From NCBI RefSeq assembly GCF_024808665.1, contig NZ_JANUBZ010000004.1, positions 186,001 through 250,000 on the forward strand: a DNA stretch of 64,000 nucleotides, given 5' to 3'. Each line of letters begins with the position of its first letter. Within the stretch, counting starts at the first letter, position 1. The DNA comes from Mucilaginibacter empetricola. Its GTDB lineage: Bacteria > Bacteroidota > Bacteroidia > Sphingobacteriales > Sphingobacteriaceae. Of this stretch, positions 1 to 64,000 are shown piece by piece. Made by a program: the position numbers and the translations under genes. A model generated the notes under the pieces. That model was not told where the DNA came from. It did not search any database and worked only from the letters and a program-made list of their open reading frames with translations.

Positions 1-739
1 TATCTGTTGCGTCTGGTAGGACGCTAATTGGAATATTGAAATTTCTCTTTAGTTGAGAAAGATGCTCATCAAGCGATCCTGGATTAAGTGCATTTAAAAC
101 AGCGGCACATTGTTGTAATAGTTCGGTATGATCTATTATGGAGTCTTCAAGTGCTTCAGCGGTAAAATTAGGAAGAATGATATCGTCTTCTCCCTTAATA
201 AAAGATAAAAGCACCTCATTAATGCTTACAGAATGAATGTCTTCATCAACAAGTGATCCATTTGTTTGAATAGATTTATTTCTTAAAATGGACCATTCAT
301 TTACCTTATTCCGCGATTTTATTGCATCAAGTGGCCAGATGAATAAAGGGGCTTTGATGATTTTGGATGGATCCTTCGACGAGCGCTTGATTAATATTGG
401 ATAGCCAAAACCTAATGTCTTGGTACCATGCTCTTTGTAATAATCTTCGTTTTCAATAACAATTGAATTTAGACGTTTTGCAATAACTCCAAGCCTCTTT
501 TGCGAATCTAGATTGAAAGTATTTAAGTCAAGATTATCAAACGTGATTTTAAACTCAAAACTTGGTTTAGTTAGGATGGTTTTTAGGAATTTCGATGATA
601 ATTGATCGTCTACCAAATCGAGTTGCTTCAAATCCAAACGTGTTGCAAGTCTACCAGGTAAAGCATTTAAATGAATTGATCTTGAATTCCCGCCTTTTAA
701 TTTATTTTGGAGTGCTTGTAAAAATATTCTTGATGACAT
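1..739 (-). CDS. Large helicase-like protein, N-terminal part only
   Basis: An open frame runs leftward from ATG at 739 with no stop for 246 codons to the window edge, so only the N-terminus is present. It begins MSSRIFLQALQNKLKGG, then has blocks RSIHLNALPGRL, GFGYPILIKR and APLFIWPLDA. From memory these resemble the N-terminal region of very large (well over 1,000 aa) Bacteroidota AAA/superfamily-I helicase proteins of the DUF4011 kind. The helicase motifs would lie beyond the edge, so the family call is an inference. Such genes often sit in accessory or defence loci. The next gene to the right is a convergent-oriented short GNAT on the same strand, with an AT-rich gap between. Confidence 0.6.
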   Translation of the reverse strand, partial: MSSRIFLQALQNKLKGGNSRSIHLNALPGRLATRLDLKQLDLVDDQLSSKFLKTILTKPSFEFKITFDNLDLNTFNLDSQKRLGVIAKRLNSIVIENEDYYKEHGTKTLGFGYPILIKRSSKDPSKIIKAPLFIWPLDAIKSRNKVNEWSILRNKSIQTNGSLVDEDIHSVSINEVLLSFIKGEDDIILPNFTAEALEDSIIDHTELLQQCAAVLNALNPGSLDEHLSQLKRNFNIPISVLPDATD

Positions 740-921
740 GTGACAACGTGGCTTAGATATTAATTAACTAATGTACTGTTTAGTAAATAAAATGTGAATT
801 AATTTTAAGCTTATTGTTATTCAATTACCGTTTTTTAAGAGGGCGATACTCCTGGGAATCATTTTTATTATTTATAAACATATGTAGGACGACTATGCCT
901 GTAGTTTGCAAAACATACATC

Positions 922-1359
922 CTATTCCTCCCTATACTCCAAATGAGCATTCGGCCTATGCACCTCCATCACGTAAGCAGGATTAGCCAGATCGGTAAAT
1001 TGAAACTGGCGATATAAGCCATGGGCATCTTTGGTGTTTAACATTAGTCGCCTTAAACGCTTTGCCCAGGGCTGGGCCATCAGGTGTGCCATTATTGTTT
1101 TGGAAATGCCTTTCCCCCGGTATTCGGGCAGTACGTATACATCGGCCAGCCAGCCAAAAGTGTGATAATCTGTAATTACCCGGGCAAAGCCTATTTGTTT
1201 ATCATCCGCAAATGCACCAATACAAAAAGAATGGGTTAATGAATGATTGACCAGCGCATAAGGAATGCCTTTGGCCCAGTAGGATTCTTCGCTCAGGAAA
1301 CGGTGTATTTCTTTAACATCCATATGTTCTTTTCCTGTTTTAATAACTATTTCTGCCAT
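922..1359 (-). CDS. GNAT family N-acetyltransferase
   Basis: Predicted cytosolic acetyl-CoA-dependent N-acetyltransferase of unknown substrate. Start at 1359 gives MAEIVIKTGKEHMD, about 145 aa, a normal length for a single GNAT domain; the longer frame to 1437 would overlap the divergent promoter region. Visible GNAT features are the central strand WLADVYVLPEYRGKG, with the acetyl-CoA pyrophosphate-binding Q/R-x-x-G-x-G/A loop as YRGKGIS, and the late LYRQFQF (Y-x-x-x-G/Q-F) element. The region FLSEESYWAKGIP is typical of a common Bacteroidota subfamily. It is transcribed divergently from the MocR-type regulator at 1453, which could control it. Confidence 0.85.
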   Translation of the reverse strand: MAEIVIKTGKEHMDVKEIHRFLSEESYWAKGIPYALVNHSLTHSFCIGAFADDKQIGFARVITDYHTFGWLADVYVLPEYRGKGISKTIMAHLMAQPWAKRLRRLMLNTKDAHGLYRQFQFTDLANPAYVMEVHRPNAHLEYREE

Positions 1360-1377
1360 GTTAATTGTGATTTTTAA

Positions 1378-1448
1378 CAAAAGTAGGTGAGGGGATTTAA
1401 TGAATACAGTTACAGTTTTGTTTATTTTAGCGGACACAGTTATATTTG
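1378..1448. promoter_or_regulatory. Divergent promoter region of GNAT and MocR-type genes
   Basis: On the plus strand TTTG at 1417-1420 and TATATTTG at 1441-1448 are separated by 20 bp, which fits the Bacteroidota primary-sigma promoter (TTTG, 19-21 bp, TAnnTTTG). On the minus strand TACTTTTG (1385-1378) is a -7 candidate for the GNAT gene. The heptamer ACAGTTA occurs at 1406-1412 and 1436-1442, 30 bp apart, so it could be a direct-repeat operator for the MocR-type protein. Operator function is inference. Confidence 0.55.
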
Positions 1449-1452
1449 TGAT

Positions 1453-2868
1453 ATGAAGACTGACTTTCTTTATATCGAAATATCAAACCAATACGCCAAA
1501 CTGATCAGAAATGAAGTTTTAAAGCCGGGCGACCGCCTGCCTTCCGTCAGGATGTTATGTAAGGAACGCCGCATTGGCATGAATACGGCCAAAAGGGTGT
1601 TTTTGGAGCTGGAAGGTCAGTCGCTTATTGAATCGAGGCCACAGTCGGGCTATTTTGTGAGCCGATTGCCTTCTCAAAGGCTGCCGCTGCCGGAGGTGAG
1701 CAGGCCACAGCAGGCGGCTAGCCGTAACGAACCGGAGGAGTTGATCCATAAAGTGTACGCCAATATGGGCAAAAATGATCTGACGCTTTTTTCTATGGGT
1801 GTACCTTCGGATGAGTTATTGCCACTGGCGAAACTGAATAAGGAAATGATGCGCGCCACCCGCGAACTACAGGACAGTGGCACCGGGTATGAACAGCTGC
1901 AGGGCAATGAAAAGTTACGGAGGATGATTGCCGCCCGTTCTTTATTATGGGGTGGAAGCCTGCACGAAGATGACCTGGTAACAACCGCCGGAGGGATGAA
2001 TGCTTTATCGTTCTGTATGATGGCCCTGGCAAAGCCTGGTGATATTATTGCGATGGAAAGTCCATGCTTTTCGGGGATTTTACAACTGGCTGCCAGTTTG
2101 GGGTTAAAGGTATTGGAGCTGCCTACTCATCCTACTACCGGCATTGACATGGAGGCGTTCAAGAAAGCGATCCCCCACATTAATCTTTGCCTGTTGGTGC
2201 CCAATTTTAACACGCCTTTAGGTAGTTGTATGCCCGATGAACATAAAAAGGAAGTGGTGGAGCTTTTGTCAAAACATCAAATACCGTTGATAGAGGATGA
2301 TATTTATGGCGATCTGTATTTTGGAGCGCAACGCCCCAAATGCTGCAAGTCATTCGATAAAGAAGGAATAGTGCTATGGTGTAGCTCGATCTCCAAAACG
2401 CTGGCGCCTGGTTATAGAGTAGGATGGGTAGCACCGGGGAAATACAAGGAACAAATACTGAAACTAAAGCTGGTTCATGCTATATCCTCATCGTCTATTA
2501 CGCAGGAGGCGGTAGCCAGCTTTTTGAAAAGCGGTCGTTATGAAAATCATCTCCGCAAACTGCGCAAAATCCTGCAAAGCAATTATTTGAATTACATACA
2601 AACCATAACCGAATATTTCCCACCAGGTACTAAAACAAGCCGACCACAAGGCGGATTGGCCCTATGGGTTGAGTTGGATGAAAAAATAAATACCACGGCC
2701 CTGTTTGACAGGGCCATGAAACAAAAAATGAGCTTTGGACCCGGAAGAATGTTTACTCTGCAAAATCAATTTGAAAACTGTATGCGGTTATCGCTCGGTT
2801 TGCCCTGGAGTGAGGAGATCCGCCAGCAATTAAAACTGCTTGGCTTGCTTGCTGCCTCTATGCTGTGA
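1453..2868 (+). CDS. MocR-type regulator (GntR HTH + aminotransferase fold)
   Basis: PLP-binding transcription factor of the MocR/PdxR class. The start at 1453 (MKTDFLYIEISNQ) is preferred to upstream codons because the winged-helix domain begins here. Residues 1-70 form the GntR helix-turn-helix (KPGDRLPSVRMLCKERRIG, MNTAKRVFLELE, SRPQSGYFV). Residues about 110-465 are a class I aminotransferase fold, with NFNTPLGS and the PLP lysine in SSISKTLAPGYRVGW at K315. The 472-aa length is normal. The target is unknown; the divergent acetyltransferase is the obvious candidate. The predicted TSS lies at or within a few bases of the start codon, so the mRNA may be leaderless. Confidence 0.9.
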   Translation: MKTDFLYIEISNQYAKLIRNEVLKPGDRLPSVRMLCKERRIGMNTAKRVFLELEGQSLIESRPQSGYFVSRLPSQRLPLPEVSRPQQAASRNEPEELIHKVYANMGKNDLTLFSMGVPSDELLPLAKLNKEMMRATRELQDSGTGYEQLQGNEKLRRMIAARSLLWGGSLHEDDLVTTAGGMNALSFCMMALAKPGDIIAMESPCFSGILQLAASLGLKVLELPTHPTTGIDMEAFKKAIPHINLCLLVPNFNTPLGSCMPDEHKKEVVELLSKHQIPLIEDDIYGDLYFGAQRPKCCKSFDKEGIVLWCSSISKTLAPGYRVGWVAPGKYKEQILKLKLVHAISSSSITQEAVASFLKSGRYENHLRKLRKILQSNYLNYIQTITEYFPPGTKTSRPQGGLALWVELDEKINTTALFDRAMKQKMSFGPGRMFTLQNQFENCMRLSLGLPWSEEIRQQLKLLGLLAASML

Positions 2869-3105
2869 GGGTGTTTCAAAGTGTGTTTCGGGAGTGATAT
2901 GTGATACGATTTTTAGTCAAAATTTGTGTGTTTTTGTATCATTTTGTATCACATCGTTTCATATCCGGCGCAACTTATTGATTTGCAGAGAGGGCTGTTT
3001 CACCGGAGGTCAGGTGTTTCTTATTGTGTCATGTATTCGCGAAACAAGACAAGCATAATTAGTATAAACGATGAAACCCGCCTATCAGCATAAATCTTAA
3101 ACAAA
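2869..3105. other. Gene-free stretch with one inverted repeat
   Basis: No convincing gene. ATGTGATAC at 2899-2907 and its reverse complement at 2946-2954 form a 9-bp inverted repeat with a 38-nt loop. It may be an operator or folded 3' end, but no function can be assigned. A 72-codon frame here has no recognisable protein features. Confidence 0.3.
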
Positions 3106-3137
3106 ACAAGCCTGCCGAAAGAGGCAGGCTTGTTTTT
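3106..3137. terminator. Hairpin terminator next to the outermost ssrA 3' copy
   Basis: ACAAGCCTGCC (3106-3116) pairs with GGCAGGCTTGT (3123-3133) around a GAAAGA loop, followed by a T run; the left side is A-rich, so it could work in both directions. It directly abuts the displaced ssrA 3' end at 3139. It is probably the terminator that followed tmRNA before the islands inserted. Confidence 0.75.
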
Positions 3138-3138
3138 G

Positions 3139-3254
3139 TGGAGCCGCGGGGATTGAGTTCGAACCCCTTTTGCCATTTTTGGAATTTCTGGACCGGATTT
3201 AGACTTGCAGTTTTTTTATAAAATATGCGACAAGCCGAAGGGATTTCGAACCCC
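3139..3254. repeat. Outermost displaced ssrA 3' copies (sites A1 and A2)
   Basis: Bases 3139-3167 read TGGAGCCGCGGGGATTGAG followed by TTCGAACCCC. This closely resembles the real tmRNA 3' end at 45157-45179 (TGGAGCCGGAGGGATTCGAA). A second, shorter look-alike AGCCGAAGGGATTTCGAA plus CCCC lies at 3233-3254. I interpret A1 as the left boundary (att-like) of the 42-kb accessory block. The intervening bases hold no gene. Confidence 0.65.
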
Positions 3255-3353
3255 TTTAAATAACCGAATTATTGTCTATTCCATATATAGCAGCGACATA
3301 TGGCCTCATTATTCAAACATGTCCTTATCTTAGCATAAAACGAAAATTACTGA

Positions 3354-4499
3354 ATGACCGATACCAATCTGTTAAGTACGATAGCCGTTATTGCTGTTTT
3401 TGTATCGTTGATCTTAGCATTTTTCTTATTGACGGTAAAAACACAGCATAAACTCAGCAATGTCTTGTTGGCGGTATTCATTACGCTTAATGCAGTCGAT
3501 CTCAGTTCCTGGTTCGTTAACGGTTTTTTGCAATCCTGGCCCGGGATATTGCTTTTTAAAGAATCCGCATCTTTACTGACCAATCCGGTGTTTTTTCTTT
3601 ATGCCCTTTCTGTTTGCTACTCGGATTTTAAACTCAGACCGGCGCACCTGCTGCACGCACTGCCTTTCGTACTGATCAACCTGGAACTGTTGCCGCGTTT
3701 CTATTCATTAAGCTTTGGCGCTCAAACCGCACTGCTGAACAAAGTCAATGGACTGCCGGAGCTTTTCTGGATGTTGATCTGCGGTCACGTGCAATTTGTT
3801 GTTTATGTTACCGGTATTTTTTTGGTGTTGCATAAATACCGCAGGATCTATTTGGAAAATTATACCGATCCGTCCACGATCACCTACCGGTGGCTGTTTC
3901 AGCTGACCTTAATTATTACAGTGATCCACTTCATCGTGACTGTCAAAGACCTGCTGCAGTTTAGCGGTTCAATTGCAATATTCAACCAGGCGCAGCTGAT
4001 CGTCGGTATCAATGCCGTGTTTATCTTATGCTGGTTCGTATTTAAGGCTTTGTATAATCCGGACCTTTTCAGGGGTATCGACTCCAGCATCAAACCTATT
4101 GGGAGCACCGCCATCCTGTTGCCGGCAGGCGACAGCACTGCGATGGCACCGCTAAGCCCCGAGCAGGTGGCAAAGATCGAAACGCTAAAAGCCTATATGC
4201 TTCGCGATACACCGTACCTTTCGCCTTCGCTGACCATCCAGGAACTAGCGGGTCAAATGCATTTACCGGTGCGGGAGCTATCCCTGCTGATCAATTACCG
4301 GCTCGGCCAACATTTTTTTGATTTTGTAAACGAATACCGGGTGGAAAAAGCCATGAAACTGCTCCGGGAAACGACCAACCGGGAACTCACCATCCAGCAG
4401 ATCCTATATGAGGTGGGTTTTAATTCGAAATCATCTTTCAATACCGCCTTTAAAAAACATGCAGGTGTGACGCCGAAAGATTACCGCAACAATTCCTGA
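3354..4499 (+). CDS. AraC-family regulator with N-terminal membrane domain
   Basis: 381 aa. Residues 1 to about 235 contain several hydrophobic helices (IAVIAVFVSLILAFFLL, IICGHVQFVVYV-like, FQLTLIITVIHFIVTV, LIVGINAVFILCWFVF), so this is a membrane-anchored regulator rather than a typical soluble AraC. Residues about 275-380 are the AraC/XylS DNA-binding domain with two helix-turn-helix units, LTIQELAGQMHLPVRELS and the conserved second one around IQQILYEVGFNSKSSFNTAFKK, ending GVTPKDYR. It sits just upstream of a TonB-type receptor in the same direction (89-bp gap), suggesting a sensor/receptor pair that controls uptake of an unknown ligand. First gene inside unit 1 of the island array. Confidence 0.88.
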   Translation: MTDTNLLSTIAVIAVFVSLILAFFLLTVKTQHKLSNVLLAVFITLNAVDLSSWFVNGFLQSWPGILLFKESASLLTNPVFFLYALSVCYSDFKLRPAHLLHALPFVLINLELLPRFYSLSFGAQTALLNKVNGLPELFWMLICGHVQFVVYVTGIFLVLHKYRRIYLENYTDPSTITYRWLFQLTLIITVIHFIVTVKDLLQFSGSIAIFNQAQLIVGINAVFILCWFVFKALYNPDLFRGIDSSIKPIGSTAILLPAGDSTAMAPLSPEQVAKIETLKAYMLRDTPYLSPSLTIQELAGQMHLPVRELSLLINYRLGQHFFDFVNEYRVEKAMKLLRETTNRELTIQQILYEVGFNSKSSFNTAFKKHAGVTPKDYRNNS

Positions 4500-4588
4500 C
4501 CAAAACCCTAAAAAGGGTTCGACTTTATTTAGTCGGACGTTTTCCCGGATGCTGCACTGCATTTTTGTGCCGGATAATAAGCAGGATC

Positions 4589-6982
4589 ATGAAAAAGAAG
4601 ATAGGCTATGTGGGCATAGTCACCGCGCTGTTTTGTTTACCCTTATGGGCGGGCGCACAGATCAAACTGACCGGAAATGTAAAAAATGAAAAAGAACCGA
4701 TAGGCTGGGCCAACGTGGTTTTAACCGACCTCCAGGGTAAACTGGCCACCGGCGCCTCCACCAAACCGGACGGCAGCTTTGAACTCAACGCAAAGGGCGG
4801 GAGCTATACGTTAGCGATCACTTCATTAGGGTTTACCAGTTGGACACAACAAATTGTACTGGCCCGCGATACGGACCTGGGCGTGGTTTCCTTAAAAGCG
4901 GGTACCAAAAGCCTCGCTGAAGTTACGATCACCGCCAAAACGCCATTAGTACAGTATAAAGCCGACCGGCTGGTGTTTGATGTGCAGCACAGTATAGCAG
5001 CTACCGGCGGAGATGCAGTCAATGCCATTAGTTCCGCGCCAGGCATCATCGTGCAAAATAATACGATCAGCATGCTGGGTAAAGGCGCATCACGCGTAAT
5101 GGTAGACGGGCGTATCATAGAGTTGTCGGGGGATGAGCTGATGAACTTTCTGAAATCCATCCCGGCGGGCGATATCAAAAATATAGAGATTATCACCAAT
5201 CCGCCGGCAAAGTATGAGGCAGCCGGCAATGGGGGCCTGATCAACATCAATCTGAAAAAAGGCAGAGCCGATTCCTGGAAGAATTCAACCGTGCTGGCGT
5301 ATGATCAGAACACCTACGGTTCGGCAACGCTTAATGATAATTTTTTATACAATAAGGATAAAGTAAAGTTTTCACTGAGCGCGGGGGGTAAAGTTGGGGA
5401 TTCCAAAGTGGAGGAAAACCTGAATACGTATTATCCCACCGGACCCTGGAACCTAACTTATAATGGGAAGCAAAAAGAAAATAATTTATCCGGCAGGATG
5501 GCGCTGGATTACGACCTGTCGGCAAAGACAACCATAGGGTTTCAATACCTGGGAAATTACAATACCCCCAACAGCCTTGACAACACCCTGATCCGGGTCA
5601 ACAATACGGGCGGCAATTTGGATTCCTTGCTGGTCAATAAAGGACAGCGTATACTGAGTTCGGGTAGCCAGAGTTATAACGCCCACATCGTATCCAGCTT
5701 AGATACGCTGAAAAGAAAACTCTCTTTTGACCTGGATTACTTCACCTACAATTCAAAAACCGATAACAATTTCGCCGCGACAACTTTCGCGCCGGACGGG
5801 ACGTTCCTGGACATCAACCAGAGCGCCAGGAACATTTCGAACCAAAATATTCAAAATTATAGCGCAAAGGCCGATATGGAGCATCCGCTGAAATTCGTCA
5901 ACTTGTCCTATGGCGCGAAAGTCAGTTTTATAAACAGCACCGCGGATATTCAGTATTTTAATACGATCAGCGGTTCGCCCAAATTGGATCCTGGTCAGTC
6001 CAATACGTTCGACTACAAAGAGAACAACCAGGCGGTCTATATCAACGGCGCTAAGACCATCAGCACCAAGTTCAGTATGGACCTGGGTTTCCGGCTGGAA
6101 AATACCCAAACCAATGGTTATTCCGCGACATTAGACCAAACAACGCTCACCAATTACCTGAATTTGTTTCCAAGTTTTGATATGAGCTATAAGGCAAATG
6201 ACAGCAGCAGCTTTTTCTTTGACTATGGCAGAAGGATCAACAGGCCCGGTTTTGCGCTTTTAAACCCTTTCCGTTCCTATATCAACAGCAATAGCTATTC
6301 TGAAGGAAACCCTTTTTTGCAACCTTCCTTCAGCGATAATTTTGACCTGAGTCACGTTTATAAGAACCTGCTGCGGACAGAGGTGTTTTTGAATATTACC
6401 AATGACGGTTACGGTACCGTATTTACTTCTGACCCGACAAACAATACACTGGTGATCACCAGGCAAAACTATTATAAAGAATATTACTATGGCGCCGGGG
6501 AAACAATTACGGCGGACATCACTTCCTGGTGGCAAAGCCAAAATTCCGTATATCTTTTAGGCTCAAAGAGTAAATTCACAAACGGGATCAACGCTGCACC
6601 CGGCGACAGCCCTGAATTTTATTTTTCAACCAACAATTCGTTTTCGCTCAGCAAGCTGACCCAATTCGAGGTAGACTACCAGTACAATACGGGTTATAAG
6701 CGCGGGCTTTATCAATTTGGCTATACCTCCGGCTTAAATATCGGTTTCAAACAAAGCCTTGTCAAGGACAAGCTGCAACTGTCGCTGTTCGCCAACGATG
6801 TATTCAATACCGCTTATCTAAAAAACTATACTTCTGTTGTTAACGGGATCAAACAAGTGTACAGCGAGAATAACAGCAGCCGGTTCTTTAGGATTTCGCT
6901 AACTTATAATTTTGGCAATTCGATCGCAAAAATGAATCAGCGGGATTTTGGTAATGACGAGGAACGAAAAAGGACAAATTAA
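4589..6982 (+). CDS. TonB-type outer-membrane beta-barrel receptor
   Basis: About 797 aa from MKKKIGYVGIVTALFC; this start gives a clean signal peptide ending at GAQ, while the upstream TTG does not. Domains in order: signal peptide (1-24), carboxypeptidase-like regulatory Ig-like domain (about 25-105, ITLTGNV..GSFELNAKGGSYTL), plug (about 120-220, with VMVDGRIIELSGDELMNFLKS and IEIITNPPAKYEAAGNGG), then a C-terminal barrel of the OMP_b-brl_3 kind (RRINRPGFALLNPF, TYNFGNS). Such proteins import ligands through the outer membrane or act in outer-membrane signalling; the substrate is unknown. Paralogous to the receptor at 36131 in unit 3. No lipoprotein SusD partner follows. Confidence 0.88.
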   Translation: MKKKIGYVGIVTALFCLPLWAGAQIKLTGNVKNEKEPIGWANVVLTDLQGKLATGASTKPDGSFELNAKGGSYTLAITSLGFTSWTQQIVLARDTDLGVVSLKAGTKSLAEVTITAKTPLVQYKADRLVFDVQHSIAATGGDAVNAISSAPGIIVQNNTISMLGKGASRVMVDGRIIELSGDELMNFLKSIPAGDIKNIEIITNPPAKYEAAGNGGLININLKKGRADSWKNSTVLAYDQNTYGSATLNDNFLYNKDKVKFSLSAGGKVGDSKVEENLNTYYPTGPWNLTYNGKQKENNLSGRMALDYDLSAKTTIGFQYLGNYNTPNSLDNTLIRVNNTGGNLDSLLVNKGQRILSSGSQSYNAHIVSSLDTLKRKLSFDLDYFTYNSKTDNNFAATTFAPDGTFLDINQSARNISNQNIQNYSAKADMEHPLKFVNLSYGAKVSFINSTADIQYFNTISGSPKLDPGQSNTFDYKENNQAVYINGAKTISTKFSMDLGFRLENTQTNGYSATLDQTTLTNYLNLFPSFDMSYKANDSSSFFFDYGRRINRPGFALLNPFRSYINSNSYSEGNPFLQPSFSDNFDLSHVYKNLLRTEVFLNITNDGYGTVFTSDPTNNTLVITRQNYYKEYYYGAGETITADITSWWQSQNSVYLLGSKSKFTNGINAAPGDSPEFYFSTNNSFSLSKLTQFEVDYQYNTGYKRGLYQFGYTSGLNIGFKQSLVKDKLQLSLFANDVFNTAYLKNYTSVVNGIKQVYSENNSSRFFRISLTYNFGNSIAKMNQRDFGNDEERKRTN

Positions 6983-7249
6983 TAGTAATGAAAGCTGGTA
7001 ATAAGAGCAAATATTTAACGTAAGACAAGTAGCCGAAAAGGGGGCGTCTAAGCAAGCCTTTTGCTATTTATAGTCGACAGCGCTTTCGCGTCAGAAAATA
7101 ACTCAAACTGCACCGTAAATTGCACCGTTTCACTTATAAAAGTGATATAATTTAATCAGGTCTAAATCAAAATAGCTCCTATGAAATAAATTTGGTTTGT
7201 ATTAAATATAAGAATGTCTTTTCATTTCATAGCTTTTACTAAAAAAGCT
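6983..7249. other. Gene-free stretch after receptor gene
   Basis: No gene seen. It contains the short direct repeat TGCACCG at 7110-7130 and a small hairpin CACTT-ATAA-AAGTG at about 7132-7145. Nothing here marks a clear terminator with a T run. Confidence 0.3.
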
Positions 7250-7433
7250 ATGAAAAAGAGAAAAGCAAAGAGAATCAAACCAGTAAATGAAATTCCTGAT
7301 GATCTGGAAGCCTTGGAGGCGATAAATGAACATGGAAAAAATGCAAGAACAAAAACTAATTGACTTAATCATTCAAGTTATGGTCAGAATAACGCTGGAA
7401 GAATTTTATGGCGACAAAGGGCTACCCAAATAA
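7250..7433 (+). pseudogene. Frameshifted copy of island right-end small ORF (copy B)
   Basis: Begins MKKRKAKRIKPVNEIPDDLE and matches the intact 60-aa ORF at 44789, but an extra base near 7332-7341 shifts the frame and the first frame ends at TGA after TKTN. The second half, MQEQKLIDLI..VMVRITLEEFYGDK, is readable from ATG at 7341 to the stop at 7431-7433. The protein is basic at the N-terminus and helical; no known family is recognised. Its position immediately inboard of an ssrA-like site in three copies suggests an element-associated role, perhaps accessory to integration, but that is inference. Confidence 0.7.
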
Positions 7434-7480
7434 TGGGTATTGTTGATAATTAATTAGTTATGTAAATCTAAAAGCCTAAT

Positions 7481-7646
7481 AGCCGCAGGGATTCGAACCT
7501 ATATAGTATTGATTATCAATGACTTAATAAAGTAGTCAAGCAATTGAGAACAAAAGAAAACCTCTTAACTAAGGGATTTAAATTCCTGTAAATCAATTAG
7601 TTAAGAGGCGTTTTTGTGGACACAAGGGGAATGGGTTAGAACCAAA
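7481..7646. repeat. Island right-end module B: T-arm-like site, hairpin, ssrA-like site
   Basis: AGCCGCAGGGATTCGAACC at 7481-7499 is followed by a long hairpin, CCTCTTAACTAAGGGATTTA (7561-7580) against its near reverse complement ending at 7608, and then a badly degraded ssrA 3' copy starting TGGACACAAGGGG at 7617. The same order and the same 136-bp spacing occur at 45021-45157, and nearly the same at 33296-33428. It marks the boundary of units 1 and 2. Confidence 0.65.
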
Positions 7647-7758
7647 TCCTTCTTTATTGCCTGAAAACGATGATTTTTTACTTTTAATCAAAGATTTGCT
7701 TGATGCGATTGAGGCAATGGAAAAATCAAGTAGGAGTATTGATGAGTTAAATATTTGA
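7621..7758 (+). other. Open tail without a start codon
   Basis: A 45-codon open frame runs through the degraded ssrA copy and ends NDDFLLLIKDLLDAIEAME..IDELNI. There is no plausible start codon, so it may be the C-terminal remnant of a gene cut by the insertion. No family recognised; it could equally be chance. Confidence 0.25.
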
Positions 7759-7880
7759 TGCTTAATTTTATTATCATGAAAAATCTTATTCTTATTGCGC
7801 TCTTAATACTTTACTTTAAAGTGAAATAGGTAAAAATACATACATTCGTTTCAACATATATTTAACCTTACACATATAGT

Positions 7881-8136
7881 ATGTCTAATCATAATAAGCT
7901 ACTGGTCTCTATAAGAGATTACCTTACTCGTTTTCAACTTCAGGTTAAGATCGCGACAGCCAACTCTGAGTATGATATAAATCACCATGCTGAAAACATT
8001 ATCATACCAATTTTCAATATCGTTTTTGATGCAAGTTTTAGAAATGCGAACGATCATGACAAAAAGAATTTTGAGAGTTTAGATTTAATTGATGATAACA
8101 AAAAGCATATCGGCATTCAGGTCACTGCGCAAGCAA
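7881..8136 (+). pseudogene. SMEK-like N-terminal domain fragment
   Basis: The first ~85 codons (MSNHNKLLVSIRDYLTRF, then YDINHHAENIIIPIFNIVFD, KNFESLDLIDD, IGIQVTAQA) resemble the N-terminal SMEK-type domain that I recall on conflict/defence-associated bacterial proteins. The motif order DIN-x-H-x-E then IQVT fits well. The frame leaves this homology near 8130, where sequence typical of an M16 peptidase begins in another frame. The nominal 122-codon ORF is therefore a fusion product with a nonsense tail. Most likely the remnant of a deleted defence gene at the left end of unit 2. Confidence 0.55.
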
Positions 8137-8842
8137 CTTTACCTTCACCTTTGTGGGCAGTATTGATACGAATACCATTAAGCCCTTGCTGGAAAAATAC
8201 CTGGGCTCATTTCCATCAACAAATCAACATGAGCAGGCAAAGGATCTGAATATTCATGCACTAACCGGTAAAATTGAAAAAACAGTTTACAAGGGCAGTG
8301 AGCCCAAATCTACCGTCTACCTAATATATACCGGCCAATACGATTATAGACCTGAGAATGATGTAAAGATGGACGCGATGAAAGAAGTATTGGAAATACG
8401 CCTGCTGCAACGATTGCGCGAGGATGAAAGCGGTGTCTACACCCCAGGTGTGCAGGAAAATACGACAAAGCTGCCACAACCACGATACTCCTTTATAGTT
8501 CATTTCGGCTGTGCGCCGCAAAACGTTGAAAAACTAATTGCTTCTACGTTGGATGAAATCAACAAAATTAAAGCGGACGGCCCGTTGCAGGAAAACGTCG
8601 ACAAATGGCGTGCAGAAGGAAAAAACACCTTGGAACCGCAATTAAAAACCAATAATTTCTGGCTGGGCTATATCAACGGGCAATTACAAAACCAGGAAGA
8701 TTTACAACAAGTCAACACTTATGAAGCGCTAATGGATAAAGTTATCCCCAATGAATTAAAAGAAATGGCGGTAAAATATTTAAGTGGTGATAATTATATC
8801 CGTTTAGTGTTGCTTCCGGAAAGCCAGCTAACAACTAAATAA
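8134..8842 (+). pseudogene. M16 (insulinase-like) peptidase, C-terminal fragment
   Basis: The reading frame NFTFTFVGSIDTNTIKPLLE, then KYLGSFPS, is the characteristic middle of an M16B-type zinc peptidase, followed by the C-terminal domain (LLQRLREDESGVYTPGV, FGCAPQNVEKLI, QENVDKWRAE). The N-terminal half with the HxxEH zinc site is missing, so this cannot be an active peptidase by itself. The upstream junction lies in the CGCAAGCAAC region around 8130-8140, where SMEK-like coding sequence stops. An ATG at 8153 allows a 229-aa product, but a real function is unlikely. Confidence 0.75.
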
Positions 8843-8845
8843 AAT

Positions 8846-8960
8846 ATGTCAAAAAAGGTAGTCATTGGCAATTGGCGCGCTTGGGCAGATTGGTACAGAT
8901 CTAACAATTGCGCTGCGGCATAAATATGGATCGGAGTCGGTTTTTGGATTGACCTATTAA
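8846..8960 (+). pseudogene. NAD-dependent epimerase/threonine dehydrogenase-like remnant
   Basis: After ATG at 8846 (MSKKVVIG) a one-base shift is needed to continue as AIGALGQIGTDLTIALRHKYG, the Rossmann dinucleotide-binding start (G-x-x-G-x-x-G) seen in L-threonine 3-dehydrogenase-like epimerases. It stops at TAA 8958. Only about 35 codons survive. It directly follows the M16 fragment, so a former two-gene unit seems to have been cut at both ends. Confidence 0.6.
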
Positions 8961-9241
8961 CTCCAAATCTGGGTTGATTAAAGGATGTGCCATATATTCC
9001 TTTGAATGTGATGGAGAAGCTTAACATTGAGCCAAGACCGCCGATATGCTGAAGCGTATTGCAATCCGATAAAAATATCAAAAGGCGATTTAATGATAAA
9101 TAAACGTCTTTGGTTACCTCCGTTCTTTATACGACTTATTAGGTTGTTACTAATAAGATCAGTAATAGTTAAAATCAGAAAGCGTCTGCTCCTTGGGGAA
9201 GAGCTCGCTTTTAAAGTGTTTATAGTTTGATTAATAATGAG
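8961..9241. other. Degenerate stretch without a convincing gene
   Basis: A 67-codon frame starting at 9027 ends in a very basic stretch and shows no recognisable domain. I regard this region as decayed sequence. Confidence 0.3.
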
Positions 9242-9277
9242 GCGCTGTCCGGAGGGAAAGCCGGCAGCGCTTTTTTT
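9242..9277 (+). terminator. Rho-independent terminator
   Basis: GCGCTG-T-CCGG (9242-9252) pairs with CCGGCAGCGC (9261-9270) around AGGGAAAG, followed by seven or more T. A strong intrinsic terminator for the plus strand, now standing after decayed genes. Confidence 0.85.
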
Positions 9278-9392
9278 AAAACCTGAATCATGCCCGAATT
9301 ATTTTGCGCCGCCTTAGTTATCGCCTTTGCACTATTAGGCAGAGATAAAGGATGCGCGAAATAGGCATTTGTTGGACTGAAAAATTGTAATG

Positions 9393-9420
9393 GTGCACCG
9401 ATTAGGGTTGCACTTTTTTT
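9393..9420 (+). terminator. Hairpin with T run
   Basis: GTGCA (9393-9397) pairs with TGCAC (9409-9413), followed by seven T. A weaker second terminator-like hairpin upstream of the sensor-kinase gene; alternatively part of its leader. Confidence 0.5.
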
Positions 9421-9583
9421 ACGCTAAAGTCATCATTAATATTGGGTAACCGTAATATCACTTAAGAGGGGTCACCCTCAGAAAGCATCCGGCGGTTTTT
9501 ATAGATCACAGTTACCAAACATTGCAATCAGAAAAACAAATGATTAAACTTGTATAACATATCGTTACAGGTTCACCATTGCC

Positions 9584-12034
9584 ATGTTTAAAAAGGCCCT
9601 TTTGTTTGTCCTGGTATTTTTGAGTATTAGCTTTTATGCCAATGCACAAAAAGATACGGTTGCCCGCGCCGGCCGGATGAAACCTTCTTTTCAGAAGTTG
9701 CTTTTAGAATTGAGTACGACTTATTTCACCGTAGTTAAAGAAAATCAGGTAGACCTGGACAGCAGTTTGATCCATGTCAGCCGCATTTTATCGCTCAGCC
9801 GCCTGCCGGTTGTCAGCGAGGGGATTGACGATAAGGAAATTTTGAATGGTGCCGGTTGGGTTGACGAACGGGCACCCTGGATCGGGGAAAAACAGCTTAA
9901 GCTCGCCGTGGGGCAAAAGTACGCAACGCTTGCTATATTGATGGGCGCTTATTTTGTATTTGAACCGGGTAATGATAGCATTGCCGGAATTAAAAGTATA
10001 AACTACCTAACCGCTGGAATAAAAGAATGCGAAAAATGGAATAATATCCGTTTGAAATTAGCCGCACAACGGCTTTTAGCTAAATTATACTTAAAAACTG
10101 AAAAGTTTGCCGAAGCCGACAAGCTTTTTGAAGCTGTAAAGGATGGCTTTATCAAGGCAGGGGATCAGCCTGCAGCAGCTACTACCTGTTCCTGGTGGGG
10201 ACTTTATGCGCCAGTCACAGCTACCAGTACTGTACCAAGGATCCAGCATACTGAAATTGCTTACCGGATGTTTAAGTCGGTTAACGATAAGGAAGGCCAG
10301 ATCAATTCATTAATAAATGATTGCTATCTGCATTTGTTAGGAAATGATCTTGCCATAGCAGAGAAACTTGCAAAAGAGGCAGTTAATTTAACTGAAATAA
10401 TTCGCTTTCCCTATTCTCATTATGTTACCGGCGCCCTAACTACAACTGCCCAGTTTCAGGGGAAATTTGGTGAGCCATTAACCTACGCCATTAAAAGTAT
10501 TGAAAACTCTGAAATGACCAAAGACAGTATACCACTGCCTAATTTTTATGGTATTGTCGCCGGCCTTTACAATAATGAGGGAAATAGAGAAGATATTGCG
10601 ATATACTGGCAAAAGAAGTCAGTTGATGTTTTATTGAGCCAGCGCGAACATGATACTATGGGAATTCACGACTTGGTTGAAATGCTACTTGAACGTGGCC
10701 GCGGAACTGAAGCTTTAACATATATCAAAAAGCTTACTTACCAAGTCCCCCCTGTCACAACTTTAGATTCGCTTTTTTACAATCTGACACTTGGGTTGTA
10801 TGATATTTATACAAAAAATTGGAAGTCAGCCCACAGCTTTTTTAACAAGGCGGACCTTCTGGAAAAAAAAGTGGAGCAGCATGGATTGAATGTCAGGAAA
10901 CCAGAAGTCCTGATCAGTTTAGCAACCTTGGATTTTAAAGAAGGGAATTACAAGCAAGCCAGGGTATATTATGAGGAAGTCCTTTCTTTACAAACTATCG
11001 GTAATGGTGGATTATATGGAGACAATGCAGTGGCATTGGAAGCTCTGATTAAAATTGATTCTGTGGCAGGCGATCAAAAAGCTCAACTCAGGGATTACCG
11101 ACGATTTACGGCTGCTATTATTCGCAATTATAAGGTCTCTAAAACAATGCTTGCAGAAGAGCTACAGGTTAAGTATGCTACCTCAGAAAGGATAAATCAA
11201 ATTAATTTGCTGAATCAAAAAGCAAAACTAGAACAAGCAAATTTACAACAAGCAAATCTCACTAAAAATATAACCATCGCAGGGATCATACTGGTAATTA
11301 TTATAGCGGGGCTTCTTTACCGTCAAAGCCAGATCAGAAAAAAAAACAACGACATTATTACCCGAAAAAATGAGTTGATGCAAAAACTGCTCGATGAAAA
11401 GGAATGGCTCATTAAAGAGATCCACCACCGGGTAAAAAATAATTTGCATACAGTAATCTGTCTTTTAGAATCTCAGGCTATGTACCTGGAAAATGATGCA
11501 TTAAAAGCGGTAGAAAACAGCCGCCACCGAATCTATGCGATGTCGCTGATCCACCAAAAACTATACCAGTCAGATGATATCAAAGTGGTAAATATGAATA
11601 CTTACCTGACTGATTTTGTTACTTATTTGGAGGAAAGTTTTGGCGCACCCGAAAATATCCTGATTAAGCTCGATGCCGATGAAATTAAGTTAAGCGCCGG
11701 GCAGGCCATACCTTTAGGGCTGATCGTCAACGAAGCGATAACAAATGCTTTTAAGTATGCATTTCCCCATCAAAAGAATGGAGAAATAAGGGTAACACTA
11801 AAAAAAGAGGCTGATAACATTTATTTATCGGTCGCGGACAATGGTATAGGATTTAAACAGGCAGAAAAGGAAGTGAACTCACTTGGGCTGGAACTGATCA
11901 AGGGGTTGGCACTTGACCTTCGCGGTGAGCTTATTCTGGATACCGTCAACGGCACATATATAAGAATAAGCTTCCATGTAGACCCCGTCGGTATTCCTGC
12001 TGACGAATTGGGTAGCCTGACATTGAAGGTTTAA
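9584..12034 (+). CDS. Sensor histidine kinase, HisKA_2 type, with periplasmic repeat region
   Basis: 816 aa. Signal peptide 1-21 (LLFVLVFLSISFYANAQ), a long extracytoplasmic all-helical region of about 540 residues that looks TPR-like (LAAQRLLAKLYLKTEKFAEAD, ARVYYEEVLS), one transmembrane helix at about 563-583 (ITIAGIILVIIIAGLLY), a short coiled coil, then a HisKA_2 domain with phosphoacceptor EIHHRVKNNLHTV (His614/615) and a HATPase_c domain with N-box NEAITNAFKYAF and G-box DNGIGF. This is a complete kinase with no receiver. It is closely similar to the kinase at 38703 throughout. Its partner may be the receiver-containing activator at 13704. The predicted periplasmic sensor suggests envelope stress or ligand detection. 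Confidence 0.9.
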   Translation: MFKKALLFVLVFLSISFYANAQKDTVARAGRMKPSFQKLLLELSTTYFTVVKENQVDLDSSLIHVSRILSLSRLPVVSEGIDDKEILNGAGWVDERAPWIGEKQLKLAVGQKYATLAILMGAYFVFEPGNDSIAGIKSINYLTAGIKECEKWNNIRLKLAAQRLLAKLYLKTEKFAEADKLFEAVKDGFIKAGDQPAAATTCSWWGLYAPVTATSTVPRIQHTEIAYRMFKSVNDKEGQINSLINDCYLHLLGNDLAIAEKLAKEAVNLTEIIRFPYSHYVTGALTTTAQFQGKFGEPLTYAIKSIENSEMTKDSIPLPNFYGIVAGLYNNEGNREDIAIYWQKKSVDVLLSQREHDTMGIHDLVEMLLERGRGTEALTYIKKLTYQVPPVTTLDSLFYNLTLGLYDIYTKNWKSAHSFFNKADLLEKKVEQHGLNVRKPEVLISLATLDFKEGNYKQARVYYEEVLSLQTIGNGGLYGDNAVALEALIKIDSVAGDQKAQLRDYRRFTAAIIRNYKVSKTMLAEELQVKYATSERINQINLLNQKAKLEQANLQQANLTKNITIAGIILVIIIAGLLYRQSQIRKKNNDIITRKNELMQKLLDEKEWLIKEIHHRVKNNLHTVICLLESQAMYLENDALKAVENSRHRIYAMSLIHQKLYQSDDIKVVNMNTYLTDFVTYLEESFGAPENILIKLDADEIKLSAGQAIPLGLIVNEAITNAFKYAFPHQKNGEIRVTLKKEADNIYLSVADNGIGFKQAEKEVNSLGLELIKGLALDLRGELILDTVNGTYIRISFHVDPVGIPADELGSLTLKV

Positions 12035-12068
12035 AAGCATATCCCAATACTGCATCGGGATATGCTTT
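12034..12068. terminator. Bidirectional terminator between convergent genes
   Basis: AAAGCATATCCC (12034-12045) and GGGATATGCTTT (12057-12068) form a perfect 12-bp stem with an 11-nt loop, with A-rich and T-rich sides. It sits between the kinase gene and the convergent tautomerase gene. Confidence 0.85.
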
Positions 12069-12073
12069 ATATT

Positions 12074-12373
12074 TTAGCCTTTTACAGGTATAGCTACCGC
12101 CCATTCCGGCCGTGTTACCGGGTGCCCGCCCAGCGTTTCAACAATTTCTTTAGAGCGCCTGAGCGTGCCTTCCAGGGATTTAGGCCCTGCGAATGGAAGC
12201 CCGCCGATGTGCCAGCCATCCGTGTGTAACTCTTCAATTAAGACCCAGGCAACTTCGCGAAAAGCTTCTGATCCTTCGAATTTAACCATCACGTCCGTGA
12301 GCGCGGCGGCAAGTGCGTGTTTTTCTTCAGTGGTGAAAACACCGTCAACCAGTTTTACATTTACAAATGGCAT
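12074..12373 (-). CDS. 4-oxalocrotonate tautomerase family protein
   Basis: 99 aa, starts MPFVNVKLVDGVF; the proline exposed after Met removal (Pro-1) is the catalytic base of the tautomerase superfamily. The body (KHALAAALTDVMVKF, then REVAWVLIEEL) fits the family, with a C-terminal extension longer than the 62-aa classical enzyme. Probable cytosolic keto-enol tautomerase acting on small aromatic or quinone-derived acids; some relatives dehalogenate. Last gene of a three-gene minus-strand operon beginning at 13230, so it should respond to the palindrome/TGGCAC promoter there. Confidence 0.85.
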   Translation of the reverse strand: MPFVNVKLVDGVFTTEEKHALAAALTDVMVKFEGSEAFREVAWVLIEELHTDGWHIGGLPFAGPKSLEGTLRRSKEIVETLGGHPVTRPEWAVAIPVKG

Positions 12374-12411
12374 AAGAATTTATTTAAATGATTATTGAAT
12401 TTGATTGAACT

Positions 12412-12909
12412 TTAGAATTGACCTAAAACTTGTTTAAATCGAGTTGTTCTTTCTCTAATTATTTTACGATAGGCAGTCGGGCTCATTCTTGCATTTTTTT
12501 TAAAAAAATTGATGAAGTGAGGCCCCTCTTCAAACCCAAAACAATAGCCTATTTCACAAATATTCCATCCCGTGTAAAGCAATAGCCCGGACGCTTCTTT
12601 AGTAATTCTTTCAGCGATCAACTGTGAGGTAGTTTTCCCGGTGATATCCTTTAAAGACCTGTTGAGGTGATTGACATGTACCGAAAGCATATCCGCAAAA
12701 TCCACAGGGAATCTATATTTCATTTTGTGGCCGATCGAACCGATAGGAAACTGCTGCTCGAGCAATTTCAGAAAGGTAATGGTCAGCCTCAACGCCCCGT
12801 TTGAGGTACAGCCTGGAAAATCTCCGGCAGCTCCGGAAAATTGCAAGATCTCCGTTCCGGTATAACCGATAAAGTTTTTTGAAGAACATGTATTTTCTAC
12901 TAGGATCAT
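12412..12909 (-). CDS. Short AraC-family transcriptional regulator
   Basis: 165 aa with an intact C-terminal AraC DNA-binding domain (about 60-155: VDFADMLSVHVNHLNRSL, then ICEIGYCFGFEEGPHFINFF and MSPTAYRK). The N-terminal ligand/dimer domain of typical 280-300-aa relatives is largely absent; only ~50 residues precede the HTH. Either a genuinely short regulator or a 5'-truncated gene. It lies 12 bp after the upstream small gene and 38 bp before the tautomerase gene, in one operon. The glycine-rich second HTH position (IGYCFGF) is conserved, so DNA binding is likely kept. Confidence 0.75.
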   Translation of the reverse strand: MILVENTCSSKNFIGYTGTEILQFSGAAGDFPGCTSNGALRLTITFLKLLEQQFPIGSIGHKMKYRFPVDFADMLSVHVNHLNRSLKDITGKTTSQLIAERITKEASGLLLYTGWNICEIGYCFGFEEGPHFINFFKKNARMSPTAYRKIIRERTTRFKQVLGQF

Positions 12910-12921
12910 GGTTGGTGTTTT

Positions 12922-13230
12922 TTAGATTGCAGCATAAGAATGGTTAGCCCGTAAACGAAATTTACCCTCAAGCATTGAATTCACGCAGATACTGCAGTCA
13001 ACGATCAGTCCCTTATCTTCGCAGTAAGTCTCTACTGTATGGATATACTTATAGCCGCCGGTGAATTTATCAAAGTGCATGTCAACCATTTCAATAGTGA
13101 GTTGATCGATTGTAAATGATCGGTTATCCTGAACACAAAGCACGCGATGATCTTCAGTTACGAAAAAATCAAAATCATATCCCTTATCATGAAGGGCAAT
13201 GACCTTTTTGGTAAGGGCCATGTTGATCAT
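12922..13230 (-). CDS. Conserved small protein of unknown function
   Basis: About 102 aa from MINMALTKKVIALHDKGYDF; a longer frame to 13305 exists, but its N-terminus is not convincing and would overlap the predicted TSS near 13294. Contains DFFVTEDHRVLCVQDNRSF and YIHTVETYCEDKGLIVD, a pattern I associate with small Bacteroidota proteins annotated only as hypothetical. No signal peptide. First gene of the operon with the AraC-type and tautomerase genes. Function unknown. Confidence 0.6.
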   Translation of the reverse strand: MINMALTKKVIALHDKGYDFDFFVTEDHRVLCVQDNRSFTIDQLTIEMVDMHFDKFTGGYKYIHTVETYCEDKGLIVDCSICVNSMLEGKFRLRANHSYAAI

Positions 13231-13303
13231 TGATGAGGGATTTAACTGACACATAACTTGCAGCGTTTTCTGGTAACAAACTTTACTGTTTACAGGTAAA
13301 GGC

Positions 13304-13392
13304 AAGTCATTTACGTGCCAATTGTTAAAGTCTTAATTATCTGATGTTTAAGTATAAAATGAATATTTAATAAAAGCGATATATCGCTTTTA
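13304..13392 (-). promoter_or_regulatory. Palindrome plus sigma-54-like promoter of the 12074-13230 operon
   Basis: A perfect 22-bp palindrome at 13371-13392 has the core GCGATATATCGC (13376-13387). On the minus strand TGGCAC (13320-13315), five bases, then TGACTT (13309-13304) resembles a -24/-12 promoter, although the -12 box lacks the canonical GC. The palindrome centre is 61.5 bp from the T of TGGCAC, that is about -88 from a predicted TSS at 13294. The same geometry recurs upstream of other operons here. Confidence 0.65.
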
Positions 13393-13582
13393 ATATGGGC
13401 CCCGGCGAAATAAGGAGCTTTCGGCAGCGGATACGGAATACTTTTAACGGCAACGTGTGATAACCTCCCGCGGAAAAAATTACAATTATGCACAGTGCCA
13501 TCAGACCATGTGTACAATAGAATATCAATGTTTCCATATCATCAGCTGTTTAATGCTGTACATCAGCAATTAGATAGCATTG

Positions 13583-13693
13583 ATGCATCAAGCATGCCAA
13601 GCGATAATTGCTTGACAGCGTGTTAATTATAAATTGGATGAAAAAAACATGGAGCCGGATGTCAATTTTCCATGACGGAATAACGATATATCG
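13583..13693. promoter_or_regulatory. Orphan TGGCAT promoter-like box and palindromes
   Basis: On the minus strand TGGCAT (13599-13594), GCTTG, ATGCAT (13588-13583) has a canonical -12 GC. AAGCGATAATTGCTT (13599-13613) and CGATATATCG (13684-13693) are palindromes related to the regulon motif. The spacing of the exact palindrome to the box is larger than elsewhere (about 90 bp centre to box) and no convincing gene begins downstream before 13230. Possibly a second start for that operon or a small RNA. Confidence 0.4.
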
Positions 13694-13703
13694 CTTGGCC
13701 GGT

Positions 13704-15080
13704 TTATTTGAGGATGATCTTTTTTTCAATGCCTAACTTTTTCATTCTGGATGTTAAAGTTGAGCCATTAATATTTAAAATTTCAGCTGCCCCGCCTTCA
13801 CCGAAAACCTTCCAGTTACAGGCCTGCAACACTTTTATTATATGATCGCGCTCATTTTCATCTATTGTTTTCAGTGGCACGATATCGGCAATGGAATTTC
13901 TTTTACCGGCATAGGCGGCGGGCAAGATATCACTAATAATTTTTCCGTTTGAAAGCAAGACGGCCCTTTCGACCAGGTTTTCCAGCTCCCGGATATTCCC
14001 TGGCCAATGGTAAGCCAACATTGCCTGTGCAGCAGCGTCAGAAAAGCCATTGATCCCCTTAACCTGTCTTTGCGGATTACGGAATAAGAAATAGTGGGCG
14101 ATGGGTAAAATATCTGTTTTCCGATCCCTTAGCGGTGGCAGTAACATGGGAAAAACACTGAGGCGATAATAGAGGTCTATACGAAACCTTCCGAGCGACA
14201 TTTCCTCATCAAGGTTCCTATTAGTAGCTGCAATAATCCTGACATTGATTTTTTTCTTTTTACCACCGATCGGCTCTATTTCTTGTTCCTGCAGTACCCG
14301 CAGGAACTTCACCTGTAGGTCTAGCGGTAGTTCGCCGACCTCGTCCAGGAACACGGTTCCGCCATCGGCCTGCTCAAATTTGCCGATGTGTTTTTCCGAT
14401 GCGCCGGTGAAAGCACCCTTTTCGTGCCCAAACAGTTCGGACTCGATCAAGCCTGCCGGTAATGCGCCGCAGTTTACCACGGTTAGCGGCTGCTGGTCCC
14501 TGGGGGAAAGCTTATGGATAGCCTTGGCGATCAGTTCTTTACCGGTCCCGCTTTCACCAAGGATCAAAACAGTGGTTTCCGAAGGCGCTACCACTTTCAC
14601 ATGGCGGATCACTTCTAAAAAATTGCTGCTCTCACCAATCAAAAAGTCAAGCGCGTTATCGCTTGGTTGATTTTTATCGGAACTCTCTACCTTATCAATC
14701 AGTTCCTGGTTTTGCTGCTGTGAAGAGCAAGCAACATCGATCATGACCAAAACTTCTTTTTCCCGGAATGGTTTAACTAAAAACCCATAAGGCCGGGTGG
14801 CGCCGGCTGCTTTCAGGATCTGCTGATCCGAATTTGCAGAGAGGTATACGAAGCCTATATTTTTATCTCTTAATATTTTAGCAAGGTCAATGCCTGTGAG
14901 CGGACCGTTCAAATGGATATCAAGCAACACCAGCAAGGGTGTCTCTTTTTCTATGATAGCTAAAGCTTCCGGCACTGACCGAGCAATTGTGCATACCTTA
15001 TAGCCCGCTTTTTTTAAGATCAGCTGCAGGAAATTGGCTTCCACAAACTGGTCTTCAACGATGAGTATTTTAGCTTTCAT
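13704..15080 (-). CDS. NtrC-family response regulator (REC-AAA+-Fis HTH)
   Basis: 458 aa. Receiver domain 4-118 with acidic pair E9/D10, phosphoacceptor D54 (LVLLDIHLNG) and K-P-F near 103. The sigma-54 AAA+ domain follows from about 145 to 375 with Walker A GESGTGKE, the sigma-54 contact loop GAFTGA, Walker B GGTVFLDEVGELP and arginine fingers in the R-F-R-x-D-L-Y-Y-R-L segment. The C-terminal Fis-type HTH (415-455) ends GGAAEILNINGSTLTSRMKK. It is a complete phosphorylation-controlled enhancer-binding protein. The kinase at 9584, in the same unit, is a plausible partner. It is divergent from the GAF-containing activator at 15313 and is the best candidate to bind the GCGATATATCGC palindromes. 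Confidence 0.92.
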   Translation of the reverse strand: MKAKILIVEDQFVEANFLQLILKKAGYKVCTIARSVPEALAIIEKETPLLVLLDIHLNGPLTGIDLAKILRDKNIGFVYLSANSDQQILKAAGATRPYGFLVKPFREKEVLVMIDVACSSQQQNQELIDKVESSDKNQPSDNALDFLIGESSNFLEVIRHVKVVAPSETTVLILGESGTGKELIAKAIHKLSPRDQQPLTVVNCGALPAGLIESELFGHEKGAFTGASEKHIGKFEQADGGTVFLDEVGELPLDLQVKFLRVLQEQEIEPIGGKKKKINVRIIAATNRNLDEEMSLGRFRIDLYYRLSVFPMLLPPLRDRKTDILPIAHYFLFRNPQRQVKGINGFSDAAAQAMLAYHWPGNIRELENLVERAVLLSNGKIISDILPAAYAGKRNSIADIVPLKTIDENERDHIIKVLQACNWKVFGEGGAAEILNINGSTLTSRMKKLGIEKKIILK

Positions 15081-15264
15081 TCCACCCGTAAAATATCTAA
15101 ATTAAATATATTGCCTCAACTATCCTAATTTCAGTCAATAACCATCCTACGGCAGGAGCGACTCATCGGAAAGCGATTTCGATATTTCCTAATAGTTGGA
15201 AATATCATTTATAATAAAATACTTCTGATTATATAAATCGTTGTAAGATAATGATTTACGATTT

Positions 15265-15294
15265 CGGCACAGCTATTGGTAAGCGATATTTCGT
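15265..15294 (+). promoter_or_regulatory. Possible self-regulated promoter of the GAF-type activator
   Basis: CGGCAC (15265-15270), five bases, TTGG (15276-15279) is a degenerate -24/-12 element, and GCGATATTTCGT (15283-15294) is a variant of the palindrome overlapping the predicted TSS. A site in that position would repress rather than activate. Tentative. Confidence 0.35.
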
Positions 15295-15312
15295 TATCAA
15301 AAAACATTCCAG

Positions 15313-17982
15313 ATGATCGCAAAAATAGTAGATACCCGGCAAAACGAACCTGTTAAGAATGATCAGGCGTTTTTAGTAAAATTTGCTAAAAAGCTAACTG
15401 CCGTTAAAACCCGGCGGCAATTATTTAATATAATCAACCGGGATATCGGCGCTTACCTGAATTTTGAATTCAGTACGTTATTTATGTTGGGCACGGACCG
15501 TGATCTGGCTACAAATTATTTTGTTAATGAAACTTCGGCAGATCCTGAAAACCCTTTTTGCGACCGGAGATCTTTTGGCAACCCGGCTGACCGGAAGGCG
15601 CTTGTTATAGTAACGGATACGGCAGGCACTACAGATTTTGACGCCACAGCCGAAAAGCAATTAATTGGAAGTTATTTGAAAACCAAAAATGAGTATATCA
15701 CCCAAAGGGGCGTGATAGTCAACCTGAGCGACCAGGGGACGGTAGCTGCACATTGGGTGATAATTACGGAGTACGAACAGGAATTTACGTTGAATCGTAT
15801 AGAATTGCTTCAAATCATTGCGCATATGCTTTGCCTGGTCCTGGCTAACCTGAGAACAGATGAAATGGTTACAGAGAAATATTCAGAAAGCGAAACCTTA
15901 CAATCGCTCAATATCGACTTCGCATCGATCAGGGCAAAAAATGACCTTTTAAAAATTATTCATCATAAGTTAAAAAGACTTTTTGACTTTGGCTACCATT
16001 GGTTAACCGTGATCAATGAGAATCAGTCGGTGATGTCTACATTCCTACAGGATTCGCTGCCCGGTGTGGAAGAAGAACCTTGCTACCAGGAGGCCGTAAA
16101 AGTCAGGTACGCTGTAGCTGACGGCATATTCGATAGAGTCCTGTATATTAATGATCCCCAAGTATTTGATATGGAGCAATTAAATCTGCAAGGCGGTATG
16201 CCAGGCTATATACAGGCCCTCTATGATAGTGGTGTTAAAAAAACGGTCATGACCGGCCTGCGAATAGGTTCCCGGATCATTGGCGCCTGGACAATCTGCC
16301 TGACAGAGAACCGGGAAATTAACAGTAAACAACTCAGCCTCATTAAAGGGCTTTGTGACCAGCTTTCCATAGCTGTTTCCAATATTGTGGCCAACGAAGA
16401 GATTGCTGAAAGAGAAAAAGAGAAATCACGTCTGCTAGCGTTCAGCAATGCCATTGCTTCGGTGAGGGATAAAAACGTGCTGGCCAAAATTCTCAAAGAA
16501 CAGTTAAGGGATCTTTTTAATATTAAAGATTACGTCATTCATTCGTTAAGCGATAATAAGCAGGCACATACGCCGATACTATTTGATCCTGATGCCGATT
16601 TTGCCCAATGTGCCGAATTTAGAAAATTGATCGGTAAGGAGAACAAGGTAAATGATGGGATATTTGACAGGATACTGGCATCAGAGGACCCGGTCTTTTT
16701 TGACCTGGACCAATGTTCCCGCTGGCCGGGACATCCCGATTACCTGGAAAGTGCAAAAAAGGAAATCGCCTTAACCCAAATGATTGGCGTATCAATCCGT
16801 CTTGGCCAGGAGAATATAGCAGTGATGAATTTCATCCACGAAGACTATGGTAGCATCATCGAGCAATATCACTTGTTCAAATGTATACTATCGCAAATTG
16901 CGCTGACCATTTCCAATATTATGGCCAATGAAAAGGTCATCTGCCAGCTTAATGAAATCAATAGCTATAAGCTATTGCTTGAGGAGGAAAAAATATATCT
17001 CAAGGAAGAAATAGAAACAACGCTGAACTATTCGGAGATCGTCGGCGAAAGTGCGGCAATGCAAAAAACTTTCCGGTTGGTATCGCAGGTTGCTTCCTCA
17101 GATAGTACAGTTTTGATCCTTGGCGAGACGGGAACCGGCAAAGAACTGATTGCCCGTGCAATACACAATAGTTCACCCCGGAAAAACAAACTGATGGTTA
17201 AGGTTAACTGTGCCGCGCTGCCTGCAAATTTGATCGAATCTGAATTGTTCGGTCATGAGCGCGGCAGTTTTACCGGGGCAACCGAACGCAGGCTTGGTAA
17301 ATTTGAACTGGCTAATAATGGCACCCTTTTCCTGGATGAGGTCGGTGATATGCCGCTGGAACTCCAGGTTAAGTTACTCCGCGCTTTACAGGAAAAAGAA
17401 ATTGAAAGGGTCGGCGGAAGAAATACGATCAAAGTGGATGTAAGAATTATCGCTGCCACCAACCGCGACCTGGAAAAGGAAATGGCCGAAGGCAGGTTTA
17501 GAAGCGATTTGTATTACCGGTTAAATATTTTTCCGATCACTTTACCGCCGCTCAGGGAACGCAGGGAAGATATTCCTAATCTTGCGCTTTATTTTATTCA
17601 AAGATTTGCAAAAAGATCTGGTAAGGAAATCAATACCTTAAATAATAGGGCGTTACAGGAGCTGGTCAACTATTCATGGCCGGGAAACATACGCGAATTA
17701 GAACACCTGATCGAAAGAAGCATTTTACTTACGGCAGGTGATACCATCAAACAAATCCATTTGCCGAATCAAAGTCAGCAAACGTTGAAGGTTATGGCAG
17801 AAGAGGAATTTGTGATCAAAACCATTGATGAAAATGAACGCGATTTTATTTTAAAAACGCTCAAATACTGCAGTGGCAGGATAGGTGGGCAAAATGGCGC
17901 GGCCCAAATTTTGGGCGTACCGTCCAGCACACTGAATTCAAAGATCAAAAGATTGGGGATACGGAAAGATCATCATCTTTAA
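15313..17982 (+). CDS. Sigma-54-dependent activator with GAF-like sensor domains
   Basis: 889 aa, no receiver. Residues 1 to about 550 contain three tandem GAF-like modules (segments around 25-180, 200-355, 375-540), each ending in a helix such as [19 protein letters not shown] linker helix leads to the AAA+ domain at about 575-805: Walker A GETGTGKE at 604-611, contact loop GSFTGA at about 650 (A to S variant of GAFTGA), Walker [14 protein letters not shown]. The C-terminal Fis-type HTH ends [20 protein letters not shown], closely like that of the neighbour at 13704, so the two may read the same sites. Resembles FhlA/NorR-type regulators, which sense small molecules. The ligand is unknown. 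Confidence 0.9.
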
Positions 17983-18001
17983 TTGCAGATTTTCCCGGCA
18001 A

Positions 18002-18859
18002 CTACCTGCCTGGTTTGCCGACAGGCAGACTTGCGACAATAGAAATACCCGTCTTTTCCCGGAAAGCCTTTGGAGAAACTTTGGTAAACTTTTTAAATAC
18101 GCGGCTAAAGTAGAATTCATCCTGAAAATTTAATTGATAAGCGATTTCTTTAATACTGTGCCGGGTAAGGTGCAACTGCTTTTTTGCCTCGATGATCAGT
18201 CTTTCGGTAATCAGCTGCGAAGGGGTTTTGTTAAAATAGTTTGAGGTCTTTTTAGTTAAGCTATTGGAGGAGATATGTAACAAATCGGCATAATCGCCGG
18301 GTTTATGTAGAGTCAGAAAATGCTGGTCGATCAACCGTCTTAACTGTTCCATTAAATGGTCGATCTCTTGCAATTCCTGTCTTTCAAGCATGCTGATCTT
18401 AATGGCACTCGCTTTGGCAAGCCAAAGCTGCAAATAGGATCGGATTACCGTTTCATTAGTTTGAGGCGAGGTAAATTCCTGCTCTAGGTCAGTAAGAAGA
18501 TTTCGAAACAAAATAAAGTCTTTACCCGATAAGTTTACAGCAGGCTCAATATAACAGTTGTTAAATAATAGCCCATTGCAGGATACCTCGGCCCTGTGGT
18601 ATTCGATACAATAAAAGTCGCCATGGAACTGGATCATGGTGATTTCAAGTGGACCTTGCTCCTCAATATAAATCTGTTGAAGCGGCGTTGCGAATAACAA
18701 TACAGGGCCGCTAAACGGAAAAGTGCTAAAATCGGCGTGATAAATGCCTTTGCCCTCAGCAATGAAAATGACTGTATAAAAGCTAAATTGTATCGGCTTA
18801 GCTAAATAGCCTGCATTAGCCTTAATCATATTAAATAACAATTCGTTGTTTTCCATCAT
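18002..18859 (-). CDS. AraC-family transcriptional regulator
   Basis: 285 aa. N-terminal cupin-like sensor domain (about 10-150) and a C-terminal AraC DNA-binding domain (about 185-280): YADLLHISSNSLTKKTSNYF and IKEIAYQLNFQDEFYFSRVFKK, ending VSPKAFRE. Normal length for the family, no signal peptide. It follows the dehalogenase-like gene by 29 bp in the same direction and converges on the GAF-type activator. Likely controls a local operon or the AraC-type tandem sites near 33.2 and 35.1 kb; target not shown by the sequence. Confidence 0.88.
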   Translation of the reverse strand: MMENNELLFNMIKANAGYLAKPIQFSFYTVIFIAEGKGIYHADFSTFPFSGPVLLFATPLQQIYIEEQGPLEITMIQFHGDFYCIEYHRAEVSCNGLLFNNCYIEPAVNLSGKDFILFRNLLTDLEQEFTSPQTNETVIRSYLQLWLAKASAIKISMLERQELQEIDHLMEQLRRLIDQHFLTLHKPGDYADLLHISSNSLTKKTSNYFNKTPSQLITERLIIEAKKQLHLTRHSIKEIAYQLNFQDEFYFSRVFKKFTKVSPKAFREKTGISIVASLPVGKPGR

Positions 18860-18888
18860 AAATTACGTTCGTTTACTTATCCGGCAGC

Positions 18889-19644
18889 TTAAATGTTCAG
18901 GTAAGCCAGCAGATCATTAAGGTTTTTTCCAATACCGTCCGGTATGGCTCCTAATTGCTCCAAGGGCATTTGCATACCATTCACCCAAAAGGTTTGATAA
19001 CCAAATATTTTTGCGCCGGCAAGGTCCCAGCCGGCAAAAGGAACAAACAATATCTCTTCTTTAGCCAGGCTAAAGGCACTCATGCCTAAAGCGTAAGTGG
19101 CAGGATCTGGCTTATACTTTTTTAACTGATCTACACTGATCATATGCTCGAAATAATGATCTATTTGATTATTGGTTGCATTAACCAACAGCATTTCAGG
19201 TGTGTAGTTTGATAAAATTCCTAAACGCAAACCTGCGGACTTTAATCGTGATAGCGCCGTTGGCACTTCCTGCCAAACTTGTAAATGATAATAAGCTTCC
19301 ATTAGTTTTTTTCGCTGTAGTTCTGATATTCCTATCCCAAGCAATGTGCCCGCAAAAATCAACGCGTCTTCGGTTACTTTAAAAAAATCCTGGTAGTTAC
19401 CGGCTAAACTTCTTAACCAAGTATATTCAAACTGCCTTATTCGCCATTCCTTTATCAGTTCATCACTTTTTTCAGGAAATAACTGCGCAGCTATTTTGAA
19501 TACAGGCCGCGCGTCAAATATAGGGAAGCCATCAAATATTATGGCTTTGATAGATGAACTTGGGAAATTATCCTTTATTGCTGTGTGTAAATAAACGGCA
19601 GCAGTTAAAGCGCCGCCTACGGCCAAAAATTCGCGTCTGTCCAT
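18889..19644 (-). CDS. HAD-superfamily haloacid dehalogenase-like protein with Tat signal
   Basis: About 251 aa from MDRREFLAVGGALTAAVYLH, a twin-arginine export signal (RREFL). The start at 19644 is favoured over 19662 by GAGGAA seven bases upstream. HAD motifs: nucleophile region AIIFDGFPIFD, motif II LSNYTP, motif III lysine in KKYKPDPATY, and a late acidic motif replaced by FVPFAGWDLAGAK. The arrangement is that of L-2-haloacid dehalogenase type II (hydrolysis of 2-haloacids to hydroxyacids), unusually routed to the periplasm. The FVPFAGWD stretch, where V-x-(S/A)-x-x-x-D is usual, keeps the aspartate. First gene of an operon with the AraC regulator. Confidence 0.85.
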   Translation of the reverse strand: MDRREFLAVGGALTAAVYLHTAIKDNFPSSSIKAIIFDGFPIFDARPVFKIAAQLFPEKSDELIKEWRIRQFEYTWLRSLAGNYQDFFKVTEDALIFAGTLLGIGISELQRKKLMEAYYHLQVWQEVPTALSRLKSAGLRLGILSNYTPEMLLVNATNNQIDHYFEHMISVDQLKKYKPDPATYALGMSAFSLAKEEILFVPFAGWDLAGAKIFGYQTFWVNGMQMPLEQLGAIPDGIGKNLNDLLAYLNI

Positions 19645-19685
19645 GTATTCCTCGTTGGTCATGTCGTTAGTATATAATACATTTC

Positions 19686-19769
19686 ATGTTAATTTTATGC
19701 CAGTAGATAAATATGTGATTATCAGTAAGTTATTTCTATTTTTCGATTACGGTTGCGGCGGTATTTCGC
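19686..19769 (-). promoter_or_regulatory. Palindrome plus sigma-54-like promoter of the dehalogenase operon
   Basis: On the minus strand TGGCAT (19702-19697), AAAAT, TAACAT (19691-19686). The variant palindrome GCGGTATTTCGC lies at 19758-19769, its centre 61.5 bp from the T of TGGCAT, exactly as at 13304-13392. The predicted TSS is near 19676. The -12 box is non-canonical. Confidence 0.6.
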
Positions 19770-19943
19770 CGTTATGGTTATAGCGATTGATATAACGTAT
19801 TGATTAATGAACCTGCTTGCTTTATAATTTAGACCCAAAGATTGTTCGAAAAAAGAAAAATTCAACACGCTGCCATAACTAATTGACGAGTGCAATTACC
19901 GTGAATCTTACAGTGCGCTATTTCGACTTCAACGGTAAATACA

Positions 19944-20026
19944 GCGATATATCGCCTGTATTAAATCTTTGAAATATTATAAGTGTCTGATTACAAGAGC
20001 TTTGATATCTGGCATTAAGTTGTCTA
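19944..20026 (+). promoter_or_regulatory. Palindrome plus sigma-54-like promoter of the 20158-27745 operon
   Basis: GCGATATATCGC at 19944-19955 is followed, 60.5 bp from its centre, by TGGCAT (20010-20015), TAAGT, TGTCTA (20021-20026) on the plus strand. The predicted TSS near 20036 leaves a ~120-nt leader before 20158. Another TGGCAT at 20126-20131 is closer to the gene but lacks the spacing. Confidence 0.6.
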
Positions 20027-20157
20027 TAGGTCGAGCAAACAAACTGGAATAAATCAATGGCAGATAAGTCCAAGCAATATCCGGTATTGTCCATGTCAGC
20101 AGCCATTTTACCGAAGTAATTTTGCTGGCATAAATAGTTAAAAACAATATTTCTATT

Positions 20158-20742
20158 ATGAAAAATTCATTTATATCATTTATTGCAGGCCTGGACCAGT
20201 TTGGCAAAAAAGCTGCCCGCTTTGGGATTGTCGTGGTTTTCCTTTGGATAGGGGGACTGAAATTTTTCACTTTTGAAGCAGACAGCCTGGTGCCATTTGT
20301 GGCGAACAGCCCTTTTATGTCATTTTTTTATAGCCATCCATCTCAATATAAAAAACACATGAACCCGGAAGGGGAATTGATCCCCGCCAATCATCAGTGG
20401 CAGGAAGCAAATAATACCTATGGTTTCTCAACCGGGTTGGGTATCATATTGGTAACGCTGGCAATTTTAATTGCTTCATACAAAGTAGTTCCTGTTCCAA
20501 GCATGATAGCCAGCATGCTGATCTTTATCATGACGCTGGGTACACTATCTTTTTTAATAACTACCCCCGAAAGCTGGGTGCCACATTTAAGTGATAAAGA
20601 CTGGGGCTTTCCTTTTTTATCTGGAAGAGGCCGCCTAGTCATTAAAGACATCGTTATTCTTGGCGGAGCAATTATTACGATGAGCGAAACCGCCGCCCTT
20701 TACCTTAAACGCAAACAAATATGTCAACAAAATAAATCCTAA
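20158..20742 (+). CDS. DUF417 (YkgB/RclC-like) inner-membrane protein
   Basis: 194 aa with about four transmembrane helices (FGIVVVFLWIGGLKFFTF; GFSTGLGIILVTLAILIA; MIASMLIFIMTLGTLSFL; IKDIVILGGAIITM) and the DUF417 hallmarks KFTxFEAxxIxPxVxxSPFM-like (KFFTFEADSLVPFVANSPFM) and the FLSGRGRLVIKD segment. In E. coli the family member RclC is part of the reactive-chlorine response. Here it heads a ten-gene operon with peroxidase, dehalogenase-like and thioredoxin-like genes, which supports an oxidant or electrophile stress role. The exact activity of the family is unknown. Confidence 0.88.
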   Translation: MKNSFISFIAGLDQFGKKAARFGIVVVFLWIGGLKFFTFEADSLVPFVANSPFMSFFYSHPSQYKKHMNPEGELIPANHQWQEANNTYGFSTGLGIILVTLAILIASYKVVPVPSMIASMLIFIMTLGTLSFLITTPESWVPHLSDKDWGFPFLSGRGRLVIKDIVILGGAIITMSETAALYLKRKQICQQNKS

Positions 20743-20753
20743 AATTTAATGAT

Positions 20754-21293
20754 ATGAAAACCATAACCGTCCCAACCCGCGACCAGGTAAGCACCGATTC
20801 GCAATTACTTTTTGACGTAATGCAAAAGCGCCTCGGGAAAGTACCTAATCTATATGCTACCATGGGCCGATCGCCATTCGCACTGAAAGCGTTTATGAAC
20901 CTGGAAGAAACACTTAACGCAGGCGCGTTTGACCCAAAAGAAAGAGAAGCTATCGCTTTGGTTGTTTCTGAAGTGAATGAATGCGCCTATTGCCTGGCAG
21001 GACATACCATGCTGGCCATTAAAAGAGGACTTACCAAAGAAGAAACCCTTGAAATAAGAAAAGGAGTGGTGCAAGATCCTAAACTAAACGCGATAGTGCA
21101 ATTAGCTAAAGCGATAACGGAAACTAAAGGAAACCCTTCGGAGCAGTACCTCACCCAATTTTATGAGGTAGGTTTTAATGAAGGTGCGGTTATGGACCTG
21201 ATCGGCTTGGTGATCGTGCGGCTTTTCACCAACTATGTTTTCGCTTTAACCAACATACCTGTTGATTTCCCGCTGGCTGATTCTATAAAATAA
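20754..21293 (+). CDS. AhpD-like carboxymuconolactone decarboxylase family peroxidase
   Basis: 179 aa. The core (AIALVVSEVNECAYCLAGHT) has the AhpD redox motif E-x-x-x-C-x-x-C with C77 and C80 and the following histidine, seen in alkylhydroperoxidase D-type disulfide reductases. The remainder is helical, and the C-terminus (VIVRLFTNYVFALTNIPVDFP) matches relatives annotated as carboxymuconolactone decarboxylase family. Predicted cytosolic thiol peroxidase or disulfide relay. Starts 11 bp after the DUF417 gene, so the two are translationally close. Confidence 0.9.
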   Translation: MKTITVPTRDQVSTDSQLLFDVMQKRLGKVPNLYATMGRSPFALKAFMNLEETLNAGAFDPKEREAIALVVSEVNECAYCLAGHTMLAIKRGLTKEETLEIRKGVVQDPKLNAIVQLAKAITETKGNPSEQYLTQFYEVGFNEGAVMDLIGLVIVRLFTNYVFALTNIPVDFPLADSIK

Positions 21294-21321
21294 TTAACTA
21301 ATGCACTCCTAACCGGCAAAA

Positions 21322-21789
21322 ATGGAAAATAATCGGCGGCTGTTTCTTCAGCAAATTGCATGTTGTTTTCTTTTTGCTGTTCATCCATTAAAAACAAACA
21401 GTAATATGAATACCCAGGGAATAATTACCCGGACAAGCCCATACGATGTTAAGGAAACTATTGACAGGTTAGTCGTTTTGTTAGAGAAACATGGCGCCAC
21501 TATTTACAGCCGCATCAATCAGCAAAGCGAAGCCAGGCACGCCGGCAAGGATATTTTTCCGGTTGAGTTTCTTTTGTTTGGCAATCCTGCAAATGGAAGC
21601 ACCATTATGGAAACTAATCCACTTGCCGCGCTTGACCTTCCATTGAAAATACTCGCATGGGAAGGAACGGACCAGGTGGTGAGGGTATCTTTTAATGATC
21701 CGGTATATATTCAAAAAAGATACTCCCTGCCTATTCAGCTGGTTGTACCGTTAAACCTTACGCCGCTGATTGACAAGGCTCTCGCTTAA
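21322..21789 (+). CDS. DUF302 domain protein
   Basis: 155 aa. After an N-terminal hydrophobic stretch (LQQIACCFLFAVHPL, possibly a signal or lipoprotein-like segment), the DUF302 pattern is clear: TSPYDVKETIDRLVVLLEKHG, then FPVEFLLFGNPANGSTIME, PLAALDLPLKILAWEG. This domain forms small dimeric folds of unknown function that often accompany redox or envelope-stress genes. Alternative start at the internal Met (MNTQGIITR) would remove the hydrophobic leader. Fourth position from the operon promoter counts as accessory to oxidant defence only by context. Confidence 0.85.
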   Translation: MENNRRLFLQQIACCFLFAVHPLKTNSNMNTQGIITRTSPYDVKETIDRLVVLLEKHGATIYSRINQQSEARHAGKDIFPVEFLLFGNPANGSTIMETNPLAALDLPLKILAWEGTDQVVRVSFNDPVYIQKRYSLPIQLVVPLNLTPLIDKALA

Positions 21790-21831
21790 AATTAAAACGC
21801 AAAATTATTTAAACTTAAAACCAGAGAAAAA

Positions 21832-22245
21832 ATGAATAATCCTGAAAGGCTATCAGATGAAGATAAACTTCAAATTGCCACCACTTTCCTAAGTTCACTC
21901 AGGAGCCGGAATTGGCAAATGATGCATACCATATTAACCGAAGATGCTTCATGGACATTGCCCGGTACAAGTCTACTATCAGGCGAGGCAAAAGGCGCTG
22001 ATGCCGTTGTTGACCGTGCCCGCAAGCTTCGCAACTTTGGAGTTATGGTGGAGTTATTGCACGTATTGTACAGTATGGACGGCATAGCAGTATCACTGCA
22101 TAACACTGCCGGGCGGGGCGAATTAAAACTGGATGAGTATGTGGTTATTGTGATGGAGCTACGGGATAAAAGGATAGCCAAATTGACTACTCATTTACAT
22201 GATGTGCCTGCCATTGACGGGTTTTTTGTTGAAGGAATAATTTAA
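21832..22245 (+). CDS. NTF2-like (SnoaL-type) protein
   Basis: 137 aa, soluble. Features of the NTF2-like cone fold: helix QIATTFLSSLRSRNWQMMHTI, then EDASWTLPGTSLLSGEAKGADAVVDRA, and strand ELKLDEYVVIVMELRDKRI with the late H-x-H-D near LTTHLHDVP. Relatives include SnoaL-like polyketide cyclases and dehydratase-like enzymes or binding proteins for small hydrophobic ligands. Catalytic assignment is not possible from sequence. Sits in the detoxification operon between DUF302 and the metallo-hydrolase. Confidence 0.8.
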   Translation: MNNPERLSDEDKLQIATTFLSSLRSRNWQMMHTILTEDASWTLPGTSLLSGEAKGADAVVDRARKLRNFGVMVELLHVLYSMDGIAVSLHNTAGRGELKLDEYVVIVMELRDKRIAKLTTHLHDVPAIDGFFVEGII

Positions 22246-22265
22246 CGTCTATTAAATCAATATCA

Positions 22266-23138
22266 ATGATGAAATCATTAAAAATTACCATGCTGGTGGT
22301 GCTGATAGCTTTCACACAATTGGCAATAGCGCAAACCGCGAAATCCTTTCAATGGATAGGCGGCCCAACCTATGTATTGCATTTGGGCAGCTTTAAAATA
22401 TTGACAGATCCAATGCTCAGCCCCAAAAGCGATACGGCCTTCTTTATTGCAAAGCACCCGACAACAGGCGCGCTTAACGCGCCTATACAACGGTATATAG
22501 CTCCTGCAAAGTTTGATACTTCGTACATTGACCTGCTGCTGATCAGCCATCCGCATGCCGACCATTTTGACAAGGAAGCAAAAGCCGCGCTAAATAAGCA
22601 ATTGTTTGTAATAGCCCCGGGAGTAAATAAAGACCTCATCAAAAGCTGGGGTTTTACCCGTACTACGGGATTAAACTGGGGAGATTCATCTGTGTTAGTT
22701 AAGGGAGATGAAACTTTGAGAATTATAGCTGTCGAGGCGATGCATGCTAAAGATGAACCATTAAAAACTCAATTGGGTAAAGGCAATGGGTATATTATTG
22801 AGTATACCAGGGGGCGCAATGTTTACCGCATTTACTGGACAGGGGATACGGTATGGTTTGATGAAATACAGGATAATACTAAATACGGGCGAATTAACCT
22901 GCTGATACCTGATATGGGTTCGGTGGGCTCTGACGGAAAGATAGGCAGGCGCGGATTAAACGCGCAGGATTGCCTTAAAATTGTTAAAGCATTAAACCCT
23001 GACCGTATTACGCCTGTACACCACACCACGTTTTCGATGTATGTAGAGCCGATCTCTGTTTTACAACAGACTTTAGATACCACCAAATACAAAAGTAGAT
23101 TGAGCATTATTAAAACGGGCGGGATCATCAAGTTGTAA
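22266..23138 (+). CDS. Exported metallo-beta-lactamase-fold hydrolase (UlaG-like)
   Basis: 290 aa with a signal peptide (MLVVLIAFTQLAIAQ). The MBL-fold zinc motif is SHPHADHFDKEA (H-x-H-x-D-H), preceded by GGPTYVLHLGSFKILTDPML, which is characteristic of the UlaG/RomA-type branch. Later metal ligands are TGDTVWFDE and the terminal PVHHTTFSMY. Predicted periplasmic metal-dependent hydrolase, substrate unknown (this branch includes lactonases and phosphodiesterases). All ligands needed for a two-zinc site appear present. Confidence 0.88.
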   Translation: MMKSLKITMLVVLIAFTQLAIAQTAKSFQWIGGPTYVLHLGSFKILTDPMLSPKSDTAFFIAKHPTTGALNAPIQRYIAPAKFDTSYIDLLLISHPHADHFDKEAKAALNKQLFVIAPGVNKDLIKSWGFTRTTGLNWGDSSVLVKGDETLRIIAVEAMHAKDEPLKTQLGKGNGYIIEYTRGRNVYRIYWTGDTVWFDEIQDNTKYGRINLLIPDMGSVGSDGKIGRRGLNAQDCLKIVKALNPDRITPVHHTTFSMYVEPISVLQQTLDTTKYKSRLSIIKTGGIIKL

Positions 23139-23150
23139 GGATTCACTCCT

Positions 23151-23561
23151 ATGGAAATCAAACAGATCAAGCCACCTTTTGACAAAGCAGCAGCCCTGAT
23201 AAAAGTGCAAAGAGCTGAAGATGCCTGGAATACCCAAGACCCGGAGCGGATAGCGATGGCCTATACGCTGGATACGGAATGGCGCAATCGTTCCAGCTTT
23301 ATCAATGGCCGCAACGAGGTGATAAGTTTTTTAACGGCCAAATGGCAGCAGGAATTAAATTATAAACTCAAAAAGGAATTATGGGCATTTCATGAGAATA
23401 GGATCGCTGTGCGGTTTGAATATGAATACCAAAACATAAACGGCAAATGGTTCAGGGCTTACGGAAATGAGAATTGGGAATTTGATGACCAAGGACTGAT
23501 GTCCAAACGATTCGCCAGCATTAATGATGTAGCGATTTCGGAAACCGGTCGCCGACTGTGA
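23151..23561 (+). CDS. DUF1348 family (NTF2-like) protein
   Basis: 136 aa. Contains the DUF1348 signature AEDAWNTQDPERIAMAYT, then DTEWRNRSSFINGRNEVISF, FLTAKWQQELNYKLKKELWA, NRIAVRFEYEYQN and GNENWEFDDQGLM. The family has an NTF2-like fold and no established biochemical role. Second NTF2-like gene in this operon, 12 bp after the metallo-hydrolase. Complete length. Confidence 0.9.
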   Translation: MEIKQIKPPFDKAAALIKVQRAEDAWNTQDPERIAMAYTLDTEWRNRSSFINGRNEVISFLTAKWQQELNYKLKKELWAFHENRIAVRFEYEYQNINGKWFRAYGNENWEFDDQGLMSKRFASINDVAISETGRRL

Positions 23562-23595
23562 AATAATCAATCCAGATAAAACAAAATTAAAAACA

Positions 23596-24573
23596 ATGAA
23601 AGCAATAAATCATGTACGGGCGGTCCTTGTGATTCTCCTTGTGCTGTTCTACCAGCCACTATGGGCAAAGATTGGTCACCAATTAAATAAAACCAATACC
23701 ATGACAGACGAAGCAACTCATTACCGCAATATTACTATAAAGGGGGTCAATATTTTTTACCGGGAAGCCGGGCCTAAAGATGCCCCTGTGATACTGCTGA
23801 TGCACGGTTACCCGACCTCATCTTTTATGTTCAGGAATTTGATTCCCATTTTAAGTAAAAAATATCATGTTATCGCGCCGGATATGCCCGGTTTTGGATT
23901 TTCGGATGCCCCGGCACGGGAAGAATACGCCTATACATTTGATAACATTGCCAACACCATGCAGGGATTCATTGATGAACTTAACCTGAAGCGTTTCGCC
24001 ATCTATATTTTCGATTACGGCGCGCCGGTGGGTTTACGACTGGCCATCCACAATCCTGACCGGATAACAGGCATCATATCACAAAATGGAAACGCTTACG
24101 AACAGGGATTATTGGATTGGAGCCACGGACTTGTAAAGGCCTATTGGGAGAATGACTCCCAAGAAAATCGCGATAAAGTGAGGCCCTTCTTTAACCCGGA
24201 AGGTACCAATTTCCAATACCACGAGGGTGTAGTGGATAAGTCGTTGGTCTCACCTGACGGAATATTCCAGGACCAGCAATTGATGGACCGTCCGGGTAAT
24301 GTTGAAAAACAGTTGGACCTGTTACTAGATTATAGGAATAACATTAAGCTGTACCCTGTATTTCAAAAGTATTTCCGCGACCGTAAGCCGCCGATACTGG
24401 CCGTATGGGGAAACAAAGACCCATATTTCTCGCCTCCCGGGGCAGAAGGATTCAAAAAGGACGATCCAAACACAACCGTAAAATTTTACGACACCGGACA
24501 CTTTGCGCTGGAAACGCACGGTACTGAAATCGGACAGGATATTTTGGCATTTATGGCCAAACTCCCTAAATAA
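23596..24573 (+). CDS. Exported alpha/beta hydrolase, haloalkane dehalogenase/epoxide hydrolase-like
   Basis: 325 aa with an N-terminal signal segment. Oxyanion motif MHGYPTSSFMFR, then APDMPGFGFSD, and a nucleophile elbow IFDYGAPVGLRLA in which aspartate replaces the esterase serine, as in haloalkane dehalogenases and epoxide hydrolases. Acid/His region: AVWGNKDPYFSPPG and YDTGHFALETH. The Asp-based elbow makes C-halogen or epoxide hydrolysis the best guess. Together with the haloacid dehalogenase-like gene at 18889 it gives unit 2 a possible organohalogen theme. Substrate not predictable. Confidence 0.85.
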   Translation: MKAINHVRAVLVILLVLFYQPLWAKIGHQLNKTNTMTDEATHYRNITIKGVNIFYREAGPKDAPVILLMHGYPTSSFMFRNLIPILSKKYHVIAPDMPGFGFSDAPAREEYAYTFDNIANTMQGFIDELNLKRFAIYIFDYGAPVGLRLAIHNPDRITGIISQNGNAYEQGLLDWSHGLVKAYWENDSQENRDKVRPFFNPEGTNFQYHEGVVDKSLVSPDGIFQDQQLMDRPGNVEKQLDLLLDYRNNIKLYPVFQKYFRDRKPPILAVWGNKDPYFSPPGAEGFKKDDPNTTVKFYDTGHFALETHGTEIGQDILAFMAKLPK

Positions 24574-24595
24574 TTAAATAATACAAATTCAAAAA

Positions 24596-25743
24596 ATGAT
24601 AAAAAATTGGTTGCTTTTTTTCGGCGTAATCGCGCTGGCGATTACCTGTACCCAAGTGAAAGCGCAGGATATAACTTATAATTTAACGGGAAAGGTTGGG
24701 CAATATTCAGCTCCTGCCAAAGCTTATTTAATGTATATGAATGGGGGGACAGACATGTGGACTCGGTGGGCATTACCAAAGGAATATTCTCCTTTGCAGG
24801 AACGTCCGACCGTCCTAAGGTAGCTACGCTCTTTATCAATACCAAAGGGTCTGGATTTATGGCCTACGATGTCGGATTTATAAATTTTTATCTTGAAGAA
24901 GGAAATATTTCAGTGACAAGCCGCGATTTGCTTCAAAATGCCAAAATATCCGGCGGCCCGCTAAATGAAGATTACGATGCCCTGAAAATAGCGATGAAAA
25001 AAACGGATGAAAAATTGGATAGCGTAAATAATATATTTTTCACTGCTCCGCAGGAAAAACAGAAGTCCACCAAGTTCCGGGACAGCGTTATTAAAGCATC
25101 GTTCAGGGTGGAGGACGAACAAAAATTAGTTGATTTGGATTTTTTTTTTAAAAAAACTTCTTCGATGGTTAGCTTATCTGCCTTAGCATATTACGCAGGT
25201 ATATACCCGGATTCGAGGTTGGTAGAACCCGCATTTAACCTTCTTTCATCTAATGTCCGGACAAGCAAGGCGGGTTTAAGCTATGCCGCCGAAATATCCC
25301 TGATGAAAAAAACGGCTATAGCAGCGGTTGCCCCGGATTTTACGCTAACAGATACATCGGGAAAGCCCGTTTCTCTGCATGATTTCAAAGGCAAATATGT
25401 GCTGATCGACTTTTGGGCTAGCTGGTGCGGGCGTTGCCGTGCAGAAAACCCAAACTTAGTTAGTGCTTATAATTTATACAAACAAAAGAATTTTATAATC
25501 CTGGGTGTTTCATCAGACGTAGCTAAAGCAAAAGATCAATGGTTAAAGGCAATTCATGATGACCGTTTGCCCTGGATACAAGTTGCCGATCTTAACAAAG
25601 GCTCCAAAAACGAAGCAATGGTTTTATACGGTGTCAATAATATTCCACAAAATGTCCTGGTTTCCCCTGACGGAAAAATTATTGAGAAGAACCTCCAGGG
25701 GGGTGACCTGGCAGACAGGCTGCGAAATTTATTCGGTCAATAA
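24596..25743 (+). pseudogene. TlpA-like thiol-disulfide protein, frameshifted at a G run
   Basis: Signal peptide (LLFFGVIALAITCTQVKAQ), DUF4369-like N-terminal domain, and C-terminal thioredoxin fold with WASWCGRCRAENP as the C-x-x-C site. The N-terminal frame (24596) and the main frame (from about 24757, VDSVGITKGIFSFAG) are offset by one base at the six-G run 24741-24751; adding one G restores a continuous protein that aligns with the paralogue at 25827. So it is either a disrupted gene, a phase-variable tract, or an assembly error. If intact it would be a ~380-aa periplasmic reductase. Confidence 0.75.
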
Positions 25744-25826
25744 CCGGGAAGTTTATACTCATGTCTAAATAACTATACCATAAAATGAGCATGGCTCAAC
25801 AGCATATATTATAACAAATACAACCT

Positions 25827-26969
25827 ATGAAAAATAACAAATGGACTAAGCTTTTAGTAATGGCAGCAATAGTTCTGACCGGCGCAAAAGTGCATGCACA
25901 AAATGAGTCTTACACGTTGAATGGAACCATGGGGAAGTTAGCGGCACCTGCGAAAGCTTATCTTTTTTATGGTAATACATCCGGAGGAATTGATTCCGCT
26001 ACTTTCAATAAGGGCACGTTTATTTTTTCCGGAATACTCGATCAGCCAAGGCAGGCTATGCTTTACATTAGTAAAACCGGCGCCGGCCCGCAATCAAGCG
26101 AAAATGGATATATTTTATTTTTCCTGGAACCGGGCTGCTTAAAAGTCAGGATTTCCGGGTCCGTTGAAAACGGCAAGGTTTGGGGAGGGCCAATTAATGC
26201 AGGCAATAATCAGCTAAATACAACTCTTCAGAAAAATAATGCCGCTTTTAAAAAATTGCGGGCAGCCTATTCCGCTATAGCTCCCGGGCAAAAAAACAGC
26301 AAAGAAATACGGGATAGCATTAATAAGGAGAGCGATAAGCGTATTGCGGAACGAAAATCTATTTACCTGGCATTCATCAAAAAACATCCGGCTTCGATGA
26401 TGAGTTTATTCGCACTGAAAAGTTACCAGCTTCCTGTGGCAAATGTTAACGAAGTTGAACCCATATTCAATATACTTTCGGCGAATGTGCGAGCAAGCCT
26501 GGCGGGCCAAAGGTATGCTGCGGAACTCGCCAGGATGAAACATCTCGAGATTGGTGCAATTGCGCCGGATTTTACCATGCCTGATACGTCGGGTAATGCC
26601 ATTTCATTGCATGATTATAGAGGGAAATATGTACTGCTCGATTTTTGGGCAAGCTGGTGTGCCCCTTGCAGGGCCGACAATCCCAATGTGCTTAAAGTAT
26701 ATAATTCTTACAAGGATAAAAACTTTACAGTTTTAAGCATTTCTCTTGACAATGTAAAAAGCAGCTGGCTGAACGCTATCCATCAAGATCATTTGCCCTG
26801 GACGCAAATATGCGATCTAAAAGGCTATGATCCCGTGGGAATTACTCAATTGTATGCGATACACGGCGTTCCGCAAAATTTCCTGATCGACCCTGACGGC
26901 AAAATTGTTGACAAATCATTATCAGCCGTTGATTTGCCTTACAAGTTGAAAGCTATTCTGAACAAATAA
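25827..26969 (+). CDS. TlpA-like thiol-disulfide oxidoreductase with DUF4369 domain
   Basis: 380 aa. Signal peptide ending VHAQ, DUF4369-type N-terminal beta domain (about 25-125, with the YTLNGTMGKL and GTFIFSGILDQPRQAMLYI elements), helical middle, and a C-terminal thioredoxin/AhpC-TSA domain (about 245-380) with LLDFWASWCAPCRADNP as the redox C-x-x-C, and the cis-proline region HGVPQNFLIDPDGKIV. Periplasmic; keeps cysteines reduced or transfers electrons. Close paralogue of the frameshifted gene just upstream, so a local duplication. Confidence 0.9.
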   Translation: MKNNKWTKLLVMAAIVLTGAKVHAQNESYTLNGTMGKLAAPAKAYLFYGNTSGGIDSATFNKGTFIFSGILDQPRQAMLYISKTGAGPQSSENGYILFFLEPGCLKVRISGSVENGKVWGGPINAGNNQLNTTLQKNNAAFKKLRAAYSAIAPGQKNSKEIRDSINKESDKRIAERKSIYLAFIKKHPASMMSLFALKSYQLPVANVNEVEPIFNILSANVRASLAGQRYAAELARMKHLEIGAIAPDFTMPDTSGNAISLHDYRGKYVLLDFWASWCAPCRADNPNVLKVYNSYKDKNFTVLSISLDNVKSSWLNAIHQDHLPWTQICDLKGYDPVGITQLYAIHGVPQNFLIDPDGKIVDKSLSAVDLPYKLKAILNK

Positions 26970-27038
26970 CTAAAATCATCAATGCCAATAATTTGAATTA
27001 ATTGCAATAGGCGTTGTTATCCATTTCTCACAAACAAA

Positions 27039-27745
27039 ATGAAAATTAAAATCTCAATCATCACGTCATGCCTTACCACTATCTTATTCGTTACTGGCTG
27101 CCATGCTACAGTTAGTAAATCCAGTGTGTCCGCTGCAAAAGATACAACCAGCCATACTATGCTTCATCCGGACGCTAATACCGTATACCTGGATACTGCT
27201 GGTAATAAAATAGACGCCAAACTTTTCATGGAAAACATGAAGACCGGTAAGTTCATATTCGAACCCAATATGAAGGACGGTAGAGTAATCAGTATAAAAT
27301 TAAAGGTTTCAGAACAAAAGGTGGCTATGGGTTCCATGGCACCGGTTTTTTCAGGTACTGACTTGGAAGGCCATGCTATTGATTTAAACGCGTTAAGGGG
27401 GAAAACAGTGATCCTGAACTTTTGGTCACCACCTGCGCGCCTTGCCTGGCTGAAATCCCCGAATTAAATGATCTTGTTGCCAAATACAAAGATGACAAAA
27501 GTGTAGTTTTTGTAGCAGTGACCTATAACAGCCCAGATGCGGTAAAAGCGTTCCGGAAAAATAAACCCTTTAAGTTCAACATTCTTGCCGGCCGTACCGA
27601 TATTATTAAACAGTATGGAATCAGCGGTTACCCTACCAGTATGGTGATCGACAAAACCGGCAATGTGGCTTTTTCGCTAACTACATATGACGGCACGAAT
27701 GTTCAATAATTGGACGGCGTGATCGGCGCGCTGAAAAAAATATAG
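27039..27745 (+). pseudogene. TlpA-like lipoprotein, disrupted
   Basis: N-terminal frame MKIKISIITSCLTTILFVTG with a lipobox-like VTGC. The frame continues to LRGKTVILNFW, where one base (a T near 27426) is missing. Restoring it gives FTTCAPCLAEIPELN, i.e. a thioredoxin C-x-x-C, and the rest to YGISGYPTSMVIDKTGN is normal. There is also a TAA at 27707-27709; the original C-terminus LDGVIGALKKI continues in frame to TAG at 27743-27745. Two lesions make a true pseudogene more likely here than an assembly error. Confidence 0.75.
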
Positions 27746-27770
27746 AAAGATCAACATTGTAGAAATAATT

Positions 27771-27819
27771 ACGGGCAGCAAAATTCTCAATTCTTTAAAA
27801 TGAGTTTTTCGCTGCCCGT
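27771..27819. terminator. Long inverted repeat at the convergent operon ends
   Basis: ACGGGCAGC (27771-27779) pairs with GCTGCCCGT (27811-27819) around a 31-nt loop that includes the last codons and stop of the minus-strand gene. A likely bidirectional terminator, with T-rich stretches on both sides of modest length. Confidence 0.5.
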
Positions 27820-29187
27820 TTCCAACAAGATCACATGCTTAAATGCCGGCCCGGTATTAGCGCCCAGCGTATTGATCAGACCGGTTGACTGCCCCATATA
27901 TTTTCCTGCCTGGTCGGTGGTAAATGTGTTTATTTGAAAATCTGACGAGTAGGGCGCAGTGTCAGATTTGGTTAGGGCGAGTGTATAGGCGGTATTAGGT
28001 TTAAGCCCGGTGATAATTTGTTCGACCAGGTCTGTTAGGCCAATACTGCGTACCGCAAGCCTGCCATGAGCTTTGCTGCCGCCATCTGTATTATTTAAGA
28101 TTACCACTTGAGTTGCCGTACTGTCATTTAAGGGAGTTAGCCCTTCCCGGTTGGTAACATCTGTGACTGCATTATCAGCATAAACCAGTGCCTGTGGGCT
28201 TTGACCAATTGGAATGGTTGCGATTACTTTCATATTTTGCAGGTCAATCGCCTGTACCTGGTCACCAAACTCCAGCCCCACATAAGCCCTTTTACCATCC
28301 GGTGATGTCCAGATGCCATGAGGCAAAGCCCCGACGTTCACTGTATCTGTTTGTTCAAATCCTGCGGCTACGTCAAACACCCGCATTTTATTTTCTCCGC
28401 CAACAGTAACCAGCATCATCAATTTGCCTTTGATCGTAGTAAAAGTAACGTGATTGGTGATTGCGCCGGTGGTTAGACCCTTGACAATCTCCTGACTGGC
28501 GGTATTGATCACCGTAACCTTGCCTACGTCTTTATGGGTCATCGCGATCCATTTACCATCGGCGCTGGTAAAGATATTTGGGGAAAAGGGGCTAACAACC
28601 GGTATACGTTTTACAATTTCATAGGTAGCAGTGTTAACAATATCTAATTCCGGTGTAAAGCTGGAGCATACATAAGCGAGTTTTCCGTCCGGTGTGAAAG
28701 CAACCATGCCCGGTCCGTCGGCAACCGGCACTTGCTTTATTTCTTGCATTTTTTTGACGTCTATTACACTGATATACGCTTCCCCTCTTACGGATATCCA
28801 AAGCTGTTTTCCGTCAGGCCTAAAGGTCGGTTCATGCGGAGAGCGGCCAACATAGATCGTCTTTAGCACCTTATTGTCTAAGGTGGAGATCAATGTAACA
28901 GAATTTGATCCAATACCAACCGCTGCCAGCATTTTTGCCTGCGGGGAATACCTGAGCCCATGCACCAGCGCCTGACCTCTGTAAAGAGGACTAAGTACGT
29001 TGGGATAAGGTTTACCTAAGCGGATTTCTCCTAATAATTGGTTCGTAGACGGATCGATCACTGAAACCGTATTGGAGACCTGGTTGGCTGTATAAACCCG
29101 GTCATATTGGTAAGGTGTCTGGGCTTTTGCCTGTAAAGCAAAAAAGAATGACAATAAGCCGAAGAATGATTTTGTTTGACTGTTCAT
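27787..29187 (-). CDS. Exported YncE/YVTN-type beta-propeller protein
   Basis: 466 aa with signal peptide (LLSFFFALQAKAQ). Residues about 30-350 are beta-propeller repeats of the YVTN/YncE kind: VYTANQVSNTVSVIDPSTN, SVTLISTLDNKVLKTIYVG, KLAYVCSSFTPELDIVNTAT, KRAYVGLEFGDQVQAIDLQ. The C-terminal ~120 residues form a separate domain with an NTAYTLALTKSD segment, perhaps Ig-like. Function of the group is unclear (binding or electron-transfer-associated scaffolds). Six bp after the DUF305 gene in a two-gene operon with the palindrome/TGGCAT promoter. Confidence 0.85.
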   Translation of the reverse strand: MNSQTKSFFGLLSFFFALQAKAQTPYQYDRVYTANQVSNTVSVIDPSTNQLLGEIRLGKPYPNVLSPLYRGQALVHGLRYSPQAKMLAAVGIGSNSVTLISTLDNKVLKTIYVGRSPHEPTFRPDGKQLWISVRGEAYISVIDVKKMQEIKQVPVADGPGMVAFTPDGKLAYVCSSFTPELDIVNTATYEIVKRIPVVSPFSPNIFTSADGKWIAMTHKDVGKVTVINTASQEIVKGLTTGAITNHVTFTTIKGKLMMLVTVGGENKMRVFDVAAGFEQTDTVNVGALPHGIWTSPDGKRAYVGLEFGDQVQAIDLQNMKVIATIPIGQSPQALVYADNAVTDVTNREGLTPLNDSTATQVVILNNTDGGSKAHGRLAVRSIGLTDLVEQIITGLKPNTAYTLALTKSDTAPYSSDFQINTFTTDQAGKYMGQSTGLINTLGANTGPAFKHVILLETGSEKLILKN

Positions 29188-29193
29188 TTTGAT

Positions 29194-29799
29194 CTATTTT
29201 AAAAAAGCTGACATTTGTTCGATCTCTATTTCCTCATCGGAAATGAGTTGTTTTGAGAATCTTATAGTTTGCTGATCATCGGAATAATTTAACATCACCC
29301 TCGCCATGGCAATCGCAGCCCGATGGTGCGGGATCATTACCATGGCAAATGCCCTGTCAGGGTCACTAAGGTTGCTATCCGCGGGCATTGCATTCATCAT
29401 TTCGCTCATGGTAAGCGGCATATCCCGCTTGTAACCGGCCGGAATTATCTTTTTGCCGGACGATTGTTTGAGCCAAAGATCCATTTGTTGGATTTCAACC
29501 AATTGCTCGGCTAAAATGCTCTTTGCCAACTGAATCATGCTAAAATCCTTACCATGGCCAATCTCATAACGAGCCATATCGACCGCGCCTTCATGGTGAG
29601 CGATCATTTGCCGGTTGAAGTCGCTTTCAACTGAAACAGGTTCGGGCACATCTGCCATTTTATTCATCATTGTATCCATCATCAGCAAATATTGGCTTTT
29701 AGGCATACCGGGCATTTGCATAGACATAGATTGTGCATGGGCACTCAGGGCATTGACCAATACTATTCCCAGTAATATGAAGATGGGTTTGTTTTTCAT
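29194..29799 (-). CDS. Exported DUF305 protein
   Basis: 201 aa, signal peptide to SAHAQ. A methionine-rich segment (MSMQMPGMPKS) follows, then two DUF305 half-repeats, each with an M-x-x-H-H-x-x-A motif: MIAHHEGAVDMARYEI and MIPHHRAAIAMARVML. The family is a four-helix, ferritin-like fold often linked to metal (copper) or redox stress. The His and Met residues suggest metal binding, which is inference. First gene of the operon with the propeller. Confidence 0.9.
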   Translation of the reverse strand: MKNKPIFILLGIVLVNALSAHAQSMSMQMPGMPKSQYLLMMDTMMNKMADVPEPVSVESDFNRQMIAHHEGAVDMARYEIGHGKDFSMIQLAKSILAEQLVEIQQMDLWLKQSSGKKIIPAGYKRDMPLTMSEMMNAMPADSNLSDPDRAFAMVMIPHHRAAIAMARVMLNYSDDQQTIRFSKQLISDEEIEIEQMSAFLK

Positions 29800-29817
29800 C
29801 GTTATCTGTTACCTATT

Positions 29818-29904
29818 ATGTAATTTTCATGCCAAATCATTTAAGGTATTGATAATCAGCTTGTAAATATATATTTTTAGGATTGTAATGAAGCGATATA
29901 TCGC
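29818..29904 (-). promoter_or_regulatory. Palindrome plus sigma-54-like promoter of the DUF305/propeller operon
   Basis: On the minus strand TGGCAT (29834-29829), GAAAA, TTACAT (29823-29818) is the best -24/-12 match in the set apart from A replacing the -12 G. The exact palindrome GCGATATATCGC lies at 29893-29904, centre 64.5 bp from the T of TGGCAT. The predicted TSS near 29808 gives a very short leader. Confidence 0.65.
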
Positions 29905-29997
29905 CGTTAATGATAACTAAAGTGAAATGGCATTATGCTGTGACATATTTTAAGAAGAAGATAAATCATTATTCATCCAATTGATCTTGTATTTCTT

Positions 29998-30056
29998 TTG
30001 TAGCCAGATTTGAACTGGTGGCCTTTTCAAAGGAACCAGGTTCGATGCACGTTTTG
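29998..30056 (-). other. tRNA-like 3' fragment
   Basis: On the minus strand, CCAGTTCAAATCTGG forms a T-arm with loop TTCAAAT, preceded by variable-loop-like sequence. No complete cloverleaf can be drawn, so it is at most the 3' part of a tRNA. Such fragments often mark old integration sites. The rest of 29905-30268 holds no gene I can support. Confidence 0.35.
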
Positions 30057-30268
30057 AGCCGCGCACTTTACAACAATTGAAATTCAGTAGCTGTAACAAT
30101 TCATAAAAGCCTTTTTTGAAAGCAACATTGAAAGACGCTTTTTATTTACCCTTTGATTTTGAAAGCTAAGCTGGAGTGTGGATGCCTATTCATTTAAATA
30201 GTAAACGAGGCCTGTCAGGTACTGGTCGTCATTATTATTCGTATTTTTAGATATAAATTCATTAACTT

Positions 30269-31120
30269 TTACAGCGTCACCAGCGAAAGCTGCCCGAATC
30301 GAGCTTTTCCGGGTTGTGAATTTTGCAGTTGTTTAGTCAGCACGTTAAAAGCAAAATATTGAACATCATCCGTGTATTTATCTAAATCGTCACCCACTTG
30401 CCCCATTGCTGTATGTGTTACGTCGGATGCGACAAAACTTGTTTTAATCAATTTATAAATATTATATTTTGTCCCATTTGCTAATACCTGAACGAAATGA
30501 TACCGGTCGATCACGGGAACTTTCTCGAAAGTCATCTGCTCGTCACCAGAATTGATCAAAGTAATTGATTCCAATTGGTCGGCATAAAATTCATAAACCG
30601 ACTTTTCACTTGTACACAATATGAAGGAACCGGTTATTTTGTTGTAATTGTAAAGATAATCAGCACTGTAAAAATTGGTTCCTTGTTTCGTCCTAAAAAA
30701 TCCGTGCATAAATACGTCCGACAAATATTTGCTTCCTTCAGTCGGCACACGTGGTTTAGGCATTTCCATTGAGCCATTTGGCGAAAGCGCAGGATGAAGG
30801 CGTATAAATTCCTTTTCAATAGGGAAGGTCGATAATGTTTTCATAACTAACTGTAATCCGTCAGTGAATTTGTCTGCGGCAATTATGGTATCCCTATAGC
30901 CTGATAATTCAAATTTTAACTTAGAATCGGGGTGTACTTTTATTTCGAAGTTTCCACTGGAATCGCTTAAAGCCACGACCCCATATTCATCATCCGTGAT
31001 AACAACGTAATGTAAAAATTTAGTTGTTTCGTCTTGGATATATCCATGAACTGGTTGGGACTGGGCGTTAGCAAATTGAATAAAAAAAATAAAAAGAAAT
31101 GTGGGGTAGAAATATTTCAT
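30269..31120 (-). CDS. Exported protein with carboxypeptidase-like regulatory domain
   Basis: 283 aa with signal peptide (FLFIFFIQFANAQ). Residues about 22-95 form a CarboxypepD_reg-like Ig-type domain (VHGYIQDETTKFLHYVVITD, ALSDSSGNFEIKV). The remaining ~190 residues are not recognised; KYLSDVFMHGFFRTKQGTNF suggests a receptor-domain relative that lacks a plug and barrel. Single gene on the minus strand between the DUF305 operon and a TlpA remnant. No regulatory palindrome was found upstream. Confidence 0.7.
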   Translation of the reverse strand: MKYFYPTFLFIFFIQFANAQSQPVHGYIQDETTKFLHYVVITDDEYGVVALSDSSGNFEIKVHPDSKLKFELSGYRDTIIAADKFTDGLQLVMKTLSTFPIEKEFIRLHPALSPNGSMEMPKPRVPTEGSKYLSDVFMHGFFRTKQGTNFYSADYLYNYNKITGSFILCTSEKSVYEFYADQLESITLINSGDEQMTFEKVPVIDRYHFVQVLANGTKYNIYKLIKTSFVASDVTHTAMGQVGDDLDKYTDDVQYFAFNVLTKQLQNSQPGKARFGQLSLVTL

Positions 31121-31273
31121 ATTAATATAAATGTGTTTGGCACAAGCAGAGAACTGAACTCAACTTTGGCCTATAAATGAATTTGTACTGCCAGGCAAAG
31201 CTATGTAGCTTTTTACTTACGAAACTTCCCGGTTTAAATTTTGTCCAGTTCAGTTTCAGCCTTAGCCTCGTGG

Positions 31274-31530
31274 TTATTTAAAAAGTTCTGCTAATTTGTT
31301 TTCAAGATCGTCTCCTCTTAAATCTTTAGCGATAATTTTACCGTCCGGGCCCACAAGAAAATTTTGAGGAATTGATTCTACTGTATATTGATCTGCTACA
31401 GCATTATGGGTGTTTTTAAGATCAGCGGCCTCTGTCAAGGTTAAATGGTCATCTTTAATTGCCTTGATCCATGAAGCTTTTCCTTTCGGCGCATCCAGTG
31501 TAACTCCTATAATAGGAAACTTTCGGCGAC
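31274..31530 (-). pseudogene. TlpA-like thioredoxin, C-terminal remnant
   Basis: Reading leftward, KFPIIGVTLDAPKGKASWIK..IKDDHLTL, then VESIPQNFLVGPDGKIIAKD, and stop at 31274-31276. This is the last ~85 codons of a TlpA-type thioredoxin domain, related to those at 24596 and 25827, including the cis-proline SIPQNF. The N-terminal part with the C-x-x-C site is absent and no start codon fits. The 31121-31273 and 31531-31623 flanks show nothing further. Confidence 0.75.
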
Positions 31531-31623
31531 TAAGAGACGAGATATCGATGAAAATTGGCTAAACATATTTGTTGAATTTTATACCAATTAACCGGAATGA
31601 ATGATAACGGGCTGAAATGATAA

Positions 31624-33048
31624 TTATCTATCAGAGAGAACTTCCTTTTCAAAACACCTATAATCCCTGTCCAGGTCTGCTGTTAATTTCTTCCTGACGG
31701 AAGCTTCTTTTATGAAAGAATAATAAATACTGTTATAAACAATAGTTTTTATATCATTATAACTGAACTCCGGGTATCTTGTGGCTACTAAAACATACTG
31801 TTCGGTAAGGTTTGTTCTTAATACGCCTGCATCATCTGTACAAATCAGGATTGGCACACCAAATTGCTTATAGAGCGTAATCGGGTGATTCGCTCCTTTT
31901 ATTTTTAAAATAAACTCATTACTGGACAAATTAATTTCTACAGGAATGTGCTTTTTGTGCATATATTTTAGTAAATTATATGAATGATTCTCGTAGGGGA
32001 TATCTAAGCCGTGTCCTATCCGCATAGCTCCGGCATCATAAATAGCTGAACTAATATGCCAGGTTAAATCTTCAGGTTTAACCATGCCGAGACATAACTC
32101 TCCTGCATGCATGGAATATTTTACCTTTGGATAAATTTTATGGCAAAATCTAAACATTTGCATTTGTAGCCAGTAATCGCGCATTGATACTTCGTTGTTT
32201 TCAGGAGCTATAATATTTACACCTACAATTAAGGAGGATCGGTTTGCAGCTTCAAAGGCTAATATTAATGACGTAAAAAAATTCATCGGTGTCTCAAAAC
32301 GGAGAACAGATGTTTGATAACGCATGGTAAATAAGCTATCATCAACACCTAAAGAATTATGCAGGCGGCTTGTCGAAGTGCAAAACTGGTTCGCTGCTTG
32401 AACCATATCCTGATTCTTGAGCTGATCATAAGATTTAAATAATAATTTTTGCGTTTCAGTTGAATCTTGGATTAGCTGTAGTTGCTCCAACTTGGCATCA
32501 AAGTCTGCCCCTGTTTTGATTTTATTTATAGGATTACTAATTGGCGAAAGAATAGTTTCAATATAGCTAACATGTTCTGCTTTTGCCCGGGCCTTAATCT
32601 CCAGGAGACCACTATCCACATTAAGCTGGCTGGCAATGTCAAAGTTTCCAAAAGCTTCAAAAAATAATCTATCAGATGGATAACTTACTTGGTTATAGTC
32701 TTTTATTGACCATTTTTGGATTAATACAAATTTTATTGAATCTAATTTGCCGCTATTTCGTAATTCAGAAAAGCTCTTCCACATAATGTCATTATCAGGA
32801 ATTTTCACAGCAACCTGGAGCGTTTTTTTGTTGATAAAATAGTTCTTCTCAATTACCCATTTGATATAGCTTTCGGCATAAACAGACCCGCTGTAATGGT
32901 GATGCAGATCCCCTCCTTTAGGCATTTGTGCAAAGAAGGCGGCGAGTTTCGCGGGATTATTGCGTATCTGTTGAAAGTAGTGTTCAATTTCCTGCGCATT
33001 AAGATTTAGTGAGATGATAGCTAAAAGTAAAGTAAGAATCTTTTTCAT
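31624..33048 (-). CDS. Secreted adenosine deaminase family protein
   Basis: 474 aa with signal peptide (LTLLLAIISLNLNAQ). Amidohydrolase features of adenosine deaminase: metal site H-x-H in KGGDLHHHYSGSVYAE, catalytic region YSMHAGELCLGM, RIGHGLDIPYE, and the aspartate pair in ILICTDDAGVLRTNL. All main catalytic residues are visible. Probable extracytoplasmic deamination of adenosine or related nucleosides; ADGF-like enzymes are secreted. The first ~118 residues are strongly similar to the truncated copy at 34376-35002. Confidence 0.88.
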   Translation of the reverse strand: MKKILTLLLAIISLNLNAQEIEHYFQQIRNNPAKLAAFFAQMPKGGDLHHHYSGSVYAESYIKWVIEKNYFINKKTLQVAVKIPDNDIMWKSFSELRNSGKLDSIKFVLIQKWSIKDYNQVSYPSDRLFFEAFGNFDIASQLNVDSGLLEIKARAKAEHVSYIETILSPISNPINKIKTGADFDAKLEQLQLIQDSTETQKLLFKSYDQLKNQDMVQAANQFCTSTSRLHNSLGVDDSLFTMRYQTSVLRFETPMNFFTSLILAFEAANRSSLIVGVNIIAPENNEVSMRDYWLQMQMFRFCHKIYPKVKYSMHAGELCLGMVKPEDLTWHISSAIYDAGAMRIGHGLDIPYENHSYNLLKYMHKKHIPVEINLSSNEFILKIKGANHPITLYKQFGVPILICTDDAGVLRTNLTEQYVLVATRYPEFSYNDIKTIVYNSIYYSFIKEASVRKKLTADLDRDYRCFEKEVLSDR

Positions 33049-33155
33049 AAATATAGCGGTTTACCGTGGTCAACTGCAGGCGTTTGAATCTTGACTGTCA
33101 TATGTTTATTTTTTTCAACTCAAAATTAAATATTTCAGGGGAGGATAAATCAAAT

Positions 33156-33193
33156 TGTTTGATTTATGCAGCATTTTGTTTGATTAATACAGG
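33156..33193 (-). promoter_or_regulatory. AraC-type tandem direct repeat upstream of adenosine deaminase
   Basis: TGTTTGATTTATGCAG starts at 33156 and TGTTTGATTAATACAG at 33177, exactly 21 bp apart. Direct repeats on one DNA face at 21-bp spacing are typical of AraC-family binding. The same element recurs twice at 35088-35202. Protein partner unknown. Confidence 0.55.
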
Positions 33194-33213
33194 TTAATAG
33201 CTATGGTTAAAAA

Positions 33214-33255
33214 ATAACGCTGGAAAAATTATATGGAGACAAAGAGCCCCGCATA
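33214..33255 (+). pseudogene. Tail of the island right-end small ORF (copy C)
   Basis: Only the last codons survive, reading ITLEKLYGDKEPRI, matching the C-terminus ITLEEFYGDKEPPI of the intact copy at 44789. The upstream part has been replaced by sequence of the adenosine deaminase promoter region. Marks the right end of unit 2. Confidence 0.65.
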
Positions 33256-33295
33256 ATGAATGTCAATGGTAATTATGTAAATATAAAGGCCTGAT

Positions 33296-33456
33296 AGTCG
33301 CGGGGATTCGAACGCACATAGCGGTGATCATCAGTAACTTAAAGAGGTGGCCAAGTGATTGGAGCAAAAGAAAACCTCTTAATATTCGATTTAAATTACT
33401 GTAAATCAATATATTAAGAGGTTTCAGTGGAGCCGGAGGGATTGAGGTCGAACCCC
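33296..33456. repeat. Island right-end module C: T-arm-like site, hairpin, ssrA-like site
   Basis: AGTCGCGGGGATTCGAAC at 33296-33313, the CCTCTTAATATTCGATTTA hairpin with its complement ending AAGAGG near 33421, and TGGAGCCGGAGGGATTGAG with TCGAACCCC at 33428-33456. The ssrA-like copy shares the GATTGAG/TCGAACCCC insertion with site A1 at 3139, so A1 and C2 are closer to each other than to the functional tmRNA end. Boundary of units 2 and 3. Confidence 0.7.
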
Positions 33457-33813
33457 TTATACAATTCTTGACCTTTTTGGATAATTTATAAAGTGATTGA
33501 TAATTAATATGTTATGATGATAAAATTCATTAGACAATATGGTGACTAAAAATATAAAAAGGCTATTAGAGCGATTTAGAAATTGAGTTTTAAGTTTGAA
33601 ACATAATTAAATCGAGTTTTTAGCTGAAAGTCGGAGGGAGCCAATCGAACTCGGTACAATAAGCATTTTATCCTCACTACCGTTAGTTCTGAAATTGAAA
33701 TTTTAAAATCTCTGAATTAACAAAATTGTGGATGCCTAATTTGTAAAAATTGAATTATTTGGAAATGTTTCCGTTCCTACAGGGCTTCCGAAGAAATACT
33801 GCGTTTTGAATTG
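33457..33813. other. Gene-free, AT-rich stretch
   Basis: No gene found. A faint ssrA-like echo (GGAGGGAGCCAATCGAACTC) sits near 33636-33655. Otherwise nothing is seen. Confidence 0.3.
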
Positions 33814-34110
33814 TTAGTGAAAGTAAATCAAAACATTATTCCATTTTGACATATTTAGATTAGCTTTAAAATATTGATTATCTATTATGTGTGCATTATT
33901 TAAAACATACATGATCATGGCCTTTCGAGTTACAAATCCCATGTCTTGGTAAATTTGATAAGCACGGGTATTGTCACCCCTTACGTGCAAATAAGGCAAC
34001 TTTCCCGATGCGCGCAGTTGTCGAATTTGATTGTAAATAAGTGCTCTGGCATAACCTTTTCCGGTGAAATCAGGATGGGTGCATACGGCGCTGATTTCAA
34101 CGTAAGGCAC
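33814..34110 (-). pseudogene. GNAT acetyltransferase, 5'-truncated
   Basis: 98 codons beginning with GTG: PYVEISAVCTHPDFTGKGYA, i.e. it starts inside the acetyl-CoA-binding core (H-P-D-F-T-G-K-G-Y-A) of an FR47-like GNAT. The N-terminal ~120 residues are missing. Downstream YLHVRGDNTRAYQIYQDMGF is normal for the family. The break coincides with a tRNA-Arg-like fragment, so an insertion or deletion at that point removed the 5' part. Confidence 0.75.
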
Positions 34111-34163
34111 GCTGTAACTTGCTCATAGTTAATTAGATGAGAAGCTTTTTTTCGAGGTATAAA

Positions 34164-34210
34164 ACAGATTTCTAATCTGTAGGTCATAGGTTCGAATCCT
34201 ATTGGGGCTC
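34164..34210 (+). other. tRNA-Arg(UCU)-like 3' half
   Basis: ACAGA-TTTCTAA-TCTGT (34164-34180) is an anticodon arm with anticodon TCT, then AGGTC, a T-arm ATAGG-TTCGAAT-CCTAT (34186-34202) and acceptor strand TGGGGCT. A matching 5' half is not present at the right distance. A displaced tRNA 3' fragment is a common footprint of an integrated element. Confidence 0.6.
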
Positions 34211-34316
34211 GCTAGGAATGTCAGCGGGAGCAAGACTAAAGTCGAACCAATTGGTAGAAAGTATTAGACAATTATCTGCGATTATATAGTTGGTTCGAGC
34301 CCAGTTTGAGAAGTCA

Positions 34317-34359
34317 GAAAGGGCAAGCACGTAAACCAGTCGCTTGCCCTTCTTTTTTT
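34317..34359. terminator. Terminator hairpin
   Basis: GGGCAAGC (34321-34328) pairs with GCTTGCCC (34342-34349), extended by flanking A/T pairs and followed by seven T. A T-arm-like sequence (TTGGTTCGAGCCCAG, about 34294-34308) lies just before it, perhaps the end of another lost tRNA. Confidence 0.7.
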
Positions 34360-34375
34360 CTCCAATAACTAACTG

Positions 34376-35002
34376 TTAATCAAGCAAAGAATACAAATCA
34401 CTTGTTTTAGCGGTTCGATGTTGCAAGTCCTCAAAAGTGAATTTTTCGGGGTAAATTGAACCGATTGATTCTATTTTTTCATAAGTGATTGATTTGTAAT
34501 AAATTGCGTCAATGACAGCTAATTGCGCCACCGCATTAGTTACAATAGGTTCAATATTTACAAACCTTTTTTGAACACTGATAACCTCGGAAAGCTTAGC
34601 TTCCAGCCTTTGGACTTTCTCCTCGCATTCGGATTTTACCGACTTATAATCCTTTATTGACCATTCTATCAGTAACGCATATTTAATCGAATCTAATTGC
34701 TTGCATTTTATTAATTCGGAAAAACTTTTCCACGCTGGATCAGCATTTGGAGCTTTTTCAGCAACCTCAAGCGTTTTTGTATTAATAAAATAATTCCGTT
34801 CAACCACCCATTTAATATAGCTCTCGGCATATACCGATCCGCTGTAATGGTGATGTAAATCTCCTCCCTTGGGCATTTGGATAAAGAAAGCAGTAAGTTT
34901 TGCAGGGTTATTTCGAATTCGCTGAAAATAGCGATCCATCTGCTGGGCATTCCCTGCCAAAGAAATTAATACCAGAAAGATCGTGAATTTTTTTCGTATC
35001 AA
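34376..35002 (-). pseudogene. Chimera: adenosine deaminase N-terminus fused to a recombinase C-terminus
   Basis: 208 aa. Residues 1-118 copy the start of the adenosine deaminase at 31624: signal peptide, RIRNNPAKLTAFFIQMPKGG, DLHHHYSGSVYAESYIKWVV. From about residue 119 (codon near 34648) the sequence changes to ECEEKVQRLEAKLSEV, a coiled coil, ending SIGSIYPEKFTFEDLQHRTA. From memory that is the C-terminal tail of large serine recombinases in Bacteroidota. Both enzymes are incomplete: the deaminase lacks the rest of the active site and the recombinase lacks its catalytic serine domain. It stays in frame across the junction. Confidence 0.7.
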
Positions 35003-35087
35003 TAATGAAAAGTGAATATAATCCTATATGGAATTGTAAATTAAGATTCGTGGCGAAAATATTTATTTCACTGATGATAAATTAGGG

Positions 35088-35202
35088 TGTTTGGTTTTTG
35101 CAGCTTTTTGTTTGATAAATACAACATTCAGTTCGTGCAAAGCAAAGCATTCGGCCACACCCGATGTTTGATTAATGCAGTTTATGGTTTGATTTTCGCA
35201 TC
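35088..35202. promoter_or_regulatory. Two AraC-type tandem repeat pairs between divergent genes
   Basis: TGTTTGGTTTTTGCAG (35088) with TGTTTGATAAATACAA (35109), and TGTTTGATTAATGCAG (35165) with GGTTTGATTTTCGCA (repeat core at 35187), each pair 21 bp apart. The same paired element precedes the deaminase gene at 33048. The region lies between the truncated deaminase (minus) and the hydrolase gene at 35285 (plus). Confidence 0.55.
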
Positions 35203-35284
35203 ACAGGCGACATGTTGGTCATGTAGCTTTGTGAATTACCATAAATAATTACTTCAAAAATAAATTAATTAAAATAACACAGCC

Positions 35285-36046
35285 ATGAAAACTATCAAAA
35301 CTCTGTCCATCCTATTGGTTACAATAACAGGAACCTTAATTGCAAACGTACAGACAACAGGCACTAAACCTACCATCATATTTGTTCACGGTATATGGGC
35401 CGACGGTTCCTGCTGGGCTTCTGAGATCACAGATCTGCAAGCGAAAGGCTACCCGGTCATCTCGGTTCAAAACCCGGTTACATCCCTTGCTGACGATGTT
35501 GCAGCTACCAAACGTGCAATAGCCATGGCAAGTGGCAATGTAATATTGGTAGGCCATTCGTGGGGCGGCTTTGTTATTACACAGGCGGGTAATGACCATA
35601 AAGTGGTCGGCTTGGTTTATATCGCGGCCTTCGCGCCTGATTCAGGGGAAACGGTGCTTTCGTTATCGGCAAAAGTCCCGGCCAATACATTGGCCACTTA
35701 TTTTGTGCCACAGGACGGGTTTATGTATTTATCAAAAAAGGGTATCGAAACGATATTCGCACAGGATTTAATGCCCAAACAACAAGCACTGATATATGCT
35801 ACGCAAGTTCCCGCATCGCAAAGTGTATTCGTAGATAAAAGTGGCGAACCTGCCTGGAAAGCTAAAGCCAGCTGGTATATAGTAGCTAAAAACGATGGTG
35901 CGATCAGCCCCGATCTTGAAAGGTTGATGGCGAAAAGAATGAATGCTAAAACTATTGAGCTTGAATCGAGCCATGTGGTTATGATTACTCATCCAAAAGA
36001 AGTAATAGCTCTAATTGAAGATGCGGCTAATGCTGTTTTAAAATAA
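35285..36046 (+). CDS. Exported alpha/beta hydrolase
   Basis: 253 aa with a signal peptide (ILLVTITGTLIANVQ). Oxyanion region FVHGIWADGSCW, nucleophile elbow VGHSWGGFV with serine, an acid in YIVAKNDGAI and the catalytic histidine in ESSHVVMITHP. This matches the short EstC/methylesterase-like alpha/beta hydrolases common next to stress genes. Probable periplasmic esterase of unknown substrate. About 85 bp upstream of the receptor gene at 36131 and possibly co-transcribed. It sits downstream of the AraC-type repeats. Confidence 0.88.
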   Translation: MKTIKTLSILLVTITGTLIANVQTTGTKPTIIFVHGIWADGSCWASEITDLQAKGYPVISVQNPVTSLADDVAATKRAIAMASGNVILVGHSWGGFVITQAGNDHKVVGLVYIAAFAPDSGETVLSLSAKVPANTLATYFVPQDGFMYLSKKGIETIFAQDLMPKQQALIYATQVPASQSVFVDKSGEPAWKAKASWYIVAKNDGAISPDLERLMAKRMNAKTIELESSHVVMITHPKEVIALIEDAANAVLK

Positions 36047-36130
36047 AATTACCGACGCCAATTGCTACAACCTAAAAAGAAATTTATAGCCGCTTAAATA
36101 ATCAAAACTCATTTTATAAGCGCTACGACT

Positions 36131-38608
36131 ATGCTATTGATGAAAATAGATATGAGATCACTTTTATTAAAGACACTCCCTATATTACTGCTCATCGGCA
36201 TTCGCGGCTTATCGATCGCGCAAAGTCCTAAACCTGCAAACGGGGTTAATGGAACGCTGACCGACGACGCGGGAAAGCCAATGGAATATGCAACAATAAG
36301 CCTGGTTAAATTGCCCGATTCAATCGTAGTAAAAGGTACGCTCACTAATGAAGCAGGGATTTACAATCTTGGCATTACTGCTTCGGGAAATTACCTTGTT
36401 AAAGCAACTTCCGTGGGATATGCGCAGGCTGTAAGCTTGCCATTTACCATAAGCGACCCGCAGTCAGGTTTTTCTATACCTGTTATAACTATGCATTCTG
36501 CAGGCAATTCTTTAAATACAGTTGTAATTACGGCATCAAAACCGTTGATCGAGCATAAAACAGACATGACTGTGATGAATATTGCCAACAGCGTATTGGC
36601 TACCGGCAATAACGCGCTCGAGATACTGGCCAGGGCGCCGGGTGTTACACTTGATCAGGATGACAATATCAGACTGAGAGGCAAAAAAGGGGTGACTGTA
36701 ATGATCAATGGTAAACTTACTTATTTATCATCTGCACAACTAGCAACCTTGCTTAAATCAACCGATGGTACAACCATACAATCGATCGAGATCATTACCA
36801 ATCCGTCTGCAAAATATGATGCATCCGGGAGCTCGGGTATTATCAATATCAGGCTTAAAAAAAGCAATCAATCCGGCACGAATGGTAGTTTTATCACGGG
36901 GGTAGGCTATGGCAATTCCTGGAAGGATAATCAAACTTTATCGCTCAATCACAAGGATGGCGATCTGAATGTTTATGGCAGCTTTAGCCATTACGATGGC
37001 AAATATGATCATCATCTGCTGATCAATAGGACAGTCGCAGATTCATTGGGTGGTAAAACCTATTTCAACCAGGTTTCGTCATCACCCGCCACTATTCACA
37101 ATAACAGTTACCGCGTTGGCGCAGATTACGATATCACCAGCACTAACACAGCAGGATTTATGGTGAATGGCTATTTTGATAAAGTGTATGAAGATGATGC
37201 GAGCCTTACAAACATTGGCTCCTCGCCGGGCGAACTAGATTCTTATCTGAATACATTATCGCGGATCAATAACAGCTATGATAATTTTGCCGTAAATCTG
37301 AACGACAGGCTGAAGCTCGACACGCTGGGCCAGTCGCTGGCAGTAGATCTTGATTATTCCCGCTTTAATAATGGCCAGGATGCGTATCATCATACCTACT
37401 ATTATGAGGCCGAGGGCAGCACCATGATTCCGCCCGCATTCTTGCTCCAGCAATCGCCATCAGTTATTATTATACACACCGCAAAGGCAGATTATACACT
37501 TCCGCTCAATAAAACTTTAAAATTCGAAACCGGTGTAAAATACAGCGATGTTAAAACAGATAATAACCTGGCTGCCCAGCAGCAAGTGAATGGCAGCTAT
37601 CTGAATGATAGTACCCTGACCAACCATTTTATTTATACCGAAAAGATTGGCGCCGGCTATGTTAACCTAAGCAAAAGTTTTAAAAATACAAGTGTAGAGA
37701 TAGGGCTGCGTGGCGAATACACTTCATCAACCGGCGACCTGGTTACTGATAATGATGTGGTTAAACGTCATTACTTCGACCTTTTCCCGAGCCTTTTTGT
37801 CAATCATACTTTAAACGATAAAAACGAGGTCGGTTTCTCCTTTAGCCGCCGTATTGACCGGCCGGATTATGACGACTTAAATCCGTTTGTATACTACCTG
37901 GATCAGTATACCTATTCAAAGGGGAACCCATTCCTAAACCCTCAATATACCAATAGCTTCGAGCTTAGCTATACTTATAACAAAACCATAAATGCAAGTT
38001 TCAGCTATAGCCATACAAGCGACTTGATGACCACTGTGTTGCTAACCGACCCGTTGAGTGAGGCAACCTATCAAACCAAGATCAACCTGCAGGCAGAAAA
38101 TGCTTATACGATTAATGTTAACGCGCCATTTACCTTAACCGATTGGTGGAATATTAATGTTGACGCGAATGGCTTTTATACGGGCTTTAAATCAGATACG
38201 CTGCTTGGCGCAAGTTACAACAAGGGTAAAATAGCTTACCAGGCCAAATTGATGCAGACTTTTCAGCTGGCTAAAGGTTATAAGGCGGAATTGATCAGCA
38301 GCTATTTCTCATCGCTGTATGATGGTATTTACTTAGTCAGTTCCAACTATTCAACTGATGCCGGGGTAAGCCATTCCTTTGCAGGCAACAGGGCTAATAT
38401 CAAGTTAGCGATGAGCGATGTTTTTAACACCCTTAAAGATCATTTTGTTACCGACTACCAGGTAAATGACATAGCCGTAAGCCAAAAGCGCGAAACCAGG
38501 ATAACGCGGTTAACCTTCACTTATAACTTTGGTAACAGCAAAATAAAACCACATGAACATACAACCGGGGCAGATGATCTTTCGGGGAGGGTAAAAGGTA
38601 ATAATTGA
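36131..38608 (+). CDS. TonB-type outer-membrane beta-barrel receptor
   Basis: 825 aa; the alternative start MRSLLLKTLPILLL at 36152 gives a cleaner signal peptide ending SIAQ. Carboxypeptidase-like domain (about 35-120: GTLTDDAGKPMEYATISLVK), plug (about 135-235: VTVMINGKLTYLSSAQLATL, SIEIITNPSAKYDASGSSG), then an OMP_b-brl_3-type barrel (FSFSRRIDRPDYDDLNPF, SKGNPFLNPQYTNSFELSY, FTYNFGNS). Clear paralogue of the receptor at 4589. Import or signalling for an unknown ligand. Between a hydrolase and a sensor kinase in one direction. Confidence 0.9.
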   Translation: MLLMKIDMRSLLLKTLPILLLIGIRGLSIAQSPKPANGVNGTLTDDAGKPMEYATISLVKLPDSIVVKGTLTNEAGIYNLGITASGNYLVKATSVGYAQAVSLPFTISDPQSGFSIPVITMHSAGNSLNTVVITASKPLIEHKTDMTVMNIANSVLATGNNALEILARAPGVTLDQDDNIRLRGKKGVTVMINGKLTYLSSAQLATLLKSTDGTTIQSIEIITNPSAKYDASGSSGIINIRLKKSNQSGTNGSFITGVGYGNSWKDNQTLSLNHKDGDLNVYGSFSHYDGKYDHHLLINRTVADSLGGKTYFNQVSSSPATIHNNSYRVGADYDITSTNTAGFMVNGYFDKVYEDDASLTNIGSSPGELDSYLNTLSRINNSYDNFAVNLNDRLKLDTLGQSLAVDLDYSRFNNGQDAYHHTYYYEAEGSTMIPPAFLLQQSPSVIIIHTAKADYTLPLNKTLKFETGVKYSDVKTDNNLAAQQQVNGSYLNDSTLTNHFIYTEKIGAGYVNLSKSFKNTSVEIGLRGEYTSSTGDLVTDNDVVKRHYFDLFPSLFVNHTLNDKNEVGFSFSRRIDRPDYDDLNPFVYYLDQYTYSKGNPFLNPQYTNSFELSYTYNKTINASFSYSHTSDLMTTVLLTDPLSEATYQTKINLQAENAYTINVNAPFTLTDWWNINVDANGFYTGFKSDTLLGASYNKGKIAYQAKLMQTFQLAKGYKAELISSYFSSLYDGIYLVSSNYSTDAGVSHSFAGNRANIKLAMSDVFNTLKDHFVTDYQVNDIAVSQKRETRITRLTFTYNFGNSKIKPHEHTTGADDLSGRVKGNN

Positions 38609-38702
38609 ACGCTAACGAAAACTTACTAAAAATAAAAACAACAGATTTTCAGATAAATACAGTAAGTTTATGTGACACATTTTTTTACCCAAGCCGGTAG
38701 CC

Positions 38703-41168
38703 ATGCGCATAAAAATGATACTATTTGTCATGTTTTTTTTAAACGGCATCCCGTATATCCATGCGCAAAAAACTCCTGGTTATCCTGCCAGCGAAATGAA
38801 GCCGTCTTTTCAGCGGCTATTGTTGGATCTGAGCACCACATATTTTACCGTTGTTAAAGAAAACCAGGTAGACCTCGACAGCAGTTTAATCCATGTTAGC
38901 CATAGCCTATCGCTTAGCCGGTTGCCGGTAGTTGCCGATGGAATAGATGATAAAGAAGTGCTAAATAATGCACAATGGGTAGACCAAAGAAACCCCTGGA
39001 TAGGGCAACAGCAGTTACATGCTGCCACTGGTCAAAAGCATGCTGAGCTTTTGACCCTGCTTGGTGCCTATTTCGCATTTGAACCCTTAAATGACAGCTC
39101 CGCGATCAAAAAAAGCGCCTACTTTTTGAACCAGGGAATAAAAGAAAGCGGCAAGCTGAATAACGCGCCGCTAAAGTTGGCCGGTGAGCGGTTATTAGGC
39201 AAACTCAGTTTAAAAAATTACGATTTTGTGAAAGCCGATAAGTTGTTTGACGAGGTAAAGAACGGCTACCTAAATGCAGGAGACCAGTTAGAAGCTGCTA
39301 CAACCTGTTCATGGTGGGGATTGTATGCGCCGGTAACACCTGCCAGTTCGCCACCAAGGATCAAGCACATCGAGATGGCCTTAGATCTATATAAATCAAT
39401 TGATGACAAAGAGAGCCAGGTAAACGCGTTGATCAACGACAGCTACATACACGTACTGTTATTTGATTTCGCGGACGCGGAAAAGTTAGAAAAACAAGCA
39501 TTGGACCTTGCACAACAGACCGGGTTTCCATACACCCATTATATCACCGGGGCATTGTTGGCGATCACTACGTTCCAGGGGAAATTTGGAGAGCCGCTGA
39601 ACTATGGTATAGAAAGCGCGAAACAGGCAGAAATGCTAAGAGACAGTATAGGGTTGCCCCATTTTTATGGCTCTGTAGGGCAGATTTATAGTAAGGAAAA
39701 TGATGATACAAAAGTTCCAGTCATTTGGTATACAAAAGCAATTAATTGTTTCTTAAGTCAACATGAAAGCTGTTATTTTGTTTTAAATGATATAGTTAAT
39801 AACCTGGTGGATTGCGGACGTAAAGGTGACGCATTACAAATGATCAACAGGGTTGTTAGCCGGGTACCTCCAAAAACCGATAAAGATAAGATAGAATACG
39901 ACCTGGCCATGGAAAGCTATTATATTTCTAATAAAAGTTGGGCCGTTGCGCTAAGATCTATTAATAACGCTGACAGCATTGCGAAATATTTGGAAAAACA
40001 CGGAGGCTACTTTGGAAAAAAATTTCTGATCGGAGATTTTGCAAGCTTTTATTACAAAATAGGGAACTATAAAAAGGCAAAGATATATTATAAGCAATAT
40101 CTTAATACTCCCAGTGTGCACGGAAAAATCCTATACAATGAAATGATAGCCTGGCATGTGCTTATTGAAATAGATTCGACTGAAGGTAATAAGGATGCTG
40201 AATTAAAGGATTATGCTAAATATATGGATCTTGTAAATCAGAATTACATAATATCTAAAACCAGGCAAGCTGAAGAACTACAGGTCAAGTACGCTACCGC
40301 GGACAGGATAAACCAGATAAAAGTACTTGATCAAAAAGCCAAGCTTGAACAGGAGAACCTTAAACAGGCGAACCGGGTTAAGGATATTACCATTGGCGGG
40401 ATCATACTATTGGTTATTATAGCAGTGTTACTTTACCGGCAAACCCGGATGAAACAAAAAACCAATAACATCATCAACCGGAAAAATGAGCTGATGCAGC
40501 AATTGCTGGAAGATAAGGAATTGCTTTTGGAAGAAAAAGAGTGGCTTGTTAAAGAGATACACCACCGTGTAAAAAATAACCTGCATACCATTATCTGCCT
40601 TTTGGAATCTCAGGCGCTTTACTTAGATAACGATGCTCTGAAAGCTATTGAAACCAGTCGTCACCGGATATACGCCATGTCACTCATCCATCAAAAATTG
40701 TATCAGTCGGATGATATAAAAGTGATTGATATTAAGCTTTACCTAATAGAGTTTGTGCAATATCTAACGGAAGGGTTTGGTTCCCCCGAAAACATTCGGG
40801 TTACCCTTCATGCTGAACATATCAATTTAGGGGCAGCCCAGGCAATACCCATAGGCCTTATTATCAACGAAGCGGTAAATAATTCTTTTAAATATGCATT
40901 CCCAAATCAAAGGGAAGGGAAAATAGAGATAACATTGCAAAAAAACGGGGATGAAATTTACTTATCGGTTATAGACGATGGTGTGGGGTTTAAACATGAT
41001 ACCGACCTGCAAGCGGATTCGCTTGGGCTGGAACTCATTAAGGGGTTAACACTTGACCTTAAAGGAAATTTAGACTTTAATACAAATAACGGTACCAAAA
41101 TCCTTATCAGGTTTGCAATTGATCTTGTAAGTATGCCTTTAGAAGCAGAATATGATGGTATAGCTTGA
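38703..41168 (+). CDS. Sensor histidine kinase, HisKA_2 type (paralogue of 9584)
   Basis: 821 aa. Same architecture as the kinase at 9584: signal peptide (MILFVMFFLNGIPYIHAQ), conserved opening (MKPSFQRLLLDLSTTYFTVV), long TPR-like periplasmic region, transmembrane helix at about 566-586 (ITIGGIILLVIIAVLLY), coiled coil, HisKA_2 with EIHHRVKNNLHTI (His620/621), and HATPase_c (NEAVNNSFKYAF, DDGVGF). A short extra repeat LLEDKELLLEEKEWLVKE lies in the coiled coil. The two kinases probably arose by duplication between islands and may share an output regulator. Confidence 0.9.
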   Translation: MRIKMILFVMFFLNGIPYIHAQKTPGYPASEMKPSFQRLLLDLSTTYFTVVKENQVDLDSSLIHVSHSLSLSRLPVVADGIDDKEVLNNAQWVDQRNPWIGQQQLHAATGQKHAELLTLLGAYFAFEPLNDSSAIKKSAYFLNQGIKESGKLNNAPLKLAGERLLGKLSLKNYDFVKADKLFDEVKNGYLNAGDQLEAATTCSWWGLYAPVTPASSPPRIKHIEMALDLYKSIDDKESQVNALINDSYIHVLLFDFADAEKLEKQALDLAQQTGFPYTHYITGALLAITTFQGKFGEPLNYGIESAKQAEMLRDSIGLPHFYGSVGQIYSKENDDTKVPVIWYTKAINCFLSQHESCYFVLNDIVNNLVDCGRKGDALQMINRVVSRVPPKTDKDKIEYDLAMESYYISNKSWAVALRSINNADSIAKYLEKHGGYFGKKFLIGDFASFYYKIGNYKKAKIYYKQYLNTPSVHGKILYNEMIAWHVLIEIDSTEGNKDAELKDYAKYMDLVNQNYIISKTRQAEELQVKYATADRINQIKVLDQKAKLEQENLKQANRVKDITIGGIILLVIIAVLLYRQTRMKQKTNNIINRKNELMQQLLEDKELLLEEKEWLVKEIHHRVKNNLHTIICLLESQALYLDNDALKAIETSRHRIYAMSLIHQKLYQSDDIKVIDIKLYLIEFVQYLTEGFGSPENIRVTLHAEHINLGAAQAIPIGLIINEAVNNSFKYAFPNQREGKIEITLQKNGDEIYLSVIDDGVGFKHDTDLQADSLGLELIKGLTLDLKGNLDFNTNNGTKILIRFAIDLVSMPLEAEYDGIA

Positions 41169-41173
41169 TAAAA

Positions 41174-41806
41174 TCAACGGGTAAATATCAACCGGTTTGC
41201 CAGATCAATCTCGGGCTGTGTGATGGTATGCGGCCGGCCCTTATACGCTTCTACTGTAACAATAGCATCCATCACTTTTAAAACATCGGCGCTTTCCAGC
41301 ACACGCTGTAAAGGTACATGCGGGTCGGGGTCGCCGGTAGTAATAAGAACGGGCGTGGCGTCAAAAAATCCTTTATAATTACCGGAGTTTATCTGCTGCC
41401 CGATCAATCCGCCGGTAAATGCAACTGCACCGCCATAATGCCTTGCATTGCGTGCTATAAACTCCAGTGTAAGGCAGGCACCTTGCGAAAATCCGGCAAA
41501 GTATATTTTTTCTGCCGGTATACTTGCTGCAATAATGTCTTTAACAATGTCACTAATTATTTCCAAAGCAGAATCAAGGGCGGCCAGGTTGTCTGCAATC
41601 GGCGCCATAAAACTATAGGGGTACCAGCTTTGATGGATTGCCTGCGGGGCAATGATCGACATGTCTTTCATGTTAAATTTACCAGTCAGCGATAGAATGT
41701 TGCCTGAGGTACCACCTCTGCCATGAAGCATAACCAGTGCCCCTTTGGCATTAGCCAAAGGCGTACCGGCTGTTATTATATTTTTTTGATGGGTGTACAT
41801 AGTCAA
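41174..41806 (-). CDS. MhqD-like carboxylesterase (alpha/beta hydrolase)
   Basis: 210 aa. Phospholipase/carboxylesterase fold: MLHGRGGTSGNILSL, nucleophile elbow AGFSQGACLTLEF, acid in LITTGDPDPHVPL and histidine in YKGRPHTI. In Bacillus the mhq operon pairs a hydrolase (MhqD) with a ring-cleaving dioxygenase (MhqO) against quinone stress; the same pair appears here with a 4-bp overlap of start and stop. Predicted cytosolic hydrolase for ring-cleavage products or quinone adducts. Third gene of a minus-strand operon that begins at 44318. Confidence 0.85.
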   Translation of the reverse strand: MTMYTHQKNIITAGTPLANAKGALVMLHGRGGTSGNILSLTGKFNMKDMSIIAPQAIHQSWYPYSFMAPIADNLAALDSALEIISDIVKDIIAASIPAEKIYFAGFSQGACLTLEFIARNARHYGGAVAFTGGLIGQQINSGNYKGFFDATPVLITTGDPDPHVPLQRVLESADVLKVMDAIVTVEAYKGRPHTITQPEIDLANRLIFTR

Positions 41807-42738
41807 TACAATTGAGGCAGCGCGCGTTCAATTTCACTGCGACGGCTTTCATATTGCGGAGGCAGCATAAGGTGGGTGCCCAGTTCATCTGCCGGTTCGT
41901 CAACGGCAAAGCCGGGATTATCGGTAGCTATCTCAAACAGTACACCACCCGGTTCGCGGAAATAAAGTGAATAAAAATAGTTTCGGTCTATCTTGTCTGT
42001 GATGTGGATGCCCATGCCTGCAATTATATCGCGATACTCCATCAGCGTTTTTTCATTGCTTACGCGAAAAGCCACATGATGCACTGAACCGCCAGCTATT
42101 TGACCCGCGATTTCGCCTGCGACTTCAACCAGGTCTACGATATTCGCATTTGCAACAGAATCCGTAATAAACCGGTAACGGTTAACACTTTGCGCTAACA
42201 ATTTGAAACCCAATACCTCAGTTAGAATTCTTGCGGTCGGTTCCATTTTGTTGGTAGTGATGGTGATTTGATGAAAACCTTTGATAGTATTTTCAACCTT
42301 TATCTCTGTTGTTTCCCAGGGCAAACGGGTATCTTCATTTTTTGCTACGGTGAGTTCAAACTTTAAACCATCGGGGTCAAGAAAGGTAAGATATTGCTCG
42401 CCAAACTTTTCAGCAATTTTGTTATGGATGATATTATGATCTTCCAGTCGCTTCAACCAGAACTCAAAACTGCCTTGCGGAACCGAATAGCCAATTTCGG
42501 TAACCTGCCTTGCGCCACGGCGGCCGGTAGTTATTCCTTCCCAAGGAAAGAAGGTCAATATGGTGCCTGGCGAACCAGTTTGATCGCCATAATACAAGTG
42601 ATAAGTTTTCGGGTCATCAAAGTTTACGGTCTTTTTTACCAGGTGCAAACCCAGTGTATGGGTATAAAAGTTTACATTCCGTTTTGCACTCCCGGAAATA
42701 GCGGTGACATGATGAATGCCTTTTATTTTATTTTCCAT
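41803..42738 (-). CDS. Ring-cleaving dioxygenase, MhqO-like (VOC fold)
   Basis: 311 aa with two vicinal-oxygen-chelate halves. First half KGIHHVTAISGSAKRNVNFY, FDDPKTYHLYYGDQTGSPGT; second half KGFHQITITTNKMEPTARIL, GSVHHVAFRVSN and YFREPGGVLFEIATD with the metal-binding His/Glu pattern. These match ring-cleaving dioxygenases annotated as MhqO, which open catechol- or hydroquinone-like rings with Fe(II) or Mn(II). Complete length. Overlaps the esterase gene by four bases, so translation is probably coupled. Confidence 0.92.
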   Translation of the reverse strand: MENKIKGIHHVTAISGSAKRNVNFYTHTLGLHLVKKTVNFDDPKTYHLYYGDQTGSPGTILTFFPWEGITTGRRGARQVTEIGYSVPQGSFEFWLKRLEDHNIIHNKIAEKFGEQYLTFLDPDGLKFELTVAKNEDTRLPWETTEIKVENTIKGFHQITITTNKMEPTARILTEVLGFKLLAQSVNRYRFITDSVANANIVDLVEVAGEIAGQIAGGSVHHVAFRVSNEKTLMEYRDIIAGMGIHITDKIDRNYFYSLYFREPGGVLFEIATDNPGFAVDEPADELGTHLMLPPQYESRRSEIERALPQLY

Positions 42739-42779
42739 TGTTATTATTAATATGATCCAATTTACCCGTGTTTATTGCA

Positions 42780-44318
42780 TCAAACATCTGTAGCCAACAG
42801 ATCCGTCGCCAGGTGTTCTCCTATCATTAACGTGGGTGCATGGGTATTCCCGGATGTGATCTTTGGCATAATGGAGGCGTCAGCCACGCGTAAACCTTCG
42901 ATCCCATGCACTTTTAGCTTTGCGTCGACTACATCTGTTTCCTCCCGTCCCATACGGCAGGTGCCTATGGGGTGCCAGTAACTTGCTGTTGCAAGTTTGA
43001 TATAATCAATGATCTCTTTGTCGCTTGATAGTGGAGAAAGTCCAACGATCTTCTGTGTAATTTCTTTAAGGGCCGGCTGTTCTGAAAAATTCAGTGCGAT
43101 GCGGACCGCCTCAACCATTGCCTTTAAATCAGCCGTTTGTGTAAACATATTAGGTTGAATTTCGAGTGGCCCAAACGGCGAATTGGATAGCATTTTGACA
43201 TAACCCCGGCTTTCAGAAAGCATAAGGCATGAAATGATTGAAAAACATTTTTGCGGAATAGGATACTTCTCAGCTACCGCGGGAGTAGTTAGAGGAAATG
43301 GTGGTGCAATGAACATCAGGTCCGAAGAGTAGGTAGCATAACTGCTTTTGGCAAATACTGTTGATATCTGAAGATCTAAACCATCGGTAGCTGAGCCTTT
43401 TTTCAATTCAGCTAAAATTGCGAGATTAGGATGGTCTTGCATATTTTTGCCAACGCCGCGCAGCCCATGTGCTACTTTAATGCCAACAGCAGATAACTCA
43501 TCCGGATCACCAATGCCTGAAAGCATTAAAATTCTGGGACTGTCAAATGAGCCAGCTGAAAGAATTACTTCACTCGCGGCATAGGCACTATCCTGTTGTC
43601 CGTCTTTAATAAATTTCACTCCCATGCATTTGCTGCCTTCCAAAATAAGTTTGGTTACAGCCGAGCCAGTAATAACCGTCAGGTTTGGATTGTGCAGTAC
43701 CGGTAGTAAATAACCGGTATATGCGCTGCTTCTTTTACCGTTTTTTACGTTCCTTACCAATGCTCCGGCGCCATATGGGTTTGGGCCGGACATATCATCA
43801 ACAATAGGTAAACCAAAAGAGGCGGCTGCTCTAATCAACGCGGATGCAATATAATTGGGGTTTTTCACCTTTTCGACATGGATCGGCCCCCCTTGCCCAT
43901 GATAGGCGGTTTCACCACCTTCCCAGTCTTCAACACGTTTAAATAAAGGCAGTACAGACTGATAATCCCAGCTCTCATTCCCCTCGGCAGCCCAGCCGTC
44001 GTAGTCAGCATGGCTTCCCCGGGCCCATATCAGGCCATTAATGCTGCTTGAGCCGCCTAATAATTTGCCCCTCGGCACTGGTATGACGCGATTATTTAAA
44101 AAAGGCTGCGGCGCATAACTATATCGATAGTCGATATTTGTCCCAAAAGACATATACCATTTGTCCGGATCAGTGGTTACATCCGCCATCGGATCGCCAT
44201 CTCCGGCCTCCAATAGTAAAACGGTCGCATTGGTATGATCTAATAGTCGCCTGGCGATAACACAACCTGAGGTACCTGCGCCAATGATAATGTAGTCAAA
44301 CTGTTTATAATTTTTCAT
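42780..44318 (-). CDS. GMC family oxidoreductase (choline dehydrogenase-like)
   Basis: About 512 aa from MKNYKQFDYIIIGAGTSG; the upstream frame to 44360 lacks homology. FAD-binding G-A-G-T-S-G at 11-16, LLLEAGDGD, GMC signatures GKLLGGSSSINGLIWARG and SAGSFDSPRILMLSG, and the C-terminal active-site region ATASYWHPIGTCRMG with the conserved His. A cytosolic flavin-dependent alcohol or aromatic alcohol oxidase. It is the first gene of the operon, 41 bp before the dioxygenase, and the likely initial oxidation step of a detoxification pathway. Confidence 0.92.
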   Translation of the reverse strand: MKNYKQFDYIIIGAGTSGCVIARRLLDHTNATVLLLEAGDGDPMADVTTDPDKWYMSFGTNIDYRYSYAPQPFLNNRVIPVPRGKLLGGSSSINGLIWARGSHADYDGWAAEGNESWDYQSVLPLFKRVEDWEGGETAYHGQGGPIHVEKVKNPNYIASALIRAAASFGLPIVDDMSGPNPYGAGALVRNVKNGKRSSAYTGYLLPVLHNPNLTVITGSAVTKLILEGSKCMGVKFIKDGQQDSAYAASEVILSAGSFDSPRILMLSGIGDPDELSAVGIKVAHGLRGVGKNMQDHPNLAILAELKKGSATDGLDLQISTVFAKSSYATYSSDLMFIAPPFPLTTPAVAEKYPIPQKCFSIISCLMLSESRGYVKMLSNSPFGPLEIQPNMFTQTADLKAMVEAVRIALNFSEQPALKEITQKIVGLSPLSSDKEIIDYIKLATASYWHPIGTCRMGREETDVVDAKLKVHGIEGLRVADASIMPKITSGNTHAPTLMIGEHLATDLLATDV

Positions 44319-44386
44319 AAAATAAATGTTAATATAGATCTGTGAACTTCGTAGTTTCAATAAAAATTAATCGGATGACATAGGCA

Positions 44387-44501
44387 TCTTAAATATTATG
44401 CCAACCGTTTAAATTTCTATATATCAATATGTTATGAAGGTTATTATTGGTTTTGCAGCATCAGCATTTCGCCGATTAGCGTGTAGAAAGCGATATATAA
44501 T
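44387..44501 (-). promoter_or_regulatory. Weaker palindrome/TGGCAT promoter of the GMC-dioxygenase operon
   Basis: TGGCAT (44403-44398), AATAT, TTAAGA (44392-44387) on the minus strand. At the expected distance, centre 63.5 bp from the T, lies a half-conserved site with right half TTTCGC (44467-44472). A better half palindrome GCGATATAT (44490-44498) lies farther upstream. The promoter fits the unit-2 series less well, so membership in the regulon is tentative. Confidence 0.4.
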
Positions 44502-44788
44502 AGCTAAAATCCCGATTTTACTTACTACAATGATAACAGCGGCTTATTTAAACATGCGGCGCAGTTTTCAGCCTCATATGGCTTTTCGATGTTATATTGA
44601 TTACATCTTTGCCCAATCCCTCCAGCATCTATATAAGTATCCCATTGATACCTAATTAAAGGCTGATCTTTTTTGGTGATGTTGATTTAAATGCTAGCCT
44701 TTTTTTGCTCATTGGTTTATTAAAATGAGGCCTTCTAAGATATCTATGAAGTCAATGCACTGTTTTTCCTAACTTTTAAATAAAAACT
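44502..44788. other. Gene-free stretch before the small ORF
   Basis: A 73-codon frame at 44434-44655 has no recognisable features and is rejected. No terminator or repeat of note. Confidence 0.3.
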
Positions 44789-44971
44789 ATGAAAAAAAGG
44801 AAAGCAAAGAGGATCAAACAGGCAAATGACATTCATAATAATCAGGAGGCGTCGGAAGCGATAAATGAATATGAAAAAATGCAAGAACAAAAACTGATCG
44901 ATTTAATCGTTCAAGTTATGGTCAGAATAACGCTTGAAGAATTTTATGGAGACAAAGAGCCACCCATATAA
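44789..44971 (+). CDS. Small basic protein of island right-end module (intact copy D)
   Basis: 60 aa: MKKRKAKRIKQANDIHNNQE then EKMQEQKLIDLIVQVMVRIT and a FYGDKEPPI tail. N-terminal 10 residues are almost all Lys/Arg; the C-terminal half is an amphipathic helix. No family recognised. Three copies exist at the right ends of units 1-3 (7250 frameshifted, 33214 tail only, this one intact), always ~370 bp from an ssrA-like site. Preservation of the reading frame in the youngest-looking copy suggests a function for the element, possibly as a recombination directionality or DNA-binding factor; this is speculation. Confidence 0.7.
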   Translation: MKKRKAKRIKQANDIHNNQEASEAINEYEKMQEQKLIDLIVQVMVRITLEEFYGDKEPPI

Positions 44972-45020
44972 TTATATATTATTGATAATTAATTAGTTAT
45001 GTAAATATAAAAACCTAAAT

Positions 45021-45156
45021 AGCCGCAGGGATTCGAACCCGTATAGCATTGATTATCAGTAATTTAAGAAAGTATTCAAGCAATTGAGACCAAAAGAAAA
45101 CCTCTTAATTAATCGATTTAAATATCTGTAAATCAATTAGTTAAGAGGTTTATTCG
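45021..45156. repeat. Island right-end module D: T-arm-like site and ssrA terminator
   Basis: AGCCGCAGGGATTCGAACCC at 45021-45040 mimics a tRNA/tmRNA T-arm plus acceptor strand. The hairpin AAACCTCTTAATTAATCG (from about 45109) with its near-perfect complement ending AAGAGGTTT at about 45151 has a 23-bp stem with two weak pairs. On the minus strand a T-rich tract follows, so it terminates ssrA. The structure is the template for modules B and C. Confidence 0.75.
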
Positions 45157-45522
45157 TGGAGCCGGAGGGATTCGAACCCTCGTCCAAACATGGTATAAGG
45201 TAAGCTTTCTACATGCTTAGCTTCTGTTTAATTGTAGGGAAGGGGAAGGCCAGTTGCTTGCCTGTACCGTCTTCCTTAGGTGCTTTATCTCGTTCGCTAT
45301 GCACACCTTAAGCAAACCAGTTTCATCTTTCGATGCCCCTGTTGCCGGTCCGATGAAACGGAAAACCGGCGGGACAAAAGCTAGCTAAATTCTAAATTAA
45401 GCAGCTAAGGCGTAGTTATTTTCGCCATTTGTAAGTTTGAGCGTTCAGATTAAAGCGCTAATTCACCCAACGCGCTGCATGCTTACCTACTTATCTCCAT
45501 CCTGTCAATTCCGGTCGACCCC
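45157..45522 (-). ncRNA. ssrA: tmRNA (ssrA)
   Basis: Transfer-messenger RNA that rescues stalled ribosomes and tags the nascent peptide. The 5' end GGGGTCG (45522-45516) pairs with 3' CGGCTCC (45164-45158), with discriminator A at 45157. The 3' T-arm is GAGGG-TTCGAAT-CCCTC. The tag frame reads GGC GAA AAT AAC TAC GCC TTA GCT GCT TAA (45426-45397), giving GENNYALAA, like the Bacteroides tag GETNYALAA. Pseudoknot-type pairing regions fill the middle. The CCA end is not fully encoded (CGA follows), so it must be added enzymatically. The gene points left into the island array, and its 3' end is the integration site. Length 366 nt. Confidence 0.93.
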
Positions 45523-45531
45523 ATTTTTGAG

Positions 45532-45580
45532 TTTGCAGTTTGCAGTTTGCAGTTTGCAGTTTGCAGTTTGCAGTTTGCAG
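45532..45580. repeat. Seven tandem TTTGCAG heptamers in the ssrA leader
   Basis: Seven exact copies of TTTGCAG (CTGCAAA on the transcribed strand) fill 45532-45580, with a partial eighth. They lie between the predicted ssrA TSS and the mature 5' end, so they would be transcribed and then removed, presumably by RNase P. A perfect short tandem array like this can change copy number. Confidence 0.9.
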
Positions 45581-45596
45581 TTTTTTGATAAGGGTA

Positions 45597-45628
45597 CAAA
45601 TATACAATTAACTTTACTCCCTTAAAAG
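45597..45628 (-). promoter_or_regulatory. Predicted ssrA promoter
   Basis: On the minus strand CTTTT (45628-45624), 19 bp, TATATTTG (45604-45597) matches the Bacteroidota promoter consensus TTTG-N19-21-TAnnTTTG. The TSS should be near 45591, about 70 nt before the mature tmRNA 5' end. Confidence 0.65.
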
Positions 45629-45716
45629 TAATATTTGCCGCTGTCTGCATACTGAAAGCTTCAACCCTATATTTACTGTTATCTGCCCACCTAAAACTGC
45701 AAACTGATGTCTGCTG

Positions 45717-46952
45717 TTATTTGCCTGCTGAAAACCGCCCACTTACTTCCAAAGCAACTGTCCTTCCCGGATAAACCTTCAGCGCTTCTTCCAGGCAGAT
45801 CATAGCTTTTTCAATATCGCTTATATTTAATACATAGGCCATGCGCACCTCGTTAAGTCCGGCGCCAGGGGTGCTGTAAAAGCCGGTTGCCGGGGCCATC
45901 ATTACGGTTTGATTGTTCAGGCTAAAGCTTTCTAACATCCATTGACAAAACTTATCAGCGTTATCAATAGGTAGTTTGGCCACCACGTAAAATGCGCCGC
46001 CAGGATTAGGGCAATAAACACCGTCTATTTTATTTAATGCATTCACAATAGTGTTGCGACGGGCAGTATATTCTTTGTTTACGGCTTCAAAGTATTCATC
46101 TGGCGTATCAACTGCGGCTTCTCCGGCAATTTGTTCAACCATGCCTGCACTTAATCTGGCCTGTGCAAATTTTAGTCCGGCGGTTAATACCTCTTTGTTT
46201 TTGGTGATCAGGCAGCCTAATCTGGCACCGCAGGCACTGTAGCGCTTGCTCACGGTATCCATCACAATAACGTTTTCATCCAAACCACTTAAATGCATAG
46301 GCGATATAAATGATTGTCCGTCATAACAAAACTCCCGGTAAGCCTCGTCCGAAAACAGGTATAGGTCATATTTTAAAACCAGTGCCTTTAAAGCGTCCAT
46401 CTCTTCTTTTGAATATAAATAACCCGTAGGGTTATTCGGATTACAAATAATAATGGCCTTGGTTTTAGGGGTGATCAGTTTCTCAAACTCAGCAATAAGA
46501 GGTAGGGCAAAACCATTATCAATATACGATAAAATAGGTTTTACCACAATATCACTCTGGCAGGCAAAACCGTTGTAGTTGGCATAAAAAGGCTCCGGAA
46601 TAATCACCTCATCGCCCGGATTAAGACAGGCCATCATAGAAATGGTGATCGCTTCGGATCCACCTGTGGTAACAATAATGTTTTCGGGAGTAATATTATA
46701 GCCTATCTTGTTATAATATTCAGTCAGTTTTTTTCTGTATGATAATGTTCCTTCAGAAGGAGTATATGCCCAAACTTTAAAATCAATGTTTTTAATAGCG
46801 TTCAGCATCCCCTCAGGCGTCTCAATATCCGGCTGACCGATGTTTAAATGATAAACTTTTTTACCATCCAACTTAGCCTTATCAGCATAAGGCGTTAATT
46901 TACGTATTGGCGAGGCAGGCATTTGCTGCCCTTTGTGCGAAATTTTTGGCAT
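45717..46952 (-). CDS. PLP-dependent aminotransferase (class I/II)
   Basis: About 411 aa from MPKISHKGQQMPASPIRKL. Fold-type I aminotransferase: substrate loop YHLNIGQPDIETPEGM, TTGGSEAITISMMA, NPNNPTGYLYSKEE with the PLP-ring aspartate/Tyr in LFSDEAYREFCYD, and the Schiff-base lysine in DTVSKRYSACGARLG. Cytosolic, probably transfers amino groups between an amino acid (aspartate- or aromatic-like) and 2-oxoglutarate. Complete and well conserved, thus a core chromosomal gene to the right of the island block. Confidence 0.93.
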   Translation of the reverse strand: MPKISHKGQQMPASPIRKLTPYADKAKLDGKKVYHLNIGQPDIETPEGMLNAIKNIDFKVWAYTPSEGTLSYRKKLTEYYNKIGYNITPENIIVTTGGSEAITISMMACLNPGDEVIIPEPFYANYNGFACQSDIVVKPILSYIDNGFALPLIAEFEKLITPKTKAIIICNPNNPTGYLYSKEEMDALKALVLKYDLYLFSDEAYREFCYDGQSFISPMHLSGLDENVIVMDTVSKRYSACGARLGCLITKNKEVLTAGLKFAQARLSAGMVEQIAGEAAVDTPDEYFEAVNKEYTARRNTIVNALNKIDGVYCPNPGGAFYVVAKLPIDNADKFCQWMLESFSLNNQTVMMAPATGFYSTPGAGLNEVRMAYVLNISDIEKAMICLEEALKVYPGRTVALEVSGRFSAGK

Positions 46953-46985
46953 GTGCAAAATTAGTAAAAGATACTAATGCACCGA

Positions 46986-47012
46986 AAACAAAAAAGGCAC
47001 ACCTTAGTGTAC
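46986..47012 (-). terminator. Rho-independent terminator of the DUF1573 gene
   Basis: On the minus strand GGTACAC (47012-47006) pairs with GTGTGCC (47001-46995) around TAAG, followed by TTTTTTGTTTT. Lies between the DUF1573 gene and the aminotransferase gene. Confidence 0.7.
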
Positions 47013-47072
47013 CTTGTGTAATTTTTTTAAGAGATTTTAACGGGCCTGCGGATTCCGCAATCCCAAGCCGGC

Positions 47073-47477
47073 TTAATTACTACTGCTTGTTGCGGGTTTT
47101 GCTATCACCTCGCCCACAATATTTAAATATTTTTGCGGAGTTTTAGCATTTGAAGTAACAACAATAGTTTTGTTAAACGGAGCAGCTACCGCAGCATTGT
47201 ACGTAATTTTGATTAACCCTTTATCGCCGCTTTTTACTGGCGTTTTGGTATAATCGGCAATGGTGCAGCCACATGTTGGTCTAACTTCTGTCAAAATCAA
47301 CGGTTCTTTTCCAATGTTAGTAAACTCAAACACAGTGGTTACCGGAGTTCCTTGTGGAATTTTACCAAAATCGTGCTTTTCTTCGTTGAATTTAAATTCA
47401 GCTTTTTCGTTATCTTGTGCCGATGCAGTAAAGGCAAAGCCTAATATCACTGCGCATACTAAAAGTAATTTTTTCAT
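47073..47477 (-). CDS. DUF1573 domain exported protein
   Basis: 134 aa from MKKLLLVCAVILGFAFTASA, a signal peptide. The DUF1573 core follows: KFNEEKHDFGKIPQGTPVTT, FEFTNIGKEPLILTEVRPTC, GCTIADYTKTPVKSGDKGLI and ITVTYNAA-like ITYNAAVAAPFNKTIVVTSN. The family has an Ig-like fold (ASPM/SPD-2-Hydin type) in the periplasm; role unknown. A -7 box TATATTTG at 47504-47497 supports this start. Confidence 0.92.
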   Translation of the reverse strand: MKKLLLVCAVILGFAFTASAQDNEKAEFKFNEEKHDFGKIPQGTPVTTVFEFTNIGKEPLILTEVRPTCGCTIADYTKTPVKSGDKGLIKITYNAAVAAPFNKTIVVTSNAKTPQKYLNIVGEVIAKPATSSSN

Positions 47478-47496
47478 ATTCAGGTCTTGTATACGA

Positions 47497-47504
47497 CAAA
47501 TATA
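47497..47504 (-). promoter_or_regulatory. -7 box of the DUF1573 gene
   Basis: TATATTTG on the minus strand matches TAnnTTTG and lies about 20 bp before the start codon at 47477. A clear -33 box is not visible. Confidence 0.5.
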
Positions 47505-47613
47505 AAACGTTTGTTGCAATAAAAAAACTATTCCACAAACTGAATGTTTTATAGGTTACATAGATAAATACAGAATAGAATTTTATAATTTTACCGACTA
47601 AACAAAATTTTAT

Positions 47614-50046
47614 ATGCCCGAAACTGCAATAAACGCTACAGATAAGTTGAATACTGCTGAGCTCAGTTTTGATGATTTTAAGAAGTTAGTGATTGAAGAT
47701 TACCGGATTGCGGTTGAAAGCCGGCAGGCAAGCTTGATTGGCAGGAGGGAAGTACTAACGGGCAAGGCCAAGTTTGGAATATTTGGCGATGGCAAGGAAG
47801 TAGCACAACTGGCTATGGCAAAAGCCTTTAAAAAAGGTGATTGGCGCGCGGGGTACTACCGCGATCAAACTTTTATGTTTGCTACGGGTATGAGCAATCT
47901 GTTTGAGTTTTTTGCTCAGCTATACGCTTATCCCGATGTGGAGAAAGATCCGGCATCGGCTGGCCGCCAGATGAATTGTCACTATGCTACCCGCTATGTT
48001 AATGCCGATGGTAACTGGGCAAACCAGGCCGAAACAATGAATTGCAGTTCGGATATTTCAACAACCGGCGGCCACATGCCGCGCTTGCTTGGTTTGGCAT
48101 ATGCTTCGAAGCTATATAGGCAAAATAAAGAATTAGCTTATCTGAACCAATTTTCCGTTAGTGGCAATGAAGTGGCTTTTGGCACAATAGGCAATGGCTC
48201 AACATCCGAAGGTTTATTTTTTGAAGCTTTTAATGCAGCAGGTGTTTTGCAGGTGCCCATGGCTATTTCTGTTTGGGACGATGCCTATGCTATTTCTGTT
48301 CCGGCTAAGCTGCAAACTACTAAGGAGGATATATCCGAAATATTAAAAGGTTTTCAACGCGAAAAAGATACCAACGGGTACGAAATATTTAAAGTGCGTG
48401 GCTGGGATTATCCCGCCTTGTGCGAAACCTATGAGCGTGCCATTAAAGTTTGCCGCGAAGAGCATGTGCCTGTTTTAATACACGTTATTGAAATGACGCA
48501 GCCGCAGGGGCACTCAACATCAGGCTCGCACGAGAGGTATAAATCAAAGGAACGCCTGGTCTGGGAGGACGAGCACGATTGTATATTGCAAATGCGTAAA
48601 TGGATGATCGCATCAGCTATTACAACAGAAGCAGAGTTGGATGAAATAGAGGCCACGGCAAAAAAATATGTCCGCGATTGCCAGCGTCAGGTATGGAATG
48701 ATTTGAGCGAGGGAATATTAAAGGAGTTAAACGAAGCATCGCAATTAATTGAAAGTCTTGCCCAGGTGGTTGCTGCACAGGATGAATTATTGCTTTTAGC
48801 ATCAATCCTGCGCGATTGTGTTGACCCTGGTCGTAATAATGTAGTTGGCGCCATACGCAAAGCATTACGGCTTACTTTAAAGGATGATGTTTACCAAAGG
48901 GAAGCGTTGATTAGCTGGCTTGCCGATGAAAATGCTAAAAATAAAGAACGCTATAACTCCAAGCTGTTTAGCGAAACACTGCGCTCGCCTTTAAATATAG
49001 AGAAGGTTGATGCTGAGTATAACGATGAATCAAAATTCATTGATGGCCGCGAAGTATTAAATGCTTGTTTCGATGCCAACTTTGAACGTGATAAAAGTAT
49101 TGTAGCCTTTGGCGAAGATGTGGGCGCCATAGGCGACGTAAATCAAGGCTTTGCAGGCCTGCAAAGTAAATATGGTGATTTACGGATCACCGATACCGGC
49201 ATCCGCGAAGCTACGATAATAGGGCAGGGTATGGGTCTGGCTATGCGCGGCTTAAAACCAATTGCCGAAATTCAATACCTCGATTACCTGTTATATGCCA
49301 TCAACGTTATCAGCGATGATTTGGCAAGCTTAAGTTACCGTACCTATGGTGGACAAAAAGCACCTTTAATTATACGTACCCGTGGCCATCGTTTGGAAGG
49401 TATATGGCATTCCGGCTCGCCAATGGGTTTAATATTAAATGCTATGCGTGGTATACATATCTGCGTTCCGCGCGATATGACACAAGCTGCAGGCATGTAT
49501 AACCTGTTACTAAGAGGCGATGAGCCTGCACTGGTAATAGAGTGTTTAAATGGTTATCGCTTAAAAGAAAAACTGCCGGTTAATGTAGGCGAATTTACCG
49601 TTCCTTTGGGTAAGGCAGAAATCTTAAAGCAAGGCACTGATATTACTATAGTTTCATACGGCTCCACCCTGCGTATTGTGATGGAGGCCGCTAAAGAGCT
49701 GGAAGAACTGGGCATTAATATAGAAGTTATCGACCCGCAAACGCTGCATCCATTTGATACAGGTAATGTTTGTGGTCAATCGTTAAAGAAAACCAGCAAG
49801 CTTTTAATAGTTGATGAAGATTTGCCGGGTGCCGGTTCTGCTTATATTTTGCAAAGAGTACTGGAAGCTCAAAAAGGCTATTATTCATTGGATGCACAAC
49901 CAAGAACGCTGAGCGCCAAAGAACATCGCCCGCCGTATGGCTCCGATGGCGATTACTTCACCAAACCATCAGTTGATGATGTTATTGAAACCGTGTACGG
50001 CATGATGAATGAGACTGATCCGTATAAATTCCCGCCGATTTTTTAA
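47614..50046 (+). CDS. Fused alpha/beta E1 of a 2-oxoacid dehydrogenase complex
   Basis: 810 aa, thiamine diphosphate-dependent decarboxylase. Residues about 50-370 are the alpha part (GYYRDQTFMFATGMSNLFEF, and the ThDP motif G-N-G-S-T-S-E-G in place of GDG, followed by FFEAFNAAGVLQVPM and WDDAYAIS). Residues about 475-805 are the beta part (IVAFGEDVGAIGDVNQGFAG, PIAEIQYLDYLLYA, VIDPQTLHPFD). Such fused E1 proteins are usual in Bacteroidota and serve branched-chain 2-oxoacid or pyruvate oxidation; substrate class not determined. E2 and E3 genes are not in the window. Confidence 0.92.
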   Translation: MPETAINATDKLNTAELSFDDFKKLVIEDYRIAVESRQASLIGRREVLTGKAKFGIFGDGKEVAQLAMAKAFKKGDWRAGYYRDQTFMFATGMSNLFEFFAQLYAYPDVEKDPASAGRQMNCHYATRYVNADGNWANQAETMNCSSDISTTGGHMPRLLGLAYASKLYRQNKELAYLNQFSVSGNEVAFGTIGNGSTSEGLFFEAFNAAGVLQVPMAISVWDDAYAISVPAKLQTTKEDISEILKGFQREKDTNGYEIFKVRGWDYPALCETYERAIKVCREEHVPVLIHVIEMTQPQGHSTSGSHERYKSKERLVWEDEHDCILQMRKWMIASAITTEAELDEIEATAKKYVRDCQRQVWNDLSEGILKELNEASQLIESLAQVVAAQDELLLLASILRDCVDPGRNNVVGAIRKALRLTLKDDVYQREALISWLADENAKNKERYNSKLFSETLRSPLNIEKVDAEYNDESKFIDGREVLNACFDANFERDKSIVAFGEDVGAIGDVNQGFAGLQSKYGDLRITDTGIREATIIGQGMGLAMRGLKPIAEIQYLDYLLYAINVISDDLASLSYRTYGGQKAPLIIRTRGHRLEGIWHSGSPMGLILNAMRGIHICVPRDMTQAAGMYNLLLRGDEPALVIECLNGYRLKEKLPVNVGEFTVPLGKAEILKQGTDITIVSYGSTLRIVMEAAKELEELGINIEVIDPQTLHPFDTGNVCGQSLKKTSKLLIVDEDLPGAGSAYILQRVLEAQKGYYSLDAQPRTLSAKEHRPPYGSDGDYFTKPSVDDVIETVYGMMNETDPYKFPPIF

Positions 50047-50085
50047 TGTGTCAGTTCGCTGATCGTTCAATTATAATAATAAACT

Positions 50086-50122
50086 TATTTTTGCATCCCG
50101 GTTTTTTAGCCGGGATTTTTAT
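50086..50122 (+). promoter_or_regulatory. -7 box and hairpin before the nitroreductase gene
   Basis: TATTTTTG (50086-50093) fits TAnnTTTG. Just after it, ATCCCGG (50095-50101) pairs with CCGGGAT (50110-50116) and is followed by a T run, so the hairpin could end the E1 transcript, or form the 5' end of the nitroreductase mRNA. Confidence 0.5.
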
Positions 50123-50133
50123 TTTTTATAACT

Positions 50134-50712
50134 ATGGATACTACTTTTTCAACAATTTCAACCATAATTAAAAACCGCCGTACCACAAAGGCTTTCGCCA
50201 TGAACGGCAACAAAATACCAAATGGACATATTGCTGCCCTTTTAGAACTGGCCGACTGGGCGCCAACGCATGGTTACACCGAGCCATGGCGCTTTATTGT
50301 TTATGAATACCCCGCCGAGTTTTGCCAGCAGCATGCTGATCTGTACAAACAAAACAGCATGGGCGACAATTTTAACCCAACTACCTATAATAACCTGATT
50401 CATCAGGGAGATACTGCATCGCATGTTATTATTGCTGTTATGAAGAGAGGTACTATAGCTAAAATTCCTGCTTTTGAGGAAATTGCTGCGGTATCATGCG
50501 CGGTGCAGAATATATTGCTGGGCGCAACTGCTTTAAATATTGCTTCATTTTGGAGTACAGGGGGCATGGCTAACAAGCCGGAATTTAAAGATTTTTTTCA
50601 GTTTGGTGATGATGATATTATCATCGGAGTTTTATATCTTGGCTATGCGGATGCTATTGCTGAAGGCAAGCGGACTATTAATTTAGAAGAAAAAATTAAA
50701 TGGGTTAAATAA
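50134..50712 (+). CDS. Nitroreductase family protein
   Basis: 192 aa. FMN-binding opening IIKNRRTTKAFAMNGNKI, then LLELADWAPTHGYTEPWRFI (the substrate/FMN loop), AVQNILLGATALNIASFWST and IIGVLYLGYAD. Complete length for a YdjA-like nitroreductase: NAD(P)H-dependent reduction of nitro groups or quinones, dimeric, cytosolic. Single gene. Conserved Arg-Arg start and the GWxT-like segment support the family call. Confidence 0.9.
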   Translation: MDTTFSTISTIIKNRRTTKAFAMNGNKIPNGHIAALLELADWAPTHGYTEPWRFIVYEYPAEFCQQHADLYKQNSMGDNFNPTTYNNLIHQGDTASHVIIAVMKRGTIAKIPAFEEIAAVSCAVQNILLGATALNIASFWSTGGMANKPEFKDFFQFGDDDIIIGVLYLGYADAIAEGKRTINLEEKIKWVK

Positions 50713-50802
50713 TAAACCTGTTTTTTATGAGTTAATTGATAGTTACGTTGTACGATTTGATAATATTGATTTAAGATTAAATTAAACTATTGATTATGTT
50801 TT

Positions 50803-50894
50803 ATTGATTAAATATTTTAATCAATGGTTTATATTTGTATCTTTGCAGCGAAATTTAAATAAATGGAAAAAGCGGAACCCTAATTCGGCTTTTT
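50803..50894 (+). promoter_or_regulatory. Leader region of the L,D-transpeptidase gene: palindrome, promoter, mini-ORF, hairpin
   Basis: ATTGATTAAA-TAT-TTTAATCAAT (50803-50825) is a perfect 10-bp inverted repeat. Two adjacent -7 candidates, TATATTTG (50830-50837) and TATCTTTG (50838-50845), follow. The leader then has a six-codon ORF MEKAEP (50863-50883) whose stop lies in the loop of a hairpin: AAAAAGCGGAA (50867-50877) with TTCGGCTTTTT (50884-50894), one G-G mismatch, ending in T's. Looks like a repressor site followed by an attenuator. ATTGAT also recurs at 50763-50770, 50789 and 50921. Confidence 0.5.
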
Positions 50895-50945
50895 ACGTAA
50901 AATAAAACCACTAATTAAAATATTGATTAAACTCATATTTAGAGA

Positions 50946-51737
50946 ATGAAAAAACATTTTTTTGGCCTTGTTTGTATTTTATTAATACTTGCAATTACCG
51001 GCATCAGCTGGAAACCTGTTAGCAGAAACAAAAGTAAAATAGCAACAAATGTAAACCGTCCGTTTACTGCCAATGAGTTTTTGGAAAGGTATATTTCCAA
51101 TATTTATGAGTCTGCACATCTGGAAGAATCGGGCCTGGCGATGGAAGTATTTAAAAAAGCCATTACCGGTTACCTCAATTTAAAAGGAAGAAACAAACTG
51201 CCTGCAAATAGCTCAGTAGTTACCGTAGTTGATCTGGCAAAATCAAGCCACGAGAAAAGGATGTGGATAATTGATGTTTTAAATAAAACACTTATACTAA
51301 ATACCTGGGTAGCACACGGCCACGGAAGCGGTGGCGATATGGCTACCCGTTTTTCTGATAAAATGGACTCACATAAAAGCAGCCTTGGTTTTTATTTAAC
51401 CGATGATGTTTATTATGGCAAAAATGGCCGCTCATTACGCTTAGACGGACTTGACGCCGGTTTCAATAGCCACGCCCGTGCCCGTGCCATTGTTGTACAT
51501 GGTGCCGACTATGTTGGTGAAGGTAATATCGACGAAGAAGGCCGCCTGGGCCGCAGCTATGGCTGTCCTGCTGTATCGCCTGATGTTGCTGATATGGTTA
51601 TTGATAACATTAAGGACAAAACAGTATTATTTATCAACGGAAACAGCAATAAATATTCATCAAAATATCTGGATCGCGAGATTGCAGCAAATTTTGTTTA
51701 TAATGATCCGGCCAACAGCTACATCGCTGACCTGTAA
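50946..51737 (+). CDS. Exported murein L,D-transpeptidase catalytic-domain family protein
   Basis: 263 aa with an N-terminal membrane/signal segment (FFGLVCILLILAITGISW). YkuD_2-type catalytic domain (about 105-240): WIIDVLNKTLILNTWVAHG, then ARAIVVHGADYVGEGNI, and catalytic site LGRSYGCPAVSPDVADM with the cysteine (SYGC) and the upstream His. Predicted periplasmic enzyme acting on peptidoglycan cross-links or lipoprotein anchoring. Its leader carries a possible attenuator. Confidence 0.9.
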   Translation: MKKHFFGLVCILLILAITGISWKPVSRNKSKIATNVNRPFTANEFLERYISNIYESAHLEESGLAMEVFKKAITGYLNLKGRNKLPANSSVVTVVDLAKSSHEKRMWIIDVLNKTLILNTWVAHGHGSGGDMATRFSDKMDSHKSSLGFYLTDDVYYGKNGRSLRLDGLDAGFNSHARARAIVVHGADYVGEGNIDEEGRLGRSYGCPAVSPDVADMVIDNIKDKTVLFINGNSNKYSSKYLDREIAANFVYNDPANSYIADL

Positions 51738-51993
51738 TCAAAATCTAGAATATTAAATAAAGCATTGTGGATGCTGCAAGTAAACTTGTAGCATTTTTTA
51801 TTATGGGGCTATAATAATTCAAATCGCTACTAAAGCTCAGTAATTGACAATGCAAATAATTGCAAGAAATGTGAAGCAAACGCCTCTGCGTCATTTGTCT
51901 GAACTTGGATTTATAAGATTTGAGGGATTATTGGATTTTGTTGCCCCTGTTGGTGTTGTCAGGAGACTATATACGAGTTAGACCATGAGGCTT
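51738..51993. other. Gene-free stretch with left inverted-repeat arm
   Basis: Bases 51885-51920 are one arm of a 36-bp inverted repeat whose other arm is at 52472-52507. CCTGTTGGTGTTGTCA at 51946-51961 recurs with one change at 52415-52430. No gene seen before 51994. Confidence 0.5.
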
Positions 51994-52185
51994 TTAAATT
52001 GTACTCGGCAACGATGCGAGTATAAAGACTGCTCCACATATAATTAGAGCAACAACCCAAATCCAATTAATAATATTACTTCCGATGGGATTCCAGTCTA
52101 CTTTAATCGTCCATTTATTCCAACGACGAAGAAGATAAGCAAAAGCAAAACAACCGTTGCCAATTAAAAAATTCTGCCAATTCAT
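51994..52185 (-). CDS. Small membrane protein of unknown function
   Basis: 63 aa: MNWQNFLIGNGCFAFAYLLR, a polar middle (WNKWTIKVDWNPIG), and a strongly hydrophobic C-terminal helix (IWVVALIICGAVFILASLP). Probably one or two membrane spans. Its ATG overlaps the stop of the upstream lysine-rich ORF (ATGA), which suggests translational coupling and supports both being real. Unknown function. Confidence 0.55.
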   Translation of the reverse strand: MNWQNFLIGNGCFAFAYLLRRWNKWTIKVDWNPIGSNIINWIWVVALIICGAVFILASLPSTI

Positions 52186-52306
52186 CTTTTAGGCTTCGGT
52201 TTAACTTCTTTCTTTTCTTTTTTTTCCGTAGCTGTTTTACTTACACTGGCTTTCATTATGCTGTGAAAGATGTTTGATGCTTCTTTGGGGGCTTTTCGTC
52301 TGACAT
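52182..52306 (-). pseudogene. Lysine-rich small protein, frameshifted at a five-C run
   Basis: From ATG at 52306 the frame reads MSDEKPP, then is offset by one base at the run of five C (plus strand GGGGG, 52287-52291). One extra C would give PKEASNIFHSIMKASVSK, then a Lys-rich tail (TEKKEKKEVKPKPKR) to the stop at 52182, i.e. a 41-aa protein of a type I recall as common in Sphingobacteriaceae. The ATG at 52256 alone would give 24 aa. Frameshift, programmed shift or assembly error cannot be told apart here. Confidence 0.5.
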
Positions 52307-52588
52307 AATTATATGTTTACCTTAAAATGTATTAGCTGCCGCAATAACCTGATTTCTAAACTTTAGCACCGACAACTTTCATCTATAATTATAAGATGTC
52401 GTTTATTGCTACTCCTGTTGGTCTTGTCACGGTAGAAGCCGTAAGGAAATAAGAAAATCCCTCAATCTCCCAATCTTATAAATCCAAGTTCAGACAAATG
52501 GCGCAGATGCATTGCCGCATGCTTCAAAAGCCTTCTTTTTTTTCTCCCGAACAACAGCAAAGGTCAGTTTTTTACTTTGCGGCTATCT

Positions 52589-54145
52589 TTAATTTACATT
52601 CGCCACCGGCAAATACTTAAGTAAGTGATCGTATAAAACAATATCGAGGCCGTAAACATCGGGCCTGAATTGTAGTACACCGTTTGCATCGTCCCAACAG
52701 GTAACGTAAGTAATATAAACCGGTACTTTTTTAGATAGATAAATCTCTGTTGGGTCAGGGTTATTGGTATCCATATCTTTCGATATCAGATCGAATTTTT
52801 TACCTGTACCAAATAAATTTAGGGCTAATCCTTTCGGATCACCAAGACGTACACAACCATGGCTAACCGCCCTCATCTTTTTAAAGAAAGCATATTTTGC
52901 CGGCGTATCGTGCAGGTAAACACTGCTTTGGTTATTAAACAGGAATTTTATTTTACCTAATGAATTGCTTTCGCCCGGGTTCTGTTTAAAATCATAATCG
53001 GAATTGTATTTAGTAACTTTCGACCAATCTATCTTCTCCGGGTCTTTTACCAGCTTATCATTCAGGTACACATTAATGCTTTTGTTGGCCAGGTAAAAAC
53101 GATCTTTTGCTGCTTCAACAATAATTTCTTTATTGGCTATACTTCGCGGGATGTTCCATACAGGGTTAACCTCTACACTGTGAATCAAGCTGTTTAATAA
53201 TGGTGTTTCGTGCTCATTCGGCTTATCAATTTTGCATGAATCATTATAAGCCATCAATGTATTGGCATTAACCATATTACGGCCCTGGCCCACGCAAACT
53301 TTCATGTTTAATACTGATTTCCCGCTATCAATTACATTCAACCCAAAATCCGGAATATTTACAATTACATATTTGTCCTCGCTTGGTTTATTCTTCCAGC
53401 GTAAACGCTCCAGGTTTACCAGCAATATGCGCCTGGTTTCCTCTTGCGATAGCCCTTGTGCCGCAAATCCGGCTTTGAGTGCATTTTGTAGGGCAACGTA
53501 TTGTGTATCTTTAGGTTGTATAGTATCCATATACAACTTCATGTTCTTAATATCAAAAATTTTAATCATCGATAAACTATCGGGCCGTTTGGTAGCCACA
53601 AAGTACCGCTGAAAAATAACTTTAGGGTTTATAACACCATATTGCAGGGCGTTACTATAGTTGATGATGGAGTTTGCGGCGGTAAGCTCTATGGCTGCCA
53701 TTTGCTGATAGGCCTCATTAAGGGTTCTAACACCATTTTTTGCAGTAAACCGATTAAGCATGTTCTTTAACTGCTCTGCCTGAAAAAGCTTGGCATCCAG
53801 CCCATGCTCATCGGCATTCATAAAATAACCGTCGGCAATATAAAGGTCGCCGTTAAATAAATGATTCAATACAAACTCTGGCTGGTAATTATTCTTTTCG
53901 TAATGGGCCAGTATTAAATCAGCATGTTTAATTTTCAGCTTCCGGTTAGTGAGCGTCTTTTTAAAAACTACAGCAAAACTATCAGGTTCAAAATCCTGAA
54001 AAACCTTGTTATGTGTTTTTTTAAACAACACACTGGCCATTTCTGAGCGTTTCTTTTTACAGCTATGAAGGGTAAGGACAAAGGCAGATAGCAGAAGTAT
54101 TAGTAGTGATACGGTAACTTTTTTTACCGGTGTAAGTTTAGTCAT
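52589..54145 (-). CDS. L,D-transpeptidase (YcbB-like), lipoprotein
   Basis: About 518 aa from MTKLTPVKKVTVSLLILLLS; a lipobox-like VLTLHSC gives a lipid-anchored periplasmic protein. The N-terminal half is the helical scaffold and peptidoglycan-binding-like region (FNGDLYIADGYFMNADEHGL). The C-terminal YkuD domain (about 255-440) has the catalytic signature MRAVSHGCVRLGDP (His and Cys). It forms meso-Dap cross-links in peptidoglycan. It is unrelated in layout to the YkuD_2 protein at 50946, so two kinds of L,D-transpeptidase lie close together. Confidence 0.92.
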   Translation of the reverse strand: MTKLTPVKKVTVSLLILLLSAFVLTLHSCKKKRSEMASVLFKKTHNKVFQDFEPDSFAVVFKKTLTNRKLKIKHADLILAHYEKNNYQPEFVLNHLFNGDLYIADGYFMNADEHGLDAKLFQAEQLKNMLNRFTAKNGVRTLNEAYQQMAAIELTAANSIINYSNALQYGVINPKVIFQRYFVATKRPDSLSMIKIFDIKNMKLYMDTIQPKDTQYVALQNALKAGFAAQGLSQEETRRILLVNLERLRWKNKPSEDKYVIVNIPDFGLNVIDSGKSVLNMKVCVGQGRNMVNANTLMAYNDSCKIDKPNEHETPLLNSLIHSVEVNPVWNIPRSIANKEIIVEAAKDRFYLANKSINVYLNDKLVKDPEKIDWSKVTKYNSDYDFKQNPGESNSLGKIKFLFNNQSSVYLHDTPAKYAFFKKMRAVSHGCVRLGDPKGLALNLFGTGKKFDLISKDMDTNNPDPTEIYLSKKVPVYITYVTCWDDANGVLQFRPDVYGLDIVLYDHLLKYLPVANVN

Positions 54146-54276
54146 AGTAGTTAATCGGATTAAAGATAACAATTATTGGCAAATTAAATACTACAAGTTG
54201 ATGTAAGATTTTCGTTAAATTTGGAACAAGTCCAGATGTGTTGTAAAGCGTTTTATTGTATTTTAAAGCTAATAGT

Positions 54277-55296
54277 ATGCCAGTAAAAAGATTTCTTTTA
54301 TTTTTTTTGATAATAATTTTTAGCCTTGCTGCAAGCGCGCAAAATTACGCTCCGGTGAACCCAAATGCCAGCGCCGAAGTAAAAAAAGTTTTACAGCTTT
54401 TGTATGATATAAAAGGAAAAAACATTCTATCGGGGCAGCAAAATTACAATAGCGATTTAAATACCTTTTCGGATAGTGCTAAACAAATAACCGGCAAATA
54501 CCCGGCAGTATGGGGCAGCGATTTCATTAATTGGGGCGATAAGGACTTGGGTCCGCAGATTGTTGCCGAGGCCACAAAAAAATGGCAAGAGGGATACCTG
54601 GTTACCCTGATGTGGCATGAGGGAAAGCCTACCGATAACCCACCCTATGAGTTTTCAAAAAATGTAATCGCCAAAATGAGCGATGCCGATTGGAACCAGT
54701 TAGTAACACCCGGAACTGATCTGAATAAAAAATGGCTGGCCCAGATAGATATTATTGCCGGCTATTTAAAACAGTTGCAGGAGGCAAGAGTACCCGTTTT
54801 GTGGCGCCCATACCACGAAATGAATGGTGTTTGGTTTTGGTGGGGGAATAAAAAGGGCGAAAATGGTATTGTTAAGCTTTGGAAAATGATGTACGACCGG
54901 TTTACTAACTACCACCACCTTAACAACCTGATTTGGGTTTGGGGAGCTAATGGTCTGCGCGATATTCCGTTTGATGAAGCTTATGCCTATCAGGACTATT
55001 ATCCCGGTGCAAAATATGTGGATGTTTTGGGTGCCGATGTGTACCATTTTGACTATGAGCAAAGCGATTACGAATCATTATTAAAAGTGGCCAATGGCAA
55101 GCCTATCGCCCTTACCGAAACCGGCGAATTACCTAAACCCGAAATATTAAAAGTGCAGCCCCAATGGGTTTGGTTTATGGTGTGGACAAGCTGGCTATGG
55201 ACCGATAACACACACGACAGGGTAAAACAAGTTTACAATTTGCCCCAAACCCTTAATCACGACGAACTGAAGGGTAAGCTGGATGCAGTTAAATGA
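54277..55296 (+). CDS. GH26 glycoside hydrolase (beta-mannanase-like)
   Basis: About 339 aa from MPVKRFLLFFLIIIFSLAAS, a signal peptide. GH26 (clan GH-A) catalytic signatures: acid/base glutamate in LWRPYHEMNGVWFWWG and nucleophile glutamate in IALTETGELPKP. Other family traits: ILSGQQNYNSD and VTLMWHEGKPTD. Exported endo-mannanase-like or related beta-glycan hydrolase. Single-domain, complete length, with no carbohydrate-binding domain. Confidence 0.93.
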   Translation: MPVKRFLLFFLIIIFSLAASAQNYAPVNPNASAEVKKVLQLLYDIKGKNILSGQQNYNSDLNTFSDSAKQITGKYPAVWGSDFINWGDKDLGPQIVAEATKKWQEGYLVTLMWHEGKPTDNPPYEFSKNVIAKMSDADWNQLVTPGTDLNKKWLAQIDIIAGYLKQLQEARVPVLWRPYHEMNGVWFWWGNKKGENGIVKLWKMMYDRFTNYHHLNNLIWVWGANGLRDIPFDEAYAYQDYYPGAKYVDVLGADVYHFDYEQSDYESLLKVANGKPIALTETGELPKPEILKVQPQWVWFMVWTSWLWTDNTHDRVKQVYNLPQTLNHDELKGKLDAVK

Positions 55297-55354
55297 TTTC
55301 GGAAGTCGGAATGTCGATTGCGGAATTAAGAAATAATCGGTTTTTTCAGAAAAT

Positions 55355-55858
55355 ATGAATAATAAACCCGAAGTGTGGCTCCGTGGCCCGTTGGATAATA
55401 TGCCTGCTTTATTGCAACCTGTGGCACATGCGTTATTGCAGGCCCGCGAAGAGATCAATGAGTTGATGTTAAATTATCCGGATGAATTGTTATGGGAAAA
55501 GGTTGCCGGCGTGGCATCGCCGGGTTTTCATTTACAGCATTTGGCAGGGGTTATTAACCGACTTTTTACTTATGCTCGCGGCGAACAACTTAGTAAACAA
55601 CAACTGGATGCATTAGCTGCTGAAAGTAAACTGGCTAGCCATAGTACCCGTATTTTGCTCGAACAATTTAATAAGCAGATTGATGATGCGCTTACGCAAT
55701 TAAGCGGGGCAGGTGCAGAAACATTAACGGAATACCGGGTAGTGGGGAGGGATAAGCTGCCTTCAACCGTTATGGGGCTTTATGTACATGCTGCCGAGCA
55801 TACCACGAGGCATGCCGGGCAGCTGTTAGTTACTGTAAAAGTATTGCTTAATACTTAG
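55355..55858 (+). CDS. DinB family protein
   Basis: 167 aa, four-helix bundle of the DinB/YfiT kind. Metal-type histidines: FHLQHLAGVINRLF (H-x-x-H), and the C-terminal YVHAAEHTTRHAGQLLVT. The family carries thiol-transfer or metal-binding roles; some members are induced by DNA damage. Cytosolic. Convergent with the methyltransferase gene, with one base between them. Confidence 0.9.
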   Translation: MNNKPEVWLRGPLDNMPALLQPVAHALLQAREEINELMLNYPDELLWEKVAGVASPGFHLQHLAGVINRLFTYARGEQLSKQQLDALAAESKLASHSTRILLEQFNKQIDDALTQLSGAGAETLTEYRVVGRDKLPSTVMGLYVHAAEHTTRHAGQLLVTVKVLLNT

Positions 55859-55859
55859 T

Positions 55860-56597
55860 TTATGAATTGCTTTTAATCAGCTTGCTTTTAGCAACTGATC
55901 GCATAATATCAAACATGGCGCTCATGGTGGCTATAATTTCACGGCCATAGCTTCTTTTTATGAGTAGTTTGTCGCAAATGCTTTCGTCCCAGGGCTTAAT
56001 AAAATGGTTTAAATAATATTCGTCCTGTGGATTTACCAGTATTTCAATTTCATCTTCCCACTCGTAGTTTACGGTGATGATAGAGGCATGTGTGCGCTCT
56101 AGAATTTTAAAACCTATTGATGTTTTCGGCAAATAGTATAAAAATACCTCGCCAAAATCCATCCAGGGTTTAAAGCCCAAAACTTCTTTATCATACAAAA
56201 CCAGCTTATTATCAATATCCTGTATCAGCCACCTGTGCGATTCTTTGGGGGCAATGTATTCGCCTAAAAGCGATGGCGTTTCCATATAGCCGCGTTTGGC
56301 TACGCGAGCTTGTTCTTTAACAAACTGAATTGGGTTGTCAACATGCTCCAGTACGTGCCTGCAAATTACATAGTCAAATTCCTGGTCTTTAAATGGCAGG
56401 TGTTCGCCATCGGCTTGTAAGAATTTTTGATTTTTTAATACTTTTAAGTCGCCCGAGCGGTGGGTGTTATCTTCAACATATTTATCTACAACAACATGAG
56501 CTCTTTTATCCGGGTGATTGCCGCCGCCTACTTCCAAAACATTATACCTCTTTTTAATCAGGAGGTCATCCATTGTTTTAGGGGTTCTTATCTTCAT
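55860..56597 (-). CDS. Class I SAM-dependent methyltransferase
   Basis: 245 aa. SAM-binding motif I in YNVLEVGGGNHPDKRAHVVV, then DGEHLPFKDQEFDYVICRHV, followed by LEHVDNPIQFVKEQARVAKR, the standard Rossmann-fold order of methyltransferase type 11. The C-terminal 100 residues (IITVNYEWEDEIEILV) may determine substrate, which is not recognisable. Cytosolic; likely modifies a surface polysaccharide precursor or small molecule, by analogy only. Confidence 0.88.
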   Translation of the reverse strand: MKIRTPKTMDDLLIKKRYNVLEVGGGNHPDKRAHVVVDKYVEDNTHRSGDLKVLKNQKFLQADGEHLPFKDQEFDYVICRHVLEHVDNPIQFVKEQARVAKRGYMETPSLLGEYIAPKESHRWLIQDIDNKLVLYDKEVLGFKPWMDFGEVFLYYLPKTSIGFKILERTHASIITVNYEWEDEIEILVNPQDEYYLNHFIKPWDESICDKLLIKRSYGREIIATMSAMFDIMRSVAKSKLIKSNS

Positions 56598-56756
56598 ATA
56601 TTGGGGTTTCTAAATTTTAATTAAGGGGTGTTTAAATATTTAGAACTTAAAGTTTTTCCATATTAATATTCACGCTTTAGCGGTTTTATACGCTATATTT
56701 AAAACATAAGATACAGTAAACATAACTGTATTGTAAATTTTGAGCAAAGTAACAAA

Positions 56757-57215
56757 TTGAGCAAAGAAAACCTCGCCGATCTGATTAAATTTTTGCTACC
56801 TTTTCCGGATAAGGTAAAAGCCGCTGCATTGGGGCTGCGCGAATTTATTTGGGACCTTTATCCGGAGACTAACGAACTTATTTACGATAATTACAATGCC
56901 CTGGCGCTGGGCTGGTCGTTAACAGATAAGGCTGGTGATGCTTTTTGTGGAATAGCCATTTATAGTGGTCACATAAACTTTGGTTTTAACAGGGGGACAG
57001 AAATTGATGATCCGGATAAAATACTAATTGGCGATGGCAGTTTATATCGCTACATCAGGGTAACAGACAAAACTGATTTCCCCGAAGAGTATATGCGCCA
57101 GTTAATGCAATCGGCTCATGAAAACGCAGTATCGAGGTTGAAGCCCGCAAAAAAACTAATTAAGGGACAGACTATTGTAAAAATGACATCCCCCAAAAAA
57201 CGGCGACCTGAATAA
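56757..57215 (+). CDS. DUF1801 domain protein
   Basis: 152 aa, starts with TTG at 56757 because no upstream ATG fits. Contains the DUF1801 signature: PDKVKAAALGLREFIWDLYP, LIYDNYNALALGWSLTD, CGIAIYSGHINFGFNRGTE, and IRVTDKTDFPEEYMRQLM. A lysine-rich tail (KPAKKLIKGQTIVKMTSPKK) ends the protein. The domain is of unknown function, with a small alpha/beta fold related to YdhG-like proteins. Separate transcription unit from the neighbour by 19 bp, so it could be co-transcribed with 57235. Confidence 0.85.
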   Translation: MSKENLADLIKFLLPFPDKVKAAALGLREFIWDLYPETNELIYDNYNALALGWSLTDKAGDAFCGIAIYSGHINFGFNRGTEIDDPDKILIGDGSLYRYIRVTDKTDFPEEYMRQLMQSAHENAVSRLKPAKKLIKGQTIVKMTSPKKRRPE

Positions 57216-57234
57216 ATAACAATATATTTATACG

Positions 57235-58167
57235 ATGAAAAAATTGCTGTTCCTATCGGTTTTATTCTGCTGCCCGGTATGGTTAATGGCTCAAATCAAT
57301 TTAGATATAAAGAATAAGAAAATGGCTTTTTTTAAAGCTATTGAAAATCAAAATAAAAGCAAGCTTTTAAAAAACAAAGGTCTCTATATAAACCCTTTCG
57401 ATGTTAATCAACCTGTAATTTATCGGCGAAAACAACCAAACCTGCCCGATTTACTGATTTACTATTACACCTTTAAAAAAGATTCAACAATTGATTATAT
57501 TTTGTACGAGTGGCAGGATACCAGTACGGCTGTGATGGCAAAGGAGCAAATGAGATACTATTTTAATAAGTATAATGAATTAGTTGCCCAGATTACTGCC
57601 AAATATGGAAAAAGCCAAACTGACGGTAACCTGAAGGATAGTTCGTTAATTGAGAAAGACTATTTACGGCAGGCCGATTGGTGGACAAATGACGCCGCTT
57701 ATGTAGAAGCTTATGTTGTATTGTCAAACAAGCACTCGGTTATGCGTAATATTAGGGTATTGCCAACGCATACCATAAGAGTATTTGTAAGAACGCCATC
57801 CATCGAACGTGGCCCGCAGGCTCTATCGAGAGATAAAACACAACAACTTGATGATAAGGTTCAATTATTTTTAAAGGGCCTTTTTATGGGCGATTTTGAT
57901 GATTCCAGAAAATTTATAGCCCCAAAAGTTGCCGCCCGCGTTAACGATGAGCAATTTGATAAGTTAAAAGAAGCAATTCAAAGCGAGACGTGGCAGCTGG
58001 ATCCAAACGGCAAACAGGTGGCTGTATCAGGTAGATTTTATACCAGCTTGAGATACGTGAGACGTACCGACACTGCCAAACAGGCATTGGATATACTCAA
58101 CATACTGTTTGATGACGACGATAAGATTATAGCTGTGCAGCCGTTTAAAAAAACGGGCATCCAATAA
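57235..58167 (+). CDS. Exported protein of unknown function
   Basis: 310 aa with signal peptide (LLFLSVLFCCPVWLMAQ). The remaining sequence is basic and has no recognised domain: KAIENQNKSKLLKNKGLYIN, DYILYEWQDTSTAVMAKEQM, and a two-part organisation with break near 185 (ERGPQALSRDKTQQLD). Could be a periplasmic or outer-membrane-associated accessory protein. It lies 26 bp upstream of the acyl-CoA carboxylase beta gene in the same direction. Confidence 0.75.
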   Translation: MKKLLFLSVLFCCPVWLMAQINLDIKNKKMAFFKAIENQNKSKLLKNKGLYINPFDVNQPVIYRRKQPNLPDLLIYYYTFKKDSTIDYILYEWQDTSTAVMAKEQMRYYFNKYNELVAQITAKYGKSQTDGNLKDSSLIEKDYLRQADWWTNDAAYVEAYVVLSNKHSVMRNIRVLPTHTIRVFVRTPSIERGPQALSRDKTQQLDDKVQLFLKGLFMGDFDDSRKFIAPKVAARVNDEQFDKLKEAIQSETWQLDPNGKQVAVSGRFYTSLRYVRRTDTAKQALDILNILFDDDDKIIAVQPFKKTGIQ

Positions 58168-58193
58168 TTAAAAACCTACCTACTAAAACTCCT

Positions 58194-59822
58194 ATGGACA
58201 TCGACTTTAATAAAAACGAGGATATCAACAAGCAGCTTGTTTACGAGCTAAAAACCAAACTTAAAAAAGTATATGCCGGCGGTGGCGAAAAGGCAGCTGC
58301 TAAACAAAAGGAAAAAGGCAAAATGCTGGCCCGCGAGCGTGTTGCTTATTTGTTAGATAAAGATAAACCCTGGCTGGAAGTCGGCGCCTTTGCCGGCGAA
58401 GACATGTACACTGAGCATGGCGGTTGTCCGTCTGGTGGGGTAGTGTGTGGCATCGGTTATGTATCTGGCCGACAATGTGTGGTAGTGGCAAATGATGCCA
58501 CTGTGAAGGCGGGTGCATGGTTCCCCATCACCGCTAAAAAGAACCTGCGGGCACAGGAAATATCCATGGAAAACCGGCTGCCTATCATCTACCTGGTTGA
58601 TTCCGCTGGTGTTTATTTGCCTTTGCAGGATGAGATTTTTCCGGATAAAGAACATTTTGGTCGCATCTTTCGCAATAATGCCATTATGAGCAGTATGGGG
58701 ATTGTTCAAATCTCAGCCATTATGGGATCGTGCGTTGCGGGTGGTGCTTATTTACCTATTATGAGTGACGAGGCCATGATTGTTGAAGGTACAGGTTCTG
58801 TTTTCCTGGCGGGATCATATTTGGTTAAATCGGCCATAGGCGAAGATGTAGATAATGAAACCCTGGGCGGTGCTACTACTCAATGCGAAATTTCGGGTGT
58901 AACGGATTATAAACACCCTAATGACCAGGCTTGTCTTGATTCTATCCGGAATATTATGAGCATGATCGGCGATTTTCCCAAGGCTGGGTTCGACAGAATC
59001 AAAGCATCGACCCCTAAACTAAACGAAAAGGATATTTACGGCCTGCTGCCTGATAACCGCGAAAAGGCCTATGATATGATGGATATTGTTTTGCGCCTGC
59101 TGGATAACTCCGAATTTGAGGAATATAAGGCCGGCTACGGCCAATCTATCATCTGCGGTCTCGGTCGTATTGATGGCTGGGCCGTGGGCGTTGTTGCCAA
59201 TGAGCGTAAGGTAATCAAATCAAAAAAAGGGGAGATGCAATTTGGCGGGGTGATTTATTCCGACTCGGCCGATAAAGCTACCCGGTTTATTATGAACTGT
59301 AACCAAAAGAAAATTCCGCTGGTGTTTTTGCAGGATGTTACCGGTTTTATGGTGGGTAGCAGGGCCGAGCATGGGGGCATTATTAAGGACGGCGCCAAAA
59401 TGGTAAATGCCGTTGCCAATTCTGTAGTGCCTAAGTTTACTATTGTTGTCGGTAACTCATATGGGGCGGGCAACTATGCTATGTGCGGCAAAGCATATGA
59501 TCCAAGGTTAATTTATGCCTGGTCGTCGGCCAAAATTGCGGTAATGGGGGGCGCATCAGCCGCCAAAACCCTGGTGCAAATACAGGCCGCCGGACTAAAA
59601 GCCAAAGGTCAGGATGTTGATGCTCAAAAAGAAGCCGAACTGTTAAAACAAACCACCGACCGCTACAATGCACAAACCACCCCATATTATGCCTCAGCCA
59701 GGCTTTGGGTTGATGGTATTATTGACCCGCTGGAAACCCGCAAAGTAATCTCCATGGGCATAGAAGCCGCCAACCATGCACCCATTGAAAAAGCTTTCAA
59801 TGTGGGGATAATACAGACTTAG
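58194..59822 (+). CDS. Acyl-CoA carboxylase beta subunit, methylcrotonyl-CoA type
   Basis: 542 aa carboxyltransferase with two crotonase-like halves (about 25-260 and 290-540). Signature segments: KMLARERVAYLLDKDKPWLE, MYTEHGGCPSGGVVCGIGYV, MGIVQISAIMGSCVAGGAYL, and ETLGGATTQCEISGVTDY; second half VFLQDVTGFMVGSRAEHGGI and NSYGAGNYAMCG. Matches methylcrotonyl-CoA or similar carboxylase beta chains in leucine/isovalerate breakdown. The alpha (biotin-carrying) subunit is not in the window. Complete. Confidence 0.93.
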   Translation: MDIDFNKNEDINKQLVYELKTKLKKVYAGGGEKAAAKQKEKGKMLARERVAYLLDKDKPWLEVGAFAGEDMYTEHGGCPSGGVVCGIGYVSGRQCVVVANDATVKAGAWFPITAKKNLRAQEISMENRLPIIYLVDSAGVYLPLQDEIFPDKEHFGRIFRNNAIMSSMGIVQISAIMGSCVAGGAYLPIMSDEAMIVEGTGSVFLAGSYLVKSAIGEDVDNETLGGATTQCEISGVTDYKHPNDQACLDSIRNIMSMIGDFPKAGFDRIKASTPKLNEKDIYGLLPDNREKAYDMMDIVLRLLDNSEFEEYKAGYGQSIICGLGRIDGWAVGVVANERKVIKSKKGEMQFGGVIYSDSADKATRFIMNCNQKKIPLVFLQDVTGFMVGSRAEHGGIIKDGAKMVNAVANSVVPKFTIVVGNSYGAGNYAMCGKAYDPRLIYAWSSAKIAVMGGASAAKTLVQIQAAGLKAKGQDVDAQKEAELLKQTTDRYNAQTTPYYASARLWVDGIIDPLETRKVISMGIEAANHAPIEKAFNVGIIQT

Positions 59823-59823
59823 T

Positions 59824-59920
59824 TTAGTGATTAGAGGTTGGTGAAAAGAGATTAGAGGTTAGAGAATGGAGATTAGAGGTTGGAGATTAGTGAGTGGTGG
59901 TTGGAGAACAGAGGTTAATC
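59824..59920. repeat. Degenerate GATTAGAGGTT minisatellite
   Basis: GATTAGAGGTT and GGAGATTAG variants recur about eight times. Related motifs appear at 61757-61800 and 63388-63420, always just downstream of genes. Dispersed simple repeat of unknown role. Confidence 0.55.
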
Positions 59921-60026
59921 CCAACACGTCATGCCGAATTTATTTCGGCACCCTATAGGATATTTACGCCTGCATTGTATGCGTATTTAACGAACTTTCG
60001 TCTTATATTTATTCCAAAATCTTATC

Positions 60027-60464
60027 ATGACAAATGAAATTATAGATCTTCTCATCTTTATTCTGATTGGAATTGTACTGATTATTTGGGGCAATTTTAA
60101 GTTTACAGAATATGAACGTCTTATTCAATCAGGAATTAAAACAGAAGGTATAGTCTTTAGTATTGAAAGTGAATATACAACACCTACAGACGGCGTTGCT
60201 AATTATTATCCCGTTATTAGATTTACTACCCAGGAAAAGGAATGGATAACAGAACGTTATGGTCTTAGCAGCCGTCCTTGTCCGTATAAAGTAGGGGAAA
60301 GTGTCAAAATTATATACGATCCGAATGATAACAAGAAATTTATTATCGATAATGGAAATGCCAAGCTGCTGGGCCCAATGATAATGATACTGGGAGTGCT
60401 TTTTATAATAGGTGCTATTGTTCAATATTTACATCCGTTTGTAAATCAGTCGTTCAAGTTTTAA
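60027..60464 (+). CDS. DUF3592 membrane protein
   Basis: 145 aa. N-terminal hydrophobic helix (LLIFILIGIVLIIWGNF), a cytosolic or periplasmic beta segment (IVFSIESEYTTPTDGV, YPVIRFTTQEKEW), and a C-terminal helix (LGPMIMILGVLFIIGAIVQY). The order (TM-beta-TM) and the YPVIRFTT / KVGESVKIIYDPNDNKKF phrases fit DUF3592. Role unknown. Standalone gene. Confidence 0.85.
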   Translation: MTNEIIDLLIFILIGIVLIIWGNFKFTEYERLIQSGIKTEGIVFSIESEYTTPTDGVANYYPVIRFTTQEKEWITERYGLSSRPCPYKVGESVKIIYDPNDNKKFIIDNGNAKLLGPMIMILGVLFIIGAIVQYLHPFVNQSFKF

Positions 60465-60573
60465 GTAATGGCTCTGCTCATGTTGGTGTTGTCACCAACG
60501 TGTATGGTAAATGCTTTTGAATACACAGGCTTTGGCAGTATATTGTATTGTCGAAATTTCCTATCTTCCATCC

Positions 60574-61755
60574 ATGAAAAAACTGCTACTGCTACTCCCG
60601 CTGCTACTTACTATAAAAGCCATTGCCCAAACTCCTGGTGAAATTCATCAACGCGCCATTTTGGTTGATACCCATAACGATGTACTATCAAACGAAGTGA
60701 TAGAAGGCTTTGATATCGGTAAACTGCAACCCAAAGATGTAAGTAATTTCGATTTGGTGCGTGCCAAACAAGGCGGATTGGATGCGCAGGTTTTTTCTAT
60801 CTGGTGCGGGCCCCAATATGGCAAAGGCACCGCTTTTAAGTTTGCAAATCGCGAAATTGATTCCCTTTACGCACTCATTGCCCGCTATCCTGATAAGATT
60901 ACCTTAGTTCGTAATGCAGCAGAACTGCAAAAGGCAGTAAAAGAAAAGAAAATGGCGGCGCTGATAGGAGTAGAGGGTGGCCACATGATTGAAGACCGTA
61001 TAGATTATCTGGACAGCCTGGCCAAACGTGGCATGTGCTATCTAACCCTTACCTGGAACAACAGCACGTCATGGGCAACTTCGGCAGCAGATGAAACCAC
61101 CCGTCGCGATAGCTTAAAACATATTGGCCTTACCGATTATGGCAAGCAAATAGTACGCCGTATGAACGAGCTGGGTGTAATGATTGATCTTTCGCACCCC
61201 GGCGAGCAAACATTTTATGATGTGCTGGCTACCACTACCAAGCCCGTAATAGCTTCACACAGCTGTGCCTATAGCATTGACCCTTTCCGCCGTAATTTAA
61301 AGGATGATCAGTTAAAGGCACTTGCCAAAAACGGGGGAGTGGTATTTGTAAACTTTTTCAGCGGCTTTGTTGATAGTAGTTTCTTCAAAAAATATGATCA
61401 CTTTTTAGCTGTCCACAAAACCGAGCTGGACTCGCTTACCAAAATTTACAATGACGAAGATTTGGCTGCCGACAGGCTCTGTAATATTTACAAATCAGAG
61501 GCAGATCTCATGCGCCCACCATTAAGCCTGCTGATTAAACATATCGATTATATTGCCAAACTGATCGGTGTTGACCACGTAGGCATCGGCTCTGACTTTG
61601 ACGGCGCTCCATCATATCCTTTAGGAATGGATGATGTAACCGATTATCCCAAAATAACCGCTGAACTTTTAAAATTAGGCTATACCGAAAAGGATATTGA
61701 TAAAATACTGAGCGGTAACTTTTTAAGGGTGCTGAAAGCGAATACGGGGAAGTGA
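60574..61755 (+). CDS. Membrane dipeptidase (peptidase M19), exported
   Basis: 393 aa from MKKLLLLLPLLLTIKAIAQT, a signal peptide; the upstream frame to 60511 is not convincing. Zinc dipeptidase motifs in order: AILVDTHNDVLS (H-x-D), ALIGVEGGHMIEDRIDYLD (Glu ligand), VIASHSCAYSIDPFRRNLKD (His ligands), and VGIGSDFDGAPSYP (Asp). All ligands of the binuclear zinc site are present. Periplasmic hydrolysis of dipeptides, renal-dipeptidase type. Single gene. Confidence 0.93.
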   Translation: MKKLLLLLPLLLTIKAIAQTPGEIHQRAILVDTHNDVLSNEVIEGFDIGKLQPKDVSNFDLVRAKQGGLDAQVFSIWCGPQYGKGTAFKFANREIDSLYALIARYPDKITLVRNAAELQKAVKEKKMAALIGVEGGHMIEDRIDYLDSLAKRGMCYLTLTWNNSTSWATSAADETTRRDSLKHIGLTDYGKQIVRRMNELGVMIDLSHPGEQTFYDVLATTTKPVIASHSCAYSIDPFRRNLKDDQLKALAKNGGVVFVNFFSGFVDSSFFKKYDHFLAVHKTELDSLTKIYNDEDLAADRLCNIYKSEADLMRPPLSLLIKHIDYIAKLIGVDHVGIGSDFDGAPSYPLGMDDVTDYPKITAELLKLGYTEKDIDKILSGNFLRVLKANTGK

Positions 61756-61815
61756 TGGTTTATTGGAGGTTAGAGATTAATTATTGAAGATTAGGTATTT
61801 AAGGGGTCAAAAGAG

Positions 61816-62331
61816 GGGTGTCATGCTGAGGCACTCGAAGCATGTGCGCAAAGGCCTCGCCGCCTACTTTTTGTACACCCCAGAGTGCAATAATAATTTT
61901 TAAAGACACAGTTCAATGAAACAATATTTTGTATACATATTGTATTGCAAGGATAATTCTTACTATACAGGCGTAACCAATGATATTGATAGGAGAATGT
62001 ATGAACATGAAAATGGCTTAGACCCTAAATCTTATACTTTTACAAGAAGACCCTTGAAATTAACTTTTTGTGAGCCTTTTAATGATGTTAACCAAGCCAT
62101 TGCTTTCGAAAAGCAGGTTAAAGGATGGAGTCGAAAGAAAAAAGAGGCAATAATAAATAATAACTGGCATCTGCTTCCTGAATTATCTCTAAGAAAAAAT
62201 GATGCTAAATAAAGGGATGTCACCCGGAGGCAATCGAAGGGTGCGCGTGAGGAATACGCCAATGCATTAGCGCGAATGCAGCACGTATATGGCCTTTGCG
62301 CGCATGTTTCGAGTGCCTCAACATGACACCC
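61816..62331. repeat. 41-bp inverted repeats flanking the GIY-YIG gene
   Basis: GGGTGTCATGCTGAGGCACT to AAGGCC at 61816-61856 and its reverse complement at 62291-62331 match at 38 of 41 positions. A third, less perfect direct copy starts near 62214 (GGATGTCACCCGGAGGCAAT), so the right side also holds a hairpin-forming pair. Only the GIY-YIG gene lies between the arms. No target-site duplication was recognised by eye. Confidence 0.8.
61916..62212 (+). CDS. GIY-YIG nuclease-like small protein
   Basis: 98 aa single-domain GIY-YIG fold (UPF0213/YhbQ-like): YFVYILYCKDNSYYTGVTND with the Y-x(10-11)-Y-x-G catalytic core, RRMYEHENG with Arg, and AIAFEKQVKGWSRKKKEAII with the catalytic Glu and a basic helix. 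All expected residues are present, so it may cut DNA. The gene is framed by 41-bp inverted repeats, an arrangement suggesting a REP-associated or homing-type cassette. Strand agrees with neighbours, no operon link. Confidence 0.88.
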   Translation: MKQYFVYILYCKDNSYYTGVTNDIDRRMYEHENGLDPKSYTFTRRPLKLTFCEPFNDVNQAIAFEKQVKGWSRKKKEAIINNNWHLLPELSLRKNDAK

Positions 62332-62398
62332 TCCTTGTCGCTTGGTTTACCCTGACATAACTTTACCACCAATTGACCAATAATCACAGCCATTTTGT

Positions 62399-62406
62399 TA
62401 AATTTG
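62399..62406 (+). promoter_or_regulatory. -7 box of the thioredoxin reductase gene
   Basis: TAAATTTG matches TAnnTTTG, 19 bp before the start codon at 62426. A TTG at 62373-62375 is 23 bp upstream, slightly far for a -33 box. Confidence 0.45.
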
Positions 62407-62425
62407 TGCTAAAATTAAAACACTG

Positions 62426-63382
62426 ATGTCTCAAGAAAACGAACACGTTAAATGTCTGATCATTGGATCGGGCCCTGCCGGGTATACGGCTGCTATTTAT
62501 GCTTCACGTGCTGATTTAAAGCCGGTTATGTACACTGGCCTATTAGCAGGCGGACAGCTTACACAAACTACCGAGGTAGAAAACTATCCCGGCTATCCGA
62601 ACGGTATTATGGGTCCCGAAATGATGGAAGATTTCCGTAAGCAAGCTGAACGCCTGGGTACCGACATTCGTTACGGCTACGTAAGTTCGGTTGATTTTTC
62701 GAGCTTGCCGCATAAAGTAGTAGTTGATGAGGTAAAAACCATATTAGCCGATACGGTTATTATTTCAACCGGAGCATCCGCAAAATGGTTGGGACTTGAT
62801 TCTGAACAAAAATACAGTGGCTTTGGCGTTTCTGCATGTGCCGTTTGCGACGGCTTTTTCTTTAAAGGCCAGGACGTAGCCATTGTAGGCGCAGGCGATA
62901 CTGCAGCTGAAGAAGCAACCTATTTGGCAAAACTTTGCCGTAAAGTATACATGATAGTTCGTCGCGATGAGTTCAGGGCATCGAAAGCAATGGCGAACCG
63001 AGTATTAAATACACCTAACATTGAGTTGCTGTATAATACCGAAACCAAAGAAATTGTAGGCGATGGCCAAAGCGTTACAGGCGTAACAGTTATTAACAAT
63101 AAAACAAACGAAACCAAAACTTTAGATATTACCGGCTTTTTTGTGGCAATAGGCCATAAACCTAATACCGATATTTTTAAGGGCTGGATTCACATGGACG
63201 AAACCGGCTACATCAAAACCACACCGGGATCAACCACTACCAATATTGAAGGTGTGTTTTGCTGCGGCGATGCCCAGGATCACATTTATCGCCAGGCTGT
63301 AACCGCTGCAGGTACCGGCTGTATGGCGGCTATTGATGCAGAACGCTATTTGGCTGCTAAAGAGCACGTGGTAACAGCTTAA
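62426..63382 (+). CDS. trxB: Thioredoxin-disulfide reductase
   Basis: 318 aa flavoprotein. FAD site CLIIGSGPAGYTAAIYASRA, redox motif ACAVCDGFFF (C-x-x-C), NADPH-binding VAIVGAGDTAAEEATYLAKL, and FAD-contacting CCGDAQDHIYRQAVTAAGTG near the end. Reduces thioredoxin with NADPH in the cytosol. Complete low-molecular-weight form. It supplies electrons for thioredoxin systems, possibly including the TlpA-type proteins of the islands, but there is no direct link in the sequence. Confidence 0.96.
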   Translation: MSQENEHVKCLIIGSGPAGYTAAIYASRADLKPVMYTGLLAGGQLTQTTEVENYPGYPNGIMGPEMMEDFRKQAERLGTDIRYGYVSSVDFSSLPHKVVVDEVKTILADTVIISTGASAKWLGLDSEQKYSGFGVSACAVCDGFFFKGQDVAIVGAGDTAAEEATYLAKLCRKVYMIVRRDEFRASKAMANRVLNTPNIELLYNTETKEIVGDGQSVTGVTVINNKTNETKTLDITGFFVAIGHKPNTDIFKGWIHMDETGYIKTTPGSTTTNIEGVFCCGDAQDHIYRQAVTAAGTGCMAAIDAERYLAAKEHVVTA

Positions 63383-63567
63383 GTTTGGTGATTAGTGGTT
63401 AGGGATTGGAGATTAGTATGACTCATAAAATCCTTCAATCCTAAGAATCATGGTTTAGACATTTTAAGAATCATAGTCCAGACCATCTGAAAAACTCTGT
63501 TTAAAGTAATAGTTTACTCCTTTTTTCGTATTATTGATATTGTTAACCAATAAACAATTTAATAATC

Positions 63568-63690
63568 ATGGGAAAAGGCGATAAGAAAACACGAAAAGGC
63601 AAAATTGCAATGGGGTCTTACGGGAAAAGAAGACCGCATGATCTGAAAAAAGATAAGCCTGCTGAAGCTGTTGCCGAAGCAAAGAAATAA
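63568..63690 (+). CDS. 30S ribosomal protein THX
   Basis: 40 aa: MGKGDKKTRKGKIAMGSYG followed by KRRPHDLKKDKPAEAVAEAK. The N-terminal motif GKGDKKTRKGKI and the G-x-Y-G-x-x-R-P segment are typical of bacterial THX, a small basic protein that stabilises the 30S head. Below the usual length cut-off of gene callers. Followed by a strong terminator, so monocistronic. Confidence 0.92.
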   Translation: MGKGDKKTRKGKIAMGSYGKRRPHDLKKDKPAEAVAEAKK

Positions 63691-63694
63691 TAAT

Positions 63695-63727
63695 AGCCAC
63701 CGGGATGTTTAACCCGGTGGCTTTTTT
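63695..63727 (+). terminator. Rho-independent terminator after THX
   Basis: AGCCACCGGG (63695-63704) pairs with CCCGGTGGCT (63713-63722), followed by TTTTTATT. Strong. Confidence 0.92.
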
Positions 63728-63820
63728 ATTTGACACAGATTTTTTACGTCCGTAAATATTGTTTTTTTCTAAATTCTGTTAACTTCACGGCCTTGAATTT
63801 AACACCGTTACCCTCATTTT

Positions 63821-64000
63821 ATGTTTAAAAAGATTTTTTATCCGCTTTGCGTAATCATGGCAGTTTGTACTGGTATGGCCAACGCACAGGACAATGACCC
63901 TAATATGGGCATTATTCCGGCTCCCGTGTCCCTAAAAAAAGGTCAGGGCGAGTTTGTTTTAAGTCAGCAAACTGTTCTGCTTGCCGATACGATTACCAAC
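63821..64000 (+). CDS. Beta-N-acetylhexosaminidase (GH20), N-terminal part
   Basis: The gene starts MFKKIFYPLCVIMAVCTGMA with a signal peptide ending at NAQ, then MGIIPAPVSLKKGQGEFVLS, the GH20b-domain opening (I-I-P-x-P-x-x-x-x-x-x-G). It runs off the right edge after 60 codons, so the catalytic domain is not seen. Exported hexosaminidase likely acting on N-acetylglucosamine-containing glycans. Confidence 0.8.
   Translation, partial: MFKKIFYPLCVIMAVCTGMANAQDNDPNMGIIPAPVSLKKGQGEFVLSQQTVLLADTITN

Follow-up and report, generated by a model that had tools for sequence, protein, structure and literature searches.

A putative palindromic enhancer for a proposed sigma-54 regulon of probable detoxification operons in Mucilaginibacter empetricola

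FhlA and NorR, sigma-54 activators of enterobacteria, act from a palindromic enhancer that precedes the -24/-12 promoter. In Pseudomonas syringae, two related enhancer-binding proteins (EBPs) encoded together, HrpR and HrpS, serve one promoter set and are without regulatory N-domains. Sigma-54 control is less studied outside the Pseudomonadota, according to the available part of one source (PMC12316311), and our direct literature search for sigma-54 work in Mucilaginibacter, or for studies of EBPs in Bacteroidetes, found nothing relevant. For the Flavobacterium psychrophilum sigma-54 regulon SM4, the accessible portion of the report describes a promoter motif checked by reporter mutation and names chaperone, envelope-stress and gliding genes as targets (PMC9723704). 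The RclR-rclABC system of E. coli is presented, in the excerpt available, as a hypochlorite/hypothiocyanite response (PMC12096828).

Here we describe a 64-kb stretch of the 5.83-Mb M. empetricola genome (the window, whose positions are used throughout) that appears to hold a cluster of detoxification operons, probably all switched on via one palindrome, GCGATATATCGC. The whole explanation, in which GCGATATATCGC serves as enhancer (UAS) to a sigma-54 regulon with two FhlA-type EBPs, an IHF-like bend and detoxification operons, is in our judgement very probable from the genome sequence. On the best reading, the regulon itself is new, and sigma-54/EBP control is an already known kind of system. 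As with FhlA and NorR, a palindromic candidate enhancer lies upstream of predicted -24/-12 promoters, and one of the two EBPs has the GAF-AAA+-HTH order common to that type. The locus differs in its target genes, in having a receiver-domain EBP alongside, and in the score of the GAF-containing protein, for which FhlA is the best of all NCBIfam models (residues 291–887) at 426.6 bits, far short of the FhlA equivalog cut-off of 830. The pairing of related EBPs recalls HrpR/HrpS, but the Mucilaginibacter partners bear different sensor domains. With SM4 the locus shares its phylum, Bacteroidota, and, as predicted here, -24/-12 promoters, whereas the SM4 targets are of the chaperone, envelope-stress and gliding classes and the available text on SM4 does not mention an enhancer palindrome (PMC9723704). 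The likeness to RclR-rclABC lies in the first gene of the main operon (20158–20742), whose 241.6 bits against NF040476 fall below the cut-off of 275, making it RclC-like only; RclA, RclB and RclR were not recognised in this operon by Pfam and NCBIfam names, and sigma-54 EBPs stand in RclR's place.

Three exact copies of GCGATATATCGC occur in the genome, all within 16.5 kb of the window (13376–13387, 19944–19955 and 29893–29904), and a fourth copy there, GCGGTATTTCGC at 19758–19769, carries two mismatches. Sites with up to two mismatches number seven in the window against 2.56 expected, a count reached by one of 100 shuffles. With up to one mismatch, the palindrome has 22 places in the whole genome and a control pattern four. 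Each exact copy is followed by YTGGCAY at 54–58 bp and the variant keeps the same spacing, the gaps being 55 (13376), 54 (19944), 58 (29893) and 55 bp (19758). The palindrome centres thus lie 60–64 bp upstream of TGGCAY, bearing out the 60.5–64.5 bp of the preliminary description at these four sites. Random scatter of the palindrome, which that description had set against itself, is not what we found: exact copies are confined to the window at one spacing. Outside the window lie 18 further places with at most one mismatch, not one of which has TGGCA at 54–58 bp, for which reason these were rejected as further regulon members. Among the 562 palindromes of twelve bases that a survey of the window gave (at most one half-pair mismatched), GCGATATATCGC is the sole one with more than one site having TGGCAY at 54–58 bp (three sites; five others have one each), and the chance of this spacing in three of three sites is about 2e-7 in that survey. 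The four window sites also rank 1 to 4 in the 5.83 Mb (E 2.3e-10 to 5.3e-8) with profile R2, which was trained on 22 promoters from other genomes only. Relative to the predicted starts the palindrome centre is at about -87 to -91, a position kept in relatives; the four UAS palindromes are inverted repeats within the roughly 80–150 bp upstream that we took as the mark of an enhancer.

Promoters 1, 2 and 4 are all on the minus strand. Promoter 1 comprises the UAS GCGATATATCGC (13376–13387), an IHF-like element AATTAAGACTTTA (13326–13338) with one mismatch to the IHF consensus WATCAANNNNTTR, and a sigma-54-type -24/-12 box TTGGCACGTAAATGAC (13306–13321) with a predicted start near 13294. Its first gene (12922–13305, minus strand; true start probably an internal ATG) encodes a small protein with no Pfam match that recurs as the first gene behind such promoters, and is followed by an AraC-type gene (12412–12909). 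Promoter 2 reads, on the minus strand, GCGAAATACCGC (19758–19769), AATCACATATTTA (19708–19720) and CTGGCATAAAATTAAC (19688–19703) for its UAS, IHF-like element and -24/-12 box, and precedes a haloacid dehalogenase type II gene (18889–19662, minus strand, above the NCBIfam cut-off) and a second AraC-type gene (18002–18859). Promoter 3, on the plus strand, has its UAS at 19944–19955, preceded at 29 bp by another, degenerate copy GCGCTATTTCGA, a degenerate IHF-like element TTACAAGAGCTTT (19991–20003) and the box CTGGCATTAAGTTGTC (20009–20024). Behind it, on the same strand, lies the main operon (20158–24573, called, like those of promoters 4 and 5, by strand and spacing), with genes for RclC-like DUF417, CMD/AhpD-like, DUF302, SnoaL-like, metallo-beta-lactamase fold, DUF1348 and alpha/beta hydrolase proteins. 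Promoter 4 (UAS 29893–29904; IHF-like element TATCAATACCTTA, an exact match, 29842–29854; box TTGGCATGAAAATTAC, 29820–29835) precedes minus-strand genes for a DUF305 protein and a YVTN beta-propeller protein (27787–29799).

A fifth, weaker site (44387–44501) in the preliminary description does hold a palindrome copy, but not at the enhancer spacing: GCGATATATAAT (44490–44501) lies 86 bp from TGGCAT, not 54–58, and was therefore rejected as the proximal site of promoter 5. The proper spacing is held by the degenerate GCGAAATGCTGA, and GCGATATATAAT is kept as a distal copy 29 bp upstream of it. This tandem degenerate UAS (44461–44501) and a weak -24/-12 box TTGGCATAATATTTAA (44389–44404) stand before an operon of GMC oxidoreductase, VOC dioxygenase-like and alpha/beta hydrolase genes (41174–44360), all on the minus strand. 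Second UAS copies cluster at 28–30 bp in eight of 13 secondary matches (65 promoters, searched 14–79 bp upstream). Two further palindromes, neither assigned a strand, are without TGGCA at 54–58 bp: ACGATATATCGC (13683–13694), just 3' of the stop codon of the receiver-domain EBP, and GCGATATTTCGT (15283–15294), possibly an autoregulatory site, 18 bp upstream of the start codon of the GAF-domain EBP.

The -24 element TGGCAY is present in all four window sites and in promoter 5. The classical sigma-54 -12 element is TTGC in register; the four window promoters have TGAC, TAAC, TGTC and TTAC. The earlier statement that these boxes lack the usual GC is right for the G at -13, absent from all four, and wrong for the C at -12, present in all four. 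In 55 promoters of relatives, G at -13 occurs in 39, C at -12 in 26, the full TTGC in seven and neither base in five. By classical standards the -12 box is weak, because G at -13 is absent throughout the window and C at -12 is absent from 29 of the relatives' promoters. An IHF-like element, absent from the preliminary description, is conserved between palindrome and -24 box: WATCAANNNNTTR stands at a common aligned place exactly in 14 and with one mismatch in 21 of 73 ungapped rows (78 rows in total), counts to be read knowing that the model selecting the 78 rows itself favours the element. The four window promoters have one exact, two single-mismatch and one degenerate form. A single PF00216 gene was found in the genome, its product being assigned to the HU/IHF family as a whole. 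Other promoter-like sites in this genome share the IHF-like and -24 parts and carry a different upstream motif (one common motif in nine of 18), so the palindrome seems to be the regulon-specific part.

The gene for RpoN, on whose presence the preliminary sigma-54 call turned, was found as one copy (E 4.2e-56) with the RpoN box motif ARRTVAKYRE. Eight EBP genes were found in the genome. The two in the window are REC-EBP (13704–15080, minus strand; receiver-AAA+-HTH) and GAF-EBP (15313–17982, plus strand), both with an FhlA-like HTH and, as previously described, with GAFTGA and GSFTGA loops, respectively. Pfam HTH_8 matched in REC-EBP only, and the HTH of GAF-EBP was assigned by similarity. The two HTHs are indeed similar, although 'nearly alike', as they had been called, is somewhat too strong given 49% identity over 61 residues of the C-terminal ends. 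Two TPR-HisKA_2 sensor kinases on the plus strand (9584–12034 and 38703–41168) are candidate partners of REC-EBP.

Searching 149 genomes of the genus for palindrome-N(42-70)-TGGCAY gave 23 matches, 12 of them inside open frames of at least 240 aa; of the 11 outside such frames, ten have a gap of 54–58 bp. Two relatives' regions (L106 and L107) combine the same layout with a perfect TGGCAT-N5-TTGC. Of 22 fetched regions carrying such promoters, 13 hold an FhlA-type EBP and nine have none in the fetched stretch; promoter presence here is not independent, since regions were chosen by the palindrome pattern or a promoter model, and gene content is. Three species have a homologous island that encodes GAF-EBP, REC-EBP and TPR kinases from a single strand and also contains RclC-like, CMD and DUF302 genes, and relatives' regions also hold efflux, MFS, NADH:flavin oxidoreductase (old-yellow-enzyme family) and isochorismatase genes. 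The layout read earlier as that of a sigma-54 EBP regulon thus gains support from rpoN and from its recurrence in relatives beside FhlA-type EBPs. Across the family, a profile scan at E <= 1e-4 matched at least 84 of 301 genomes and at least eight of 25 genera, and among the matches listed many span only the IHF-like and -24/-12 part; a threshold of E <= 1 does not discriminate within the genus (149 of 149 genomes match). Around relatives of GAF-EBP in other groups, model R1 was run on 16 of 80 loci and gave four weak matches (E <= 0.5), none spanning the whole UAS, and all 80, when scanned with the plain pattern, gave no match; no full promoter match outside the family was found in the loci scanned.

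We propose that dimers of the two FhlA-type EBPs would bind GCGATATATCGC near position -90, and that an HU/IHF-family protein would bend the DNA at the IHF-like site that separates the UAS from the promoter. The bend would bring the EBP hexamer to sigma-54 polymerase waiting at TGGCAY-N5-T, and ATP hydrolysis would then open the promoter. The signal may be a small molecule sensed through GAF, with the receiver phosphorylated by a TPR-HisKA_2 kinase, and would turn on four or five operons for oxidoreductases, hydrolases, a dehalogenase and RclC/AhpD-like proteins.

The strongest alternative, to which we give a substantial but less than even chance, keeps the sigma-54 regulon and lets one EBP only, probably GAF-EBP, read the palindrome, REC-EBP serving other sites such as the variant TGAWATATCA. 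In two relatives (G159, L106; G154, L189) the fetched stretch showed no EBP besides a GAF-EBP homologue, and a REC-EBP paralogue at C1 in the M. empetricola genome lies behind a promoter that has TGAAATATCA at roughly the UAS spacing (57 bp, counted from the ten-base core). Against this, both EBPs lie on one strand in G033, G038 and G053, in the last as neighbours about 70 bp apart, and G088 carries the pair on a single contig within some 16 kb (L190 and L104 adjoin). That the two EBPs, one kinase-driven and one ligand-sensing, form mixed hexamers on one palindrome, and that pair, kinases and targets travel through Mucilaginibacter as a self-activating island, is a speculative extension that we consider improbable; one sigma-54 promoter set would then compute two inputs.

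As to physiological role, defence against reactive electrophiles or oxidants is the likeliest reading, at about even odds. It is rather unlikely that the genes instead serve the breakdown of an aromatic or halogenated compound: the haloacid dehalogenase, VOC ring-cleavage-like protein, CMD and alpha/beta hydrolases do resemble parts of aromatic or organohalide degradation, but a complete pathway was not recognised, and the RclC-like gene with the relatives' efflux, MFS, old-yellow-enzyme-family and isochorismatase genes better fits broad detoxification. It is very improbable that the palindrome has nothing to do with the EBPs and is the operator of an ordinary dimeric repressor or activator of sigma-A or ECF promoters. 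Degenerate -12 boxes, the two AraC-type genes behind promoters and palindromes off the enhancer spacing (13683, 15283 and distal copies) might suggest this. Against it stand the position near -90, the fixed TGGCAY spacing with an intervening IHF-like site, the perfect -12 boxes of some relatives, the 13 of 22 regions that hold FhlA-type EBPs, and an inverted repeat where AraC proteins usually bind direct repeats.

For the proposed sigma-54 regulon, the genome sequence shows the candidate enhancer, spacing, IHF-like site, probable activators and target operons side by side, and relatives keep them, so that each step is directly testable. The promoter set is suited to reporters and may offer an example of one enhancer served by two activators that sense different signals. 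It would also provide a lead to the roles of RclC-like, CMD, DUF302 and DUF1348 proteins in Mucilaginibacter.

Exact copies of the palindrome GCGATATATCGC lie at 13376, 19944 and 29893 in the window, and a copy with two mismatches lies at 19758. On the promoter-facing side, the gaps to YTGGCAY are 55, 54, 58 and 55 bp, respectively, which bears out the fixed distance from TGGCAY proposed in the preliminary description. The three exact copies are the only ones in the whole 5.83-Mb genome. Allowing one mismatch gave 22 places versus 4 for a reversed control pattern, and TGGCA was found at 54–58 bp from none of the 18 outside the window. A survey of the window that allowed up to one mismatched half-pair found 562 different palindromes, of which GCGATATATCGC alone recurs before TGGCAY at 54–58 bp (three times), while five others have TGGCAY at this distance once each.

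In the taxonomy used, the window belongs to Mucilaginibacter: its genome is grouped in one genus with G053, to which a 2001-bp stretch of Mucilaginibacter gossypii Gh-67 (L201) is identical. The layout was then sought across the genus using the pattern palindrome-N(42–70)-TGGCAY, with one free base in the palindrome. This gave 23 matches in 20 of 149 genomes, and its reversed control gave 2. Twelve of these matches fall within open frames at least 240 aa long. Among the other 11, the gap is 69 bp in one and 54–58 bp in ten: three sites of the window and a single site in each of the genomes G013, G044, G059, G074, G088, G093 and G159; those in G013, G044 and G059 look orthologous to one another. 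A promoter profile model (R2) whose 22 training promoters all came from other genomes, none from the window, returned the four window sites as its four best matches in the own genome (E = 2.3e-10, 2.5e-10, 5.5e-10 and 5.3e-8), although 15 of its training promoters came via a model that included window promoters (R1), making R2 clean for the window letters and not for the choice of all rows.

A 103-column alignment of the four window promoters with eight found in relatives (by the genus-wide pattern or beside such matches) shows that, beside the palindrome and the -24/-12 box, they share a third element, approximately TTAA-N-TTACTGATAATCAATA-N-TTTAA. The IHF consensus is WATCAANNNNTTR, which this element fits. 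At the same aligned position, the consensus is exact in 14 and has one mismatch in 21 of the 73 rows (from 78 aligned) with letters throughout this place; the model choosing the 78 rows favours the element, but the genus-wide pattern did not require it. A single PF00216 (HU/IHF) gene was found in the genome. Strong IHF-like elements are also present at 33378–33418 (CTGTAAATCAATATATTAA) and 45045–45083 (TTACTGATAATCAATG), where the model match ends before any TGGCAY box.

The -12 boxes had been described as lacking the usual GC, which is half right: in the window they read TGAC, TAAC, TGTC and TTAC, with G at -13 absent from all four and C at -12 present in all four. Among 55 promoters of relatives with a readable box, 39 have G at -13, 26 have C at -12, 5 have neither and 7 have the full TTGC; regions L106 and L107 combine this layout with a perfect box. 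The -12 box is relaxed across the genus. An absence of rpoN would have spoken against sigma-54, and the genome carries one rpoN gene with an ARRTVAKYRE box. In Flavobacterium psychrophilum, also of the Bacteroidota, PMC9723704 reports mapped sigma-54 promoters, one checked by mutation. A TGGCAT-N5-TAGC box also lies upstream of the ORF at 52589–54172, within a matched stretch (54262–54335) that has no palindrome.

Eighteen other promoter-like matches in the own genome show no GCGATATATCGC palindrome at enhancer spacing by eye, and nine of them (L154–L156, L162, L164, L165, L170, L173 and L176; for example C19:34830, C3:393817 and C10:44130) carry another motif, approximately TGTWNCR-N3/4-YGNACR, on either strand within the 200-odd bases scanned around each match. 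Since the IHF-like and -24 parts of these sigma-54-like promoters are similar to those of the palindrome promoters, the palindrome is probably the regulon-specific part and the remainder of the promoter the common part. Several TGTWNCR-type promoters have a gene of about 800 aa nearby (L110–L113).

For the fifth site, a near-palindrome is indeed present at 44490, but it is 86 bp from TGGCAT, and the promoter model puts the enhancer at GCGAAATGCTGA, which has the normal spacing. This promoter 5 (44391–44475) is ranked fifteenth by R2 in the own genome (E = 6.3e-4). Upstream of the main palindrome in 65 promoters, we found 13 second copies (up to three mismatches, offsets 14–79), eight of them at 28–30 bp, including 44490 and one upstream of 19944. 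Tandem enhancers ~29 bp apart thus seem to exist. At promoter 5 the preliminary description saw the distal copy, which is the better of the two there, as it also is in some others of the eight.

The target sets behind the window promoters are a small protein (12922–13305) with AraC; a type II haloacid dehalogenase with AraC; RclC-like, CMD/AhpD-like, DUF302, SnoaL-like, metallo-beta-lactamase fold, DUF1348 and alpha/beta hydrolase proteins; DUF305 with a beta-propeller; and a GMC oxidoreductase, VOC protein and hydrolase. In relatives, 37 first genes were scanned, leaving out some close orthologues, EBPs (enhancer-binding proteins) and kinases; the families listed (25 of 51 matched) include alpha/beta hydrolases, PNPOx-like, CMD, NADH:flavin oxidoreductase, aldolase, MFS, outer-membrane efflux, isochorismatase and TPP enzymes, but COX1, SLAC1 and a LytTR regulator are among them too. 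These enzyme families fit broad electrophile or oxidant detoxification, a role to which we give an even chance. Escherichia coli RclC is required for hypothiocyanite resistance, according to PMC12096828, whereas the window RclC-like protein scores under the cut-off of the RclC model. The small protein has no match in Pfam, NCBIfam or PADLOC, and recurs as first gene behind palindrome promoters: BLAST finds homologues in L105, L191 and L195, and L184 and L190 hold proteins that resemble it by eye.

A search with 15313 found eight EBPs in the own genome, itself included. 13704 has a receiver-AAA+-HTH architecture and 15313 has GAF, AAA+ and, by similarity, an HTH of the same kind. Both sit amid the sites as described, but their 'nearly alike' HTHs amount to 49% identity over 61 C-terminal residues. 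C-terminal forms such as GGAADILGVPPSTLNSKMKRLGI are common to EBPs adjoining such promoters in relatives; a paralogue on contig C1 aside, ends were readable in two of the five other own-genome EBPs and are NtrC-like (L116, ATLYRKLKDYGL; L120, RTLYRKIKELNL). An FhlA-type EBP is present in 13 of 22 regions fetched for palindrome promoters (the window, L103, L104+L190, L106, L180+L181, L182+L183, L184+L185, L186+L187, L188, L189, L192, L193+L194 and L195), where the chance for a 20-kb stretch is estimated at ~3% from eight EBPs per genome, a figure that would rise because several regions are 40 kb and some genomes may have more EBPs. Near the palindrome promoters of G074, L103:3732–8996 encodes a very long FhlA-type EBP (1754 aa) with a long N-terminal part.

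The fetched stretches without an FhlA-type EBP are L105, L107, L108, L109, L191, L196, L197, L198 and L199. Five of these (L107, L108, L109, L196 and L198, from G044, G059, G013, G111 and G130) hold by appearance the same gene of 411–427 aa immediately downstream of a palindrome-bearing sigma-54-type promoter whose -12 box reads TTGC, TTGA or TTGT. Both copies scanned, of the five, contain a PycTM (Pycsar effector) domain, and from its sequence this is possibly a defence-type gene under sigma-54 control. In the window, a short ORF (7881–8249) matches positions 5–84 of the 463-position PADLOC model Aga_REase-PNTD1-PNTD2 (E = 2e-23) and is possibly a remnant.

The EBP pair belongs to an island conserved in three relatives, G033, G053 (M. 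gossypii) and G038, all of which hold homologues of the GAF-EBP (47–51%), REC-EBP (63–64%), TPR kinase, RclC-like (62–73%), CMD (50–54%) and DUF302 (30–44%) proteins, with one or both alpha/beta hydrolases. A SnoaL-like homologue is found in G033 and G038, and DUF1348 (64–70%) in G033 and G053. Eleven stretches of the own genome served as controls, six of which (L115–L120) were chosen for holding EBPs; save one 24%-identical hydrolase, the island enzymes are absent from all of them. In G033 and G038 the order on one strand is CMD, RclC-like, DUF302, GAF-EBP, kinases and REC-EBP; G053 has the same gene kinds on one strand with the two EBPs as neighbours, whereas 13704 and 15313 are divergent. 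The G053 pair lies behind a weak enhancer-type promoter (21 bits), which suggests that it may activate itself. It is very likely that the window set is a genuine sigma-54 regulon whose enhancer is defined, and its paired EBPs with different sensing are the part most worth testing.
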